A stretch of DNA of 64,000 bases from Clostridiales bacterium (GTDB lineage Bacteria; Bacillota; Clostridia; Saccharofermentanales; Saccharofermentanaceae): the NCBI GenBank assembly GCA_017511005.1, contig JAFWLP010000037.1, forward strand, positions 21,869 through 85,868, written 5' to 3'. A program made the position numbers and the translations under genes. The notes below the pieces were generated by a model that did not search any database, was not told where the DNA came from, and saw only the letters and a program-made list of their open reading frames with translations. Shown piece after piece: positions 1-64,000 of the stretch. Numbering within the stretch: position 1 is the first letter of the stretch; each line of letters starts with the position of its first letter.

Positions 1-68
1 CTAATACTCATCTGTTATCCCCTTAGCTATGAATACTGATCTTATTCTAAACCAAAATGAAGCCGGCC

Positions 69-187
69 GCATGGTGTGCACAAAAACGTACGGATTTTTG
101 ATTTAAAAGGTACGCCAAAGAGCAAAAACCCATAAAATTGCTCTCGATCGTACCGTTTTTGGCGAAAATCAGTACACTTTTGAGCAC
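69..187 (+). repeat. Structured intergenic repeat, copy A1
   Basis: About 119 nt nearly identical to 43753-43871. It folds as one long imperfect hairpin: GTG-CACAAAA-GTAC-GATTTT at the left end is matched by AAAATC-GTAC-TTTTG-CAC at the right, and the centre holds GGTACG/CGTACC and AGAGCAA/TTGCTCT arms. It fills most of the gene-free first 300 bases; nothing else is recognisable there. Confidence 0.8.
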
Positions 188-302
188 ATCAGATTTGCAT
201 TCAAGCATAAACATTTACGCTTAGAATCTGCACCTTTTCGAGTACTCAATAAATCCTCGCGGACTTGGTAACAAACAAAACTAACAAGCTTTTACCGTTA
301 AT

Positions 303-725
303 CTAACTCTCCGCAACAAACCACTGATCCATTGCAGGACCGGCATCTTCGTTCGGGCGGACCCTGAACCCGAATTTCTCGTAGAAAGGCTCTTTCCCTT
401 TGGCGGAATTCAGAGTCAGTTTCACTTTATAGCCGGGCTTCATATCACGCTTAAGCCTTTCAATGCATGATTCAACAAGCTTTCTTCCTATACCCTGCCC
501 CTGATAATCAGGATCGACTATAACATCTGACAGGAAAGCTATATATCCGCCGTCCCAAAGGAGCCTTACAACACCGATGGCTTTATCATCATCTCTGACA
601 CACAGGACCATGTATGCATTGTCAATGCATGCCTGTGCCTCCTCAAGCGGGAACTGGACCCAACCCACCATTTTCCGCAGGTTCATGTATTCTTCTGCTG
701 TAATCTGATCAACGTATCTTATCAT
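303..725 (-). CDS. GNAT family N-acetyltransferase
   Basis: A 140-residue single-domain Gcn5-related acetyltransferase, expected to move an acetyl group from acetyl-CoA to an amine. The acetyl-CoA binding motif A is clear (VIVDPDYQGQGIGRKLVES, about residues 67-85; Q-x-x-G-I-G), followed by a C-terminal YEKFGF motif typical of the fold. The ATG at 725 has GAGG about 10 nt upstream. It is the last of four genes on this strand (CPBP protease, CPBP remnant, two GNATs). The substrate cannot be told from sequence. Confidence 0.88.
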   Translation of the reverse strand: MIRYVDQITAEEYMNLRKMVGWVQFPLEEAQACIDNAYMVLCVRDDDKAIGVVRLLWDGGYIAFLSDVIVDPDYQGQGIGRKLVESCIERLKRDMKPGYKVKLTLNSAKGKEPFYEKFGFRVRPNEDAGPAMDQWFVAES

Positions 726-764
726 CTTATGAATGCCTCACAGGAACATATACAACGGAGTATA

Positions 765-1292
765 TCACTTAACATCGTGATCAAGATCTATCTCATACTT
801 GTATTCAAAAGCTTCCTCCGGTGATGCCCTGTTCTTGCGGCCGCCGGATTCACCTGCTCTCTTCATTCCGAGTTTTTCCATAAGTCTGAAAGAAGCCGTG
901 TTCCTGGTATCACAATAAGCACAGAAATACCTGATCCCGAGATCAGAAGCGAAATGTTCCATTACCGCTTTTGCGCTCTCATAAGCAAATCCCCTGCCCC
1001 AGTATTTTCTGTTGATTATCCAGCCGAGCACCGGCTTTCCGTATTCCATATGTATGCTGATCCCGCCGATATGCTCACCATCATGTATAATGGCAAACTC
1101 ATAGAACTTCGGATGCGGTTTTGCCCATTCTTCTTCAGCCGTCTTCAGAAAAGCAACGGATTCCGCCTCACCTTCCACCGGGAGAAAGCACATGTATCTC
1201 GCGTTTTCGGGACTCATGGCATATTCATTGTATGTCTTCAGATATTCAGGTCCCAACGGCCTGATCAAAAGTCTGTCTGTTTTTATCTCCAT
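765..1292 (-). CDS. GNAT acetyltransferase, RimJ/RimL-like
   Basis: A 175-residue acetyltransferase of the RimJ/RimL type, opening with TDRLLIRPL, the usual first strand of this subfamily, and carrying the motif A region NRKYWGRGFAYESAKAV (G-x-G-x-A) and the downstream NTASFRLMEKLGM motif. Family members acetylate N-terminal or side-chain amines of proteins, antibiotics or small molecules; which one applies here is unknown. The start at 1292 is chosen over a longer reading because AAGGAG lies 7 nt upstream and the extra residues run into the neighbouring reading frame. The 5' end overlaps the CPBP remnant by 10 nt. Confidence 0.87.
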   Translation of the reverse strand: MEIKTDRLLIRPLGPEYLKTYNEYAMSPENARYMCFLPVEGEAESVAFLKTAEEEWAKPHPKFYEFAIIHDGEHIGGISIHMEYGKPVLGWIINRKYWGRGFAYESAKAVMEHFASDLGIRYFCAYCDTRNTASFRLMEKLGMKRAGESGGRKNRASPEEAFEYKYEIDLDHDVK

Positions 1293-1648
1293 GGTTTCTC
1301 CTTCTTCACGAAAATGATAAAGCTTATGACCGCTATTATTGCATTGATACTCAACAACAAGCAATTGGCTTTGATACTGTCGTGTTCCGTAATATTCTGA
1401 ATAACAGTTTCACTCCCGAATATATTCAGCATTGTACCAACATACAGATTGTTGTGAAGCATATGGATGAATGAAGCCGGATAGATCGAGCGTGTCTTCC
1501 CGGTTACAAGCCTGGTGATCAGATTCGCCAGTGAAGGTATCATCATTCCGAAAACACTCACGATATAAACAATGACAGCAAGCTTCTCATTCTCTCCGGA
1601 ATAAAGAGGTTCACCATAGGCTGCCCACAGTACCGGGACCAGTATCAC
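1283..1648 (-). pseudogene. Internally deleted CPBP membrane protein
   Basis: An open frame of about 121 residues beginning with GTG, with no good ribosome binding site; the hydrophobic frame continues further upstream (…RLKRLIIFFCVAFPPF) to a stop but has no ATG there. The N-terminal part (YGEPLYSG, MMIPSLANLITRLVTGK) resembles the start of CPBP (CAAX-like) proteases and the next residues (SIYPASFIHMLHNNLY) resemble the family's last catalytic helix. The middle of the family, including the EExxxR and F/WxxxH segments, is absent, so this looks like an in-frame internal deletion. Some residual membrane function cannot be excluded. It lies just after the intact CPBP gene. Confidence 0.6.
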
Positions 1649-1697
1649 AAAGGGCGGAAAGGCTACGCAGAAGAATATGATGAGCCTTTTCAGCCGT

Positions 1698-2906
1698 TCA
1701 GATCCTGTTTATCTGTACAGCTACAACAGGTTTCTCTCCCCTGGTCCCGCTTCCGTTTACAATAAAGATCTTATAATATCCGGGCTCAAGTCCGGTCTGC
1801 AGGATATATGTCCTTGATCCGCCTGACGGTATCCCACCGGAAGTTACGACCGCCCCGTCATCATTTTCGAGCCTGACGGAATAATCGCCTGACGCATTCA
1901 TCAATGAGACTGTCACGGCATAATCACCCTCATTCTCAATACCGAAAACAACTGGAAGTGACTCGGTATCCTCACGTTCGACCGTATAGCTCATGCTTGT
2001 CTGAACAACAGTATCAGCCCCAGAAGACAGTGAGATGAACAATGAACCTGCGAGCATCAACAAGGCAGCAATGCCTGCAAAAAGAAACCTTATCTTCCTG
2101 TGAGCCGGAGGATTAAGGAGCATGAGTCCAAGGACTATCAGGAACGGTGCCGCGATTCCCGCCATGAGATATCTGCCGAGCGCGATTCTCATGGCATCTG
2201 ATGCAGAAAGAGCAACGGATGCGGCAGTTCCTCCAGATGCCCTGCCCGAGAGATAACTGATCGTGGATGAGGCGAGATTAAGGATAAAATGCATGAGTGA
2301 TGACAGCAGCATGTTGTTCTTTCTGACAACGATGTAAGTCAGGCAGGCACCCATTATTGCCGTGCCGATAAATCTCAGTACCGACATATGAAAGATACCG
2401 AAGAACAGAGCCATTATCAGGATGGTGACCCATTCTTTCCTGACGGCTCTGAAGTTCGAGAGGATCGCTCCCCTATGTATCGCTTCCTCACAGACAGCAG
2501 GCATTACGGCCAAAACAAACATCGTAACGAAATACCCCGCATCTCCTCCGATATAGTTATTCAGAGCCTGTACGTCACTGCCTTTAAGCGCATCGGGGTA
2601 TACCATGCCGACAAACGCGACACTTATCAATACGAATACCATTCCTCCTGATGATAGAAGAAGTGAGCCGAAGAATTCTTTTGCCGTAAACTTTCCGGCC
2701 GGAAACATCTCCTTAAAGGGAATACGCATGACAAGGGCATATGCCAGTGCAAGGACAAGGAATAACGCCTCGGTAGCGGCAAGTCCTGCCATCCCCCACG
2801 CTCGCTGCATGGGAGTGCAGACAAATACGAACAGTGCCATCAGGACCGCGAAAAGAGCAACTCCCATCAATGGCTTAAGTTTCTGCTGGCCTGTTATCTG
2901 CTTCAA
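1698..2906 (-). CDS. CPBP family intramembrane glutamic protease
   Basis: A 402-residue integral membrane protein of the CPBP/Abi (Rce1-like) family. The catalytic pieces are visible: CEEAIHRGAI (EExxxR) near residue 140, FFGIFHM (FxxxH) near 168, and SSLMHFILN near 200. Several hydrophobic helices surround them, and after about residue 300 there is a non-membrane, beta-rich tail (GIENEGDYAVTVSLMN…, RTYILQTGL) that should face outside; such a tail is not part of the core family. Translation begins at TTG (2906) with AAAGG 8 nt upstream. CPBP proteins cleave membrane proteins or peptides, including bacteriocin leaders; no target is encoded nearby. Confidence 0.85.
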   Translation of the reverse strand: MKQITGQQKLKPLMGVALFAVLMALFVFVCTPMQRAWGMAGLAATEALFLVLALAYALVMRIPFKEMFPAGKFTAKEFFGSLLLSSGGMVFVLISVAFVGMVYPDALKGSDVQALNNYIGGDAGYFVTMFVLAVMPAVCEEAIHRGAILSNFRAVRKEWVTILIMALFFGIFHMSVLRFIGTAIMGACLTYIVVRKNNMLLSSLMHFILNLASSTISYLSGRASGGTAASVALSASDAMRIALGRYLMAGIAAPFLIVLGLMLLNPPAHRKIRFLFAGIAALLMLAGSLFISLSSGADTVVQTSMSYTVEREDTESLPVVFGIENEGDYAVTVSLMNASGDYSVRLENDDGAVVTSGGIPSGGSRTYILQTGLEPGYYKIFIVNGSGTRGEKPVVAVQINRI

Positions 2907-3014
2907 TCCGTATACCTTTCCCCTATCAGATGATTTGTTTCAAAAACTTCTCAACCGTAACGCAGATTATCACTATTATTCGCAGGAATTCAAGTTCGCG
3001 CGTTCATTATCCGT

Positions 3015-3043
3015 TTGATTTTCTTATGCTTTCGGGTTAAAAT
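3015..3043 (+). promoter_or_regulatory. Sigma-A promoter of the MATE gene
   Basis: TTGATT (3015-3020) and TAAAAT (3038-3043) separated by exactly 17 nt, about 48 nt before the MATE start codon. Confidence 0.65.
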
Positions 3044-3090
3044 GCCTGTCTGCTGTAAATTAAGGAACTATTTGTTTTATAATTCGCAAC

Positions 3091-4446
3091 ATGGAAAAGA
3101 TGAACGACATGACATTCAGAAAAAAGCTTATCTCGCTGATACTTCCGATGACTCTGCAGTACTTCGTATTTGCGCTCGTCCCGGTATCAGACGCAGTTAT
3201 GCTGCTCTTCCTCTCGCAGGAAGCCATGACCTCTGTATCGCTGGCATCACAGGTCCCTTTTGTCATGTCTCTTTTTACATATGCGGTAACGTCCGGAGGT
3301 GCGATCTTCGCTGCACAGTACTGGGGCAAGGGTGACACGAAGTCGATCGAGAAATTATTCGGTTACATGTTCACGCTCTCGCTTCCGGTAATGATCGTGT
3401 TCTTCTGCTGTGCCATGTTCGCGCCTGCGGCAACCATGAGCATTTTCACCGATGTGCCCGAGCTTATCGAAGGCGGTGTTCCGTACCTGAGATTCGCCTC
3501 ATTCTCATACATCTTCATGACTCTTGCCATGATCTACGAGACGCTGCTGAAGAATGTCGGCTTCGTCAAACAGTGCACCATAGCAAGCGTCGTTATCGTT
3601 TTCCTTAACATCGTTTTGAACGCGGTATTCATCTTCGGACTTTTCGGAGCACCCGAGATGGGCATATCAGGCGCTGCGCTTGCCACATCGATCTCGAACT
3701 TCACGGGCTTCCTGCTCTGTCTGATTTTCAACCTCAGGCTGACAAAGTTCAGGCTCAGGATCAGCAATGTTTTCCACGTGGATAAGGAGTTCAGAAAGAG
3801 ATTCTCCAAGTACACCCTGCCCTTCCTCCTGAACCAGCTGCTCTGGGGCTTCGGCTTCGAGATGATAACCATAATAATGGGACATCTGGGGACTGATGCC
3901 GCTTCCGCAAACAGCATCACCGCAATCGTTAAGGACCTCGCGTCCTGTCTTTGCTACGCGATCGCGAGCGGCAGCGTCATCGTCATCGGCAACGAACTCG
4001 GTGCCGGCAACCTTGATACTGCCAAGACATACGGAGACAGGCTCTTTAAGATAACGGTAGTGTCAGGCATAATCCTTGGTCTGATCTGCGCCGCATCAGC
4101 TCCTGTCATCCTGCATTTCACGAATCTCACTGAGACAGCCGAACACTATCTGTTCATCATGCTCATGATGTGCAGCTACTATATCCTGGGCAGATCGATA
4201 AACTCTACCCTTATCGGCGGAATCTTCTCCGCCGGCGGAGACACCAGATTCGGATTCATCTGCGATACGATCACCATGTGGGCTTTCATAGTACCTGTCG
4301 GTTTCTTATCCGCCTTCGTACTCAACTGGCCGGTAATGGTCGTATATTTCCTTCTGAACCTTGATGAGATCATAAAGATACCCGTAGTCATAATCCACTA
4401 CAGGAAATACAAATGGGTAAAGAACATCATCAACGAGGAAACATAA
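3091..4446 (+). CDS. MATE family efflux transporter
   Basis: A 451-residue polytopic membrane protein of the MATE family, which exports cationic drugs or metabolites in exchange for H+ or Na+. The first half begins with FRKKLISLILPMTLQYF and has the family's SVSLASQVPF and GGAIFAAQYWGKGD segments; the second half repeats the fold with a VIVIGNELGAG motif near residue 300. About twelve hydrophobic segments are seen, matching the usual 440-460 residues. ATG codons at 3091, 3100 and 3109 are all possible; none has a strong Shine-Dalgarno. It is monocistronic and converges with the HD-GYP gene. Substrate unknown. Confidence 0.92.
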   Translation: MEKMNDMTFRKKLISLILPMTLQYFVFALVPVSDAVMLLFLSQEAMTSVSLASQVPFVMSLFTYAVTSGGAIFAAQYWGKGDTKSIEKLFGYMFTLSLPVMIVFFCCAMFAPAATMSIFTDVPELIEGGVPYLRFASFSYIFMTLAMIYETLLKNVGFVKQCTIASVVIVFLNIVLNAVFIFGLFGAPEMGISGAALATSISNFTGFLLCLIFNLRLTKFRLRISNVFHVDKEFRKRFSKYTLPFLLNQLLWGFGFEMITIIMGHLGTDAASANSITAIVKDLASCLCYAIASGSVIVIGNELGAGNLDTAKTYGDRLFKITVVSGIILGLICAASAPVILHFTNLTETAEHYLFIMLMMCSYYILGRSINSTLIGGIFSAGGDTRFGFICDTITMWAFIVPVGFLSAFVLNWPVMVVYFLLNLDEIIKIPVVIIHYRKYKWVKNIINEET

Positions 4447-4516
4447 TTTGATACGCCCCGTCAGGAGCGCATTCCTTAAACGATATTTAGAAACAGCCTG
4501 CGTTTTTCAGAGATGA

Positions 4517-6274
4517 TTACCTTGCGTAATCAGTATTCTCGAATGACTCGTAGAGAATGATGATATCTTCCTTAAGAGAGATGAAGATGCGTCCGAGATG
4601 GGGATCGAAATGATGTCCCAGTTCCTGTCTGATAATCTCGAAAGCCTCATCATAAGTCATAGGTTCCTTATAATATCTGCGGCTTGCAAGAGCATCGAAA
4701 ACATCGGCAAGAGCCATTATCCTGGCCTCAAACGGAATATTCTCACCTCTTAACCTGTCAGGATAACCCGTGCCGTTATATTTCTCATGATGGTAGTGGG
4801 CAACATTGGTGGCGACGATGACGAATTCCTTGTCGTCAACGTCTTCAAGGACCTTGCTCATGATCTTAGCGCCGTTCTCGGCATGCTTTTTCATCTGGTC
4901 GTATTCATCCTCAGTAAGTCCGGAGGGCTTTCTGAGGATCGCGTCATCAACGGTGATCTTGCCGAGATCATGGAGAGGAGCAGCATTGATGACTGCATCC
5001 CAATAGCTCTCGCTCATGTTATAGTCATCCAGCTGGCGCAGACGGTTAACGAAGAGAGCCACACACTCCGATGTTCTGTTGATGTGACCGCCGGTGGAGT
5101 TATCACGTGACTCGATCATGGCAGCCATGCCGAGGATGGTAGACATCTGCATCGATTTGGCTCTCTTGGCCTGCTTCTCAGCCTCACGCTTCAGGGACTC
5201 GCCCTTCCAGCTCATCGTCTCTATCATGTTGTGCTGTTCGGTAACATCGATAAGTTCGACAAGATAACCGGAAACATGGTTGTCCCAACCGAAATGGATG
5301 AAGCTCATCTCGCATTCGATGTATCTTCTGTCCGTGGGGCTCTTGTCGTTAATGGTGATCTCTTTCTTGAATTTGCCCTGTGTCTTCTTGGCAGCGGCGG
5401 ATTCCGTGGCATTCTTGACTACCCACTTGAGGAGCTCTTTCATCGCATAGTCCTTTGCTATGACCTTGGAATCGATACGAACATTCTTGATCTCAGGGAA
5501 AAACTTCTCGCAGACGGGGTTGCTTCCGACATATCTGTATTTCCTGTCGAAAACAAGATATCCGTACGTGCTGAGTTCATCGATCTTCTCCTGAACGCTC
5601 AGGTTGACGTTATATATCGTCGATCTCGCGACAACATAGTCAAGAAGGACCGTGCAGACCAGGTAGAAGAACGGAATAAGATCATATCTGAGATTGAATA
5701 CGCGCCTTACTATATAGACCAGCAGGACACCTACCAGTGAACCGGCATAGATCATCATGATCCTGAAAGACGCATTCCTCTTGCCGAGATATGTAAGAAT
5801 GGTAAAGAACGCTGCCAGGCCGACTTCAACGGCCAGAACGATGTATCTGATGTAATATGCCGTACCGGGCTCCTTGATCAGCTGGGACGGATCCCCGGCA
5901 ATGAACTTAACGGATGAATAGAAGAACGGCAGTCTGTCTGTCACCATGGTGGACAGGAACAATACGATATTGATCAGGAGAATGGAAACGGAGAACCAGG
6001 TCGGTATCTTCGAATCGGAACAGTCGATAAGAACATAGACGATCAGCAGAGGAAGGAAAACGCCTCCGAGATAAGACAGGGAATTCGCGAGAACGGCTTC
6101 CTCAAGGTTCCTGGAGCAGGAAAGGATGAAGTAGCCGATATTGCTTAACATGATGCATACGGAAATAAGTATCTCAAGCGTGTTTGATCCCCGTCTCGAA
6201 AAGAGCACGAGTGCAAATGTAGAGAGCATGCTAAGAAGCATTACTACTGCAAGAACAGACGAATAGATACCCAT
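4517..6274 (-). CDS. Membrane HD-GYP phosphohydrolase with PAS domain
   Basis: About 585 residues in three parts. Residues 1-220 hold seven hydrophobic helices like the 7TM sensor of some histidine kinases; residues 225-345 look like a PAS domain (YGYLVFDRKYRYVGSNP); the C-terminal 200 residues are an HD-GYP domain. Its signature is intact: PLHDLGK near residue 435, HAENGAKIM, then HHEKYNGTGYP near 497 and IMALADVFDAL. HD-GYP proteins hydrolyse cyclic di-GMP, so this is a candidate membrane sensor that lowers c-di-GMP. ATG at 6274 is preferred over GTG at 6280; AGGGTGA lies just upstream. It is divergent from birA. Confidence 0.88.
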   Translation of the reverse strand: MGIYSSVLAVVMLLSMLSTFALVLFSRRGSNTLEILISVCIMLSNIGYFILSCSRNLEEAVLANSLSYLGGVFLPLLIVYVLIDCSDSKIPTWFSVSILLINIVLFLSTMVTDRLPFFYSSVKFIAGDPSQLIKEPGTAYYIRYIVLAVEVGLAAFFTILTYLGKRNASFRIMMIYAGSLVGVLLVYIVRRVFNLRYDLIPFFYLVCTVLLDYVVARSTIYNVNLSVQEKIDELSTYGYLVFDRKYRYVGSNPVCEKFFPEIKNVRIDSKVIAKDYAMKELLKWVVKNATESAAAKKTQGKFKKEITINDKSPTDRRYIECEMSFIHFGWDNHVSGYLVELIDVTEQHNMIETMSWKGESLKREAEKQAKRAKSMQMSTILGMAAMIESRDNSTGGHINRTSECVALFVNRLRQLDDYNMSESYWDAVINAAPLHDLGKITVDDAILRKPSGLTEDEYDQMKKHAENGAKIMSKVLEDVDDKEFVIVATNVAHYHHEKYNGTGYPDRLRGENIPFEARIMALADVFDALASRRYYKEPMTYDEAFEIIRQELGHHFDPHLGRIFISLKEDIIILYESFENTDYAR

Positions 6275-6400
6275 GGTCACCCTAATGTATTTATATGCAA
6301 TTTACCAATAGTATTTTACCGCACAATCATTGCAAAGTGTTATTATTTTTTAAAAGAAAACGAAAGTATGTATAAACAGGACAAGGAGAACGGTACTTTA

Positions 6401-7393
6401 ATGCTTAAAGACGATGTGCTGAAGCTGATCTGCAGAGAAAAAGACTATATCTCGGGAGAGGCGATAAGCCGCAAACTCGGGGTCTCGCGCGCCGCAGTGA
6501 ACAATGCCGTAAAAACCCTCAGAGATGAAGGCTATGAGATAATTTCTTCCACCAACCGGGGTTATCATCTCACAAACAGTCCGGATCTGCTCTCCAAAGG
6601 ATCCGTATCCGCCCTGCTCCCTGACGCGAGGAGCACCTGCCTTCATGTTTTCGATTCGGTCGGTTCGACCAATAATGTCCTGAAGGATCTGGCGGCTAAA
6701 GGTGCCGTCTCCGGAACTGTCGTCATCGCTGACCACCAGACCGGCGGCAAAGGCAGACGCGGAAGGAGTTTCGCTTCACCTTCCGGAGCCGGGATCTATC
6801 TGTCCTATCTCTTCCGTCCGGAATCCGGCTTCGACAAGATATCGGATCTTACCAGCTGGACCGCGGTCGCCGTCGCAGACGCCATAAAGAGAGCCTACGA
6901 CTTCGAGCCGCAGATCAAGTGGGTCAACGACCTTCTCATGAACAGAAAAAAGATCTGCGGGATCCTTACTGAAGTGTCCGTCGAGGGCGAGAGCGGCCTG
7001 ATAGACACATGCATCATAGGGATCGGCGTAAACGTCAATGAATCATCATTCCCGCCAGAATTATCGGAAATCGCCACTTCGATATCGATCGAGAACGGTG
7101 GACGGAGATTTGCCCGTCCGGTCCTGGCTTCAGAGATAATACGTTCCATGGATGAACTTACCGGGAACTGGCCTGATTCTTCATACTATCTTGAACGTTA
7201 CCGTGAACTGAACATCACGGCCGGAAGCGAGATCACCGCATATCCGCTGAAGATCGAGAACGGCAGCGGAAGATCCGGCACTGCCATCGGGATCAACGAT
7301 GACTTCTCACTAAGGGTAAGATTCCGTGACGGTTCAGTCGAGGATCTGAAGAGCGGAGAAGTAAGTGTCCGCGGACTGTACGGATATACCTGA
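6401..7393 (+). CDS. birA: Bifunctional biotin ligase/repressor BirA
   Basis: A 330-residue BirA of the two-function type. An N-terminal winged helix-turn-helix (ISRKLGVSRAAVNNAVKTL) should bind a biotin operator; the central ligase domain has the biotinyl-AMP loop GGKGRRGRSF and the KWVNDLL and KKICGILTE motifs; a small C-terminal SH3-like domain follows. It makes biotinyl-5'-AMP and biotinylates carboxyl carrier proteins, and uses the same intermediate as co-repressor. ATG 6401 has AAGGAG 12 nt upstream; ATG 6368 (11 residues longer) is an alternative with a weaker site. It stands alone, with no biotin synthesis or transport gene beside it. Confidence 0.93.
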   Translation: MLKDDVLKLICREKDYISGEAISRKLGVSRAAVNNAVKTLRDEGYEIISSTNRGYHLTNSPDLLSKGSVSALLPDARSTCLHVFDSVGSTNNVLKDLAAKGAVSGTVVIADHQTGGKGRRGRSFASPSGAGIYLSYLFRPESGFDKISDLTSWTAVAVADAIKRAYDFEPQIKWVNDLLMNRKKICGILTEVSVEGESGLIDTCIIGIGVNVNESSFPPELSEIATSISIENGGRRFARPVLASEIIRSMDELTGNWPDSSYYLERYRELNITAGSEITAYPLKIENGSGRSGTAIGINDDFSLRVRFRDGSVEDLKSGEVSVRGLYGYT

Positions 7394-7441
7394 ACGGTCC
7401 CGGGTACGTATTCCGGTGCATTTCCCCGGAATCCGCACCTG

Positions 7442-8167
7442 TCAGACACAGATGTAATCTTTTATCCTGTTGAACTTCGAGTCACCGATTCCCGAGACGT
7501 TCTTTATGTCGTCTATTGTCTCAAACGGATTATCCTTCCTGTAATCCACTATTGATCTGGCAGTCACTTCACCAATACCGGGAAGGCTTGTAAGCTCCTC
7601 CATGGAAGCGGTGTTTATGTTGACCATAAGTACTGTCCCGCCTCCGGCATCACCGGATGAGCCCTGCCCGCTTCCCCAGACATAGACACCGTCAGGACGG
7701 ATGATATCCCCGCCGGTAAACCCGCCGGATACCTCATCCCGGGACGGGATATAGATGGACATATTGCAGGTGATCCTGTATACGAGATTGATGTTGTTGA
7801 CCGAAGCGGCATCCGTAAGACCTCCGGCATCTTCGATAATGTCATTAAGCAGAACGCCTTTGGGGGCATTATAGATCCCCGGATGATTAACCTCGCCGCA
7901 GATATAGACACTGATAAGCTCAACTGTTCCTGCGGTTGCTGTGACGGTTGTCTCAGACGCCACGGAAGAAACCGGTTGAGGCTCCGGGCTGACCGTTGAC
8001 GCCTGTTCCGTTACCGAAGCGGTCTTCCCGCTCTTGAACGCCTGAACGGACAGAGTACCGTTACCCTTGAAAACAAGCTTATATACGGCACTCAGGATGA
8101 TGATAAGAACGAATGCCAAAGGATATATCAGACTCTTTATCTTTCCCGAAAAGCTCTTCTTCAACAT
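7442..8167 (-). CDS. comEA: ComEA-like competence DNA receptor
   Basis: A 241-residue membrane-anchored DNA-binding protein. One hydrophobic helix sits at residues 12-30, followed by a Ser/Thr/Val-rich linker, an SLBB domain (VYICGEVNHPGIY…GVLLNDIIEDAGG) and a C-terminal double helix-hairpin-helix (NINTASMEELTSLPGIGEVTARSIVDYR). ComEA binds incoming double-stranded DNA outside the membrane during transformation. comEC is not in the window. No Shine-Dalgarno is visible; the predicted -10 hexamer at 8174-8179 puts transcription start at or near the ATG, so the mRNA may be leaderless. The promoter matches the one before the Tad cluster at 24.6 kb. Confidence 0.88.
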   Translation of the reverse strand: MLKKSFSGKIKSLIYPLAFVLIIILSAVYKLVFKGNGTLSVQAFKSGKTASVTEQASTVSPEPQPVSSVASETTVTATAGTVELISVYICGEVNHPGIYNAPKGVLLNDIIEDAGGLTDAASVNNINLVYRITCNMSIYIPSRDEVSGGFTGGDIIRPDGVYVWGSGQGSSGDAGGGTVLMVNINTASMEELTSLPGIGEVTARSIVDYRKDNPFETIDDIKNVSGIGDSKFNRIKDYICV

Positions 8168-8173
8168 AGAGCA

Positions 8174-8227
8174 AGCATATCACCGCTCCATGTCCGTTTT
8201 TCCCGACAAAATACGACAAAACCGACA
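8174..8227 (-). promoter_or_regulatory. comEA promoter with three phased TGTCG boxes
   Basis: Reading the minus strand, hexamers TGTCGG (8227-8222), TGTCGT (8218-8213) and TGTCGG (8208-8203) are spaced 9 and 10 nt apart. Exactly 23 nt later comes TATGCT (8179-8174) as a -10 element; the -35 position (GAAAAA) is not consensus, which suggests an activator. The distal box overlaps the rsfS terminator hairpin. Same layout as 24575-24629. Confidence 0.6.
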
Positions 8228-8246
8228 GGGATGCTCCCTGCCGGTT
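8209..8246 (-). terminator. Terminator after rsfS
   Basis: Inverted repeat AAACCG-CAGGGA / TCCCTG-CGGTTT (8218-8246), 31 nt beyond the rsfS stop, followed on the minus strand by a short T-rich stretch. Confidence 0.6.
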
Positions 8247-8276
8247 TCGGACATTACTTTTAAATAATTATACGGA

Positions 8277-8621
8277 TTACTGTTCGCCTTCTCTGCGCTT
8301 GGTCTCCCAGAACTTCTCGATATTGTAATTCTCGCGCTCTTCCCTGCCCATGACATGAACCACAACATCCTTGTAGTCGAGCAGGATCCACTTGTCTCCG
8401 GAACGGCCTTCTATGTGATCGGGAACGATATCGTAATCCTTCTTAAGCACATATTCGACCTCATCAGCCAGCGACTTGATCTGTGTCGTTGAATTACCGC
8501 TCGCCAGCACAAAATAATCAGCAAGAACTGTCTTTCCGGTGAGATCGATCGTCTCAATGTCGATACCCTTCTTGGAATCCAGTATCTCGGTTATCTTAGC
8601 GGCTAATTCTTTTGTGTCCAT
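8277..8621 (-). CDS. rsfS: Ribosome silencing factor RsfS
   Basis: A 114-residue RsfS/Iojap protein. RsfS binds L14 on the 50S subunit and blocks joining to the 30S subunit when nutrients are short. The family pattern is complete: DIETIDLTGKTVLADYFVLASG, then DSxS-type NSTTQIKSLADEV, and DKWILLDYKDVVVHVM. ATG 8621 is used rather than 8627 because TAAGGAG overlaps the latter and lies 6 nt before the former. It follows the nadD-yqeK fusion, the usual gene order in Firmicutes. Confidence 0.95.
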   Translation of the reverse strand: MDTKELAAKITEILDSKKGIDIETIDLTGKTVLADYFVLASGNSTTQIKSLADEVEYVLKKDYDIVPDHIEGRSGDKWILLDYKDVVVHVMGREERENYNIEKFWETKRREGEQ

Positions 8622-8706
8622 AAACATCTCCTTAGATTTCTTTGTTGGTTAAAGTATATCACACTAAATATGTACAGATTTTCAGCATATCGAAAACATT
8701 GTCTGA

Positions 8707-9927
8707 CTAAAGACCGAGTTCTTTCATCATCTGAGCAGTCACGGGATGGATATCCCTGCCCTGCGAAACGAACTTGTCCTTAATGGCCAATGCAGTCATG
8801 CGGACGGCGCTGTCGAGGTCTTTCTCAGCCGCTTCCCTGATTGGCGCGAGATCCATGTAGTTTCTCGCGGGCTCGATCTTATCGGCAAGATAGACTATCT
8901 TCTCCAGAACGGATATTCCTCCCCTTCCGGTCGTGTGGTAACAGATCGCGTCAAGGATCTCCCTGTCATCAATGCCGAGTTCCTCTTTTGCAAACGTCGC
9001 TCCGGCAGATGAATGAATGATCTTCTTCTCCGTGAACAGATCACCCGAATATCTTTTCGCCATTTCGAGCTGATGTTCGACAGGAAGCTCCTTTGCGCAG
9101 TCGTGCAGCGCGCCCGCTATCAGAGCCTTATCCATGTCCGCGCCGTAAAGCCCCGCAAGATGTGCGGACAGATATCCCACATTGAGCGTGTGAAGAAGTC
9201 TCTTCTCCCCGAGATAACGGTACATCCAAACAGAGCACTCAAAAAACTGTTTCCTGGCTTCTTCTGAAATGCCCGTAAGCTTTGTATTCTCAGAATAAAG
9301 AGCGTGTCTTTTTATGAACCTGACGGCCGGTTCCGGAACCTCGGAGAAGTCCCCGCTGTCAGTGATCCCCGAAGAAGAGCATTCAACACCCTTAAGTCTG
9401 AATATCTCCACATTGCCTCCGAGATTCTTCTTAATAGAGGCTTTTGCCTTCTCGACATCTGTGCCGTCACCGGGTCTTACGGCCGCAAGGAGCGTTACGT
9501 AGTTCAGTATCTCTCCGGGCTTGTACCATGTCTCGAAGGTACCGAGCGTGTCAGAACCCATGATCCAGAAGAATTCATGATGCTCTTCAGCTTTCTTCCG
9601 CTTAATGCCATTCGCGGTAAGGAAGTTCCTTATGTACCCGTCAGAAGTAAGCTTCGCGAGAACGACGGCCGTGTAGCTGACGCCTTCGATATCATATTCG
9701 ATGTCGCTCACATAACAGTTCTTTAGTTCCAGACCTTCCACGGTCTCCTTCATCATGTACAGACGGTACGGAGGCGGCAGTTTGTTGGCATAGAGCTTAA
9801 AGGAATTTCTTACGGACGGGATTATTATCACGCAATCGATAAATCCGCTTTTCAAAGCGGATCTTATCATTGCTATATGACCGTTATGGACCGGATCGAA
9901 TGATCCTCCGTAGATACCGATCCTCAT
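8707..9927 (-). CDS. nadD: NadD-YqeK fusion (NaMN adenylyltransferase + HD hydrolase)
   Basis: A 406-residue fusion. Residues 1-205 are nicotinate-mononucleotide adenylyltransferase: GIYGGSFDPVHNGH is the nucleotide-binding T/HxGH motif, with IMGSDTL and an SSSGITDS stretch like the ISSTxIR signature but altered. Residues 220-406 are YqeK: HTLNV…HDCAKELP gives the HD metal site, and YLADKIEP is typical. NadD makes deamido-NAD in NAD synthesis (nadE lies at 61.6 kb); YqeK homologues split diadenosine tetraphosphate. In many Firmicutes these are two adjacent genes. Only a few nt separate it from purD and no clear Shine-Dalgarno is seen, so translation is probably coupled. Confidence 0.92.
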   Translation of the reverse strand: MRIGIYGGSFDPVHNGHIAMIRSALKSGFIDCVIIIPSVRNSFKLYANKLPPPYRLYMMKETVEGLELKNCYVSDIEYDIEGVSYTAVVLAKLTSDGYIRNFLTANGIKRKKAEEHHEFFWIMGSDTLGTFETWYKPGEILNYVTLLAAVRPGDGTDVEKAKASIKKNLGGNVEIFRLKGVECSSSGITDSGDFSEVPEPAVRFIKRHALYSENTKLTGISEEARKQFFECSVWMYRYLGEKRLLHTLNVGYLSAHLAGLYGADMDKALIAGALHDCAKELPVEHQLEMAKRYSGDLFTEKKIIHSSAGATFAKEELGIDDREILDAICYHTTGRGGISVLEKIVYLADKIEPARNYMDLAPIREAAEKDLDSAVRMTALAIKDKFVSQGRDIHPVTAQMMKELGL

Positions 9928-9930
9928 CTA

Positions 9931-11184
9931 TCAGCCGAGTGTCCTTCCGATATCGTGACGGAAATGCATGTCCTTGAAGGAGATCTTCGCAACGCCTTCG
10001 TAAGCGCCGTCAATAGCCTCGTCAAGTGTATCCGCCTCATCATATACACAGAGAACACGTCCGCCGCTGGTAACAAGCTTGCCATCCTTAAGGGCCGTGC
10101 CTGCCTGGAATACGAGTTTGCCGCAGGTATCGATGCCTGTGATCTCATAACCCTTTGCATAGCTCTGCGGATATCCGCCTGAAGCCATGACGACTACGCA
10201 GGAACACTTATCCTTCCACTTGAAGTCGATCTTATCGAGCGTTCCATCGATGCAGGCATCAACGATATCAAGGAGACTGTTCTCGAGGAGAGGCAAAACC
10301 GCCTGTGCCTCGGGGTCACCGAAACGTGCATTGTACTCCACTACCTTTGGTCCTTCAGGCGTAAGCATAAGACCGAAGTAGATAACACCCTTGAAAGGTC
10401 TTCCCTCTTTCTTGAGAGCTTCAACTGTAGGTGTGATGATCTCGTTCTGAATGCGTGCCTTAAGTTCATCAGTCATGTCAGCACCGGGTGTAACAGCACC
10501 CATGCCGCCGGTGTTGAGTCCTTCGTCGTGATCGTATGCTCTCTTATGGTCTCTTGAAGAAACCATCGGAATGCATGTGTTGCCGTCAGAGAAAGCAAGA
10601 ACGGTAAGTTCCGGACCGGTCATGCATTCTTCGATAACGATGGTGGAGCCAGCATTGCCGAACTTCTTGTCTTCCATCATATCCTTAACGGCCTGCCTGG
10701 CTTCATCAAGGTTCTGCGCGATGATAACGCCCTTACCCAGTGCGAGGCCGTCACACGTTATAACGATAGGCATGGGCTGAGTCTCAAGGTAATCCAAAGC
10801 AGCCTTTTCATCTTCGAAGATCTCATACTTTGCGGTAGGGATCGAATACTTCTTCATGAGCTGCTTGGAAAAAGCCTTTGAACCTTCGATGATGGCAGCA
10901 TTTGCCTTGGGGCCGAAGCTCCTGAGGCCTGCTTCTTCCATCCTGTCGACCATACCCATGGCGAGCGGATCGTCGGGAGCAACGAAGACGAGATCAAACT
11001 GCTCTTTCTTCGCAAACTCGACCATGCCGTCGAGATCTGTAGCCTTAATATCAACGCATGTAGCTATGGAAGCAATACCGCCGTTACCCGGAGCGCAGTA
11101 AAGATCCGTTACTCTGGGATCCTGCTTGAGTTTCCAGCAGATAACATGCTCTCTTCCGCCGCCGCCTACTACAAGTACCTTCAT
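9931..11184 (-). CDS. purD: Phosphoribosylamine-glycine ligase PurD
   Basis: A 417-residue GAR synthetase, the ATP-dependent second step of purine synthesis joining phosphoribosylamine to glycine. MKVLVVGGGGREHVICWKL is the family's N-terminal motif; the ATP-grasp core shows GPKANAAIIEGSKAFSKQLM, VVEYNARFGDPEAQAVLP and SGGYP. Length is normal. GGAGG lies 8 nt before the ATG. No other pur gene is nearby; it sits between hom and nadD-yqeK, so this appears to be a mixed housekeeping operon rather than a purine operon. Confidence 0.95.
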   Translation of the reverse strand: MKVLVVGGGGREHVICWKLKQDPRVTDLYCAPGNGGIASIATCVDIKATDLDGMVEFAKKEQFDLVFVAPDDPLAMGMVDRMEEAGLRSFGPKANAAIIEGSKAFSKQLMKKYSIPTAKYEIFEDEKAALDYLETQPMPIVITCDGLALGKGVIIAQNLDEARQAVKDMMEDKKFGNAGSTIVIEECMTGPELTVLAFSDGNTCIPMVSSRDHKRAYDHDEGLNTGGMGAVTPGADMTDELKARIQNEIITPTVEALKKEGRPFKGVIYFGLMLTPEGPKVVEYNARFGDPEAQAVLPLLENSLLDIVDACIDGTLDKIDFKWKDKCSCVVVMASGGYPQSYAKGYEITGIDTCGKLVFQAGTALKDGKLVTSGGRVLCVYDEADTLDEAIDGAYEGVAKISFKDMHFRHDIGRTLG

Positions 11185-11211
11185 TAAGTGTTCCTCCGGT
11201 TTGTTTTTCGA

Positions 11212-12399
11212 TTATTTCAGATAGTGCATCCAGGACTTGGCTTCCGAAGCGGAAACAAGCGCATCGATGTCCTTGTGCTTAATGCCCTTAACAAGGATAG
11301 CCTCATCGGAAAGCACTTCACACTCATATCCGTCTGCAGCGCCAAGCACCTTGGCGGGAACATCAGCTCTTACAACGATATCAGCCTTGATCTCATCGTA
11401 AGGAGTGATTGCCGCGCTTTCTTCCGTCCAGGCTCTTGCTTCGGGAGGATTGCCCAAAGCAGCCTCAAGGATATCGCCGCAGACTGCGGATGCCGTAGGA
11501 AGCGTACCTGCTCCCTGTCCGTAGAACATTGCCTGACCCAGACTGTTGCCGTCTACCATGACCGCATTGAATACGCCGCCGACATTGTAGAGAAGATTGC
11601 TCTTATCGACCAAAGCAGGCGCGACATAAACGATCGGCAGTTCATCACCTGCCTCATAAAGAGCGATCAGCTTGATGTCGCAGCCGATGGATGCGGCAAA
11701 TGCCATATCGTCCGTCGTTACGGAAGATATGCCCTCAGCGGAGATCTTGTCGGGCGCAATGTAAGCACCGTCATTTGCGATCGTCGAAAGGATCGAGATC
11801 TTTCTCTGCGCATCAATGCCGTTGATGTCGGCGGAAGGATCAGCTTCGGCAAACCCGTTGTCCTGTGCCTGCTTCAAAGCCGTATCGAAATCGATGCCCT
11901 CATCCTTCATCTGTGAAAGAATGTAATTCGTCGTTCCGTTGACGATACCTGCGATCCTTGTGATCTTGTTTGCGGCAAGGCACTTATAGAGCGGTCTGAT
12001 GATCGGGATACCGCCGCCTACCGCAGCCTCGAAAAGATAGCAGCAGTTGTTTTCAGCCGCGATCCTGAGAAGCTCGGGACCATGAGTTGAAACGAGTTCT
12101 TTATTCGATGTTACGACGCTGATACCGAGAGAAAGAGCGCGCTTTGTGTATTCGTAAGCGATCCTTGCCCCGCCGATAGTCTCAACGGCTATAAGAATAT
12201 CGCTGTCAAAGACTTCGTCCGCATTGTGGGTAACAAGACCAGCGAATCTGCTTTCGGGGAAATCCCTGATATCGAGAATGTACTTGAGATTGATCTCTTC
12301 GCCGACGCGTTTGGTGATGAGATCCCTGTTTATATCCAATGTCTCGGCCACGCCTGAACCGACAGTACCGAAACCCATGATCGCAACATTGATTGCCAT
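11212..12399 (-). CDS. hom: Homoserine dehydrogenase
   Basis: A 395-residue NAD(P)H-dependent enzyme that reduces aspartate semialdehyde to homoserine for threonine and methionine. Visible: N-terminal nucleotide motif MGFGTVGSGVAETL, catalytic-region VGGGIPIIRPL and GIVNGTTNYILSQM, and GQGAGTLPTASAV. Family members with a full C-terminal ACT domain have about 430 residues; here only about 70 residues follow the core and the ACT fold seems truncated. The next gene upstream encodes a free ACT protein, which may supply feedback control in trans. AAGGA lies before the ATG. Confidence 0.94.
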   Translation of the reverse strand: MAINVAIMGFGTVGSGVAETLDINRDLITKRVGEEINLKYILDIRDFPESRFAGLVTHNADEVFDSDILIAVETIGGARIAYEYTKRALSLGISVVTSNKELVSTHGPELLRIAAENNCCYLFEAAVGGGIPIIRPLYKCLAANKITRIAGIVNGTTNYILSQMKDEGIDFDTALKQAQDNGFAEADPSADINGIDAQRKISILSTIANDGAYIAPDKISAEGISSVTTDDMAFAASIGCDIKLIALYEAGDELPIVYVAPALVDKSNLLYNVGGVFNAVMVDGNSLGQAMFYGQGAGTLPTASAVCGDILEAALGNPPEARAWTEESAAITPYDEIKADIVVRADVPAKVLGAADGYECEVLSDEAILVKGIKHKDIDALVSASEAKSWMHYLK

Positions 12400-12420
12400 T
12401 TTACTTTTCCTTACCTTTCA

Positions 12421-12867
12421 TTATTCCCTGCTCAGGATCATGCATTTGCGCACGCCCGCGAGCTTGGAGATATCATTGATTATGTCGTCAACGGTTCCGT
12501 ACATTGACACTGTCTCTATTGAGATCGAGATGTCGGCGAGGCCGTTGATCGGGATATTCTGATTGATCGTCAGAATATTTGCACGCGATTCCGCGATAGT
12601 TCTTATTATCTCAGACAGGATCCCCTGGAAATTCTCTACGGAGAGCAGCAGCGTAACCTTCTTGCCGCTGGCAGCCTCATAGAAAGGCAGCACGGAATCC
12701 TTGTACTTGTAATAAGCACTTCTCGAAAGGCCTGTCTTCCTTACAGCTTCATTTACCGAAGTGGATTCTCCGGTATTAAGCCGCTGCTTTACCTCCATAA
12801 CCTTAATGAAGACTTCAGGCAAAACTCTTTTATCGACTAGGAAATATTCGGGGTTATCCTGATGCAT
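12421..12867 (-). CDS. ACT domain protein, UPF0735 (PheB-like)
   Basis: A 148-residue protein of the UPF0735 family. The first 65 residues form a small helix-turn-helix-like part (VNEAVRKTGLSRSAYYKYKDSVLPF) and the remainder an ACT domain (VTLLLSVENFQGILSEIIRTIAESRANILTINQ), the fold that binds amino acids to regulate enzymes. In Firmicutes it commonly sits next to hom, as here (22 nt gap). Probable role: amino-acid sensing for the aspartate pathway, either by contacting the ACT-poor Hom or by binding DNA; neither is shown by sequence. It is the first gene after a strong promoter with a palindrome. Confidence 0.88.
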   Translation of the reverse strand: MHQDNPEYFLVDKRVLPEVFIKVMEVKQRLNTGESTSVNEAVRKTGLSRSAYYKYKDSVLPFYEAASGKKVTLLLSVENFQGILSEIIRTIAESRANILTINQNIPINGLADISISIETVSMYGTVDDIINDISKLAGVRKCMILSRE

Positions 12868-12940
12868 AAGTCAAGGCCTTTCTGTTTATTTTCGCGCTTT
12901 CACTATACCTCCTGTGACGGACATTTGTGCGCGCCTGACA

Positions 12941-12969
12941 ATATTATCACGATTAAATCGTGTTTTCAA
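12941..12969 (-). promoter_or_regulatory. Promoter with palindromic operator, ACT-hom-purD operon
   Basis: On the minus strand TTGAAA (12969-12964), 17 nt, TAATAT (12946-12941). The spacer contains a perfect 7+1+7 palindrome, CACGATTTAATCGTG (12948-12962), placed where a dimeric repressor would block RNA polymerase. Confidence 0.75.
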
Positions 12970-13017
12970 TAAATAAGAAAAAGCATTAAAAGAACATGAC
13001 TTTTGCCGGTACAGAAA

Positions 13018-13623
13018 TTACAGTTCCGCCTTAAGCTTGTCAGCCATTGCTCTCAGCGCTTTGCCTCTGTGGCTTATGGAGTTCTTCTGTTCCTTTGTCA
13101 TCTGGGCGGTCGTCATGCCGAATTCCGGGACATAGAAGATAGGATCGTAACCAAAGCCGCCGTCACCCGCGGGCATCTCGTGAAGAACACCGCAGACCTC
13201 TCCCCTCACGGTAAAATCTGTCCCGTCAGGTCTTACGACAGCTATGCTGCATACAAACTTTGCCGTGCGCTTTTCCTCAGGCACATACCTGAGCATCTCA
13301 AAGATCTTGGCGAACTTCTCCGGATATGTGGAATCTTCACCGCAGAATCTTGCGGAATATATGCCCGGAGCACCGTCAAGAGCATCTATGCAAAGACCGG
13401 AATCATCAGCCATTACGTAACAGTCCTGAGCAAGCGCATGAACCGCCCTTGCCTTTATCAGGGCGTTCTCTTCAAATGTCTTGCCGTCCTCAACGATATC
13501 CGGATCAAGGCCTTCCTCATGCATCGACACAGCCTTAAATGGCGTGTCCTTCAATATCTCGCCGATCTCCCTGACCTTGTCTTTGTTGGATGTCGCGATA
13601 ATGAGCTTCAAACCATTTGTCAT
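13018..13623 (-). CDS. rdgB: XTP/dITP diphosphatase RdgB
   Basis: A 201-residue Ham1/RdgB nucleotide-cleansing enzyme that hydrolyses ITP, dITP and XTP to monophosphates and keeps them out of nucleic acids. Key motifs: IIATSNKDKVREI near the N-terminus, MADDSGLCIDAL (catalytic Asp), GAPGIYSARF, GDGGFGYDPIFYVP and SHRGKALRAM at the C-terminus. The ATG at 13623 overlaps the upstream stop as ATGA and has GGAGG 5 nt upstream; a longer reading from 13635 would start inside that Shine-Dalgarno region. Confidence 0.95.
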   Translation of the reverse strand: MTNGLKLIIATSNKDKVREIGEILKDTPFKAVSMHEEGLDPDIVEDGKTFEENALIKARAVHALAQDCYVMADDSGLCIDALDGAPGIYSARFCGEDSTYPEKFAKIFEMLRYVPEEKRTAKFVCSIAVVRPDGTDFTVRGEVCGVLHEMPAGDGGFGYDPIFYVPEFGMTTAQMTKEQKNSISHRGKALRAMADKLKAEL

Positions 13624-15050
13624 ATAAGCCTCCATGCTTTCGGATACATATTTTTGGCAGTATTGCCGTTGATCTTTGCAAACCCCAGCGGATAATCTCC
13701 TATGCCTGCGAGGATCAGTCCGGACGCTTTCAGTCCGTCACCGGGATCAACGGATACCGTCTCTCCCCTGAGGTATTTCAGGAGCCTGCCGTCATCTCCT
13801 GACAGTGCAAGATAGGAATCATCACGTATGTCATCCCTGTCAAGAGCAAGCGCTATGCTGTTGGACGGCTCGAAAACATTCTTCCCCGACTTCAAAGGCT
13901 TGACGTCACCGACATAAAGACCTGTCTTTACAACCTTGAGTCCCCTGAAAAGAGCCTCATCGAACGTCATCTTAAATAGACCTGTTCCATGCGAGATGAA
14001 ACGGCCGGAAATAAGCTTCTCCCTGCCTTTGTCCGAGAGCACTTCACCAAGCACGTCAAGAGCGGCTTCAGCATTCTTATCCCTGCGTTTTTCCGTTCCT
14101 TTTAACAGGAGTTCATCAGCCGATCTGAGATTCTTCTCTTCACCCTTTACTAGATGAACGCAGAAGTGTCCGTCCCCTTTTGAAATGTGCGGCCAAATCC
14201 TCATGGAACCCGGGAGAACGGAGCCTTCTCCGGCATGGGTAACACCGGCGATCTCCGGGTGTGCTTTTACATGGTATTCAGGGTGACGGGATATGAAAGA
14301 CGCTATCTGTCCCTCATCCTCATCAGAACAGAAAGTACATGTCGAATAGACTATCGAACCGCCGTCTTTAAGGCACTTGTCCGCAGCTTCCAGGATCGAT
14401 CTCTGCAGCGGGACACAGACTTTGGGACCGTAATTCATGTAGCTCTTTACGGCACCGCTGTCTCTTCTGAACATGCCTTCACCCGAACAAGGGGCATCGA
14501 TCAGGATTTTATCGAAGAACCCCGGGAGCCTGCCTGCAATATTCTCGGGCGTCTCGTTGAGTATCACGAGTCCGCTTATGCCGGAACGTTCGATATTGCG
14601 GAGAAGAGCTTTCGAGCGCTCGAAACTGATCTCATTTGCCACAAGAATGCCTTCACCGTGCATGTCCTCGCCAAGCCTGCAGGCCTTTCCGCCTGGAGCT
14701 GCGCAGAGATCAAGGACAGTCTCGCCCGGCCTTGCGGCCATGACCTGCGCGGGCAGCATCGCGGAAGGTTCCTGCGGATAATAAACACCCGCGTGATACA
14801 GGGCTTCCCTGCCGCTTGCCTCATTCTTCGTATAGTAACCGCCGGAACACCAAGATACGGGGTCAGCTTCTTCGCCAAGTTCTTTGAGCAGACGGAGTTC
14901 CTCCTCCGTGCTTCCGATCTTTGACCGAGAGAACCTTATGCCTTTAAGTGGTTCTTTATCAAAACTCTCATAGAATCCTTCACACGGCACGTCCTTCTGA
15001 CGCTGGAAGAAATCATTCATCTCATTGATAAAGTCTTCCGGAAGATTCAT
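13620..15050 (-). CDS. RsmF/RsmB-type rRNA (cytosine-5) methyltransferase
   Basis: A 476-residue NOL1/NOP2/Sun-family enzyme that uses SAM to methylate a cytosine in rRNA. The SAM motif AAPGGKACRLGEDM, the DAPCSGEGMFRRD motif and STCTF carry the two catalytic cysteines. A linker and a C-terminal PUA-like region (PLGFAKINGNTAKNMYPKAWR) match RsmF-type proteins. Start 15050 has GAGGT 4 nt upstream; the upstream extension is inside pepF. The stop overlaps rdgB by 4 nt (ATGA), indicating translational coupling. The exact target base cannot be assigned. Confidence 0.9.
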   Translation of the reverse strand: MNLPEDFINEMNDFFQRQKDVPCEGFYESFDKEPLKGIRFSRSKIGSTEEELRLLKELGEEADPVSWCSGGYYTKNEASGREALYHAGVYYPQEPSAMLPAQVMAARPGETVLDLCAAPGGKACRLGEDMHGEGILVANEISFERSKALLRNIERSGISGLVILNETPENIAGRLPGFFDKILIDAPCSGEGMFRRDSGAVKSYMNYGPKVCVPLQRSILEAADKCLKDGGSIVYSTCTFCSDEDEGQIASFISRHPEYHVKAHPEIAGVTHAGEGSVLPGSMRIWPHISKGDGHFCVHLVKGEEKNLRSADELLLKGTEKRRDKNAEAALDVLGEVLSDKGREKLISGRFISHGTGLFKMTFDEALFRGLKVVKTGLYVGDVKPLKSGKNVFEPSNSIALALDRDDIRDDSYLALSGDDGRLLKYLRGETVSVDPGDGLKASGLILAGIGDYPLGFAKINGNTAKNMYPKAWRLI

Positions 15051-15057
15051 CTGTACC

Positions 15058-16770
15058 TCACAGATTAAGGAAATCCGCGCACCTGAATGCAAGGCGCTTG
15101 ATCACGTTGACGTCGAAAGGAGATTCCAGTCCCGAACGCTTTATGAGGTTGAGGAAAGTGTCACTTCCGCCGAGCTGGCAGAGTGTATTGTACTTCTCAA
15201 GAGCTTCCTTGAGGTCAGCCCTCGATTCATCCCAAAGCTCGAGCGCGCATATCTGGGAGAGACAGTAATCGATATAGTAGAACGGTGTCGTGAAGATGTG
15301 ATCCTTCTTCATCCAGGCTCCGCCCATCGCATGGAAAGGCATATCGTTCTCATCGTAGTTTATGTACGGCTGATATGTCTGCTCGAGCATCTTCCATATC
15401 TCATGACGTTCGGAAGGTGTCATATTCGGATTGTCATAAATGATATGCTGGAATTCATCGACCATGCATCCGTAAGGAAGGAACAGCAGACCGTCCGTCA
15501 TGTGAAGCTCGCAGTACTGTTCAGCCTGTTTGCCGTAGAAGATATCCATGAAAGGATATGACATATACTCCATCGAAGTTGAGTGTATCTCACATGTCTC
15601 GAGAGTCGGCGAAAGGCATTCGACGAACGGCGAGGATTCGGCTCCCTGGAGTGCCGCATAGGCATGACCTCCCTCATGGACCACGGTCGCAACGTCGTCA
15701 AAGGTTCCGTTGCCGTTCATGAATATAAACGGTATGCAGTAGTCTTCCAGATACATGCAGTATCCGCCGGTTGACTTGACCGGACGGGACAGAAGATCGG
15801 TGTAACCGTGATCGGACAGTACGTCAAAGAAACTGGGGCTTGCACCGAACATGTTCCTGAAGAACTTGCCGGCGGCTTCCTCATAGGTCTCTTTGCTTAC
15901 GACGGGAGCAGGATTGCCTTCGGAGAAAAGACACGGAAGGTCGTGGAACATAAGCTGGTCCACACCGAGTCTTTCCTGCTGAAGCTTTCTTATCTGTACC
16001 GTCAGCGGGACAATATATTTCTTTATGTTGTCCCTGAAGACCGCAACGTCGTCCCTCGAGTAATCGTAGCGCTCCATGCGCTTATATCCGAGTTCGGTAA
16101 AGTTGTTGTAACCGAGCTTTCTGGCAGCCGTTGTCCTGACCTTGACAAGATCATCATATATCTGATCGTATGAATCCTTACGCGACATGTAATAACGGTC
16201 AAGCGCGATGTGGCTGTCTCTTCTGACATTCCTGTCAGTCGACTGGAGATAAGGCTGGATAAGACTTAAGTTAAGCGTTTTCTTTCCAAGCGGGATCTCA
16301 GCTTCGGACTGCTTCTGTGAATACTCATTCTCGAGTCTGGATTCCTCCGTAAGATCATCTATTATCTCGCTCGAGATGATCTCCCTCTGGTTCTTCGCCT
16401 TGCGGAAGATCATGGGACCGTATTTTGCCTTGAGACTGTCAGCACAGGGCGAAGTGAGAAGTCCTGATAAAACAGCCGAAGAGAGTTCCTGAACCCTGGC
16501 GCTTGCCTCATCAAAGAACTCTATCTCCTCGTTATAAAACTCATTGGACGTATCAAGGTCATGGAGTATCTGGCAGAGCGCATACTGCGTATCAAAGGAA
16601 CTGATGGCTATCTCATATTCGCCCAAAGCCTCGTCCGCCGCCTCTATCGTCTTGGCGGTCATCAGTCTGAGCCTTACGTTCTTTATGGTCTCGGTAAACT
16701 TATCAAGATCCGGTCTTGTATAATTCAGATCCTTAAAATCCGGTACCGAGCTGTTCGTTGTATTCTCCAT
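15058..16770 (-). CDS. pepF: M3 family oligoendopeptidase (PepF-like)
   Basis: A 570-residue zinc metallopeptidase that trims short peptides in the cytoplasm. The thermolysin-like site VVHEGGHAYAAL (HExxH) is present, with the downstream glutamate region ETCEIHSTSMEYM typical of M3 peptidases. Length agrees with M3 oligoendopeptidases (560-610). No signal peptide. ATG 16770 has AAAGG 7 nt upstream and is preferred to 16776. It lies 17 nt after argS and 7 nt before the RNA methylase gene, so it is part of a housekeeping operon. Confidence 0.93.
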   Translation of the reverse strand: MENTTNSSVPDFKDLNYTRPDLDKFTETIKNVRLRLMTAKTIEAADEALGEYEIAISSFDTQYALCQILHDLDTSNEFYNEEIEFFDEASARVQELSSAVLSGLLTSPCADSLKAKYGPMIFRKAKNQREIISSEIIDDLTEESRLENEYSQKQSEAEIPLGKKTLNLSLIQPYLQSTDRNVRRDSHIALDRYYMSRKDSYDQIYDDLVKVRTTAARKLGYNNFTELGYKRMERYDYSRDDVAVFRDNIKKYIVPLTVQIRKLQQERLGVDQLMFHDLPCLFSEGNPAPVVSKETYEEAAGKFFRNMFGASPSFFDVLSDHGYTDLLSRPVKSTGGYCMYLEDYCIPFIFMNGNGTFDDVATVVHEGGHAYAALQGAESSPFVECLSPTLETCEIHSTSMEYMSYPFMDIFYGKQAEQYCELHMTDGLLFLPYGCMVDEFQHIIYDNPNMTPSERHEIWKMLEQTYQPYINYDENDMPFHAMGGAWMKKDHIFTTPFYYIDYCLSQICALELWDESRADLKEALEKYNTLCQLGGSDTFLNLIKRSGLESPFDVNVIKRLAFRCADFLNL

Positions 16771-16787
16771 ATCCATGCCTTTCAGGT

Positions 16788-18533
16788 TTACATCTTTTCG
16801 ACGACACCAATACCGAGCATGTCAAGACCTGACTTAAGACAGTCAGCAACTGCCTCACAGAGCGCCAGACGCGCATCCCTGATTTCCTCGCTGTCGGCAT
16901 TCAGAATCCTCGAATTGTTGTAGAAACGGTTGAAATTCCTTGCGATAAGAGCTATCTGACGCGATATCATGAACGGCTCATAGCTCTCGGCTGCCTTAAC
17001 GACGGCATCCTTGAAATCAACAAGGCTTCTGATGACCGCATATTCATCTTCGGCCGTAAGCTTATCCGCAGAACCGATATCTCCGGCAAAGCCCTGGTCC
17101 GCAGCCTTCCTGAGGATCGACCTGATCCTCGCGTAAGTGTAGATGAGGTAAGGAGCGGTATCGCCTTCGAAATCGAGCATGTCATCCCAGTCAAAGAAGA
17201 TGTCCTTCTCCCTGCCGGCCTTGAGATACGTGTAAGTAACTGCTCCGAGACCGACGGTCTCAGATACTCTTGCGATCTCCTCATCTGTCATGTCTCCGCC
17301 CCTGAGCTCGCTGTTCTTCCTGATGATCTCGGCTGTCTTCTCGGTAGCCTTGTCAAGGAACTCATCGAGCTTGATTATGTTGCCTGCGCGGGTTGAGAAA
17401 GCAGTGTTGTCCTTGAACTTCAGAAGACCAAATCCGACATGGACGCAGTCATCGGCAAAGTCATAGCCGGCCTTTTTGAGAACGGCGAAAACCTGTCTGA
17501 AGTGAAGCTGCTGCGGAAGTCCCACAACATAGATATTCTTATAGAAATTGAACTCTTCGTGTCTGTAGAGAACGGCTGCGAGATCTCTCGAAGCATAGAT
17601 AGTGGTTCCGTCGCTCTTGACGACCAGACACGGCGGAAGTCCCTCATCTTCAAGCTTGACAACCTTGGCGCCTTCGCTCTCTTCAAGAAGGCCTTTATCC
17701 TCAAGCATCTTAACGACTGCGGGGATCCTGGGGGAATAGAACGACTCACCGTTATAGTTGTCAAACTTTATGCCCATTCTCTTATAGGTCTTCTCGAAAA
17801 CCTCAAGGCTTAAGTCCCTGAACCTCTTCCAGAGAGCAACCTCTTCTTCCTCGCCCTCTTCGAGTTTCCTGAAATTATCCCTTGCGTCATCTTCCAGTTC
17901 CTTCTCGCGCTCAGGGCTTACCTTGCACTCGTCATGGAACTTGACGTAGATCCTCGTGAGTTCGTCGATCGGATTATCCTGCATGGCCTGCTCGTCACCC
18001 CAAAGCCTGTAGGCAGTGATGAGCTTGCCGAACTGCGTGCCGTAATCGCCCAGATGATTGAACCTGATAACGTTATATCCGAGTCTTGAATAGATGTTCG
18101 AGAGTGAATTGCCGAGGATGGTCGTGAAAGCGTGTCCTACATGGAAGGGCTTCGCGATATTGGGAGAGGAGAACTCTACTATTACGTTCTTTCCCTCACC
18201 GATATTCCTGTTGCCGTACTGATCGCCCTCGGAGATTATCTCCGAGATGACCGTCCTTGCGAGTACGCCTTTATCAATCCTGAAATTGACATACGGACCT
18301 GCCGTATCCACGGTGACTGCCCCGTCAAAGCCCTTTACGAGTTCCGGCGAGTCCTTCAGCCCGGCGGCTATCACGGGCGGAGCCTTGTGAAGCGTCTTGG
18401 CGAGGACAAAACAAGGGAAAGCATAATCACCGAGTTCGAGCTTGGGCGGTATCTCGATGAGACCTGCCACCTGTTCTTTATCAAGTCCTGTGCAGCTGCT
18501 CAGATTGGCAGCGATCAAATCTTTGTAATCCAT
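16788..18533 (-). CDS. argS: Arginyl-tRNA synthetase
   Basis: A 581-residue class I synthetase charging tRNA-Arg. The class I HIGH motif appears as PFHVGHAFTT, an N-terminal additional domain precedes it, and the KMSKS-equivalent is the variant TAFSTRAGNI, as is usual for ArgS enzymes. The DALR anticodon-binding domain ends the protein (NFNRFYNNSRIL). ATG 18533 has AAGGAG 9 nt upstream; a longer frame from 18605 would overlap the promoter region. A 16-nt palindrome lies 26 nt before the start. No T-box leader is seen. Confidence 0.96.
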   Translation of the reverse strand: MDYKDLIAANLSSCTGLDKEQVAGLIEIPPKLELGDYAFPCFVLAKTLHKAPPVIAAGLKDSPELVKGFDGAVTVDTAGPYVNFRIDKGVLARTVISEIISEGDQYGNRNIGEGKNVIVEFSSPNIAKPFHVGHAFTTILGNSLSNIYSRLGYNVIRFNHLGDYGTQFGKLITAYRLWGDEQAMQDNPIDELTRIYVKFHDECKVSPEREKELEDDARDNFRKLEEGEEEEVALWKRFRDLSLEVFEKTYKRMGIKFDNYNGESFYSPRIPAVVKMLEDKGLLEESEGAKVVKLEDEGLPPCLVVKSDGTTIYASRDLAAVLYRHEEFNFYKNIYVVGLPQQLHFRQVFAVLKKAGYDFADDCVHVGFGLLKFKDNTAFSTRAGNIIKLDEFLDKATEKTAEIIRKNSELRGGDMTDEEIARVSETVGLGAVTYTYLKAGREKDIFFDWDDMLDFEGDTAPYLIYTYARIRSILRKAADQGFAGDIGSADKLTAEDEYAVIRSLVDFKDAVVKAAESYEPFMISRQIALIARNFNRFYNNSRILNADSEEIRDARLALCEAVADCLKSGLDMLGIGVVEKM

Positions 18534-18558
18534 AGCTTTTTTCTCCTTATTACAAGTG

Positions 18559-18574
18559 AATATGTTAACATATT
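18559..18574. promoter_or_regulatory. 16-nt perfect palindrome upstream of argS
   Basis: AATATGTTAACATATT, directly next to TTGGCCAA, in the divergent region between argS and the MraY-like gene. Possible operator; no regulator is assigned. Confidence 0.4.
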
Positions 18575-18690
18575 TGGCCAATACTGACGAGCAAATCGGG
18601 TCCATTTATTGAACGAATTAATAATTTTTTTCTATATACCGTTAAGGTATAATGCTTAGTGCGTTAATCCTTATGAGCGAGGGATTTTTG

Positions 18691-19722
18691 ATGATATTTG
18701 TCCTTAAAATGGCTTTGGGCGGCATTGCTGCCTTTGTCATTACATATATATTTCTCAAATTACTTCCGGGCGAGATGGTCTTATTGGGTCATGACCGCGG
18801 CCGTAAATTTGCACAGGGCGCGGAAGTAAACATCGGAAAACCTACCGGAGTGGGTTTTTATTTCGTGCTCGTATTTCTTGCCGTATCAGGTGTTCTCTGC
18901 TTTCTGATAAGTCCCGTAACGACAGGCAAAGGCATCTTCGAGAGCGGAAATACCATGTCAGGACTGGGCTTCGGTCTTCTCGCCGTTCTGGCTGAGATGG
19001 TGACCGGCTGGCTCGATGACCGGTCCAAAAAACCCTGGAACGAATACATTAAGGGCGCACTGGATTTTGTGGTGTCACTTGCCGGAGCATTCATCTGCGT
19101 CCATTTCTTCGGCACACGTGTATACATTGCCATTACGGGTTCTTATCTCGACATCAACCCCGTACTGTACTATATTCTCGCAGTGATCCTTTTCGTGGTG
19201 TCGATCAATGCCACAAACGCGACGGACGGCATAGACGGGCTGTCCGGCTCTCTCTCGATCGTTGCGGTCATTACGACATTCGTGATGGGAACGCTCGCCG
19301 GATCGGTGTTCGATGACAATCCGAAGTTCCTTGTCGCCGCCTTTGTTCCCGCTCTTGCCGCTTACCTGATCTTCAATTTCAATCCTTCGAAAATGATGAT
19401 GGGCGATGCAGGTTCAAGATCCATGGGATTTTTCATAGCTTTCTTCCTGATCTTATGCAGGATCCCTTTCCTGTATTTTATCGTCGGTCTCCCTTTCCTC
19501 TGTGACGGAGGAATATCGATACTGAAGATAACGGTCGGAAGGCTCACCAAGAGGAAGATAATCCTTTTCAGGAGCATCACCACGCCTCTTCATGACGAAC
19601 TCCGCAAGAACAGGAAATTCAGCGTTAAGAAGGTATGGGTCACACTCGTTCTTGCAGCTTCTGCAGTCGATCTGCTCTATGTGATCATCTCCATAATCGT
19701 AAAAGCCGTTCTGAACGGCTGA
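18691..19722 (+). CDS. MraY/WecA-like phosphoglycosyl transferase
   Basis: A 343-residue polytopic protein that should transfer a phospho-sugar from a UDP-sugar to undecaprenyl phosphate. The family motifs are present: WLDDRSKKP (Asp-Asp pair), NATNATDGIDGL and NPSKMMMGDAGSRSMG. The C-terminal loop reads TTPLHDELRKN, shorter than the HHH loop of classical MraY. It is alone, with no mur, fts or polysaccharide genes, so it may be a second MraY or serve a wall polymer. ATG 18691 (GAGG 8 nt upstream) is preferred to 18652. Confidence 0.85.
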   Translation: MIFVLKMALGGIAAFVITYIFLKLLPGEMVLLGHDRGRKFAQGAEVNIGKPTGVGFYFVLVFLAVSGVLCFLISPVTTGKGIFESGNTMSGLGFGLLAVLAEMVTGWLDDRSKKPWNEYIKGALDFVVSLAGAFICVHFFGTRVYIAITGSYLDINPVLYYILAVILFVVSINATNATDGIDGLSGSLSIVAVITTFVMGTLAGSVFDDNPKFLVAAFVPALAAYLIFNFNPSKMMMGDAGSRSMGFFIAFFLILCRIPFLYFIVGLPFLCDGGISILKITVGRLTKRKIILFRSITTPLHDELRKNRKFSVKKVWVTLVLAASAVDLLYVIISIIVKAVLNG

Positions 19723-19757
19723 CATTCCCGGAACGTCAAAATCTTTATCCGGAACAA

Positions 19758-20567
19758 TCAGAAAGGCTCTGCATTCTTAACGGCCCTGTTTCCCGCAAAA
19801 GCGGCACATAAGACCTTTGAGGCGCCGGCCCTGTACAGAGCCTCCGCAGCTTCATGAAGCGTGGCTCCCGTTGTCGCGACATCATCAACGGCAAGGACCG
19901 TCATTCCGGTTACATCCCATTGATCACTTACTTCAAAAGCACCTTTGACATTCGCTGAACGTTCATTATTATCTCTTATTTCCGATTGACGCTTAGTCTC
20001 CCTCGTCCTGATCAGCAGATCACCGGCAAACGGCAGACCGTTTATCCGGGCAACGGGATACGCAATCTCGGAAGCCTGATTGAATCCGCGTTCCTCCAAA
20101 CGACCGGGTGACAACGGTACCGGAACGACCATATCGGCACTGATCCCCTCATAGCAAAGACATGATCCCAAAAGACAGCCAAACAGCCTCGCGAGTTCGA
20201 TCTTCTTCCCGAACTTGATCTTCGGAACCGCATGTTCAACTATGCCCCTGTACGCAAAGGGCATGTACAGGGCAAGTCCGGGACATGTGTCGTTCCCGGA
20301 AGGATTGGAAAGACATAAAGACCATCTTCTGTCCCATTCAAGGATGTTTAATGATGAAAGGCATTTCCCGCAGACATGCAGTTCAGGGGCTTTACCGAAC
20401 AGTTCATTATACAAACTGCCATAATCCGCAAATCTGTCTTCCGTATCGGAGACCCTGCCGCATATGGCGCATCTGTACGGAAGGATAAGATCCACCGCAC
20501 CTCTGAAAGCCTCTCTGATCCCGCTGCGGATTGAATATCCGGTGTTATTAACGGCTGTTGTTGCCAT
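19758..20567 (-). CDS. comF: ComF family phosphoribosyltransferase-like protein
   Basis: A 269-residue ComF protein. The N-terminal part contains a four-cysteine zinc finger (CAIC … HVCGKCLSSL); the second half is a type I phosphoribosyltransferase fold with VLAVDDVATTGATLHEA as the PRPP loop. In naturally transformable bacteria ComF helps single-stranded DNA entry and processing. Its ATG overlaps the recD2 stop (TGATG), with GGAGG 8 nt upstream, so both are one operon. Together with ComEA and the Tad cluster this suggests DNA-uptake capacity, though comEC is not seen in the window. Confidence 0.9.
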   Translation of the reverse strand: MATTAVNNTGYSIRSGIREAFRGAVDLILPYRCAICGRVSDTEDRFADYGSLYNELFGKAPELHVCGKCLSSLNILEWDRRWSLCLSNPSGNDTCPGLALYMPFAYRGIVEHAVPKIKFGKKIELARLFGCLLGSCLCYEGISADMVVPVPLSPGRLEERGFNQASEIAYPVARINGLPFAGDLLIRTRETKRQSEIRDNNERSANVKGAFEVSDQWDVTGMTVLAVDDVATTGATLHEAAEALYRAGASKVLCAAFAGNRAVKNAEPF

Positions 20568-22915
20568 CACTTTAACCTCCGGTGATCCACCGTCTTAAGA
20601 AGATCTCTTAAGCACGTTTCCCTGGTATCGCCTTTTGGCCCTCTCAGGAACTTTTCAAGCGTTCCTCCGCACTCGACGATGGTGACATTCATCTTTCCCC
20701 TCGTAACGGCCGTATATAGCAGACTGCGCTTGTAGAGCAGCGCATTCATCTTTCCCAGCGCTATTATTACCCTGTCGAATTCACATCCCTGTGATTTATG
20801 GACCGTGACCGCATAGGCCAGATCGATGTTTTCCAGAAGTTTTCCTTTATATTCGGCAGTCTTGCCTTCGTCAAAGGTGATGGTAACGCTTCCCTTCACT
20901 GTATCTATGTCACTTATCACACCGAGTTCACCGTTGAATATGCCCTGCATAACTTCACCGGTCACGGGATCTATCCATTCCGTGGAGTAATCGTTCTTGT
21001 TCTGCATCACCTTATCACCGACGTGAAGCACTAGGCTCTGTCCTCTTTTTATGACTTTCAGATCGTCTTTTTTCTCCAGGGACTGGATCATCTTGTTGAG
21101 CTGAACGGTACCCAGCGCCACATTCTCGTTCTTTGTAGGGGTAAGACAGATGATATCTTCATCTTTATGCTCAATGACCAGTCTCGCTATCGTATCCTGA
21201 GCCTCTTCTTCACTGCCGCAGCTGACGATCTCAAAGTCAACGCCGGTGCTTACAGGTGAGTTACCCTCAAGAATGAGACCCGCATTGGAGGCAATGGTGC
21301 CGTCATCCGCCTGTCTGTGAAGAGCGTCGAGTCTTACCGCAGGAATCGATCTGCACGACAGAAGATCGCTTAACACATTGCCGCATCCGACAGAAGGCAG
21401 CTGGTCCGGATCCCCGACAAGTATTATCGAGGTTCCCTTATCAGTAGCATCGAGAAGATGTCTGAACAGCATTGTGTCGACCATGGACATCTCATCTATG
21501 ACTATGACACGGCATATTATCGGATTGTTCTTCCCGTGCACAAACAGTAGGCTGTCATACTGTCCTGCCCTGTCGTCAGGAAGGAGTTCCTCATCATCAG
21601 TGTTTATGGTCCTTCTTACTCCCAAAAGCCTGTGAATGGTGGATGCTTCACTTCCGCATGCCTCAGACAGCTTCTTTGCAGCTCTTCCCGTCGGAGCGGC
21701 AAAGACACAGCTTATCCTGTTTCTTCTGAAGTATTCTCCCAGTATTCCCATTATCGTCGTCTTGCCGGTTCCGGGGCCTCCGGTGATCACACTTATCGGG
21801 CTGTACATGCAAAGATAAAGGGCATCGAGCTGGGATCTGTCGGGAATGATCCCGAGATCCGAAGCGACCTCTTTCAATATCCTGTCACTCTCATCTCTCG
21901 CGGGAGGAACGGTCTTTGTCCCTAGCATCTGGTTGATCCGTCTCTCGATCGCGAGTTCGGACGAGAAATAACTCATTGTGGCAAACCGGGCTTCGGGATC
22001 CTCAACATCGCAGACGGCACACTTTCCCGAATCGTATTTATAAACGGCGATCTTCTTGTCTTCAATTGCCAGTGCGGCTCCGGCCCTGAACACCTCCGAG
22101 AACTGTTCGGAAGTCAGCTTCGATTCATGCGTATTCACGTATTCCAAAGCTCTCCGCCTGACATCCTGCGGCATGAGCGCCGTGGATTTTGTCTCCTCAT
22201 GCAGATACATGCATGCCTGATAGAGCGCGGCCGCTATCCTCTCGGATGCAACGGGTGACACTCCTTCTCCGAGCGCTATCCTGTCGAGCAGCTCAAACCC
22301 TGCTATCCCGTGTCCCATGAGAGCAAACGGTCTCTTCCTGATATCCTCACAGTCGAGTCTGTCAAGATTCTTAAGGAGCTTTATCTGAGCCTGCGAAAAA
22401 CCCATCAGCCTGGCTTCAAGCCCCTGACAGAAAAACTCATATCCCTCCGTGATCTGGTCACAAACCGCCATTGCTCTTGAAGATGACAGACCGCTTACTT
22501 CGGACGAAGCAAGTTCAGGCGTCTCCGTCAACACTTTGAGGATATCCCTGCCGAATCTGTCAGCCAATGCTTCAGCCGTGGTCTTTCCCAGGCCGCTTAT
22601 GTTGTCTGCAAGGAAAGATGCAATGAGTAATGTATCTCCCGCATCTTCGTCAACCCGGATCTTCTTTAACGTTACCTGCGGCCTGTTATTCCACTCGGTA
22701 ACCTTGCCGGAGATGATGTACGTACCGCCTTCGACAACATCGACCTTGGATCTTCCGGCCACGGTAAATCTTCCGCTGCAAAGGAAAGACACGAAATTAT
22801 TAGCCTTTCTCGGGCAGAACACCTTGATGCAGGTAACCTTTACATCTTCGATCTCACTGCCGATATCCGACAGCGACAATGAGAACGGCTTATTGTCTTT
22901 GGAGTCTTTTTTCAT
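20567..22915 (-). CDS. recD2: RecD2-type SF1B DNA helicase
   Basis: A 782-residue 5'-3' helicase of the RecD2/TraA type, the form found without RecBC. An N-terminal OB-like domain is followed by helix-hairpin-helix stretches (NISGLGKTTAEALADRFG), the Walker A motif GGPGTGKTTIMGILGEY, the DEAG-like VIDEMSMVD, and the C-terminal TVHKSQGCEFDRVII and YTAVTRGK motifs. It acts in recombination, repair and replication-fork restart. Its overlap with comF is a common arrangement in Clostridia and ties it to DNA processing. Confidence 0.93.
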   Translation of the reverse strand: MKKDSKDNKPFSLSLSDIGSEIEDVKVTCIKVFCPRKANNFVSFLCSGRFTVAGRSKVDVVEGGTYIISGKVTEWNNRPQVTLKKIRVDEDAGDTLLIASFLADNISGLGKTTAEALADRFGRDILKVLTETPELASSEVSGLSSSRAMAVCDQITEGYEFFCQGLEARLMGFSQAQIKLLKNLDRLDCEDIRKRPFALMGHGIAGFELLDRIALGEGVSPVASERIAAALYQACMYLHEETKSTALMPQDVRRRALEYVNTHESKLTSEQFSEVFRAGAALAIEDKKIAVYKYDSGKCAVCDVEDPEARFATMSYFSSELAIERRINQMLGTKTVPPARDESDRILKEVASDLGIIPDRSQLDALYLCMYSPISVITGGPGTGKTTIMGILGEYFRRNRISCVFAAPTGRAAKKLSEACGSEASTIHRLLGVRRTINTDDEELLPDDRAGQYDSLLFVHGKNNPIICRVIVIDEMSMVDTMLFRHLLDATDKGTSIILVGDPDQLPSVGCGNVLSDLLSCRSIPAVRLDALHRQADDGTIASNAGLILEGNSPVSTGVDFEIVSCGSEEEAQDTIARLVIEHKDEDIICLTPTKNENVALGTVQLNKMIQSLEKKDDLKVIKRGQSLVLHVGDKVMQNKNDYSTEWIDPVTGEVMQGIFNGELGVISDIDTVKGSVTITFDEGKTAEYKGKLLENIDLAYAVTVHKSQGCEFDRVIIALGKMNALLYKRSLLYTAVTRGKMNVTIVECGGTLEKFLRGPKGDTRETCLRDLLKTVDHRRLK

Positions 22916-22979
22916 GATCTGCTCTTCTTTTTCGCGGGCTTTTCAAGATGCTAACAAACAAATAATGACAAAACAATAA

Positions 22980-23009
22980 GCCCGGCCAAAGTTGAGACTC
23001 TGACCGGGC
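22980..23009 (-). terminator. Terminator after metK
   Basis: GCCCGG … CCGGGC inverted repeat 33 nt past the metK stop, followed on the minus strand by TTATTGTTTTG. Confidence 0.65.
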
Positions 23010-23041
23010 ATTTGAGACTTTTTTGTCCTTATAACGGGATA

Positions 23042-24232
23042 TCAGATCCCTGCAAGCTTCTTTATCTCTTCAGCTTTATCCGTTCTCTCCCAAGGAAGAT
23101 CTATGTCAGTTCTTCCGAAATGACCGTAGCTTGCGGTCTTCGAGTAGATAGGTCTTCTGAGATCGAGATCCCTTATGATCGCTGCAGGTCTCAAGTCGAA
23201 CACCTTGTTTACGATCTCCGTGATCTCCGGTTCACCGATCTTACCTGTCCCGAACGTATCGACCATGACCGATACGGGCTTTGCAACACCGATAGCATAA
23301 GCAACCTGGACCTCGCACTCCGTGGCAAGACCTGCAGCTACGATGTTCTTGGCAATATAGCGCATCATGTAGCATGCCGAACGGTCAACCTTCGTAGGAT
23401 CCTTACCTGAAAAGCATCCGCCGCCGTGACGCGCGAAACCGCCGTATGTATCAACGATTATCTTTCTTCCCGTAAGGCCGGAATCGCCCTGAGGGCCGCC
23501 TACAACGAATCTTCCCGTCGGATTAATGTATATTCTCGTATTCTCATCGATCAGATCAGCAGGAATGACAGGCTTGATGACGTTTTCCTTTATGTATTCC
23601 TCAAGGAATTCAAGAGTTACGTCGGCACTGTGCTGTGTGGAGATAACGACAGCATCGATCCTCTTGACCTTGTCGTTCTCATACTCGACGGTAACCTGAG
23701 ACTTTCCGTCAGGCCTTAAGAAATCCGCACCGTTCTTTCTTACTTCAGAAAGACGGATCGTAAGCTTATGCGCAAGTGAAATCGGCATAGGCATAAGCTC
23801 CGGGGTATCATCGTTCGCATAACCGAACATCATGCCCTGGTCACCCGCACCTGTATCAAGCTCCTTCTCACCGCCGTGACGTGCTTCGTAAGACTCGTTA
23901 ACACCCATTGCGATATCCGGAGACTGCTCGTCAATAGAGGTAAGGACAGCACACGAATTGCTGTCAAAACCCATGTCGCTGGAGTTGTAACCGATCTCCT
24001 TTATCTTGTTCCTGACGATCGAAGGGATATCCACATAAGCAGATGTCGTGATCTCGCCCATAACGAGCACCATTCCCGTTGTGGTACATGTCTCACATGC
24101 GACACGCGCTGTCTTATCCTGCTCCAGAATAGCATCGAGCACCGCGTCAGAGATCTGGTCACAGATCTTGTCGGGATGTCCCTCCGTAACGGATTCAGAA
24201 GTGAACAGCCAGTTTCCTTTTTTATTTCTCAT
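23042..24232 (-). CDS. metK: S-adenosylmethionine synthetase
   Basis: A 396-residue enzyme making SAM from methionine and ATP. Motifs: [32 protein letters not shown] and [17 protein letters not shown] (the P-loop-like segment, with Cys in place of the usual Ala). Length is normal. The start at 24232, with AAAGGA upstream, is chosen because any longer reading would run through the SAM riboswitch leader. Feedback control by SAM is expected from that leader. Confidence 0.97.
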
Positions 24233-24261
24233 TGTCTTTCCTTTCCGTTCCATGCTTTGAT

Positions 24262-24293
24262 AAAAGAAAAACCTTCCCCCGAAAGGAGAAGGC
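24262..24293 (-). terminator. Riboswitch-controlled terminator of metK leader
   Basis: Minus-strand hairpin CCTTCTCC/GGGGGAAGG followed by TTTTTCTTTT, between the SAM aptamer and the metK ribosome binding site. This is the expected expression platform: SAM binding should favour this hairpin and switch metK off. Confidence 0.85.
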
Positions 24294-24310
24294 CGACGCT
24301 TTATATAACG

Positions 24311-24412
24311 ATCCTCATCTTTCAGGTTTCCCTGCCGGAATTGGCACCGCTGCTTTCCGCGGTTGCCGGACTCTGATAACGGGCCGGTCCCTCGAGTCAC
24401 TCTTGATAAGCA
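24311..24412 (-). promoter_or_regulatory. SAM-I (S-box) riboswitch
   Basis: The minus strand carries the conserved S-box blocks in order: CTTATCAAGAGTGACTCGAG (P1/P2 start with kink-turn), GGGACCGGCCCG, CCGGCAACC, GGTGCCAATTCC and GAAAGATGAGG closing P1. Position before metK and the following terminator fit the class. It acts in cis by binding SAM. Confidence 0.93.
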
Positions 24413-24436
24413 AAGAACTTAAATTGTAGTGGCTTG

Positions 24437-24465
24437 ATTGTACTTATACCGGCTTTCTTTGTCAA
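24437..24465 (-). promoter_or_regulatory. metK promoter
   Basis: Minus strand TTGACA (24465-24460), 17 nt, TACAAT (24442-24437), placing the transcript start about 20 nt before the riboswitch. Confidence 0.8.
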
Positions 24466-24574
24466 TTGTCTCACGGGGTTTATTTTCATCACGGAAATCT
24501 TTCCACTCCATTCACCTGTTAAAGATAATAATTAATTATTACGCTCCCGGGAACGGTCTTACCCTCCGTTTGCC

Positions 24575-24629
24575 TGTCGGTTTTTGTCGGATTTTGTCGC
24601 TTTAATCAGGATGCTCACGGCCTTACAAT
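24575..24629 (+). promoter_or_regulatory. Tad cluster promoter with three phased TGTCG boxes
   Basis: TGTCGG (24575-24580), TGTCGG (24585-24590) and TGTCGC (24595-24600) repeat every 10 nt. Exactly 23 nt later is TACAAT (24624-24629); the -35 position is TTTAAT, far from consensus. The layout equals that before comEA, including TGTCGNATTTTGTCG in the two proximal boxes. Confidence 0.65.
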
Positions 24630-24662
24630 CCGGCTTAAGAACTAAAGCAAAGGAGACGGGCT

Positions 24663-25571
24663 ATGGCATTCACCATCAGGATATATGAAAAGAACGGATA
24701 CATATACCAGCTGCTCAAGAAGAGGCTCAGCTGCTTCTACCCTGATGCGTATATTGTCAACCCGTTTTTCGATGAACAGGATTATGAAGACAGATTCAGC
24801 GACTTCACACGCGTCATCTACGATCCTGAAGACATAAGCAAAGAAGAAACATCTGCGAATCTCTCCTCACCTATCAGACTTACGGATGACGGCGGGATCA
24901 TCGACTGTGCCAGACTTATTTCCTTATTACGGCCAACAGACGACATACCCACGATCACCCAGAAAACCACCGGCACCGTCATCGCCGTCATTCCGTTTGT
25001 CTGTTCGGATGCCAGAGACAGCTTCATAAGAGGTCTGTCATCAGGATTGCCAGATACCGGTCTCAATGTCAGGCTGGATTTTACCAGCAAGCTCAGATCT
25101 TCCTGGCATGCAAGATCCGGATGCAACATGACCTCTCTTCTCGAAGCATGCAGATCCAGGAGATTTGAGCCCGAAGACATTTTCAAATACTGCAATATGG
25201 ATGAATCAGGTTTTCTTACGCCCGGAAGCACCGCAGATTATGATGACATCAACGATCTCGGAACATCGCGTTCTGTCACGCTCATGCATCACGCGGCATG
25301 TCTGGCTCACTCAGATAAAAGATCCGTAAACGTTCTCGCGGTTCTGGAGGGTTTCAGGACTAAGGATCTTCCGGAGCTGCTGGCTGAAAGCGATAAAGTT
25401 TTCATTCTGCTGCCCGCAAGGAACGCCGTGGAGGATCTGGGTTCAAAAGACCTTGTAGCCATGCTCACGAAGGTTCTGGGACGCGAGCGCATCGAAGTGT
25501 ATTACGCAGAGGAGAAGAACACACTTGAAGACTTCGGCACCGCACCGGGTCAGGGGAGGCTTGTCGTATGA
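24663..25571 (+). CDS. CpaE-like protein without P-loop, Tad cluster
   Basis: A 302-residue protein, first in the Tad operon, with an AGGAG site before its ATG. Position and general shape (an N-terminal receiver-like part, then SVTLMHHAACLAHSDKRSVNVLAVLEGFRTKDLPELLAESDKVFILLPARNA) match the ParA/MinD-like CpaE/TadZ proteins that place the pilus machine. The nucleotide-binding KGGVGKT signature is absent; the second part begins VIAVIPFVCSDARDSF instead. So it would be a degenerate, non-ATPase CpaE, or an unrelated pilus adaptor. The stop overlaps cpaF by ATGA. Confidence 0.6.
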   Translation: MAFTIRIYEKNGYIYQLLKKRLSCFYPDAYIVNPFFDEQDYEDRFSDFTRVIYDPEDISKEETSANLSSPIRLTDDGGIIDCARLISLLRPTDDIPTITQKTTGTVIAVIPFVCSDARDSFIRGLSSGLPDTGLNVRLDFTSKLRSSWHARSGCNMTSLLEACRSRRFEPEDIFKYCNMDESGFLTPGSTADYDDINDLGTSRSVTLMHHAACLAHSDKRSVNVLAVLEGFRTKDLPELLAESDKVFILLPARNAVEDLGSKDLVAMLTKVLGRERIEVYYAEEKNTLEDFGTAPGQGRLVV

Positions 25572-26764
25572 CATCCGTCAAGACCGGTACAGAAGAAATA
25601 AAGGAACAGATCACCTACTGTGTTCTCAACTCAATATCCGGAGAGACAGATCCCTCAGACGAGAAACTCCGCGAGATAATCTCCGATGTAATATCCGAGA
25701 ACACGTCATATAAGATGAATCTGGATCAGAAGCGTGAGATGGCACAGGCGGTCTTCAATTCACTGCGCCGTCTTGACGTCATCGAACCGTTGATGGAAGA
25801 TCCGTCCGTTACGGAGATCATGGTAAACGGACCATATAAGATCTTCTATGAGAGAGGCGGAAAACTGTACAGATCCGAGCTTTCTTTCAGGGATGAGGAA
25901 TCATTGAAGACATGCATCTCATGTTTCTTTGCCAATCAGAACCGTCCGCTTAATGAAGCTAATCCGATAGCCGATCTGAGACTTCCTGACGGTTCGAGAG
26001 CCAATGCGGTCCTTCCTCCGATATCCAGGGAAACAACCGTAACGATCAGAAAGTTCACGGGAATAACCCATGATATCGTATCGCTCATCAGACAGGACTT
26101 CATAAGCGAAGAAGCAGCCAGGTTTCTTGCCGAATGCGTCCGCAACAAAAGGACCATATTCATCTGCGGCGGTACAGGCTCGGGTAAGACGACATTTCTG
26201 AACAGTCTGAGCAGCTTCATACCAAAGAACGAACGCATCGTTACCATCGAAGATTCAGCCGAGCTCAATCTTCAGGGCATAGATAATCTTGTCAGGATGG
26301 AGGCAAGGCTCCCCGGACCTGACGGGACAGGAGAAGTCAACATCGGCATGATGATCAGGGCATCTCTCAGGATGAGGCCTGACCGCATAATAGTCGGTGA
26401 GGTCAGAGGCAAAGAGAGTGCTGATCTTCTGTCATGCCTTACGAGCGGACATCCCGGTTCAATGAGTACGGGGCACAGCAATTCATGTCTTGAGATGATG
26501 GACAGGCTGACTGCCATGATACTTTCGGGTTCAAGTCTTCCCTACGACGCGATCCTTTCACAGGTATCTATGGGCATAAACATCGTCCTGCACATCATGA
26601 GAAGCCGTGAAGGCAAAAGATATATAGACGAGATCTGTGAGGTCATGCCTCCGTCAGATCATGAGTACAGACTTAAGACACTATACAGAAACAAAGGAGG
26701 AGAAGGACTTGAGCGTATCGCAAGCAATGAAGAGATCCAAAGCGCAATGGCATACCGGGCATAA
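25568..26764 (+). CDS. cpaF: CpaF/TadA pilus assembly ATPase
   Basis: A 398-residue type II/IV secretion ATPase of the CpaF branch that powers Flp pilus extension, and retraction in some species. An N-terminal helical domain (IEPLMEDPSVTEIMVNGPYKIFYERGGKLY) is followed by Walker A (CGGTGSGKTTFLNSLSSF, residues 198-215), IVTIEDSAELNLQ as the Asp box, IVGEVRGKE as Walker B, and SGHPGSMSTGHSNS as the His box. All catalytic features look intact. It overlaps both neighbours: 4 nt with the CpaE-like gene and 56 nt with tadBC. Confidence 0.95.
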   Translation: MTSVKTGTEEIKEQITYCVLNSISGETDPSDEKLREIISDVISENTSYKMNLDQKREMAQAVFNSLRRLDVIEPLMEDPSVTEIMVNGPYKIFYERGGKLYRSELSFRDEESLKTCISCFFANQNRPLNEANPIADLRLPDGSRANAVLPPISRETTVTIRKFTGITHDIVSLIRQDFISEEAARFLAECVRNKRTIFICGGTGSGKTTFLNSLSSFIPKNERIVTIEDSAELNLQGIDNLVRMEARLPGPDGTGEVNIGMMIRASLRMRPDRIIVGEVRGKESADLLSCLTSGHPGSMSTGHSNSCLEMMDRLTAMILSGSSLPYDAILSQVSMGINIVLHIMRSREGKRYIDEICEVMPPSDHEYRLKTLYRNKGGEGLERIASNEEIQSAMAYRA

Positions 26765-28274
26765 GAAGTTACACTCCTTCCCTGTTTTTCTGGCGAAGAC
26801 CGTCTGGGTCTATCCGGTATTTGTTGCCGCAGTTTACTTTGCTTCGGGATTATTCATCGGTCCTGAAGCCGTAAGACTCCTGCTCGCAGTCATACTGAGC
26901 ATCTTCGCATGGAAAGAAGCCATGAAGAAGGTCTATTCAAATAATTACAGACACCTTAGGACCCAGCTTCTGGTACTTCTGCAGGTACTCTGCACGAGTG
27001 TATCAAGCGGTTATTCCATCGAGAAATCATTACTCCTCATAAGACCAGTAATTGAGAAGACATTCGGCAAACGTTCAATGCTCTTAAAGCCTCTCATCAA
27101 TCTGGAGAACAATCTTAAGCTCCACGTCAGTCTTGAAGAGTCCCTGAACATCTTCGCGCAGCAGATCGGGTTTCCGGAGACGATCCCCGTATTCCACGCA
27201 CTGGCGATATCAGGCGAGATCGGAAACAACACGCTGTCGATACTCCGCAGTTCGTGCCAGATGCTGTCTGAGCTGAATGCCGTTCAGGGAGAGATCGCTG
27301 CATCCAATGCCGGAAAGAACGCCGAAGCTGCGATCCTGTGCGTCATGCCCTTCGGTGTAACCTTCGCGCTGAACTATATGAGCCGTGAATATCTTGACAT
27401 GGCAAGGAGTACCAGAACAGGTTCCGTGATCCTTGCCGTGGCATTCGGCATCTGCACGATCGCCTGCGCGATGCTGCTCAAGTTCATGTCACATGAACAA
27501 GGAAGAAAAGCATACAAGTCGGAACTTGCGGTCAACTCTTCTTCAGGGAAAAAGATACCGAAAATGCCGCTTACGGCGATCGTAAAGAGACTGTTTCCCG
27601 CGAGTTTCATAACGGCAAGGCACGAACTGTTCAACGAGCTTTCGATAAATCCGGATTACACCTATGAACAGTATCTCAAGAAACAGCTTATTTGCGGATC
27701 AGCATCACTCATCCTGAGCACATCGATACTGATCAGCCTTGATAAGAATCCTCTCTTTGCGCTCGTAATTACGGCCGCAATAATCGTACTTGGCGGATGT
27801 GAGATCAGATCTGATGTCGAGCGCAAAAGAGAGGAACTCATGAGCGACATACCGCTGTTCATGTGCCTCATATCAACACTGCTGGAATCAGGGATGCAGC
27901 TGCCTAAAGCAATATCGGTCTGTTCCAAAGCTTTCGAAGAGAACAAGAGCCTGTCACTCGAGATCAGGAACTTAAGGGCAATGATACTGAGCGGGATCCC
28001 GGCTTCTGACGCGGTTGAGAAATTCTCATTAAGGATACAGATACCGGAAGCCCAGGCCGCGCTTCTGCTTATAGCAAGGTACGGAAGACTCGGTACGGCC
28101 GAAGTCCTGAACATGCTCAACCTGCAGTCTCAGGCCTGCTGGAATCTGTGCAGAAACGCTTCGCGGAAAAGGCAGGAGCGCGAGGCACTCGGAATGATCA
28201 TACCGATGACACTTGATTTCATCAGTGTCCTTATGGTCGCAATGACACCCGCAATTATCTCACTCGGCATATGA
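26709..28274 (+). CDS. TadB-TadC fusion, Tad pilus inner-membrane platform
   Basis: A 521-residue membrane protein with two type II secretion F domains. The first (about residues 75-280: LLVLLQVLCTSVSSGYSIEKSL, ISGEIGNNTLSILRSSC) resembles TadB; the second (about residues 320-521: LFMCLISTLLESGMQLPKAIS, LLLIARYGRLGTAEVLNML) resembles TadC. In most Tad systems these are two genes whose products form the platform above the ATPase. Start chosen is TTG 26709, with AAGGAGG 8 nt upstream, inside cpaF; the ATG at 26727 lacks a ribosome site. Confidence 0.85.
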   Translation: MSVSQAMKRSKAQWHTGHKKLHSFPVFLAKTVWVYPVFVAAVYFASGLFIGPEAVRLLLAVILSIFAWKEAMKKVYSNNYRHLRTQLLVLLQVLCTSVSSGYSIEKSLLLIRPVIEKTFGKRSMLLKPLINLENNLKLHVSLEESLNIFAQQIGFPETIPVFHALAISGEIGNNTLSILRSSCQMLSELNAVQGEIAASNAGKNAEAAILCVMPFGVTFALNYMSREYLDMARSTRTGSVILAVAFGICTIACAMLLKFMSHEQGRKAYKSELAVNSSSGKKIPKMPLTAIVKRLFPASFITARHELFNELSINPDYTYEQYLKKQLICGSASLILSTSILISLDKNPLFALVITAAIIVLGGCEIRSDVERKREELMSDIPLFMCLISTLLESGMQLPKAISVCSKAFEENKSLSLEIRNLRAMILSGIPASDAVEKFSLRIQIPEAQAALLLIARYGRLGTAEVLNMLNLQSQACWNLCRNASRKRQEREALGMIIPMTLDFISVLMVAMTPAIISLGI

Positions 28275-28290
28275 CAAGGAGGAAACGGCT

Positions 28291-28464
28291 ATGAGAAAAA
28301 CAGCCAAAAGGAAAAATAAGAAAGGAATGGGAACCGTAGAGATAGTAATAATCATCGCGGTCCTCGTCGCACTTGCGCTGCTCTTCAGAACAGCGCTTAC
28401 GGAATACGGCCAGAAAGTAATGGATTTCTGTTTTGACGATTCAAAGATCTCATCAGCATTCTGA
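28291..28464 (+). CDS. flp: Flp-type prepilin (57 residues)
   Basis: A very small gene with a strong AAGGAGG 8 nt before its ATG. The product has a basic leader (RKTAKRKNKKG), then MGTVE and a single long hydrophobic helix (IVIIIAVLVALALLF), and a short tail. Cleavage after the leader Gly gives a mature protein with Glu at position 5, the signature of class III prepilins; the sequence resembles the Flp1-like pilin family. It would be the main subunit polymerised by CpaF and TadBC. A prepilin peptidase and TadE-like minor pilins are not in the window. Confidence 0.88.
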   Translation: MRKTAKRKNKKGMGTVEIVIIIAVLVALALLFRTALTEYGQKVMDFCFDDSKISSAF

Positions 28465-28517
28465 CCTGAATTTCCATCAATTGGTTTTTGAGTTATCTGA
28501 ATAAAGGAACGATTACG

Positions 28518-29816
28518 ATGCAAATAAAAAAGGGACCCTACGGATACTATGCTCTGGAGAAGTTTGACAGTCCGGACAGTTTATGTACTTATGCCGAAGA
28601 GGTAATTGCCGGAAACAGATCGGACTTCTATCTTAAGCCGAGTACCGAATACATCGGTTCGGGGATCATGTGCAGCTTTGAATTCTCGGGTTTTTTACCG
28701 ATAACCGATCCGGAGTTTTCCGTATTTTCTCCGGCCAAACGCAACACCCCTCACAAAAAAGAACTAAAGAACCTGAGTCTGAGAAGACGTTCCGCAGGGG
28801 ACCTTTTTTATACATTCGTAAAGCTGTTGGACAATCTCATATCACCTTCCTGCATCGTATTGGATCCGGACATGGTTTTTACGGATCCTGAAGGGATCAC
28901 CGTCAAGCTGTGCTGTCTTCCGCTTAAGATCAAACCCGAAGATCTGTGCCTGTCATCACTTGATGCCACAAGATTTGAAAGGCTCCTGAACTGTGACTTC
29001 TTCAAGAGCATCCTGACAAATGATGAGATCAATGCACTGGTATACAGCGTAAGGGAAAACAACGAGGAACGGTTCTTAAAGACTGCCGGGCTCATCAAAG
29101 GAAGTGATGATCAGGATACTGATTGCCTGCCTTTTCAAAACCCGGGAACAAAAAGCAAAGACACAGGCATTCACTTCAGCATGAAGTCATGTTCGAAGGA
29201 AGAAAAGAACCTGGTTATTGCCTGTTTATCCGCCTTTCTCTCGTTTGCTTCGCTGGCCGGAAGCATGATCCTTCCCTGCTTTCTGTTCTTCTTCCTGTCG
29301 GTCGTTATCTTAACTGTCTCCGTGTTAAGCCAGAAGAAAAAAGAAGTAAACATCCTGAAGGAAGAATCGCAGGAAAAATCAAAACAGAGAAGTTCGATAC
29401 TGTTCTCTGAAGCTGCACTTACCGGAACTGACAATGACACTTCACAAACACAGGATCAGTCAGGAATGAGACATCAGTTTCAGCCGGTATTTTCGGGTCA
29501 GCTGACACTAATCTCAGACAGTAAGGGCATCAATTCAAATTATTCCTTTTATCTGGACGAGACCAACATCGGTTCAGACTGCTTTCTCTCTGACATTGTC
29601 CTGGATGATCCCCGGATAGCACCGCTTCATGCCGTGATAAAGAAGGTTAACGGTTCATTCTATCTTGAGCCTGCAAAGGGTACGGGAAAAACTTATCTGG
29701 AAGATTCCCCTGTCGCAAACGGAAAGACTTATGAGATCAAGACCGGACAGAAGATAACATTCGGTGACATAGAGTTCCGGTTCACGACACAGAAAATGGT
29801 AAAGAACGAATACTGA
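28518..29816 (+). CDS. FHA domain protein of the Tad cluster
   Basis: A 432-residue protein. The first 200 residues are a conserved-looking soluble part (YGYYALEKF … IVLDPDMVFTDP) reminiscent of the DUF6382 region found on clostridial FHA proteins; residues about 235-275 hold two hydrophobic segments; the last 100 residues form an FHA domain (TNIGSDCFLSDIVLDDPRIAPLHAVI … ITFGDIEFRF), which binds phosphothreonine. It likely signals to or regulates pilus assembly under a Ser/Thr kinase. ATG 28518 has AAAGGA 9 nt upstream. It is the last gene of the cluster and converges on atpC with only 15 nt between. Confidence 0.85.
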   Translation: MQIKKGPYGYYALEKFDSPDSLCTYAEEVIAGNRSDFYLKPSTEYIGSGIMCSFEFSGFLPITDPEFSVFSPAKRNTPHKKELKNLSLRRRSAGDLFYTFVKLLDNLISPSCIVLDPDMVFTDPEGITVKLCCLPLKIKPEDLCLSSLDATRFERLLNCDFFKSILTNDEINALVYSVRENNEERFLKTAGLIKGSDDQDTDCLPFQNPGTKSKDTGIHFSMKSCSKEEKNLVIACLSAFLSFASLAGSMILPCFLFFFLSVVILTVSVLSQKKKEVNILKEESQEKSKQRSSILFSEAALTGTDNDTSQTQDQSGMRHQFQPVFSGQLTLISDSKGINSNYSFYLDETNIGSDCFLSDIVLDDPRIAPLHAVIKKVNGSFYLEPAKGTGKTYLEDSPVANGKTYEIKTGQKITFGDIEFRFTTQKMVKNEY

Positions 29817-29831
29817 AATGATTCAGGCTCA

Positions 29832-30338
29832 TTACTGAAGTCTCGGAACGACACCGTCCGGGAAATCACTCTTCTTATAACCTGCGAGTCTTTCTTTCTG
29901 CTGTTCGGAACCGTAGCGTTCGATAAAACGCATCCTTGCAAGCGCACGCTTTCCCTTTGCGATGCTGTCTTCTATAAAAACAGGCCTGCCGTTCTTGTCC
30001 TGATGAGTCTTTATCTCTTCCAAAGCCGACTTATAGGCATTGATGATCCTTCTGAGTCTCAGATCCTCAGGCCATTCGGCGGAATTGCAGACTATAAGCG
30101 CAAGCATTCCGTTGATCTCGCAGTAGCCTTCGGAAAGCATGCAATACCTGGTCTTACCGCCGGTGGTAAGTGCGCATGCTCCGGGTTCCAGCGCAGCTAC
30201 AAAAGGAGTGTGTCCGGCCATGAATCCGAATTCACCGTCACTGGTCGGTATCCTTACACTGTCTACCAAACCCTCAAAGAAATCCTCATAAGGGGTAACG
30301 ATAAGCAGATTGATCTTGTGAGTCTCGTGTTCAGCCAT
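29832..30338 (-). CDS. atpC: ATP synthase epsilon subunit
   Basis: A 168-residue epsilon subunit of F1, which sits on gamma and inhibits ATP hydrolysis. The N-terminal beta-sandwich is clear (LLIVTPYEDFFEGLVDSVRIPTSDGEFGFMAGHTPFVAAL). The C-terminal helical part is longer than the usual 130-140 residue protein, ending in a basic and aromatic tail. No convincing Shine-Dalgarno precedes the ATG, 9 nt after atpD, so translation is probably coupled. It is the last gene of the atp operon. Confidence 0.92.
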   Translation of the reverse strand: MAEHETHKINLLIVTPYEDFFEGLVDSVRIPTSDGEFGFMAGHTPFVAALEPGACALTTGGKTRYCMLSEGYCEINGMLALIVCNSAEWPEDLRLRRIINAYKSALEEIKTHQDKNGRPVFIEDSIAKGKRALARMRFIERYGSEQQKERLAGYKKSDFPDGVVPRLQ

Positions 30339-30347
30339 AAGTTTCTA

Positions 30348-32742
<2,395 letters not shown>

Positions 32743-32746
32743 AAGA

Positions 32747-34711
32747 TCAGTAGTCCTCGACGTACTCCCTGTGCTCTGCAAGGAATGTTTCCTTGAATTC
32801 CTCGTAGGCCGAATCGATCTCGGACTTTATCTCGTCAGTGAACACTTTTCCGTCGGTGATCTCTTCGAAAATGTTCGGATGACGGAGTCTGATATCGGCA
32901 AAAAGGTCGGTATAGAACTCATTTATGTCTTCTGTCGCAAGGAAATTGAACTTGTCGGAAGTGGCACAGTAGAGCAGGATTACCTCAGCAGCCATCGTCA
33001 GAGGACTGAACCTTTCCTGCTTCAGCACCTCATTGAGAACAACGCCTCTCTTTATCTGAAGCTGTGTATTCTCATCAAGGTCAGATCCGAACTGCGAGAA
33101 GGCAGCCATCTCACGCGCCTGTGCCAAAGAGATCCTCAAAGGACCAGCAACCTTCTTGACTGCTTTTGTCTGGGCGGCACCGCCTACACGCGATACTGAA
33201 AGACCTACGTTGACAGCAGGCCTCTGACCTGAGAAGAACAGCTCGGGGGACAGATAGATCTGACCGTCGGTAATGGAGATAACGTTAGTCGGAATATAAG
33301 CCGAGATATCGTTACCCTGTGTCTCTACGATGGGAAGTGCGGTTATGGAACCTCCTCCCAGTTCTTCAGACAGCTTCGCGGATCTCTCCAAAAGCCTTGA
33401 ATGCAAATAGAATACATCGCCCGGATAAGCTTCTCTTCCCGGCGGTCTCCTTAAGAGCAGCGAGATTGCTCTGTAAGCCTGTGCATGCTTCGAGAGGTCA
33501 TCGTAAACGATGAGCACGTCCTTGTGGTAGTCGTACATGAACTTCTCAGCGATTGCACATGCGGAGAAAGGCGCAATATACTGCATTGCGGCTGACTCGG
33601 AAGCCGAAGCGGCCACTATTACAGTGTAATCGAGAGCCCCGCGCTTCTCGAGAACACCTGCAGTTGCAACGATATTTGCCATCTTCTGTCCGATCGGAAC
33701 GTAAACGCAGATGACATTCTCATTTTTCTGATTGATGATGGCATCCAAAGCTATGGATGTCTTGCCGGTCTGGCGGTCGCCGATTATGAGCTCTCGCTGG
33801 CCCCTGCCGATAGGAGTCAGAGCGTCAATGGCGGTAATGCCGGTAAACAGCGGTGTGTCGACCGGAGCCCTGTCGATGATGGAAGGAGCCGGTGATTCGA
33901 TCGGCCGCTCTTCCGTATATCTGATAATGCCCTTGCCGTCTATGGGATGACCGAGAGCATCGACGACTCTTCCCAAAAGACCCATACCTACAGGTACGGA
34001 ACATGTGGTCATCGTACGCTTGCAGGTCATGCTCTCGACAACAGTGTCTTCACCGGTAAGGAGAACGACTCCGACCTTGCTCTTCTCGAGGTTCATGGCA
34101 ATACCCGTGGCACCGGATGCGAAATATATGAGCTCATTGAGCATGCAGTTACGGAGACCTGTTACGGAAGCAACTCCGTCTGAGATCGCAGATACCCGTC
34201 CGATCTCATCCTTATGCTCACGCGAAACGAATGCGTCCTCGACACGCTTGTCGAGTTCCTCATCCGAAAGAGCAAAGATCTCAATGTTATCAATACTAAG
34301 ATTATGTGATTCGGGAAACTGATCGAGGGCTTTCTCAAGGTCCTCTTTCACTTTGGTTGCAGGGAAATCCTCTTCGGTAAGAGCTTTTCGCTGTGCCTCG
34401 ATACCGTCTTCATAGCCGTCGATGGAGCGCGTACGCTTGATGAAGGCGCCGATCCTGTTAAGCTGTCCCCTGACGGAATAATCGTAACGACTTCCCTGGA
34501 AATAGATGATAAAACCGCCGATGAGGTCTTCACGCAGCTCGATGGAGAGACGGTAATCCTCGATCTCATTTACTTCGGCAAACTTGGCGGCAACCCTGGT
34601 AAGCTTCTCCTCGGGAATGTCACCGGCCGACTCGATCCGAAGAGACGGACCTCTGGATTTGGACTTGCCGGCAGCCTTGATATCGTTATTGTCTGACGGG
34701 TTATTACTCAC
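32747..34711 (-). CDS. atpA: ATP synthase alpha subunit with N-terminal delta domain
   Basis: A 654-residue protein, about 150 residues longer than normal alpha. From about residue 150 it is a standard alpha subunit (GRVSAISDGVASVTGL, Walker A GDRQTGKTSIALD, VYDDLSKHAQAYRAISLLLRRPPGREAYPGD). Residues about 24-90 match the C-terminal domain of the delta subunit: SAGDIPEEKLTRVAAKF, then LREDLIGGFIIYFQGSRYDYSVRGQLNRI, the delta signature DxxLIGGxxx…DxSxxxxL. The delta N-terminal helical domain is missing, and no atpH lies between atpF and atpA. Start is GTG 34711, with AGAGGT 8 nt upstream, overlapping atpF by 8 nt. Confidence 0.93.
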   Translation of the reverse strand: MSNNPSDNNDIKAAGKSKSRGPSLRIESAGDIPEEKLTRVAAKFAEVNEIEDYRLSIELREDLIGGFIIYFQGSRYDYSVRGQLNRIGAFIKRTRSIDGYEDGIEAQRKALTEEDFPATKVKEDLEKALDQFPESHNLSIDNIEIFALSDEELDKRVEDAFVSREHKDEIGRVSAISDGVASVTGLRNCMLNELIYFASGATGIAMNLEKSKVGVVLLTGEDTVVESMTCKRTMTTCSVPVGMGLLGRVVDALGHPIDGKGIIRYTEERPIESPAPSIIDRAPVDTPLFTGITAIDALTPIGRGQRELIIGDRQTGKTSIALDAIINQKNENVICVYVPIGQKMANIVATAGVLEKRGALDYTVIVAASASESAAMQYIAPFSACAIAEKFMYDYHKDVLIVYDDLSKHAQAYRAISLLLRRPPGREAYPGDVFYLHSRLLERSAKLSEELGGGSITALPIVETQGNDISAYIPTNVISITDGQIYLSPELFFSGQRPAVNVGLSVSRVGGAAQTKAVKKVAGPLRISLAQAREMAAFSQFGSDLDENTQLQIKRGVVLNEVLKQERFSPLTMAAEVILLYCATSDKFNFLATEDINEFYTDLFADIRLRHPNIFEEITDGKVFTDEIKSEIDSAYEEFKETFLAEHREYVEDY

Positions 34712-35267
34712 TCTTTGCTACCTCTTTATCGAGGATCTCTTCTGTATGCTTTGCTGCTGACTTGCGGAGTTCATCCTTGGATACCGCATCGCCGATGATA
34801 TGGCCTGCGATCTGAACGGAAAGATCGGCGATATCGTCTTTCATGGACTCGAAAGCATTACGCTTCATCCTTGCAGCGTCTTCTTCGGCTCTGACAATGA
34901 TCTGCTGAGCCTCCTCATTCGCCTGATCTATGACGGCTTTGCTCTGTTTCTCCGCATTGGCCTTGGCCTCTTCCATGATTGCGGAGCCTTTCCGCTTCGC
35001 TTCATCAATGGTCTCCTTGGAAGAGTCAACTATTGCCTGTGCCTCTTCCCTGGACTTCTTTGCCTCGGTAAGCTCCGCGTCCAGAGCCTCCTGACGCGAA
35101 TGTATAAGCTTTATTATCTTCTTATAGGCAAAAAGCCTGAAGACAATAAAGACCAATAAGATATTGAATATCGTTATGACCGCGGTTACGGCGTAACCTG
35201 CAAACTGATCGGGCGAGAAGAGATTCGACTCTTCTGCCTCAAATAGCAGTGTCGGTAAGTATGACAT
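34704..35267 (-). CDS. atpF: ATP synthase b subunit
   Basis: A 187-residue peripheral-stalk subunit: one membrane helix (TAVITIFNILLVFIVFRLF) near residues 29-48 followed by a long charged alpha-helix ending in a hydrophobic-charged segment (DDIADLSVQIAGHIIGDAVSK) that normally meets delta. Slightly longer than the usual 160-170. Only one b gene is present, so a b2 homodimer is expected. GGGGAG lies before the ATG. Its normal partner delta is absent as a separate gene. Confidence 0.95.
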   Translation of the reverse strand: MSYLPTLLFEAEESNLFSPDQFAGYAVTAVITIFNILLVFIVFRLFAYKKIIKLIHSRQEALDAELTEAKKSREEAQAIVDSSKETIDEAKRKGSAIMEEAKANAEKQSKAVIDQANEEAQQIIVRAEEDAARMKRNAFESMKDDIADLSVQIAGHIIGDAVSKDELRKSAAKHTEEILDKEVAKSE

Positions 35268-35306
35268 ACTGTTTTGCTCCCCTAGTTAGCGTATTCCTTC
35301 GCCTTG

Positions 35307-35582
35307 TTACTGGACAGTAAAGATCAAAAGGAATGCAACAACGAGTGAATAGATACCGATAGACTCGATGAAGACTATGGAGAGAAGGAGCATCGTCTGG
35401 AGCTTGCTTACGATCTCGGGCTGTCTCGCACCTGCTTCGAGTGCGGTGCTTGCTGCCTTACCCATAGCGAAGGTCGATGCGAATGCACCGCAGGAAATAG
35501 CAACCGCAGCTGCGATAGCCGCAATTCCTCTTGTCTCCAATGCAGCGATAAGCGGTAATGCTGCCAAAAGAATGCCGTTCAT
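35307..35582 (-). CDS. atpE: ATP synthase c subunit
   Basis: A 91-residue two-helix proteolipid forming the rotor ring. The loop ARQPE and the ion-binding Glu in FIESIGIYSL of helix 2 are present. In helix 1 the GxGxGxG packing motif is replaced by AxTxAxG (FASTFAMGK region). The Gln of Na+-binding rings is Met here, and Thr after Glu-Ser is Ile, so H+ coupling is more likely than Na+. AGGAGG precedes the ATG. Confidence 0.95.
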   Translation of the reverse strand: MNGILLAALPLIAALETRGIAAIAAAVAISCGAFASTFAMGKAASTALEAGARQPEIVSKLQTMLLLSIVFIESIGIYSLVVAFLLIFTVQ

Positions 35583-35620
35583 ATATGTTCCTCCTAAAAT
35601 AATTATCTGTTTGCTTCCTG

Positions 35621-36481
35621 TCAGGCTGCAACAGCCTTGGACTTCTTCTTTTTCTTCTGATGTTCTTCAGGGTGTTCGTTGTACTCGTTTACCGTCTCAA
35701 CATTCTCGCCTATATATGACATCGTAAGATAAGAGAAGACAACTGCCTGTATGATACCGTCGATGATGTCGAACCAGAGTCCCGCAACACCCGGAAGGAT
35801 GAGAGGCACCGAGATCGATAAGAACTCCATGAATATGTAAGCTGCGAAAACGTTACCGAAAAGCCTCAATGACAAAGACAGCGGCTTTACAACATAATCA
35901 AGGAGCTTGAAAGGTATCATGATGGCGATAGGCGTCGTAAGTGTTATCCAGAAGCCTTTCGCCCCGACAAACTTAAAGGTCATGACAATAACGTAGATTA
36001 TTGCGGTAATGGCGCAGCCGATCGCAAAGGCGATATTCTTAGCCGGCGGCGGAATATGAAAATACGATATGGAGTTGCATGCCGTTATGACAATGCCGAA
36101 TGTCATGATCATCGGCGCAACCTCTTCTGCCTGCTTACGGTTCATGCCGAAGCTCATGGCGGTCGAGATGACCAGTTCCGTAAGGGATACGAGAAGAGCC
36201 TGTCCTGCCGTAAGCTTAAGGTCTTTTGACGGCTTTCCGGCCAAAACAGAGATGAGGATGATAAAGATCAGTACGGCTACCCATGTAACTATAACGGCAT
36301 CAGTAATGAGGAGCTTGTAATCGCCCACTTTGAAGTACATCTGCACCTGCATGATGGCTTCGCTTATCTCGGCTCCGATATCCTTGTGCGAGATATCGAA
36401 CCGCTCGGCAAATTTCTCTGCGAAAGCCGCAAAGAACTCCGAAAGCCACGATCCGACCAGAAGAAAAGATGCAACAGTCAT
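35621..36481 (-). CDS. atpB: ATP synthase a subunit
   Basis: A 286-residue stator membrane subunit forming the ion half-channels. The helix with the essential Arg reads KPLSLSLRLFGNVFAAYIFMEF, and the last helices (LWFDIIDGIIQAVVFSYLTMSYIGE) match the family. The tail is lysine-rich (HQKKKKKSKAVAA). First gene of the atp operon, GGAGG 7 nt before the ATG; atpI is not found upstream. Confidence 0.95.
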   Translation of the reverse strand: MTVASFLLVGSWLSEFFAAFAEKFAERFDISHKDIGAEISEAIMQVQMYFKVGDYKLLITDAVIVTWVAVLIFIILISVLAGKPSKDLKLTAGQALLVSLTELVISTAMSFGMNRKQAEEVAPMIMTFGIVITACNSISYFHIPPPAKNIAFAIGCAITAIIYVIVMTFKFVGAKGFWITLTTPIAIMIPFKLLDYVVKPLSLSLRLFGNVFAAYIFMEFLSISVPLILPGVAGLWFDIIDGIIQAVVFSYLTMSYIGENVETVNEYNEHPEEHQKKKKKSKAVAA

Positions 36482-36517
36482 ACCTTATCCTCCAGCTCCC
36501 TTCTATACAATAAAGTC

Positions 36518-36546
36518 ATTTTACGCCTAAAAGACTGATTTGTCAT
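36518..36546 (-). promoter_or_regulatory. atp operon promoter
   Basis: Minus strand ATGACA (36546-36541), 17 nt, TAAAAT (36523-36518), about 36 nt before atpB. Confidence 0.65.
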
Positions 36547-36578
36547 ATTACAAATAATAAGAAAAGAAACCGCATTTA

Positions 36579-37493
36579 TCATATATTTTTGGTAACCGTT
36601 AAGACCTCTGAAGCTATGAGCTCAAACTCTTCTTCAGCCTTTTTCCCGAGTATGTATACGTGATAACCGCCTTCCTTCTCGATATATCTGTGCGGATGGC
36701 CTTCCGCCTCAAGTCTTGCCGCAAACCTTCTGGCAGGAATGTTCATGATGTCATATGTGCCCGAGAACATTATGATCTTAGGCAGTCCTTCAATGCTTCC
36801 CAGTGTAACTTCAGTCCTGTAATCGATAGGGGCTCCCCCGTTCCATAATTCGGCGATCTTCCTTACGGGGAATTGCCCGATCATGAAATCGTGCTTTTGT
36901 ATCTCCTTAAGCCGCTCCTTCTCCTCTTCGCTCAGGTTCCTCATGCCGAATCCCGGTGAGATGAGGATAAGCTCTTTGGATAAAGGAAGACCGTTGTCCC
37001 TTGCCATCATTGAAAGTGAGAGGCAGAGGGTCCCTCCTGCCGAATCACCGATCATGGTAATGCGCGAAGGATCAGTGTCAGCTATTACTTCACGGTAAAT
37101 ATCCAGCAGCATATCATGCGCTTCCACGGTATTGCTCTCGGGAACAAGCGGATATACGGGGAATATGATCTCACATCCGGTCCTGTCCGCAAGCCGTGCG
37201 CAGAAACTCCAGTGACTCGGGAAAGCTTCTGCGCAGAATCCGCCGCCGTGGATATAAATGACTTTGCGGTCACAACTGTTTTTCTTCGATCTCATCGAAT
37301 AGTAAACATGCTTTCCTGCGTGACGGGTCTCTATGCTCATTGCTTTTCTGATCTTTGCGGAAGGTTCGGAAGTCATCTTCTTCCGGACTTTGAGTTTGTG
37401 CAGTTCCTCGGCGAAGGCAGGATTGTCCAGATCTTTCAACGCATAAAAATCCTTGAGCAGGAATGATATTATCTTTCGTTTGATAAAACCCAT
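36579..37493 (-). CDS. HSL-family alpha/beta hydrolase (esterase)
   Basis: A 304-residue hydrolase of the hormone-sensitive-lipase type. The oxyanion motif YIHGGGFCAE near residue 78 and the nucleophile elbow GDSAGGTLCLS near 150 are both intact; the catalytic Asp and His are probably in FSGTYDIMNIP and EKEGGYHVYIL. No signal peptide, so it is cytoplasmic, likely cleaving acyl or acetyl esters of small molecules. AAGGAG lies 8 nt before the ATG. It is preceded by the SAP/DUF6434 gene on the same strand with 27 nt between. Confidence 0.88.
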   Translation of the reverse strand: MGFIKRKIISFLLKDFYALKDLDNPAFAEELHKLKVRKKMTSEPSAKIRKAMSIETRHAGKHVYYSMRSKKNSCDRKVIYIHGGGFCAEAFPSHWSFCARLADRTGCEIIFPVYPLVPESNTVEAHDMLLDIYREVIADTDPSRITMIGDSAGGTLCLSLSMMARDNGLPLSKELILISPGFGMRNLSEEEKERLKEIQKHDFMIGQFPVRKIAELWNGGAPIDYRTEVTLGSIEGLPKIIMFSGTYDIMNIPARRFAARLEAEGHPHRYIEKEGGYHVYILGKKAEEEFELIASEVLTVTKNI

Positions 37494-37520
37494 TTCAGAC
37501 TCTCCTTATTACGGAAAAAC

Positions 37521-38093
37521 TTACTCCAGCGCACTCAGATCAGAACGTTCATATCTGTTGTGGCCTTTAAGGCCCTTCTTGTACTTCCAGCATTTTATCG
37601 CATCATCCAGTGAAGCGCCTTTGTTGTCCGCGAAAAAGTCCCGCACATAGGTATTGTATTCAAACTGTCTTCCAATGGATGTTTTTCCGGTCTTCTTTGC
37701 TTTCCTGATCTCTTCGTATGCGATTACCGCATCCGCATAAGTCTTTCCGCTGTTTTCCTTAAGCCACTTCTGGAAAGCCACGTTAAAGGAAAAGCTGTCC
37801 CCGATCTCTTTCCTGAAGAAAGCCCTGTGCAGTTCTGAACATACAATATCAGGCTCTATGATACTGTCTCTTGTTATTTCCGTGTTCCTTTGCCTGTGCG
37901 TTCTTGACGTCTGCGCTTCTTTGATCCTTCCGGTATCAAGGAATAAGGCTATACGCTCGGTCAGCTCCTGTTTTCCGCCTGAGGCAGGCAATCCGTTTTC
38001 GCGGCAGAACAGTACCAGTTCTTCCTTGAGATAGTAATATTGCAGGAATTCACTGCTCTTCACTCCGTTGGTCAATTCAGGTCTGTCTGTCAT
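37521..38093 (-). CDS. SAP domain protein (DUF6434-like)
   Basis: A 190-residue protein with a SAP-like helix-extension-helix near residues 12-55 (YLKEELVLFCRENGLPASGGKQELTERIALFL), a fold that often binds nucleic acid. The second half (FSFNVAFQKWLKENSGKTYADAVIAYEEI … WKYKKGLKGHNRYE) has repeated W-K and Tyr-Asp features like the DUF6434 family. Function unknown. It lies 23 nt after the RelA/SpoT-domain gene; whether the two work together is not known. Confidence 0.75.
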   Translation of the reverse strand: MTDRPELTNGVKSSEFLQYYYLKEELVLFCRENGLPASGGKQELTERIALFLDTGRIKEAQTSRTHRQRNTEITRDSIIEPDIVCSELHRAFFRKEIGDSFSFNVAFQKWLKENSGKTYADAVIAYEEIRKAKKTGKTSIGRQFEYNTYVRDFFADNKGASLDDAIKCWKYKKGLKGHNRYERSDLSALE

Positions 38094-38130
38094 TATCTGC
38101 GCTCTTTTTTATTTTTGTTCCTGCATTATA

Positions 38131-39117
38131 TCAAATCTCATCGTTCTGGAATCTGGACAGATGTTCAAACGGAAGGATCTGCCTTCCCCTGAAAAGTCCG
38201 CAGCCGTCGTTGATCAGATGGTTGTTGTAGGCTTTGAACATATTGACCTTGATAGCCGACAGATCCAGTTCCTGCAGTCTTATCAGCCTCTCGTATGCCT
38301 CATCAAAGAATCTGCATTCACCGGGCGGGATGATGTCCCTCTTGCTGCGGTTCTCCTCCTGGCTCTTCTCATATCCGAAATGGTTTGCTTCCCCGATCTC
38401 GGCATAATCGTCCATGTCTTTCGTACGGAGCTGCATCTCGGTATAACATCTCGCCTGATTGTCGTATAACGTTATGTGCATTGAACTGTAACCCGAAGGA
38501 CGCGGTGTCCTGACATAGTCCCTGTAATACGGGCGCACACCCTCATCAAGGACCGGGGAACCTTCATTCTCAGGATGTCCGGATAATTCCGGTGTGAAGC
38601 CGCGCTCTTCCAGGAAACCCGGAAGGACATTTGCTATCTCGTACAGATATCCGATCTCCTGCTTTTCGAGATTCCCCTCGTCCGAAACATGACACAACGG
38701 CAGGGATATTACGATCCTGTATGCAATGAGATCCCTGAAACAGTTGAGATTGTTCTTTATCTGCACTTCGCCAGGGTATTTTCCGTTCTCTTTGTAGTAG
38801 TTATAGATGTATTCCAGTATATAGCCGTTGAACTTCTCTTCCGCACGGATGAGTGACTTGATCCGTCCTTTGAAGGTAAATGCCAGAAAAGGATATTCGC
38901 GTGTCATATAGTGATAGAAATCCTTGATACGGTTTGACTGTGAGGTAAGGAAGTCCGTGTGTTCCAGAAGCTCAATGATCTGGATCAGGAAATTGCTGTG
39001 GGCCAGGTCGATCGGATTGTGAGAAGCAATCGCGTCTCTTTTAAGGTCCGATGAATACTTAAGAAGTATCTTCAGGACCGTATCTCCGGAGTACAGATAA
39101 TCATTCAAAGTAATCAT
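38131..39117 (-). CDS. RelA/SpoT synthetase-domain protein
   Basis: A 328-residue protein with a central RelA/SpoT-type nucleotidyltransferase domain: FTFKGRIKSLIRAEEKFNGYI near residue 85, CFRDLIAYRIVISLP (the substrate DxxxxR segment), PSGYSSMHITLYDN and TEMQLRTKDMDDYAEIGEANH (the catalytic E-x-Q-x-R-T). No HD hydrolase, TGS or ACT domain is present, so it resembles a small alarmone synthetase with an extra N-terminal helical part of about 80 residues. It may make (p)ppGpp-like nucleotides or pyrophosphorylate other targets. ATG 39117 is chosen; TTG 39132 is an alternative. Confidence 0.78.
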   Translation of the reverse strand: MITLNDYLYSGDTVLKILLKYSSDLKRDAIASHNPIDLAHSNFLIQIIELLEHTDFLTSQSNRIKDFYHYMTREYPFLAFTFKGRIKSLIRAEEKFNGYILEYIYNYYKENGKYPGEVQIKNNLNCFRDLIAYRIVISLPLCHVSDEGNLEKQEIGYLYEIANVLPGFLEERGFTPELSGHPENEGSPVLDEGVRPYYRDYVRTPRPSGYSSMHITLYDNQARCYTEMQLRTKDMDDYAEIGEANHFGYEKSQEENRSKRDIIPPGECRFFDEAYERLIRLQELDLSAIKVNMFKAYNNHLINDGCGLFRGRQILPFEHLSRFQNDEI

Positions 39118-39158
39118 AAGCGCATACACCAATTATCAGATATATCTACAACAGTGGA

Positions 39159-39182
39159 GCTGCCCCGGATATCCGGGGCAGC
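39159..39182. terminator. 24-nt perfect palindrome after the amt-PII gene
   Basis: GCTGCCCCGGAT followed by its exact complement, 42 nt beyond the amt stop. Strong hairpin, but no long T-run follows, so termination may need a factor. Confidence 0.5.
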
Positions 39183-39224
39183 CCCTGCTTAGTTGGGTGG
39201 AATGTAAGAATTGTTTTGTTTCCG

Positions 39225-40994
39225 TTACTCTACGTCCTGCAACGCTGCGTAGTCTTCTTCTCCTGTACGGATCTTAACGACCTTGCCTACGTTGTAAACG
39301 AAGATCTTACCGTCACCGATGTGACCTGTGTAAAGTGTTTCCTTAGCTTTCTCGATAACCTTTTCTACAGGGATCTTGGATACGACAACCTCAACCTTGA
39401 TCTTAGGTAAGAGTGTAGCGTCAACCTCGACACCTCTGTACTTCTCGCCTGCGCCCTTTTCGATGCCGCAGCCCATTACCTGTGTTACTGTCATACCGGT
39501 TACACCGAGATCGTTCATGGCCTTTCTGAGTTTATCGTAACGTGAAAGCTTAGCGATGATAACAACCTTATGCATGCCTGTATCGAGTTCGGGTGCGACA
39601 GTAACCTTGACTGCCGCATTCTTCTGAGCCTCGGAAGCTTCGGCATATTCAGGTGTACCGAGGTCTGTATTCTCGTTTGCTTCCATCATAGCGCCGGAAA
39701 CATCCATGAGTGAGAAACCTGAGTAAGCGCTTGCGAGACCGTGCTCAGTAGCATCCAGACCTGTGAGCTCTTCTTCCTCTGAAACCCTGAGACCAAGGAT
39801 TGCTTTGATGATAAAGAATGTGATTGTAATAGTGATTGCTGTCCAAGCGGCTGTAGCGCCCATACCTAAGAGCTGGATTCCGAGGAGCTTGAAGCCACCG
39901 CCATAGAACAAACCGGTCATTGTGTTGCCTGCTGCATCAGCGATCGAATAAGCAGGAGCTGTATCTGTTGCGAACAAACCGACTGCGATTACTCCCCAGA
40001 TACCATTGAACATATGAACTGCAACTGCACCGACAGGGTCATCAACTCTTACAACATTATCAAGGAACCATACACCGAATACTACGAGTACGCCGGAGAC
40101 AGCACCGATGATCGTTGCGCCAAGAGCGTCTGTTACATCGCAGGGAGCCGTAATTGCTACGAGACCTGCAAGTGAAGCGTTAAGAGCCATTGAAACATCA
40201 GGCTTACCATACTTGATCCATGTGAAGATCATGCAGACAACAGTGGCAATTGCGGGAGCGATCGTGGTTGTTACGAAAACGGAACCGAGCTGAGCCATAT
40301 CCGTGCAGGCTGCGCCGTTGAATCCGTACCAGCCGAGCCAGAGAATGAATACACCCAGAGCACCCATGGGGATGTTGTGGCCGGGGAATGCATTGACCTT
40401 TGTGACCTTGCCTGACTTATCCTTAACGAACTTACCGATACGGGGTCCAAGGATTGCAGCACCGATCAGAGCGCAGATACCACCTACCATGTGGATGCAG
40501 TTAGATCCTGCGAAATCGTGGAAACCGATCTGTGAGAGCCAGCCGCCGCCCCATGTCCAGTGAGCTTCGATAGGATAGATGACTGCTGAGATAACAGCTG
40601 AATATACACAATAAGAGATAAACTTGACTCTCTCTGCCATCGCACCTGAAACGATCGTGGCTGTCGTGGCACAGAAAACAAGGTTAAATACGAAGTTCGA
40701 CCAGTCAAAACTTGCGTAATTTGTGAAGATATCGATGTTCGGTTTACCCATGAATCCCAGGAGCATGTCCTCGCCGAGGAACAGACCGAAACCGATCGCG
40801 ATAAAAACTACAGTACCGATACAGAAATCCATCAGGTTCTTCATGATGATGTTACCTGCGTTCTTTGCTCTCGCAAAACCGCACTCCACCATCGCGAATC
40901 CAGCCTGCATCCAGAAAACCAATGCCGCGCCGATCAGGAACCAGACGCCAAAGACTTTCTCGTCGATCAAACTGCTGATCAAATTAGTGTCCAT
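39225..40994 (-). CDS. amt: Ammonium transporter fused to a PII domain
   Basis: A 589-residue protein. Residues 1-430 form an AmtB channel of about eleven helices (FWMQAGFAMVECGF, HTWGGGWL-like, DFAGSNCIHMVGG, ITAPCDV, VHMFNGIWGV). After a linker of about 40 residues, residues 472-589 are a complete PII (GlnB/GlnK) domain: HKVVIIAKLSRYDKLRKAM, GMTVTQVMGCG, T-loop EKYRGVEVDATLLPK, and IGDGKIFVYNVGKVVKIRTGE. Normally GlnK is a separate protein that plugs Amt. The usual uridylylated Tyr51 is Val here. ATG 40994 has GGAGGAG upstream. It stands alone. Confidence 0.94.
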   Translation of the reverse strand: MDTNLISSLIDEKVFGVWFLIGAALVFWMQAGFAMVECGFARAKNAGNIIMKNLMDFCIGTVVFIAIGFGLFLGEDMLLGFMGKPNIDIFTNYASFDWSNFVFNLVFCATTATIVSGAMAERVKFISYCVYSAVISAVIYPIEAHWTWGGGWLSQIGFHDFAGSNCIHMVGGICALIGAAILGPRIGKFVKDKSGKVTKVNAFPGHNIPMGALGVFILWLGWYGFNGAACTDMAQLGSVFVTTTIAPAIATVVCMIFTWIKYGKPDVSMALNASLAGLVAITAPCDVTDALGATIIGAVSGVLVVFGVWFLDNVVRVDDPVGAVAVHMFNGIWGVIAVGLFATDTAPAYSIADAAGNTMTGLFYGGGFKLLGIQLLGMGATAAWTAITITITFFIIKAILGLRVSEEEELTGLDATEHGLASAYSGFSLMDVSGAMMEANENTDLGTPEYAEASEAQKNAAVKVTVAPELDTGMHKVVIIAKLSRYDKLRKAMNDLGVTGMTVTQVMGCGIEKGAGEKYRGVEVDATLLPKIKVEVVVSKIPVEKVIEKAKETLYTGHIGDGKIFVYNVGKVVKIRTGEEDYAALQDVE

Positions 40995-41210
40995 AAACTC
41001 TCCTCCTTCAAACCATTTCCAAAAGGTATTGATATTATGTCTCAATGCTTTTTGAATATCGTTATTTGATTTCAAGTGCAATTGTAGCGATAAACCTGTA
41101 ACAAATAAAATACGAATAGTTTGAGCATAATAATACCTTTTAGCTATGATTTGACATTTACCTTCACAGAGCGTTATGGCCGGAAGCCCTTGTTTTCGGC
41201 ATCTTCACGC

Positions 41211-41241
41211 AAAAACAAGGCCCCGGGATATCCGGAGCCTT
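41211..41241 (-). terminator. Terminator after proA-rpiB
   Basis: AAGGC-CCGG / CCGG-GCCTT hairpin (41217-41241) followed on the minus strand by TTGTTTTTG, 66 nt beyond the rpiB stop. Confidence 0.75.
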
Positions 41242-41306
41242 TTATACTAGTCAAAGATATTTGAATGGGAAGCTTTGTTTTATAGTCAAAAAACAGTATT
41301 AAAAAC

Positions 41307-41759
41307 TTACTTAAAATGCTTCTCCTCGATGTCTTTTATGCCGTTTACGCGTGTCGCATGACGTCCGCCCGCGAATTCTTCCTCGAAGAAAGCATCGATC
41401 ATTCCCAAAGCCACGCCCAGACCGACCACGCGCTCACCGAACGCCAGGATCTGTGCATCGTTATGCTGTCTGGACATCTTTGCCATGAACTCATTGGTGC
41501 AGAGAGCGCATCTGATGCCCTTATATTTGTTGCATACAAGAGAGATCCCGATACCCGTACCGCAGATGGCGATGCCTCTTTCGGCTTTGCCGCTTGAAAC
41601 GTCTTCAGCTACTTTGATGCCTGCATCAACATAAGAATAGGAATCCGTTCCGTTGGGAGCGCCTCCGTCAAGGACTTCAAAGCCCTTCTCTTCAAGGTGC
41701 TTGATGACCTTCTGTCTCAACTCATAGCCTGCGTGATCTGATGCGATTGATACTACCAT
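41307..41759 (-). CDS. rpiB: Ribose-5-phosphate isomerase B
   Basis: A 150-residue RpiB/LacAB-family isomerase interconverting ribose-5-phosphate and ribulose-5-phosphate. SDHAGYELRQKV at the N-terminus, the catalytic-Cys loop GIAICGTGIGISLVCNKYKGIRCALC and the basic C-terminal GGRHATRV motif are all present. Length is normal. AAAGAGG lies 8 nt before the ATG, 21 nt after proA, so it is read with proA. Confidence 0.94.
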   Translation of the reverse strand: MVVSIASDHAGYELRQKVIKHLEEKGFEVLDGGAPNGTDSYSYVDAGIKVAEDVSSGKAERGIAICGTGIGISLVCNKYKGIRCALCTNEFMAKMSRQHNDAQILAFGERVVGLGVALGMIDAFFEEEFAGGRHATRVNGIKDIEEKHFK

Positions 41760-41780
41760 TTGTATTGCCTCTTTCCTTAA

Positions 41781-43061
41781 TTAAATCTCATGATGAATGT
41801 GCTTGAACTTCTTTGAACCGTCACAGTAAGGTCCTACGATGTCGCCGTTACCTACAAGACGGTACTTATAAGATACGAGTCCTTCAAGGCCTACAGGTCC
41901 CCTGGCATGGATCTTGGACGTTGCAATGCCTACTTCCGCGCCGAATCCGTAACGAAACCCGTCAGCAAATCTTGTGGAACAGTTTACCAGAACGCTTCCG
42001 GAGTCAACCATTGTCATGAACTTCTCAGCCGTCTCCATGTTCTCTGTGATCACGGCATCCGTATGACCTGAACCGTAATGATTGATGTGCGCTATGGCTT
42101 CATCGACATCCTTGACTGTCTTGACGGAACACTTCATGGCAAGATACTCGTGATGCCATTCCTCAGCCTTAGCAATGCCGAAAGTTTCAGCAACATATTC
42201 ATCACCAAACACTTCCACTCCGGCATCCTGCAAAGTCTTTATAAACTCCGGAAGAAAACTGTCCTTCAGAGCTTCGTCCACGAGGAAAGTCTCCGTGGCA
42301 TTGCATACCGACACATACTGAGTCTTGGCGTCTATGGCGACTTTAAGCGCCTTCGCGGGATCGGCATCCTTATCAATGTAAGTGTGGCAGACACCGTCAG
42401 CATGTCCCAGAACGGCAATATTGGTATTCTGCAAGATGTACTGGACAAAAGCATTGGAGCCTCTGGGTATGATCAGATCGATATACTCGTCAAGCTTGAG
42501 CATGTCGGCTATCTCCGAGCGGAGCGTAAGGAGATTCAGCCATCCTTCGGGAAGACCCGCTTCTATGCCAGCCCTGCTGATAACGGAGGCAAGTGCCTTA
42601 TTGGTATTAATAGCCTCGGAGCCGCCCTTGAGGAATACGGCGTTGCCGCTCTTGATGCAGAGAGACGCGATCTGGACCAATGCATCGGGCCTGCTCTCGA
42701 AAATAACGCCGATAACACCTATCGGACATGTGACACGCGTAAGTTCAAGACCGTCATCAAGTGTAGTCCTCAAAGTAACCTTGCCAACCGGATCATTCAG
42801 GTCAATAAGACTCTCGATCCCGGATACGACGTCATTGAGCTTGTCTTCATTGAACTTAAGCCTCTTGACCAGCGGTGTCTCAAGAGAAGCCTTCTCCGCT
42901 TCCTCAAGATCAATCCTGTTGGCAGCAAAGATATCGTCTTTGGAAGCCTTGAGGCATGCGGCAACGTTTGCAAGTGCCCTGTTCTTGACATCGCTTCCCA
43001 AGGAGGCCATTACATAAGAAGCCTCACGGGCTGTTTTTGCTATATCATGGAGTTCAGACAT
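41781..43061 (-). CDS. proA: Glutamate-5-semialdehyde dehydrogenase (ProA)
   Basis: A 426-residue NADPH-dependent enzyme reducing gamma-glutamyl phosphate to glutamate-5-semialdehyde in proline synthesis. Key parts: GVIGVIFESRPDALVQIASLCIKSGNAVFLKGGSEA-like region, HADGVCHTYIDKDAD, the catalytic cysteine in YVSVCNATETFLV, and VNCSTRFADGFRYGFGAEVGIATSK. Full length. Its usual partner proB is not adjacent; rpiB follows instead. GGAGG lies 7 nt before the ATG. Confidence 0.96.
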   Translation of the reverse strand: MSELHDIAKTAREASYVMASLGSDVKNRALANVAACLKASKDDIFAANRIDLEEAEKASLETPLVKRLKFNEDKLNDVVSGIESLIDLNDPVGKVTLRTTLDDGLELTRVTCPIGVIGVIFESRPDALVQIASLCIKSGNAVFLKGGSEAINTNKALASVISRAGIEAGLPEGWLNLLTLRSEIADMLKLDEYIDLIIPRGSNAFVQYILQNTNIAVLGHADGVCHTYIDKDADPAKALKVAIDAKTQYVSVCNATETFLVDEALKDSFLPEFIKTLQDAGVEVFGDEYVAETFGIAKAEEWHHEYLAMKCSVKTVKDVDEAIAHINHYGSGHTDAVITENMETAEKFMTMVDSGSVLVNCSTRFADGFRYGFGAEVGIATSKIHARGPVGLEGLVSYKYRLVGNGDIVGPYCDGSKKFKHIHHEI

Positions 43062-43098
43062 ATGAGCCTCCTGCTTATTTCTTATTTTCCTGCAAATT

Positions 43099-43199
43099 AT
43101 AACAAACTATTGAGTAACTTGCTTGCAAGGGTTGCGAGATGTTTGGATATACCGTGAGCGAAGCGAACGGATATAACAAACTATTGAGTAACTTGCTTG
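43099..43199. repeat. 27-nt direct repeat upstream of proA
   Basis: The 27 nt at 43099-43125 recur exactly at 43173-43199 (core AACAAACTATTGAGTAACTT), 74 nt apart. The stretch between contains GAGCGAAGCGAACGG. Both copies can be read as YNKLLSNLL, possibly a decayed duplication. Confidence 0.8.
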
Positions 43200-43201
43200 A
43201 G

Positions 43202-43600
43202 GAAGTGAGTATGCAAAAATTGCGATTGTGAATTCCTAATCAAAAAGTCTTGTCAAGTGCCAATTTCATTTTTTTGGTGTATTTCACCGGTGGACACCTG
43301 TTATAGAACAAAGGTTCAAAATACCCTCAAACGCCCTGATTCATTGACTTTCAATATTCGTCTATCATCTTGTAACTGTTTTGTCAACAAACCGTAATAA
43401 ATTGACGAATTCAATGTTTATCGGGAGTTTTGGCTTTTTCGAAAATGGAGAGTTTGTTTTTATAGTTATAAACAAAGTTTTGAACATTATGAACATTTTT
43501 GTGGACAGCAAAATCGCTCAAAACGTCACACAATTTGCTAAATCGTGCGGTGTCAGGCCACTGAATAGACCAGGATTGGGATAACTGCGAGTCCGAATAG
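43202..43600. other. AT-rich stretch without recognisable gene
   Basis: No credible coding frame, RNA gene or hairpin was found. One 67-codon frame has no ribosome site and low-complexity AT-driven composition. Confidence 0.5.
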
Positions 43601-43603
43601 CGG

Positions 43604-43717
43604 TTTGACGGTTTCTTTGACGATATCGCTATGATCCGTCAAAGGATTAGTCAAAACAACTTCATTTTAACGTTTTCTTTGACGTATACGGCTGTTCGGG
43701 TCAAAGTCTGCGTCAAA
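43604..43717. promoter_or_regulatory. Cluster of seven TTTGAC(G) half-sites
   Basis: TTTGACG occurs at 43604, 43616 and 43678, and its complement (C)GTCAAA at 43637, 43650, 43700 and 43711. Distances cluster near 11-13 and 21-22 nt, as for sites on one helix face. Possible operator or iteron set; no linked gene explains it. Confidence 0.4.
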
Positions 43718-43752
43718 TGGCTTTTGCAAAGGAACGGGCATATAATCGTTTT

Positions 43753-43871
43753 GCATGGTGTGCACAAAAACGTACGGATTTTCCAATAAAAAAGTACGCC
43801 AAGGAGCAAAAAACCTAAAATTTGCTCCTGATCGTACCTATTTTGGCGAAAATCGGTACACTTTTGAGCAC
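43753..43871 (+). repeat. Structured intergenic repeat, copy A2
   Basis: 119 nt matching 69-187. The inner stem is longer here (AGGAGCAAA/TTTGCTCCT). Compared with copy A1 one pair has changed from A-T to G-C on both arms, a compensatory change. Confidence 0.8.
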
Positions 43872-43883
43872 GGTAGAAACTAC

Positions 43884-44006
43884 AGCGGATTTACACGCAA
43901 CTGTGCTGTTTTCAGGCCAAAATGTGCGCGCCGGCGAGTAAATATCGCAAATTTACATGCAACCGTACTCGATTTTCGCGAAAATCAGCACACTAAAATG
44001 CACTCA
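43884..44006 (-). repeat. Structured intergenic repeat, copy B
   Basis: About 123 nt which, read on the minus strand, aligns along its whole length with 48053-48175 (shared GATTTTCGCGAAAATCGAGT and ATTTACTCGCCGG blocks). It also shares the GGCGAAAATCAG-TACACT type end with copies A1 and A2. Confidence 0.75.
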
Positions 44007-44078
44007 GAGTTTCAGTCCAGGCATAGCACTGAAATCACAGAAAATAAAACAGAAAAACTCAGCTCGGGCTGATCCAGT

Positions 44079-44560
44079 TCATGTATATGGCTCTGCTAAG
44101 CTGGAACGGTTATCTGATATGATCTTACGGTCATAGAAGAAGCCGCGGCGGATCTTCCTTCCCACGGTTATGTTGTGATTGGTACCGAGTCCGTCATCTT
44201 CGTGGTACCCGAATACAAAGGGAACATCTACACCGTCGAAGTTATATGCCAGCGGGAAATAGAAGCCGAGATCCGGTTTTGAACAGACATTCTCACCTAC
44301 GCCTTCAATGATGAAGTCCTTTGTTGTTTTTCCGTCGATCTCCAGTATGTGATTATCCGCGGCCTTTGTAATCTCATGGAGATCGCCGACGTACTGGTTC
44401 CCAGGATCCTGGCCTTAGGTATTATCCCCTTGATAAATGCGGCAAGATCGACCGCTTCCTCAGCATTATGGACCGCAGTATGTATCCTTATCAGGACATC
44501 TTTGTCTTCACCGTCACCGGTCATCAGCTGGCCCAAGGTATTCTCAAGCCGCTTTTTCTA
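44079..44560 (-). pseudogene. FIST-domain protein remnant (deleted and frameshifted)
   Basis: Two reading frames carry parts of one FIST-type sensory protein. The upstream frame gives KKRLENTLGQLMTGDG, DVLIRIHTAVHNAEEA and IPKARILGTSTSA, the start of a FIST domain. Near 44395 the similarity moves to another frame that gives QYVGDLHEITKAADN, LGFYFPLAYNFDGVDVPF, then IRRGFFYDRKIISDN, the end of the FIST-C region, before a TGA at 44079. The middle of the domain and both protein ends are missing, and an in-frame TAG lies just upstream. FIST domains sense small ligands on kinases or cyclases; this copy is dead. Confidence 0.75.
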
Positions 44561-44618
44561 AACAAACAAAAGTTTCCAAGTAAACATACGGTTATCCTGT
44601 ATCAACAGCGGTTATCTG

Positions 44619-44642
44619 CAAAAAGCCTGAATATTATCAGGC
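44619..44642 (-). terminator. Terminator after lgt
   Basis: GCCTGA-TAATAT-TCAGGC on the minus strand followed by TTTTTG, about 114 nt past the lgt stop. Confidence 0.65.
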
Positions 44643-44755
44643 TGAATGTTCTCTGTCTCCGCCTTGTATTCTCATTTTTTGATTTGCTACCACGACATAT
44701 CCGCTGTTTCTATACTTAATATCAGTGATATTTTAGATTTTAGCGGTATTTTGCA

Positions 44756-45574
44756 TCAGTCTGTCCGGGGTGCTGACGAACCGCTGTTTTCAACTGATAC
44801 TGTCCGCCTGCTCTTTATGCATGACCATACGAAAAGGAACACGCCAATGACTATCAGCACGTAATAGATCAAAGGATATATGAGATTATTAATCAGGAGA
44901 GAATAAGGCAATGACCTGAGCGGAAGCACGGCAAGTCTCATCGTACTGAACCAAACACCATAGATGAAAAAGAGTCCGCCGTCTCCCGCGCGGAAACGCT
45001 TTACAAGCCAGAGACACAGCGGTATGCCGATCAGTGCCAGAACAAGCTCATAGAGCTGCGTAGGATGCACTGCATACGTGTGAACGGTGATCATTGAAGG
45101 CAATACACTCTCAGCGGATGACGGATAACGTACTCCCCACGGAAGATCGGTGTTCTTTCCGGTACAGCAGCCGTTAAGAAAGCATCCTATCCTGGCGATC
45201 GAGAACGCCACGGCACCGGGGATTGTTAAGGTATCTGCGATCTTCACGAGTCTTATGCGGGTAATGCCCGCCGCGAAAAGGATCACGATAAACGCGCCCG
45301 CTATCCCGCCATACATGCTGAATCCGGTCATCCTAAGAGTGTACCAGGGTCTGGTATCGTCATAAGAATCAGGATTTACGGCCACATTCCAGAGTCTGGC
45401 CCCCACAATGAAAGCAATGCACATCGCCGACAGCAGAACGGCCACACCTGAAAAAGACAGACCGCATCTGCGAAGGGGACGCAGACTCATAACGGCACAG
45501 GTAACCGCGGCAATGACCGCCATTAAGGAATATGTGCCGACCGTCAGTCCAAAAAAAGTCAGTTCACGAATCAT
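44756..45574 (-). CDS. lgt: Prolipoprotein diacylglyceryl transferase
   Basis: A 272-residue polytopic membrane enzyme attaching diacylglycerol to the lipobox cysteine of prolipoproteins. Visible: FFGLTVGTYSLM at the N-terminus, the VGARLWNVAVNPD region, IARIGCFLNGCCTGKNTDLPWGVRYP and AVHPTQLYEL. ATG 45574 starts just before the first helix; longer readings add residues without family similarity. No good Shine-Dalgarno is seen. Divergent from the RNA methylase gene. Confidence 0.92.
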   Translation of the reverse strand: MIRELTFFGLTVGTYSLMAVIAAVTCAVMSLRPLRRCGLSFSGVAVLLSAMCIAFIVGARLWNVAVNPDSYDDTRPWYTLRMTGFSMYGGIAGAFIVILFAAGITRIRLVKIADTLTIPGAVAFSIARIGCFLNGCCTGKNTDLPWGVRYPSSAESVLPSMITVHTYAVHPTQLYELVLALIGIPLCLWLVKRFRAGDGGLFFIYGVWFSTMRLAVLPLRSLPYSLLINNLIYPLIYYVLIVIGVFLFVWSCIKSRRTVSVENSGSSAPRTD

Positions 45575-45729
45575 TTTTTCAATAAGCCATGAGTTATGTT
45601 CCGTTGTATATGATTTGATTATAACTGAAAGAAATCGGACCTTACAAGCAATTACATCTTCCCGTTTCCGACCAATTGCCGGTGTTGCCATATGAGTAAA
45701 CCGTCTGCAAATTTGGTATACTCATGCCT

Positions 45730-46956
45730 ATGAAAATAATTATAACGACACTCTTCGGGCTTGAATCACCCACAAAAGGCGACCTCCTTGACAGGGGTTA
45801 TGCCAAAGACAGGATCACCGTCAATGACGGTGTTGTAACTCTTGAAGGCGATTACTTCGATGTTGCCCGCGCGAACATGTGGATCAGGCATGCCGAGCGT
45901 GTATTTATTGAGACCGGCGAGTTTGACTGCGGTTCTTCAGATGATCCCGATACGAACTTCAATGCGTTTTTCGAAGGCACAAGAGCGATAAAGTGGTCTG
46001 ACTACATTCCCGCTAACTGGGCATTTATCGTAAACGGCTTCTCAAGGAAGTCCAAACTCTATGGCATTCCCGCGCTGCAGAAGCTTGCCAAGAAAGCCAT
46101 AGCCGAGAGCCTCGCCGTATCCAGAGGTCTCGCGGCAGATACCGTTATCAGCGAGAATGAGGAAATGGGCACCATTAAGATCCAGTTCGGCATTGTGGAT
46201 GATACCTGCCGTTTCATGATCGACACAACGGGTCCCGGACTTCATAAGCGCGGCTACAGACCGCTGACGCACGAAGCCCCAATAAGAGAGACGCTGGCTT
46301 CAGGCATGCTCACATACGCAAAATACCGTCCTTACGGCAACGAAGCACTCGTGGATCCGTTCTGCGGCTCCGGAACGATAGTCATCGAGGCAGCAAGGAC
46401 AGCATGCGGCATAGCACCCGGAAGAGACCGGCATTATGCTTACGAGGATCTGCCCTACATCGGCAAGGCACCATATCAGAGAGCGCTTCAGGAAGCACTC
46501 GACAACGAAGATACGGAGCCCATGGACGACTGTTATTTCTACGGTTCGGATATCGATCCGCAGGCTGTTGAATCCGCGAAGCGGAATGCTGAAGCGGCAG
46601 GTGTCGGCGGTATCACCAGGTTCAGACTGGCTGACGCGGCCAAGATGACACCGGATTATCTTGAGAAACTGACTTCCCTGCCAAGACAGCTTGTCATCAC
46701 CAATCCTCCATACGGCGGACGTCTCATGACACCTGAAGAGGCAGATAAGATATACAGACTGATAGGACATAATTATCTTACCAGGGACGGTTTCTGCAAG
46801 AAGGGCCTGAGGCTCTCCGTCATCACACCCGAGAACGCTTTTGAAGATGCCACGGGATACAGGCCGGATAAGCGCGTCAAGCTGTATAACGGCGCCATCG
46901 TATGCACTTTGAGCAACTATTTCAGATTAGGTGATAAAAACAATGGTAACCGTTAA
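45730..46956 (+). CDS. THUMP-domain 23S rRNA-type methyltransferase
   Basis: A 408-residue SAM-dependent RNA methylase of the RlmL-N/YpsC type. A ferredoxin-like and THUMP domain occupies the first 160 residues (GLESPTKGDLLDRGY, ALQKLAKKAIAESLA), then a Rossmann domain with DPFCGSGTIVIEAA and the catalytic NPPYGGRL for N2-guanine methylation. An extended -10 (TGG TATACT, 45714-45722) ends 8 nt before ATG 45730 and there is no Shine-Dalgarno, so the transcript may be leaderless; ATG 45724 is a close alternative. The end overlaps the glycosylase gene. Confidence 0.9.
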   Translation: MKIIITTLFGLESPTKGDLLDRGYAKDRITVNDGVVTLEGDYFDVARANMWIRHAERVFIETGEFDCGSSDDPDTNFNAFFEGTRAIKWSDYIPANWAFIVNGFSRKSKLYGIPALQKLAKKAIAESLAVSRGLAADTVISENEEMGTIKIQFGIVDDTCRFMIDTTGPGLHKRGYRPLTHEAPIRETLASGMLTYAKYRPYGNEALVDPFCGSGTIVIEAARTACGIAPGRDRHYAYEDLPYIGKAPYQRALQEALDNEDTEPMDDCYFYGSDIDPQAVESAKRNAEAAGVGGITRFRLADAAKMTPDYLEKLTSLPRQLVITNPPYGGRLMTPEEADKIYRLIGHNYLTRDGFCKKGLRLSVITPENAFEDATGYRPDKRVKLYNGAIVCTLSNYFRLGDKNNGNR

Positions 46957-47794
46957 GATCCCTTTCCTTGACATCTTAAAGGTCGCTGATTCAGGTCAGG
47001 CATTCAGGATCAAGGTCATTGACGGCAGTCACGTCGAGCTTGTAGCCTTCGGCAGATATCTTCAGATAGCAAAAACATCTGAGGACACGTATTCATTTTC
47101 CTGCAGTGAGAAAGAATTCCGGGAAATCTGGGCGGAATATCTTGATCTCGGCCGAAACTATGAAGCAATCGTTGATTCTATAGATGCAAACGATGATTAT
47201 CTTATGAAAGCGGCAAGCTTCGGCAGCGGGATAAGAATCCTTAAGCAGGAAGTTTTCGAGACCACGATAAGCTACATAATCTCTCAAAGACGTTCAATTC
47301 CTTCGATAACGACTTCAGTTGAAAGGATATCAGCTCTTTGCGGAAGGAAGATTACAGTGCCGGACCTGAAAGCGCCTTTTGTAAGACCTCTCTGCAAGGA
47401 ATACTATGCTTTTCCCACACCGGAGGAACTGAGCAATCTCGCATTCGACAAACTGGAAAGCACCGGCGTCGGTTACCGTGCACCATACATTGCCAGGGCT
47501 GCTGAGGAATTCGCTTCGGGCAAACTTGATCCTTCGTCTCTGGCCATGCTCTCAGACGAAGATCTTTACAAAGCTCTTACCGGAATGTTCGGTGTAGGTA
47601 CAAAAGTCGCCAACTGCATAATGCTCTTCGCTTTTGCCAGGACAGGCAGATTCCCCGTGGACGTCTGGATCCAGAGGATCGAGGACAGATACTACGGCGG
47701 GCACTTCGACTGCAGCCCCTATCCTGACACTGCGGGAATAATGCAGCAGTTCATGTTCTATTACGAGCGCAGAAAAGACTCTGCAATTAATTAA
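46943..47794 (+). CDS. ogg: 8-oxoguanine DNA glycosylase (OGG1-like)
   Basis: A 283-residue HhH-GPD repair enzyme. The N-terminal TBP-like OGG domain has DSGQAFRI; the HhH-GPD core reads LTGMFGVGTKVANCIMLFAFARTGRFPVDVWIQR, which supplies the Lys nucleophile and the catalytic Asp (PVDVW). It removes 8-oxoguanine and should also nick the strand. GGTGA lies before ATG 46943. It overlaps the upstream methylase stop by 14 nt. Confidence 0.9.
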   Translation: MVTVKIPFLDILKVADSGQAFRIKVIDGSHVELVAFGRYLQIAKTSEDTYSFSCSEKEFREIWAEYLDLGRNYEAIVDSIDANDDYLMKAASFGSGIRILKQEVFETTISYIISQRRSIPSITTSVERISALCGRKITVPDLKAPFVRPLCKEYYAFPTPEELSNLAFDKLESTGVGYRAPYIARAAEEFASGKLDPSSLAMLSDEDLYKALTGMFGVGTKVANCIMLFAFARTGRFPVDVWIQRIEDRYYGGHFDCSPYPDTAGIMQQFMFYYERRKDSAIN

Positions 47795-47812
47795 CAATAT
47801 GTCAAAATACAC

Positions 47813-47841
47813 TTGACACAAAAAACCACAAACTTTATAAT
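47813..47841 (+). promoter_or_regulatory. tRNA-Leu promoter
   Basis: Consensus TTGACA (47813-47818), 17 nt, consensus TATAAT (47836-47841); start expected near 47848, about 22 nt before the tRNA. Confidence 0.92.
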
Positions 47842-47869
47842 TACAAAGCTTGCTTTCAAAGCGGTATAT

Positions 47870-47954
47870 GCGGCCGTGGCGGAACTGGCAGACGCGCACG
47901 TTTGAGGGGCGTGTGGGTAACTCCATACGAGTTCAAGTCTCGTCGGCCGCACCA
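47870..47954 (+). tRNA. tRNA-Leu (GAG)
   Basis: 85 nt with acceptor stem GCGGCCG/CGGCCGC, D-loop GGCAGACGCG, anticodon loop TTGAGGG giving anticodon GAG (reads CUC/CUU), a long class II variable arm, T-loop GTTCAAGTC and a genome-encoded CCA. Confidence 0.97.
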
Positions 47955-47961
47955 ATTCAAA

Positions 47962-47998
47962 GGGATGTCTCAGGATATGAGGCATCTCTTTTGCTTTT
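47962..47998 (+). terminator. Terminator after tRNA-Leu
   Basis: GGGATGTCTCA / TGAGGCATCTC hairpin followed by TTTTGCTTTT. Confidence 0.8.
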
Positions 47999-48052
47999 CG
48001 GGCTGGAAAACTGTTTCAGTATCGGAAAACACGAATAAGCATTCCGGAATGA

Positions 48053-48175
48053 TGAGTGCACGATAGTGTGCCGATTTTCGCGAAAATCGAGTACGCTTGC
48101 GAGTAAATCTTCAATATTTACTCGCCGGTGTGCTGATTTTGGTCCCGAATCAGCACAGTTGCGTGCACACCCTGA
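48053..48175 (+). repeat. Structured intergenic repeat, copy C
   Basis: About 123 nt. Contains a perfect 10-bp stem GCGAGTAAAT/ATTTACTCGC (48099-48108, 48116-48125), a 9-bp stem GTGCTGATT/AATCAGCAC (48130-48138, 48148-48156), the palindrome GATTTTCGCGAAAATC, and GTGCAC at both ends. Inverted copy at 43884-44006. Confidence 0.8.
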
Positions 48176-48240
48176 GGCAGAACTGCATTAACACACTCAG
48201 TATTGTTTATTCCGAATATACCCTGCGGGATGGCTTTCCA

Positions 48241-48280
48241 TAACAAAAGAGGCTGCCTCAAATTTTGAGACAGCCTCTTC
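48241..48280 (-). terminator. Terminator of the giant adhesin gene
   Basis: AGAGGCTG-CCTCAAA / TTTTGAG-CAGCCTCT hairpin about 20 nt after the stop; minus strand continues TTTTGTTA. Confidence 0.85.
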
Positions 48281-48299
48281 GTTACAGATAAAACGTGTT

Positions 48300-51200
48300 T
48301 TAATCAGTTTTCGACTTCTTGCGGTATACGCCCAAGCCTGTGATGATGGCACCACACATACCGATGAGCATTGCGCCTGCAACAGCGAAGTAGCTCATCT
48401 GCTCACCCGTTGCCGGGATCGGTGAACGGTTGGAAGACTTCTTGTTTTTATCGGTCTCCGTCTTCTTGTCCGTGTCCTCAGGCGTCTTGTCGGTGTGCTT
48501 TATCTTGTCATTGTCGATATCCTTGAACGTGTCAGTACCACTGTCGAGAGCATAAGTCCAGTCTCTCTTATCGATCATTACGACAGGATTCTCCGCAACG
48601 GTAACCGCAGTACCGCCTGTGCTGTAGGTTCCGTCATCGTTAAGCGTAAAGTAGATGTTGTCGGCCTTCAGATATCCTTCGGGAGCTTCTGTTTCCATAA
48701 GCACATAATCTCCAGGCAGCAATCCGATAACGATGGAAGGCGCAAATTCAGATGTTCTGAAAGAGACAGACGTATTGCCATCAGAGAGAATGACCTCAAC
48801 ATCTATTCCATTCTGCGTTACCCTTACACCCGACAGATCATTGCCGTCAACACTCGTTATCGTAAGGAGAGCACCGGAAAGAAGCAGATCGTGCTCATCC
48901 TTCTTCTCGACCGTTACCAGACTGGTTTCCGGCGGAGGCGGGAGAGGCTTATCCGAAGGTGTCGGCTCAGGAGGAGTCGGCTCAGGTGCATCTGACGGTG
49001 TCGGCTCAGGAGGTGTGGGTTCAGGAGGTGTCAGCAAAGCTGTATAAGTATTTGTGATATAACACTCTGCTTCATCACCTGCTGCCACGGTTACGATACC
49101 GTTGCCGTCAACGTCAAGAGAATACTCTTCGATCTCGGCATTATCCTTTGCCTCGATAACCGTATACTTGCCGGGGATCAGGTCATCCAGTACAACCGTT
49201 CCTTCACCTGTTACGGTGAGTACAGTACCGTCAGGATAGCTGGGACCGGTTACCGTGAAGAAGTACATCTTGCTCCAGGCAATGTCAGGACCGTCAAGTA
49301 CCTTTGTAATACTCAACGCACCTGTTACGGGTGCCGGAGGAGTGAGATCCTCATAAGTATTTACGAATGCAAACGTGATCATCTCGTCTGCCGGAAGCGT
49401 CTCGGTTCCGGATGTGCCGGCTGCACCGTTTACAGTCGTTGCTACCAGTACATACGTCTTGGCCTCGCCGCTTCCAGTCTCAGTTACGGTGTATTCTCCG
49501 ACAGGAACATCGTCTTCATGCCATCTTCCGTCTACAAACTGGGAATAGGATACCGTCTTAGCCTTTCCGTCATTATATGTATCAGGTCCCTTTATCGTGA
49601 ACTTGATATCGCCGGTATTAAGCTCTGATGCGAAAGCACCGGATATGGTCTTCGTGATCTCGATCGAGCCGGTAGTTACCAGAGTGAGATCCTGGTAGAC
49701 ATTGACAAACGCAAACTTTGCAGTTCCGTTATTGGCCAGCGTTACGGTATCGCTTGCAGCATTCTTGCCGTTTACGCTGGTGGACTCGATCGGGTATGTG
49801 GAAGTTGCACCGTTGTTCTTCTCGGTAACGATATAGTCACCTGTCGGAACATCCTCCATAAACCATCTTCCGTCCATGAAATCCGCATACGAAACGGTCA
49901 AGGCCTTACCCTCATTAAAGTCTGCAGGTCCGCTGATCTCGAAAACGATATTACCGCTGTCAATGTCAGCAACATCCGCACCGGATATAGTCTTCGTGAT
50001 CTCGATGGCTCCGGACTCCGGAGGCGGAACAGGTGTGCTCTTCGCTACATAAAGGTCTGTAAGTTCAACCTTTATCGCAGCATTGGGTACGATCGTTCCG
50101 CTTACATATGTTGTACTTGAAGCACTGATCTCATACTCGGTGCTTCCCTCGGTACCGTTATAGGTCTCGGTTACGACATACTTATTGCCGGCAGTAAGAT
50201 CATCAACCGTGAAAGTATAATTGCCATCTCCTGACTTTTTCCAGATACCTGCGTTCACATTGGTAAACGTAAGATCAGGAACCTCGATCTTGTCAGAAGA
50301 ATCATTAGCGTTAACGATCAGGAAGCTGATTGTCTCAAGCTCATCAAGCGGAGCTCCGCTGATGGTCTTGCTGATCGTAAGCGAACCCTTCTGTAAGGGT
50401 ACCGGTGTAGCTGTAGCCGTAGGCGTTACTGTAACTGTAGGCGTTGCCGTAGGAGTTGAAGTTACAGTAGGAGTTGCCGTAGGCGTTGCTGTTACAGTAG
50501 GCGTTGCCGTCGGTGTTGCGGTTACTGTAGGTGTAGCCGTTGGCGTTGCCGTTACTGTAGGCGTTGCCGTAGGTGTCGCGGTTACAGTAGGTGTAGCCGT
50601 CAGTGTTGCAGTTACCGTAGGTGTTGCCGTGGGCGTTGCCGTTACTGTAGGCGTTGCCGTAGGTGTAGCTGTTACTGTAGGTGTAGCCGTAGGCGTTGCT
50701 GTTGCTGTAGGTGTCACCGTAGGTGTTGCTGTAGGCGTAGCTGTAGGTGTTGACGTAGGTGTCGATGTCGGTGTCGATGTTGCCTTAACCTCGTCAAGGA
50801 TAACTACAGTGTCATCATTCTCGATACGGCCGACCTCAGGTTTGAGCGTACCCGTTGCTTCGACCTTACCATCGTCACCTACAGTGAAGTAGATAACTGT
50901 CTCCTGGAGCTCATAGTCCTCAGGCGCAATCGTCTCAGTAAGCGTGTACTTACCGGGCTTAAGTCCGGTGATAACCGTCTTGGCTCCGCCTGACTTGAAT
51001 GTTACGGATGCCTTATCCAAAGTTGCGGAAGTTGTTATGTTCTTTCCGCTTCTTTCAAGAGTAACCTTTGTAAGATCAACTGTATTATCGTCACCGATAT
51101 ACTTGACTTCCAATGTTGCTCCTGCGACTTCCTCACCATTATTCTTGTTAACATCCTGCTTACTGATATTGACTGTTAACGGTGTCTTCTCATCAAGAAT

Positions 51201-54200
51201 AATGACCGTGTTACCATTCAAGATCAGTCCTGCCGATGCCGAAATGGAAGTAGTTTCAGATACCTTGCCGTCTTTACCGACAGTAAACCTGATCACTGAC
51301 TTCTGCTTCTCATAACCATTAGGAGGAAGTGTTTCCGTAAGCGTGTAATCGCCCGGCTGGAGTCCGGTGATCGTTGTCTGAGCTTTTCCGGATGTAAAGG
51401 TTACCGTATCGTTTGTTATGGTTGCTTCGCTTGTAACATCCTTTCCGCTGCGTGTGAGTTTAACTGTCGAGATATCAACAGTATCATCTGTTCCGACATA
51501 CTTGACTTCCAGTGTCGCGCCTTCAATCTCAGCGCCCTTAGCCTGGTTAACGTCTCTCTTACTGATGTTGACGACTACCGGTTCAGGTCCATCCTCCTTC
51601 TTATCGAGAATGACTACGGTATCACCGTCCTCGATCATGCCTTCAGTTGCAGTTAATACCGTAGTACCGGTGACAGTTCCGTCTTTTCCAATCTCAAAGC
51701 CGATCACTGTCGTCTGAAGCTCGTAGCCGTCAGGTGCAGTGTTTTCAGTAAGTGTATATTCACCCGGCTGGAGACCCGTGATGACTGTCTCGTCACTACC
51801 TGACGTAAACGTTATGGTTTTCTTTGTCTTTGTTGCCGTATCAGTTACATCTGTTCCTTCTCTTGTAAGAGTTACCTTATCAAGATCAACAGTTGTATCC
51901 TTTCCGACATATGTAACTATCAGTTCTGCTCCGGGTACTTCTGCACCGTTCGGCTTGTTAACATCTCTCTTACTGATGTTGACCGTAATAGGTGCCGGTG
52001 TCTTCTCATCAAGGATAATGACAGTATCACCGCCATCCTTGACCATACCTACTGTCGCAACTATTTCTCCTGTAGGCTTTACTGTTCCGTCAGTCTTGAC
52101 TTCGAAACCGATCACTGTCTTCTGGAGTTCATAACCTTCAGGTGCTGTTGTTTCCTCAAGTGTATACTTGCCCGGCTTAAGACCCGTAATGACTGTCTGG
52201 TCATCACCTGACGTGAAAGTTACGGTCTTCGTAGTCTTTTCACCATCTACAGCACTGCCACCACGGGTAAGCGTTACATTCGTGAGATCTACAGAATCAT
52301 CATCTCCGACATAGGTAACTACCAATACTGCTCCGGGTACTTCCTTACCATTATTCGTATTTACATCCTGCTTACTGAAGTTAACGGTTATAGGTGTATC
52401 CTTCTTCTCATCGAGAATGACAACAGTGTCATCGCCTTCGATACGGCCGACCTCCGGTATGAGCGTACCCGTTGCCGTGACCTTACCGTCCTCACCTATC
52501 GTGAAGTTGATAACTGTCTCCTGGAGATTGTAGTCATCAGGGGCAATCTTCTCAGTAAGCGAATAATTACCGGGCTTGAGTCCTGTGATAACCGTCTTCT
52601 CAGTTTCAGTCTTGAACTTAACAGTTGTAGTGGTCTTTTCGCCTGCAACTGCCTTACCTCCACGGGTAAGCGTTACATCTCTGAGATCCACTCTGTTGTC
52701 ACGTCCTAAATACTTAACCTCCAACGTAGCGCCTGCTACTTCCGCACCACTTGTTGTATTTATTTCCTGCTTACTGATATTTACGGTAATAGGTTCATCA
52801 AGAATAATTACAGTCTTATTATTCTCGATCTTGCCTGCATTTTCAGGAATTGATGCCTCAGTAGCAGATACCTTGCCGTCAGTTCCAACAGTAAACTTGA
52901 TCACAGTCTCCTGCTTGTCATAGCCGAAAGGAGCTATTGTCTCCGTAAGGGTGTAATCACCCGGCTGGAGTCCCGTGATCGTTGTCTGTGCTTTTCCGGA
53001 TTCGAAGGTTACCGTATTGTTATCATCATCTATGGTTCCTTCGCTTGTTATATCCGTTTTGCTGCGTGTAAGTTTAACTTTCGACAGATCAATATCACCA
53101 TCTCCGACATACTTGACTTCCAGCGTTGCGCCTTCAACCTCGGCACCGGAAGACTGGTTAATGTCTCTCTTACTGATGTTAACCGTTATAGGAGATTTCT
53201 CGTCAAGGATTATGACAGTATCGCCGCCCTCCTTGACCATACCTGCTGTCGCTGCTATTTCTCCAGTAGGCTTTACGGTTCCGTCAGTCTTGACCTCGAA
53301 GCCGATCTCTGTCGTCTGCTTCTCGTATCCTGAAGGAGGATTTGTTTCCGTAAGCGTATACTTGCCAGGCTTGAGACCGGTGATAACGGTCTGGTATTCA
53401 CCTGACGTGAATGCTATGGTTTTCTTTGCCAATGTAGCATCTTTGGTTACATCAGCTCCGTTTCTCGTAAGAGTTACCTTTGTGAGGTCAACAGTATCTT
53501 CAGTTCCGACATATGTAACTACCAGTTCTGCGCCGGGAACTTCGTCACCATTCTGCTCGTTAACATCCTGCTTACTGAAGTTGACCGTTATAGGTGTTTC
53601 CTTGTCAATCATGACGATGGGATCTGCAGATTTAGGTGAAGTGACCACACCGAGCTCAACCGTAATGGTAATCGGATCTGCGGTCTCATAACCTTCAGGT
53701 GTCGTTGTTTCCGTAAGGGTATATTCGCCGTCCGGGATATTGTTAATGATGGTGTTGTATTTTTCGACAGTTGTAAAAACTATCTCATTGCCATCGATAA
53801 CCGCACCTGATGCATTCTGTCCGTTCTGCAAAACGCTTACACCGTAATTGGCAAAAACAAGACTGCGGTCCTCTGCCGTGAGTGTAAGAACAGCACCGGC
53901 TACGAGACTGTTGTTCTCATCCTGCTTGCTGACCGTGAGGGTTGCAAGAGGTACGTTAGACTTCTCATCCATTACTCTGACAAGAGGGTGATAGAAGCTT
54001 TCCAGATATATATCGCCGTCATCAGCAACTGAGAATGAATTCGTATATCCGGTATAGAAATCCTTTGTAAGTTTTCTGGAATTTGTATCATCATGCAATA
54101 CAAACGTGCATGTTCCATTAGGATTAGCTGTGATCTCGAACTCAACGGGAGCTATCTTTGCATAGCCAGCCGGAGCCTTGGATTCTGACAAGGTGTAAGT

Positions 54201-57191
54201 TACACCGGGCTGGAGACCCGTAACCTCATGATAGTTCTCATCTGCAGAGGTCCAGAACCAGCTTGCATTACCTTTGGAATTATCTGATGCGGTGATCATC
54301 ATTTCGGCGCCGGTAAGGTTCTTGAAGGTTCCGTTGTCCCACATCATCTTGCAGACCTGGATCTTATAACCGTCCTCATCTCTCATGGTGATGAGATTGC
54401 CGGGTGCCTGAGTTGCGCCTGTACCGTCATTGATAGTAACTGTACCATCAAGATTAACGGTGAAATGGATATCGGCTGCGCATGCATAACCGTTAGGGGC
54501 GATCTCCTCACTGAGGTAGTAATCGCCGACACCAAGTTCGGTAGAATACTCTCCGATACTGAAAGTGCTTCCTACCTTCGTTTCGGTTCCGTCATCCTTA
54601 TAGATCTGAAGGATGGCGCCGTTTAATTCTTTTCCGTTCTTATCAACTTTCTTGATATTGACCGTTACGGCATCATAAACCTTAAGTGTGGATCTTCCGG
54701 GAACGGGATTTACGGCTTCAGCCTGATCTGCCGTTACACCGTTTGTAATGGTGATCTTTCCGTCACCATCAACTTTGAAATTGATCGCGCTCTGAACGGC
54801 AAAGCCTGCAGGAGCATTATTCTCGACTATTGAATAGTTGCCCGAAGGAAGATTGTTTATATCTATCGCGCCATCAGCCGTCCTGAAGCTGATGTTGGAG
54901 CCTGATTTGTTTATCACGGTGCCGTTAACGACATCAACATTGGAAAGATCAAAACCGTCAACATTTGTCAAAGTCAGCTCTGCGTTGCTGAGATTGCTGC
55001 CGGCTGAACCAAGAATCTCTTTTGATATCTTTATGTTAACGTTACGCTTATCGATCATGGTAATCGAATTACCGTTTGCCGAAGCGCAGTTAGCCAGCTT
55101 ACCGTCAACAATGCTGAACGAGATGTTCTCAGCGTGTTCGTAACCATTAGGCGTAGTGATCTCGCTTAACGTGTAGTCACCGTCAGGGAGATTCTCGATG
55201 GTAACGTGTCCGTTTCTATTCGTCTTATAAGAAATGCATGAATTATCAGCATCAAACAATAATACATTGTTACCGGGATTGCCCGTACCTTCTCTTAACG
55301 TGAAAACAGTCTCCGTTCCGTCGCCGTTTGCACGCGTAGCCTTGAGGCTATTGTTTGTAAGCGGAGATGTTGCATAATCATTCTTTGTTATTCTCAATAC
55401 GGCGTTGTCGATCTCACTTCCGCCAGCAACCGCGGATTTACAGATGGTGATGCCGTCATCGATCTTGTTGTAGAAAGCACCGAGGTCGAACTGGACGCCG
55501 GACATCTTGATGAAATCACCGTAGCCGTCATCATTATACTTTCTGAATACTATTCCGTTTCCGGTTATGGATTTGTAATCGACAAAATATGTGAATTTGC
55601 CGTTTGAATCGACCTGAACTTTAAGTCTGATGTCTATGTATCCGTCTGAATTGGATATGCCAACCGGAGATGAAGGATCTTCGTAGACCTTGAAATAGAA
55701 CATCTTTGAATTTGTCTTATTTCCTGTTGGTTTTTCAATGTAATAACGCTGCTGGTCAGCAGTAAGTGAACCGTAATTCTCACAATAGAAAGTATATATC
55801 GGGAAAGTTACGGTACCATCCGTCAGAGCATAAACCTCCTTGGGTGCATTGTACGGATTCTCGAACTCGCCCCTCTCACTTGTCTCGTTATCATATTCCT
55901 GGAAATAGAACTTATATGTATTTGCGGGAATGCTTACAGAGGTATCCTGAACAACACCGGGAACTCCCTCTTTTCCATGCGGAGCATACTTTTTCGTGAA
56001 TGCCTTGGTAAGAGCGAAATGCATCTGACCGTAGCTGTCCTTGCTGGAGCCGGAATAAAGGAAATGGAACTCCTTGCTCATGTCAAACGTTCCGGATGTA
56101 ACGACCCAGCCGCTGGAGTTACCGTCAACGAGCTTTACGCTTGAAGTCTCAGGAGCAATGACGACGCCGCCGAACTCATCAAGTTCGATCGGGCTCTTCT
56201 CCATGATGTTCCAGATAATGGATTCGTTATAATACTTCTGGATATTAGGAGCATTCTTATCCGTACCGTTCGTGCTGGAGCTGCCGTAATACTTTGTATC
56301 CGTGCCGCCGACATTTACGGTAACGCTCGGTTTGATCATCTTAAGAGCAGATCCCGTATATGCGTCATCCGCAATATTGATTACAACAACAGAAGATTCG
56401 AACTTCTTGATCTGGAACTTGTCACTCTGCTGGAGATACTTAAGAAGTCCTGAATCTTTATCTACATTAATATATACAACTTTATTATCAAAAATATGAT
56501 CTTCAAGATCTATGACCACGGTGGATGAATTTGGATGCTTGATATAAGGGCAGTCCTGACCGGGAACGTTTAAAACGTAACTGGAATTATTCGCTCTGTC
56601 CTGGAAGAAATATGCCCAACCCTTCTCGGCGTCTTCAACTACCTTGTTGGCGCACATTCTGTTGATGAGTCGGTCAACGTTTACATTTGAGTTCTCATTT
56701 ACTGCCTGTATAAACGGCGTGGAGGTGTACTCACCCTCAAACCAGATATTGCCGTTATGAAGATTTGTTCTTGCTGCGATGGTAGGATCAAAGGAACTGC
56801 CGAAAACATCTTCAGGACCTTCCAGGTATATTGCGCTGGCAGTGGTCTTACCAAACCTGATATTGTATTCATTAGACTGATCGCTTAATTCACCGATAAG
56901 GAAAAGAGCCGTGGAAGAAATATAGTCAACATCGATGTTGTCAGACTTATGGATGAAATGTTTTGTTGCGAAAGTAGTCTCAGTATGACTGCTCTGGATC
57001 ACGGTATCTGCCACGATACCATAGTCAACGGCACCGCCCAGGACCGAAGCATAATTTATCGCGCTCGCGGAATCGTACAGCGTGGCGGCATTGACCGTTG
57101 CCTTATCCCCAAAGGGATAAACCGCCAATGTACCAAGTACAACTGCGCCTGCTACTACTGCCGATGTTACTCTTTTCGCAAAATTGAACAT
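48300..57191 (-). CDS. Giant SpaA-repeat surface adhesin (2963 residues)
   Basis: Signal peptide at residues 1-35 ([20 protein letters not shown] … VNA). A head with a choice-of-anchor-A-like segment near residues 260-360 ([28 protein letters not shown]). From about 580, twelve SpaA/CnaB-like prealbumin modules, each ending like YTLTETxAPxGYE … VVILDEK; seven of them (residues about 1200-2135) are close tandem copies of some 133 residues. A Thr-Pro-rich linker of about 130 residues follows (unit [10 protein letters not shown]), then four KTISG modules, a Pro-Glu linker, a last SpaA module, and a sorting tail: IPATGE, hydrophobic helix, RKKSKTD. Lys and Glu positions suit internal isopeptide bonds. 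Cell-wall anchored; ligand unknown. AGGAG precedes the ATG. Confidence 0.93.
50400..50785 (-). repeat. 30-nt-period tandem repeat coding Thr-Pro linker
   Basis: Imperfect tandem copies with a 30-nt period encode [10 protein letters not shown] units. Because 30 is a multiple of 3, gain or loss of units keeps the frame, so the stalk length can vary without breaking the gene. Confidence 0.9.
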
Positions 57192-57227
57192 AGTGGCTCC
57201 TAAATATAAAAATATTTTAACAGCGTA

Positions 57228-57256
57228 ATTTTATGAACTTTTTGTTAAAAATTCAA
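57228..57256 (-). promoter_or_regulatory. Promoter of the giant adhesin gene
   Basis: Minus strand TTGAAT (57256-57251), 17 nt, TAAAAT (57233-57228), about 37 nt before the start codon. Confidence 0.65.
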
Positions 57257-57296
57257 GTAAAACACACAAATTTGAACAAATAAACACAAATATGTC

Positions 57297-57342
57297 ATCA
57301 AAAAGGCTGTCCCGCCGTGTTCTGACACATTGGGACAGCCTT
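57297..57342 (-). terminator. Terminator after the zinc-ribbon gene
   Basis: AAGGCTGTCCC / GGGACAGCCTT (57303-57342) then TTTTTGATG on the minus strand, 25 nt past the stop. Confidence 0.85.
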
Positions 57343-57366
57343 CATTTTGATCAATTGTTCTGACTA

Positions 57367-58479
57367 TCAGCGGTTGAGGAAGAAGCAGATCAGGATCAGT
57401 ATTGCGATGGCAATGGCAATTGCAATGGCAACCTTGATAGGAGATACAGGTGCCTCACCCTTGATCTGACCGGTCTGGCCGTTGATTACGATATTGTAGA
57501 TCTTTTCCTTGAACTTGAAGTTTGCGATCCAGATAGGAGCAAGAACGTACTTATACGTTACTTTGGAATAAGCGGTGCTGAACGTGAGCTTTGATACACT
57601 GTCAGCTTTTCTCTTCTTCTTCTCCATGCTGGCGATCTCGCTGTTAAGGGTCTTTTTGATCTGATCCTTTGCGATATCCCATCCTTCATCAAGTCCGACG
57701 GTATAACGCTCGGCAAGGAATCCGGCTATGAATTCAGGGGAATACTTACGGAGCTTGCTGAAGTCGAACTTCGAAGCTTCCTTGATGAAGCGGTTGGTTG
57801 TCTTCTTGGAAGCATAAACCGTCTCATCATCGATAAAGCGCTCGTAAATACCACGGTATGTTCTGTAAGTAGTTACCGTGTTTCCGTCCTTGTCCTTGCT
57901 GTTGAATCCCAGCTTGATCTCATAAGGGGAAGTAGTCTGTGAATCGTATGTCCAGTAAGGCAGATAGATACCGTTGAAATTCTTGGCTTCACAGCTCTGC
58001 TTTGCTTCCTTGGGTGCGAAGAGCTTACCCTTCATCCAGCTCCTGAAGAGCTCAGCAGCCTTTTCCTTCGTGATCTCGAAAGGAACGACACCGCCCGGAG
58101 CGACAACATCCTCTTCGTTGTCAACGGGCATAACCTGTGTGGAACCGCAGTAAGGGCAGCACTGTGCCGTATCGGCGGAATCCATGATGGTCTCGGCACC
58201 GCAGTTCTTGCAGACCAAGGACTTCTTCTCTTTGCCCCAATCAAGGCTCTCACGGTTCTTTGCTGAAGAGAAATCAAGCTCTTCAACGTCCTGACCGTTG
58301 TCCTCCGGCTTGGGAAGTGTCCTTGAGTAGCCGCAGAAAGGGCATGTCATCGAGAGTGTCTCAGGATCGTAAACTACAGTCGCACCGCAATTCGGACACT
58401 TCTTGTCTGTTACGTCCTCGGTCTGTCCCGCAGTAATGACTTCCATCTGCTCTTCCTGGTTTTGCATGTTCTCTGCCAT
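57367..58479 (-). CDS. TFIIB-type zinc-ribbon membrane protein
   Basis: A 370-residue protein with four CxxC knuckles in the first 110 residues (CPNCG, CPFCG, CKNCG, CPYCG), forming two zinc ribbons, then a conserved middle (PFEITKEKAAELFRSWMKGKLFAPKE, GIYLPYWTYDS) and one C-terminal membrane helix (PIKVAIAIAIAIAILILICFFL). Proteins of this shape are frequent in Clostridia but have no established function; the zinc ribbons face the cytoplasm if the tail anchors the protein. Not an obvious transcription factor. It stands alone between pnp and the adhesin gene. Confidence 0.8.
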   Translation of the reverse strand: MAENMQNQEEQMEVITAGQTEDVTDKKCPNCGATVVYDPETLSMTCPFCGYSRTLPKPEDNGQDVEELDFSSAKNRESLDWGKEKKSLVCKNCGAETIMDSADTAQCCPYCGSTQVMPVDNEEDVVAPGGVVPFEITKEKAAELFRSWMKGKLFAPKEAKQSCEAKNFNGIYLPYWTYDSQTTSPYEIKLGFNSKDKDGNTVTTYRTYRGIYERFIDDETVYASKKTTNRFIKEASKFDFSKLRKYSPEFIAGFLAERYTVGLDEGWDIAKDQIKKTLNSEIASMEKKKRKADSVSKLTFSTAYSKVTYKYVLAPIWIANFKFKEKIYNIVINGQTGQIKGEAPVSPIKVAIAIAIAIAILILICFFLNR

Positions 58480-58507
58480 AGTGTCACCCCTTTATATTGA
58501 AAATTTA

Positions 58508-60757
58508 TCAGAATTCTCTTCTTCTGCCCTTGGGATTCTCGGGAGCCTGATCGCCGTCGTTATCGCCAAAGTTCTTTCTTCCGCCGTTTCTGCCGGCAAA
58601 ACCGCCTCTTCTCTCGCGGTTGGGTCTGCCCTCTCTTCTTCTGGGCTCCTCTTCAACAAAATCATCCGGCTTGGGTAAGCAGTCACGGATGGAAAGGTTA
58701 AGTCTGCCCTGGGAGTCAATCTCGATGAGCTTGACGTGTACCTTATCACCCTCATGGAGGACATCTTCAACCTTCTCGACTCTGTTCCAAGCCATCTTGG
58801 AGATGTGAACGAGTCCTTCCTTGCCGGGCAGGAACTCTACGAAAGCACCGAAGTCCATAAGTCTTGTAACCGTGCCGTCGTACTCTGTGCCGACTTCAGG
58901 ATCGGAGATGATGCCGTTGATGATCATCTTTGCCTTCTCAGCCTTTTCAAGATCGGGTGTGGAGATATAAACCATACCGTCATCATTGATGTTGATCTCT
59001 GCACCGGTATCGGCAATGATCTTGTTGATGACCTTTCCGCCTGAACCGATGACTTCCCTGATCTTGTCAACGGGAACCTGCATGGAGATAATCCTGGGAG
59101 CCCACTTGTTGAGCTCTGCACGGGGTGCGGGGATGCAAGGGAGAATGATGTCGTTGATGATATGGAGTCTTCCCTTGTGTGTCATCTCGAAAGCTGCCTT
59201 GATGATGTCCAATGTAAGACCTTCAACCTTGATGTCGACCTGAATGGATGTGATACCTTCTGTTGTACCTGCAACTTTGAAGTCCATATCGCCGAAGAAG
59301 TCCTCGATGCCCTGGATATCCATGAATACGAGGAAGTTGTCATCGTTATCGGGATCCGTGATAAGTCCTGATGAGATACCTGCAACAGGTCTCTTGATCG
59401 GAACGCCTGCGTCCATGAGTGACAGTGTTGAAGCGCAGACGGAACCCTGTGATGTGGAACCGTTGCTCATAGTAATCTCGGATACCGTTCTGATCGAGTA
59501 AGGGAACTCTTCCTCGGAAGGAAGAACAGGGATGAGGGATCTCTCGGCAAGAGCACCGTGACCGATCTCACGTCTTCCGGGTGACTTGGAAGGCTTAGCC
59601 TCACCTGTGGAATAACCCGGGAAGTTGTAGTGATGCATGTATCTCTTGTATGTCTGCTCATCCAGACCTTCGAGCTTCTGTGCGTCATCAAGAGGTGCCA
59701 GTGTGCAGATGTTCATTACCTGTGTCTGACCTCTCTGGAAGAAAGATGAACCGTGAACTCTGGGGAGTACGCCGACTGCACAGGACAAAGGTCTGATCTC
59801 GTCCAGAGCTCTGCCGTCAACTCTGACGTGCTCACGGAAAAGATAATCTCTTACGACCTTCTTTTCGAGCTTGTAGATAGCATCAGGTGCCCACTTTGAA
59901 AGTCCCTCTTCCTTCTCCTCGAGAAGAGCTGCGACTTCTTCCTGAAGTGTGGCAACGTTGGCGTCTCTTACTTCCTTATCCTTTGAAAGGACAGCTGCAC
60001 GCATCTTGTCCCAGCCGTATTCCTTTACGGCTTCGAAAACCTCTTCCGGAACATCAGCTGACTCGTAAGTGAACTTCTCCTTGCCGATCTCTGCTACGAT
60101 GCCGTTGATGAACTCGCAGATCTTCTTGATCTCTTCGTGACCTTCTGCGATAGCATTGAGCATTACGTCGTCAGGAACTTCGTTAGCGCCTGCCTCGACC
60201 ATGCAGATCTTGGAAAGAGTACCTGCAAGTGTAACATACATGTCAGATACTTCACGCTGCTCAAGCGTAGGATTGATAACCGTCTTGCCGTCGATAAGTC
60301 CCAATACGACACCGCCGACAGGTCCCTTCCACGGGATGTCGGAGATTGCGATCGCAATGGAAGTACCGAGCATTGCCGTGATCTCGGGAGAGCAGTCAGG
60401 ATCAACAGACATAACGAGGTTGTTGACACAGACGTCATTTCTCAGATCCTTCGGGAACAAAGGTCTGATAGGACGGTCGATAACACGGGAAACGAGGATA
60501 GCCTTCTCGCCCGGTCTTCCTTCTCTCTTGAGGAATCCGCCAGGCATCTTGCCTACCGCATACATCTTCTCCTCGTAATCGACTGAAAGCGGGAAGAAAT
60601 CGATTCCCTCACGGGGTGTTGCACTTGCTGTTGCAGTTGAAAGGACAGTTGTCTCACCATATCTGACGAGTGCTGAACCGTTTGCAAACTGCGCGATCTT
60701 ACCGGTCTCGACAACTAACGGTCTACCGGCGATTTCAGTTCTGAAAATCTTTTCCAT
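58508..60757 (-). CDS. pnp: Polynucleotide phosphorylase
   Basis: A 749-residue 3'-5' exoribonuclease that degrades RNA by phosphorolysis. Two RNase PH domains (FFPLSVDYEEKMYAVGKMPGGFLKREGRP; GRREIGHGALAERSL, FMDIQGIEDFFGDMDFKVAGT) are followed by a KH domain (IREVIGSGGKVINKII) and an S1 domain (GTVTRLMDFGAFVEFLPGKEGLVHIS). The C-terminal 50 residues are Arg/Gly-rich, probably an RNA-binding tail. AAAGGAG lies 6 nt before the ATG. A leader hairpin just upstream suggests post-transcriptional autocontrol. Confidence 0.96.
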   Translation of the reverse strand: MEKIFRTEIAGRPLVVETGKIAQFANGSALVRYGETTVLSTATASATPREGIDFFPLSVDYEEKMYAVGKMPGGFLKREGRPGEKAILVSRVIDRPIRPLFPKDLRNDVCVNNLVMSVDPDCSPEITAMLGTSIAIAISDIPWKGPVGGVVLGLIDGKTVINPTLEQREVSDMYVTLAGTLSKICMVEAGANEVPDDVMLNAIAEGHEEIKKICEFINGIVAEIGKEKFTYESADVPEEVFEAVKEYGWDKMRAAVLSKDKEVRDANVATLQEEVAALLEEKEEGLSKWAPDAIYKLEKKVVRDYLFREHVRVDGRALDEIRPLSCAVGVLPRVHGSSFFQRGQTQVMNICTLAPLDDAQKLEGLDEQTYKRYMHHYNFPGYSTGEAKPSKSPGRREIGHGALAERSLIPVLPSEEEFPYSIRTVSEITMSNGSTSQGSVCASTLSLMDAGVPIKRPVAGISSGLITDPDNDDNFLVFMDIQGIEDFFGDMDFKVAGTTEGITSIQVDIKVEGLTLDIIKAAFEMTHKGRLHIINDIILPCIPAPRAELNKWAPRIISMQVPVDKIREVIGSGGKVINKIIADTGAEININDDGMVYISTPDLEKAEKAKMIINGIISDPEVGTEYDGTVTRLMDFGAFVEFLPGKEGLVHISKMAWNRVEKVEDVLHEGDKVHVKLIEIDSQGRLNLSIRDCLPKPDDFVEEEPRRREGRPNRERRGGFAGRNGGRKNFGDNDGDQAPENPKGRRREF

Positions 60758-60763
60758 CTGAAA

Positions 60764-60872
60764 CTCCTTTATGAAATATAGAATTTTTCAAAGGAGGTAG
60801 TTCGTAGATTCACGGTCCGGACATATCCCGAAGTCCGGCGTCCGGGCAGTCAATCTACACACTACACTCCTT
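60764..60872 (-). promoter_or_regulatory. pnp leader: switchable hairpin with anti-SD
   Basis: On the minus strand the transcript begins with AAGGAG-T-GTAG (60872-60862) and later carries CTACCTCCTTT (60800-60790), pairing as the base of a long hairpin that continues as GTAGATT/AATCTAC and CCGGAC/GTCCGG. The CTCCTTT of the 3' arm is also an exact complement of the pnp Shine-Dalgarno AAAGGAG (60770-60764). The two pairings exclude each other. Confidence 0.65.
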
Positions 60873-60885
60873 CACGAACTTAATA

Positions 60886-60913
60886 ATTATATACTAAAAG
60901 CGCAATAAGACAA
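60886..60913 (-). promoter_or_regulatory. pnp promoter
   Basis: Minus strand TTGTCT (60913-60908), 16 nt, consensus TATAAT (60891-60886). Start would fall near 60879, so the leader hairpin forms at the very 5' end. Confidence 0.7.
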
Positions 60914-60986
60914 ACACGGATAAATAAGCTTTTATCGTATTGAAGTGAACAGTATTATTTTGCTGTTGCGTTTTTCGAAAAACAGA

Positions 60987-61616
60987 TCAGCCAAGAAGCG
61001 TTTTCGCTACGGCCTCAGCCAGACCTTTGTGTCCTTCAGGACCAAGGTGCAGACCGTCTTCCACGGATGGCTTGATATGCATCTTGGCATCCAGGAACAT
61101 GCAGCCGTGCTTATCAGCCACGTTTTTGTAAAATCCTGCAAGACGCTTTGATTTATCAATGGATCTCTCATCGAAAGAACCTCCGAAAGGCCCTTTCAGC
61201 ACATCCTCCGTGATCTCCGGCGGAGACACGATTAGGATCTTTGGAACATAGCCCTGCTTAAGATCCATGACTTTCTCCGCCCTGCTGACTATCTCGTTCA
61301 CACCGGCTGAGATCGCTTCGGGAGAAGCGTTATAGATGGTCTTCATGTCATTGGTTCCGAGCATTATGACCAGATAATCGACAGGCCTGTGGGTGCACAG
61401 GATCCCTTTTATGTAATCGACGCCGTTCTTCCAGTCATCATTGGGATCGTCGAAAACAGTGGTCCTGCCGTTCAGACCTTCTTCTATGACCTTATAACCG
61501 TCACCGAGCAGTTCCTGCAGAAGACAGGGCCATCTGACGGATTCCGGAAATCTCTCACCGTTTATGGGATTATGTCCGTAAGTATTAGAGTCACCAAAAC
61601 ATACAACTGATTTCAT
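60987..61616 (-). CDS. SGNH/GDSL hydrolase
   Basis: A 209-residue esterase or acyl-hydrolase of the SGNH fold. Block I is VCFGDSNTYGHNP (catalytic Ser), block II has EEGLNGRTT, block III is VIMLGTNDMK, and the terminal Asp-His pair is in DGLHLGPEGHKGLAEA. No signal peptide, so intracellular; similar to arylesterase/thioesterase I-like proteins. It begins 3 nt after the nadE stop and is likely co-transcribed with it. Physiological substrate unknown. Confidence 0.9.
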   Translation of the reverse strand: MKSVVCFGDSNTYGHNPINGERFPESVRWPCLLQELLGDGYKVIEEGLNGRTTVFDDPNDDWKNGVDYIKGILCTHRPVDYLVIMLGTNDMKTIYNASPEAISAGVNEIVSRAEKVMDLKQGYVPKILIVSPPEITEDVLKGPFGGSFDERSIDKSKRLAGFYKNVADKHGCMFLDAKMHIKPSVEDGLHLGPEGHKGLAEAVAKTLLG

Positions 61617-61619
61617 ACG

Positions 61620-63548
61620 TCATTCCTTTACAGTCTTTAAGTCATCGAGCCATACATTGCGTGAAGCGTCCGAAGGCATTCTCCAGTCACCTCTGGGAGA
61701 AAGAGATACGGTACCAACCTTCGGTCCGTCGGGGACGCATGATCTCTTGAACTGCTGGGCAAAGAATCTCCTTAAGAAAGTCTCTTCCCACTTATAGATC
61801 GTATCCGCGTCATAAGCGCCGTCGAAAGCCTGAACTGCCATACGGTAGATTTTCGAAGGGGTAAATCCGAATCTGATCATGTAATAGAGGAAGAAATCGT
61901 GGAGTTCATAAGGCCCGACAGTTTCTTCTGTCTTCTGGGATATCTTGCCGTCTTCAGTCGGCGGAAGAAGCTCAGGCGAAACAGGAGTAGCCACGATATC
62001 TGCAAGTGCCTGCGAAAGGGCAGGATTCTCATCAGCAGTACGTGTAGATTCATAGGATACGAGATATCTTACGAGAGTCTTGGGAATCGAACAGTTTACA
62101 CCGTACATGGACATGTGATCGCCGTTATAAGTCGCCCAACCGAGAGCGAGCTCGGACAGATCACCCGTGCCGATAACGATTCCGCCTTCCTGATTGGCGA
62201 TATCCATAAGGATCTGCGTACGCTCTCTTGCCTGTGAATTCTCATATGTAACGTCGTGAACGTCGATTTCGTGACCGATATCCCGGAAATGCTGAGTTAC
62301 CGCTTCGGAGATGGATATCTCTTTTAATGTGCAGCCATACTGTTCGGCTATATTCATCGAGTTGTTCTTTGTCCTTGCGGTCGTACCAAAACCGGGCATG
62401 GTGATCGCGATAATATTCTTGCGGTCAAGACCCAACTTATCAAAAGCATGGATGGTAACGATAAGAGCAAGCGTGGAATCAAGACCGCCCGAAAGACCGA
62501 TGACAGCCTTGGTGCTGTTGATGGCTTTAAGCCTTGTATAAAGTCCGGCAGCCTGCATGCTGAGGATATCCTCACACCTTGTAGCCAGATCTTCCCTGCT
62601 CTCAGGAACAAAAGGTGTCCTGCTGATCTTTCTGACAGGAGTAATGTCAGCAAAATCAGCATCAAACTCGATAATGTCCACACCGTAATAACCGGTATTA
62701 TCGGTTGTGAAAGTATTGGATCTTCTTCTGTCAGCCTCTATGCGCTCAAGATCAATATCGGCGTAAATGACCGCGTCGTCATTGTTATCATTGGCAAATC
62801 TCTTGCTCTCGCTTAAGATCTTCCCGTTCTCTGCAACGAGGTTGTGTCCTGCGAAGACCAGATCCTGAGTCGATTCACCCAACCCGGCATCACAGTACAC
62901 ATATGCTGCCATGAGCTTCGCGCTCTGCATCTTTACGAGGTCTCTCCTGAACTTGGCTTTTCCGATGATCTCGTCAGAACAGGAAAGATTGAATATTATC
63001 TCCGCTCCGCTCTTCACATAATCAACGGAAGGGCTCGAAGCAACCCAAAGATCCTCGCAGATCTCAACTCCGAAGCTGAATCCCGCACAGCTGAATACCG
63101 CCCTGCCGAAACAGATATCGTCATCCGTCATGATGACCCCTTCATCCTCATAAGGCGTGAAATGCCTGAGTTCATAGAATTCCGAGTGATTGGGGATATT
63201 CTGCTTCGGTACGATGCCGATAATATCACCCTGATGAATAACGGCAGCAACGTTATAGAGCTTGCCTCCGAGTTCGTAAGGAAGGCCGGCGATGATTACC
63301 GTATTGAGATCCTCGGTCTGCTCGGCGAGATCATATAATCCGTCGACCGCCTTATCGAGCAGTGCGTTCTGCAGAAACAGATCACCGCATGTATAGCCTG
63401 TTAATCCTAACTCCGGGAAAACAATAACCGCACAATCATTATCAGCAGCCTTTTTCGCGAATCTTACCGTCTCGGCAACATTGTAATCCACATCGCCTAC
63501 CCTTACCTTAGGGCTTGCCGCCGCAACTCTGATAAAACCGTCAAGCAT
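61620..63548 (-). CDS. nadE: Glutamine-dependent NAD+ synthetase
   Basis: A 642-residue two-domain enzyme. The N-terminal nitrilase-like glutaminase has the Glu-Lys-Cys triad (VFPELGLTGY, GIVPKQNIPNHSEFYE, GVEICEDLW); the C-terminal ATP-dependent synthetase has GLSGGLDSTLALIV and a GTGDLSELALGWATYNGDHMSMYG segment. It amidates deamido-NAD, the product of NadD (8.7 kb). ATG 63548, with GGAGG 7 nt upstream, is chosen over a start 27 nt earlier. Confidence 0.95.
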   Translation of the reverse strand: MLDGFIRVAAASPKVRVGDVDYNVAETVRFAKKAADNDCAVIVFPELGLTGYTCGDLFLQNALLDKAVDGLYDLAEQTEDLNTVIIAGLPYELGGKLYNVAAVIHQGDIIGIVPKQNIPNHSEFYELRHFTPYEDEGVIMTDDDICFGRAVFSCAGFSFGVEICEDLWVASSPSVDYVKSGAEIIFNLSCSDEIIGKAKFRRDLVKMQSAKLMAAYVYCDAGLGESTQDLVFAGHNLVAENGKILSESKRFANDNNDDAVIYADIDLERIEADRRRSNTFTTDNTGYYGVDIIEFDADFADITPVRKISRTPFVPESREDLATRCEDILSMQAAGLYTRLKAINSTKAVIGLSGGLDSTLALIVTIHAFDKLGLDRKNIIAITMPGFGTTARTKNNSMNIAEQYGCTLKEISISEAVTQHFRDIGHEIDVHDVTYENSQARERTQILMDIANQEGGIVIGTGDLSELALGWATYNGDHMSMYGVNCSIPKTLVRYLVSYESTRTADENPALSQALADIVATPVSPELLPPTEDGKISQKTEETVGPYELHDFFLYYMIRFGFTPSKIYRMAVQAFDGAYDADTIYKWEETFLRRFFAQQFKRSCVPDGPKVGTVSLSPRGDWRMPSDASRNVWLDDLKTVKE

Positions 63549-63637
63549 AATGATACCTCCCGGGTGAACTATCAAATAATTATATCATCTTTGAGAATGA
63601 AGATAAAAATCGGGGCTGGTAATCCTTCTCTTCACGC

Positions 63638-63670
63638 AACAAAAAAGCGGTCCCCTGTAAGGAACCGCTT
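63638..63670 (-). terminator. Terminator after rpsO
   Basis: AAGCGGT-CC / GG-ACCGCTT hairpin followed by TTTTTTG on the minus strand, 24 nt past the rpsO stop. Confidence 0.85.
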
Positions 63671-63693
63671 TCCAAATAATCCTGTTTGAAAGA

Positions 63694-63960
63694 TTACTTT
63701 CTGATGCCGAGTCTTGCGATCAAAGATCTGTAACGCTCGATATCAACTGCTGCAAGATAGTCAAGGATATTTCTTCTCTTACCAACCATCATGAGAAGTC
63801 CTCTTCTGCTGTGGTGGTCGCCCTTGTGTGTCTTGAGGTGTTCTGTGAGGTGATTGATCCTGTAAGTAAGAAGTGCAACCTGAACCTCAGGAGAACCTGT
63901 GTCGCCCTCAGAAAGAGCATATTCCTTGATGATAGCCTGCTTGTCGAAAGATGCTGACAT
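63694..63960 (-). CDS. rpsO: Ribosomal protein S15
   Basis: An 88-residue 30S protein binding 16S rRNA. The signature [26 protein letters not shown] and [23 protein letters not shown] are present; length is standard. GGAGG lies before the ATG. In many bacteria rpsO is next to pnp; here they are 3 kb apart with nadE and the SGNH gene between, and a terminator closes rpsO. Confidence 0.97.
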
Positions 63961-64000
63961 AAATCTTTCCTCCTTTAGAATAAATACGCCAAAATCGAAG

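Follow-up and report, generated by a model that had tools for sequence, protein, structure and literature searches.

TGTCG box arrays resembling 0A boxes at a putative competence and Tad pilus regulon in Saccharofermentans-type rumen Clostridia

To our knowledge, it is mostly unknown how com genes are switched on in bacteria that have never been shown to be transformable. Many such bacteria encode them, as set out in the available part of PMC6668835. The window (the whole stretch of 64,000 nucleotides of DNA that was analysed) carries comEA and a Tad pilus cluster, and a preliminary description had proposed that both lie behind the same activator-type promoter and that one regulator might control DNA uptake and pilus assembly together. 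Is this promoter shared beyond the window, which genes stand behind it and which protein could read it? The features concerned are collected in Table 1.

Table 1. Features of the comEA and Tad promoter regions (positions in the window).
Feature	Positions	Strand	Remark
comEA	7442..8167	-	SLBB + HHH DNA receptor, 241 aa; HHH_3 and SLBB over cut-off; ATG at 8167
-10 of comEA	8174..8179	-	TATGCT; 6 nt before ATG; predicted leaderless mRNA
Proximal comEA box	8204..8208	-	TGTCG; about -37 to -41
Middle comEA box	8214..8218	-	TGTCG
Distal comEA box	8223..8227	-	TGTCG; overlaps right arm of rsfS terminator
rsfS intrinsic terminator	8217..8249	-	Hairpin; overlaps distal comEA box
rsfS	8277..8627	-	Ribosomal silencing factor; upstream neighbour of comEA
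Distal Tad box	24575..24579	+	TGTCG
Middle Tad box	24585..24589	+	TGTCG
Proximal Tad box	24595..24599	+	TGTCG; -41 to -37
-10 of Tad promoter	24624..24629	+	TACAAT
Tad operon first gene	24663..25571	+	302 aa; 'CpaE-like' by position only; ATG at 24663
Secretion ATPase	25568..26764	+	TadA/CpaF type; T2SSE over cut-off
Platform protein	26637..28274	+	TadB/TadC type; T2SSF
Flp-pilin-like ORF	28291..28464	+	57 aa; label by sequence reading only
FHA-domain protein	28488..29816	+	442 aa; last gene before ATP synthase genes

Both promoters have the layout that had been described. The three TGTCG boxes follow one another at steps of 9 and 10 nt ahead of comEA and of 10 and 10 nt ahead of the Tad cluster, with the proximal pair reading TGTCGTATTTTGTCG and TGTCGGATTTTGTCG, respectively; 24 nt separate the last TGTCG from the -10 hexamer in each, which equals the 23 nt first given when the count starts from the hexamer TGTCGN. 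The absence of a -35 was borne out: by direct reading, the would-be -35 at 17 nt spacing is GAAAAA at comEA and TTTAAT at Tad, and a consensus promoter scan, run on the comEA side only, found no promoter there. The motif TGTCGNNTTTTGTCG occurs three times in the window, always at these two sites (the Tad triple counts twice), and not once in 100 dinucleotide shuffles of the window, which rules out a chance origin. The signal is confined to the near-exact form of the motif, because looser forms are no more frequent than expected by chance: 18 matches against 20.4 with up to three mismatches in the window, and 17 against 19 for controls with one mismatch in the genome to which the window belongs. 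The distal comEA box is weak evidence when taken alone because it lies inside the stem of the rsfS terminator; relatives frequently have a genuine 10 nt repeat as their third box.

The comEA product scores over the cut-off of TIGR00426 and below that of TIGR01259. No match in Pfam or NCBIfam was found for the first protein of the Tad operon, and its earlier name 'CpaE-like' was not upheld. The secretion ATPase has TIGR03819 as its best NCBIfam match, which falls below its own cut-off, while the Flp-pilin-like frame has a short N-terminus, the stretch KKGMGTVE and a hydrophobic stretch.

Across 35 genomes of the same genus (presumably Saccharofermentans-type rumen Clostridia), TGTCGNNTTTTGTCG has 223 matches, overlaps being counted apart, against six for reversed controls, and 30 of the 35 genomes contain it. 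Because the families were defined from the genes at such sites, the counts ahead of recurrent gene families express recurrence and not unbiased enrichment: 38 of 43 exact sites in the seven genomes in which every exact site was read, and 53 of 60 in the wider set of fetched regions (the sites of G026, G030 and G025 were fetched in part only). Named genes (comEA, comEC, comM, recA or tad-like) follow 26 of the 43 exact sites, and members of two recurrent families of no assigned function follow a further 12. One site (L003, C5:54048) lies inside a 225-residue reading frame and was dropped as background; another (L016, C44), with boxes facing each other between unrelated genes, was set aside.

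The arrays are nearly confined to the genus. A promoter model was made from 30 of 33 chosen sequences, none of them from the window's own genome (L031, L032 and L219 were left out); in a search for arrays at com genes of other genomes, it has a match at E <= 0.05 in 11 of 23, mostly a weak one. Site L369 of genome G057 also precedes comEA and is not counted as the same architecture, because a terminator-like stretch separates the boxes from the gene. On the window's own genome, the model ranks the two window sites first (3.7e-13 and 3.4e-10), followed by family-A and second tad-like sites (4e-4 and 0.036).

In relatives, a late-competence set stands behind one shared site: comEA, comEC, comM followed by dprA, and recA. 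In the window's own genome, arrays are found at comEA and comEC and a degenerate one at comM. Two tad-like clusters have a common promoter type; the second gave no Pfam match, and a family search with the family-A, family-H and second tad-like proteins returned nothing significant. The preliminary description had allowed that the motif might lie at random places in the genome, or fail to recur at comEA and Tad genes of related species, and had named comEC, dprA and comM as further genes that might carry it. The sites proved not to be random, and throughout the genus the motif is found again ahead of comEA and Tad genes. It also precedes both comEC and comM, and dprA comes directly after comM in each of the four loci that were read in this orientation.

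The distance to the -10 was measured on 117 of 195 distinct sites; 70 unassigned sites and eight occurring only in tiny clusters were dropped. Many of the dropped sites belong to other phyla, in which the triple pattern probably reflects repeat DNA. One of the 70, L101, lies ahead of a HigBA-like gene pair with an HTH protein. In 42 of the 117 assigned sites, a -10 with at least five of six consensus matches lies at 23-24 nt; in 17 it lies at 34 nt, and no other distance accounts for more than four. When the best-scoring -10 is taken instead, 71 sites have it at 23-24 nt, 25 at 33-35 nt and 21 elsewhere. A fitting -10 is found at four of seven comEC sites and at only two of eight recA sites. 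TGTCG is fixed in the two proximal boxes, partly through site selection, and the AA that would follow is not conserved. The conserved spacing, together with the missing -35 of both window promoters, agrees with the geometry of a class II activator acting with sigma-A polymerase, as had been suggested, with recA as the weak case. It is thus very likely, as judged from the DNA sequence, that a competence/Tad regulon with this geometry exists, the recA promoters being mostly excepted for want of the -10. That one regulator would govern both DNA uptake and pilus assembly is well supported computationally, since the motif recurs at comEA and Tad genus-wide, is non-random and keeps its distance to the -10. 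The mRNAs of comEA, comEC and family A look leaderless.

A Spo0A-type regulator is indicated because the core and period of the boxes resemble those of the Spo0A 0A box. The only PF08769 protein found in the window's own genome (76% complete) has 175 residues, with a vestigial receiver-like N-terminus and a Spo0A_C DNA-binding domain. It scores 27.8 bits against PF08769 (28.4 bits in another run; gathering cut-off 25) and 19.6 bits against the Spo0A equivalog TIGR02875 (cut-off 200); with its shortened receiver region and a TIGR02875 score so far below cut-off, it is not a canonical Spo0A. The recognition helix reads QxERDVRYAI, compared with SRVERAIRHAI in the canonical protein, and ER..R is conserved. 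A PDB search with this protein gave nothing meaningful. A Spo0A_C protein is present in 33 of the 35 genus genomes, in each as one strong match of about 170-205 residues from a conserved start and without a full receiver. Relatives at 97-100% completeness have the same single short protein, except G006 (97% complete, 18 motif matches), in which none was detectable; an assembly gap is possible there because the usual neighbour of the Spo0A_C gene is missing as well.

The association of the protein with the arrays is uneven. A Spo0A_C protein is present in every genome of one set of 24 from outside the genus. It is also present in G003, G010, G031 and G034, four of the five genus genomes that lack the motif. 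Among five records from outside the genus in which a triple array occurs, two have none (G061, Selenomonas, and G062). No TGTCG tandem array indicating autoregulation was found at the Spo0A_C gene in the genus, and around all 51 Spo0A_C genes TGTCG/CGACA is found 50 times (simple shuffles predict 25.5) and shows no clear pattern. In genome G060, a Spo0A_C gene follows array L188 at a distance of 54 nt, and this array is the only model match at E <= 0.05; this genome also encodes a canonical Spo0A, a possible binder of the array. Boxes also precede the Spo0A_C gene of G037, in which two other sites outscore them, the best lying between rsmE and xth-radA. Neither array at a Spo0A_C gene has a -10 at 24 nt.

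We consider it probable that one activator serves the competence regulon and that this activator is the short Spo0A_C protein; the identity of the protein is the less certain part, because the arrays of L188 and G037 lack the 24 nt spacing and two of the five array-bearing records lack the protein. The box arrays would then be putative binding sites at which activator monomers, arranged head to tail, occupy successive 10 bp TTTTGTCGGT units along the same face of the helix. The final unit would end just upstream of the missing -35 position, where the bound activator could take the place of the -35 in contacting sigma-A polymerase (class II activation), and the polymerase would use the -10 placed 23-24 nt downstream of that unit. 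The predicted targets are comEA, comEC, comM-dprA, recA, the two tad-like clusters and a nuclease-like family, and the activated regulon would amount to competence (DNA uptake) in these rumen Clostridia. More tentatively, and at somewhat less than even chances, a receiver-less descendant of Spo0A, the sporulation master regulator, may have come to serve Saccharofermentans as a master switch dedicated to natural transformation. It would act through 0A-like box arrays on the complete set: a Tad uptake pilus from two islands, ComEA and ComEC from leaderless mRNAs, ComM-DprA, RecA and the new nuclease-like family.

The same regulon and class II mechanism could be served by an unrelated TGTCG-reading activator, either another response regulator or a RemA-type protein (RemA is reported, in the available part of PMC8481266, as a binder of repetitive DNA). 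We give this appreciable but minor weight: G006 has many sites yet no detectable Spo0A_C protein, and the Spo0A_C gene occurs in the genus without an array and in 24 non-genus genomes mostly without arrays, whereas the core, the T run and the 10 bp tandem match 0A boxes, boxes precede Spo0A_C genes in L188 and G037, and no known regulator family appears among the recurrent gene clusters at the assigned sites. Control of these promoters by a canonical Spo0A in its phosphorylated form, the situation in sporulating Bacilli, is highly improbable. The boxes do have the 0A core, and G060 (with canonical Spo0A) and G059 (with three strong matches, by the Spo0A_C domain alone) each have one strong array, but the window's own and the genus genomes show a single short Spo0A_C protein without a full receiver, and on this the nearly complete relatives, G006 excepted, agree with the 76% complete genome.

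A reading in which com genes ride along in a programme centred on pili, adhesion or recombination, in cells that are not transformable, is unlikely. It would fit the two tad-like clusters and recA in the set, as well as the PilB/PilT-type genes of nine genomes examined, which have no promoter-model match within 5 kb and suggest a separate type IV pilus as well; transformation of the genus was not found in print, among the matches listed. However, comEA, comEC, comM-dprA and recA together make up a DNA-import and processing set, and transformation of Micrococcus luteus requires a Tad pilus, according to the available part of PMC4322843. The arrays might also be non-regulatory, arising as by-products of terminators and T-rich sequence or belonging to a repeat family, given the distal comEA box in a terminator stem, several arrays that come after terminator-like stretches and the many repeat-like triple matches in other phyla. 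This can be practically discounted: the distance to the -10 is constant, the same functional gene set recurs downstream with motif matches far above the reversed controls, and the Tad array does not lie in an unusually stable fold (z-score 0.18).

The preferred reading, a short Spo0A_C activator, gives a concrete switch: the site is defined, the targets are listed and there is one candidate protein. Were it true, it would connect the Spo0A family directly with DNA uptake in the absence of its phosphorylation domain, support a competence role of Tad pili in a second Gram-positive group and provide a handle for genetics in rumen Clostridia. A description of such a regulon was not found in the literature, among the matches listed; if the Spo0A-descendant reading is true, a competence regulon would be defined here for the first time in these Clostridia.

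Tandem 0A boxes lie 10 bp apart at abrB, and the present arrays are likewise tandem at 10 bp. The sigma-A promoter of spoIIG has a displaced -35 spacing. The Spo0A-activated promoters spoIIG and spoIIE of B. subtilis are described, in the available part of PMC12090719, as sigma-A dependent with boxes upstream, and the promoters here likewise appear to be sigma-A promoters with a displaced -35 and upstream boxes. The preliminary description knew of no described site of this form in Clostridia; there is a precedent in the 0A box TGTCGAA, in which G2, C4 and G5 are reported to be contacted by Spo0A (PMC3485338, available part), and the arrays appear to share its core, with these three positions and the flanking T run, and a like period. 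They differ in forming a regular array of two to five boxes with TGTCGG(T/A) instead of TGTCGAA, in having com, tad and recA targets and in a candidate protein without a normal receiver. Compared with Spo0A_C (PF08769) proteins, this candidate is over the gathering cut-off and keeps the ER..R recognition helix, whereas its N-terminus is about half a receiver. Late competence regulons are controlled by ComK in Bacillus, by ComX/SigX in streptococci and by SigH in Staphylococcus and Lactobacillus. Here, too, a single switch is proposed to serve comEA, comEC, dprA, recA-type genes and a pilus, but the DNA site and regulator are different and the co-regulated pilus is Tad rather than ComG. The single competence pilus of Micrococcus luteus draws on two tad islands (PMC4322843, available part); the two tad-like clusters here may be a counterpart, as judged from the sharing of a common promoter alone.

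The two promoter layouts in the window, which the preliminary description had read as TGTCG boxes 23 nt (counted from TGTCGN) from a −10 hexamer with no −35, are borne out by direct reading of the sequence. TGTCGNNTTTTGTCG occurs three times in the 64 kb, always at these promoters, and not at all in 100 shuffles; the distal comEA box doubles as the right arm of the rsfS terminator. The comEA product has SLBB and HHH domains and scores above the TIGR00426 cut-off, and the Tad operon encodes a T2SSE ATPase and a T2SSF platform protein, its first gene having no family match in Pfam or NCBIfam. The array, its spacing, its set of targets and the presence of a candidate protein are observed directly, and it is very likely that they mark a genuine, new competence/Tad regulon whose promoter logic is of a known kind. 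None of the open-licence papers listed (in one search the first 15 of 263) describes this regulon, or a receiver-less Spo0A controlling competence.

Box arrays in the genome that contains the window (C, contig; L, single locus)
Feature	Location	Strand	Layout	Downstream gene
comEA promoter	window	−	TGTCGG-TTTTGTCGTA-TTTTGTCG, 24 nt, TATGCT, 6 nt, ATG	comEA
Tad operon promoter	window	+	TGTCGGTTTT-TGTCGGATTT-TGTCG, 24 nt, TACAAT	Tad operon
Triple array	C49 (L005)			274-aa frame
Boxes	C25 (L012)			second tad-like cluster
Four-box array	C25 (L013)			comEC (PF03772)
Degenerate array	L364			comM, adjoining dprA

Across this genome (76% complete) a looser pattern allowing up to one mismatch matched 17 times against 19 times in controls, so that single loose matches are uninformative, but exact and multi-box sites do stand out. 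A sequence-only promoter model, built from 30 such promoters with none from this genome, ranks both window sites top (3.7e-13 and 3.4e-10), followed by C49 at 4e-4, C25 at 0.036 and a single weak match at 0.06; the comEC array escaped it. Model matches in G005, G007, G011, G020 and G032 are not independent, since some could be promoters used in training or close relatives of them.

The 35 genomes of the genus (probably Saccharofermentans-type rumen Clostridia) contain 223 motif matches, overlapping ones being counted separately, against six with a reversed control, and 30 of them have at least one; the 24 genomes from outside the genus gave 15 matches against five, in seven genomes. Recurrent gene families lie downstream of 53 of the 60 regions fetched and of 38 of the 43 sites in the seven genomes for which every exact match was taken (G002, G005, G007, G011, G013, G023 and G032), including all seven sites of G007. 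These 43 comprise 26 sites at com, recA or tad-like genes, 11 at the nuclease-like family A, one at a further family, H, and five outside these families. The named products are ComEA, ComEC, ComM (Mg-chelatase type), DprA, RecA and TadA/TadBC, and at each of the four loci readable in that orientation (L353, L355, L357 and L361) dprA and topA come after comM. A Pfam search gave no significant match for the family A, family H or second tad-like proteins; 'TadE/G-like' for the last is our own reading. Family A (28 sites) is a protein of ∼262 residues (L005, 1553–2341), of which the fetched regions contain as many as four copies per genome; two members were searched against Pfam, neither with a match, and the pattern E...PDF...EHxG looks like that of a PD-(D/E)XK nuclease. 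Arrays also stand upstream of a HigB-like/HTH pair resembling a toxin–antitoxin module (L101, in G030) and of a cluster of four putative Rpn/PD-(D/E)XK-transposase-like genes (L035, L187, L207 and L223). The exact triple pattern is found in at least 118 stretches of the GTDB contig collection; among the 80 matches listed, 60 have Clostridia-type titles, many of them Saccharofermentans or rumen Clostridia, and 20 have other titles, from Selenomonas to other phyla. Ruminococcus flavefaciens YL228, whose site is in the training set of the model, has a triple array with 24-nt spacing upstream of a double-HHH ComEA-like gene. The best model match in G057, from another family of the order, is upstream of comEA (L369), with a terminator-like stretch between boxes and gene.

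The geometry was examined at 117 sites assigned to recurrent families. Counting only −10s that match in five or six of six bases, 42 sites have one 23–24 nt past the last TGTCG and 17 have one at 34 nt, no other distance accounting for more than four; taking the best-scoring −10 regardless of quality, 71 fall at 23–24 nt, 25 at 33–35 nt and 21 elsewhere. A degenerate box (at least three of five bases) is present one step on in 22 of the 25 sites with the longer spacing, against 32 of the 71 with the shorter, so that phase is largely preserved. The fit is poor for recA, where two of eight sites have a −10 at one of these distances, and partial for comEC (four of seven). The 49 sites with 24-nt spacing give the profile TTGTCGGTTT TTGTCGGTTT TTGTCG N24 TAYAAT, in which site selection fixes the last two boxes and some of the −10 but leaves the first box free. 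At L030, L050, L074, L075, L077, L158 and others, the interval from the last box to the −10 contains an inverted copy (AACCGACAAA-like), possibly a repressing or looping site.

The distance from the −10 to the ATG is exactly 6 nt in 21 of 28 family A, eight of 12 comEA and four of seven comEC sites (33 of 47 together), as a rule with no Shine–Dalgarno sequence; the Tad1 (window), Tad2 (second tad-like), comM and family H genes mostly have leaders of 20–60 nt with one. The comEA, comEC and family A mRNAs thus look leaderless across the genus (for example, window 8167–8179 and L005 1541–1555). Setting the −10 at −12 to −7 places the predicted start on the first base of the ATG and the last TGTCG at −41 to −37, in support of the predicted −10s.

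A Tad pilus serving competence is not without precedent: PMC4322843 and PMC6668835 describe two tad islands that jointly make the competence pilus of Micrococcus luteus, and PMC8513845 reports Tad-dependent DNA uptake in Liberibacter. Putative PilB/PilT-type ATPases were found in all nine genomes examined, with no promoter-model match within 5 kb of their genes, so Tad is the co-regulated filament but not the sole type IV filament. On contig 7 of the window's genome and in relatives (L315–L323) the putative PilB-type ATPase adjoins the PilT-type one, as in a separate type IV pilus.

A good candidate for the regulator, judged from sequence, is a short Spo0A_C (PF08769) protein lacking a normal receiver, which would bind the arrays and, once bound, act as a class II activator; the outcome of the regulon would be transformation. 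The window's genome encodes one such protein, of 175 residues, with a half-length receiver-like start and the Spo0A_C domain, in which the E, R and R of the canonical recognition helix are kept (SRVERAIRHAI in canonical Spo0A, EQSERDVRYAI in the short protein). One copy per genome is present in 52 of 59 genomes (Pfam model, E ≤ 0.01; 43 above the cut-off), and a profile search, in which G012 has one weak second match, adds five genomes of the genus, giving 33 of the 35 in the genus, four of them motif-free. G022 yielded neither the protein nor the motif, and G006 no protein although it has 18 motif matches; the neighbouring gene is missing from both. Spo0A_C proteins are present in three of the five non-genus records that carry a triple array and absent from the other two (G061 and G062). 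In a Clostridiales MAG that also encodes canonical Spo0A, a perfect triple array (L188), the sole model match at E ≤ 0.05, lies 54 nt upstream of the gene for a 127-aa Spo0A_C protein. G037, from another family of the order, has a two-box site and a further TGTCG upstream of its Spo0A_C gene; this site scores weakly (0.035), the best match (8.6e-7) lying between rsmE and xth-radA. Both arrays lack a −10 at 24 nt and might therefore act in repression. AGTCTCA/AGTCCCA-type repeats upstream of the Spo0A_C gene (L126, L131, L133, L134, L261, L263 and L266), one of them in a terminator-like hairpin, are possibly a control site of the regulator gene itself.

Spo0A boxes stand in 10-bp tandem at abrB, and the spoIIG promoter has a long spacer. 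The core of the 0A box, the DNA site of Spo0A, is given in PMC3485338 as TGTCGAA, with contacts from the protein to G2, C4 and G5. The arrays described here resemble the 0A box in the TGTCG, the T run and the 10-bp tandem spacing.
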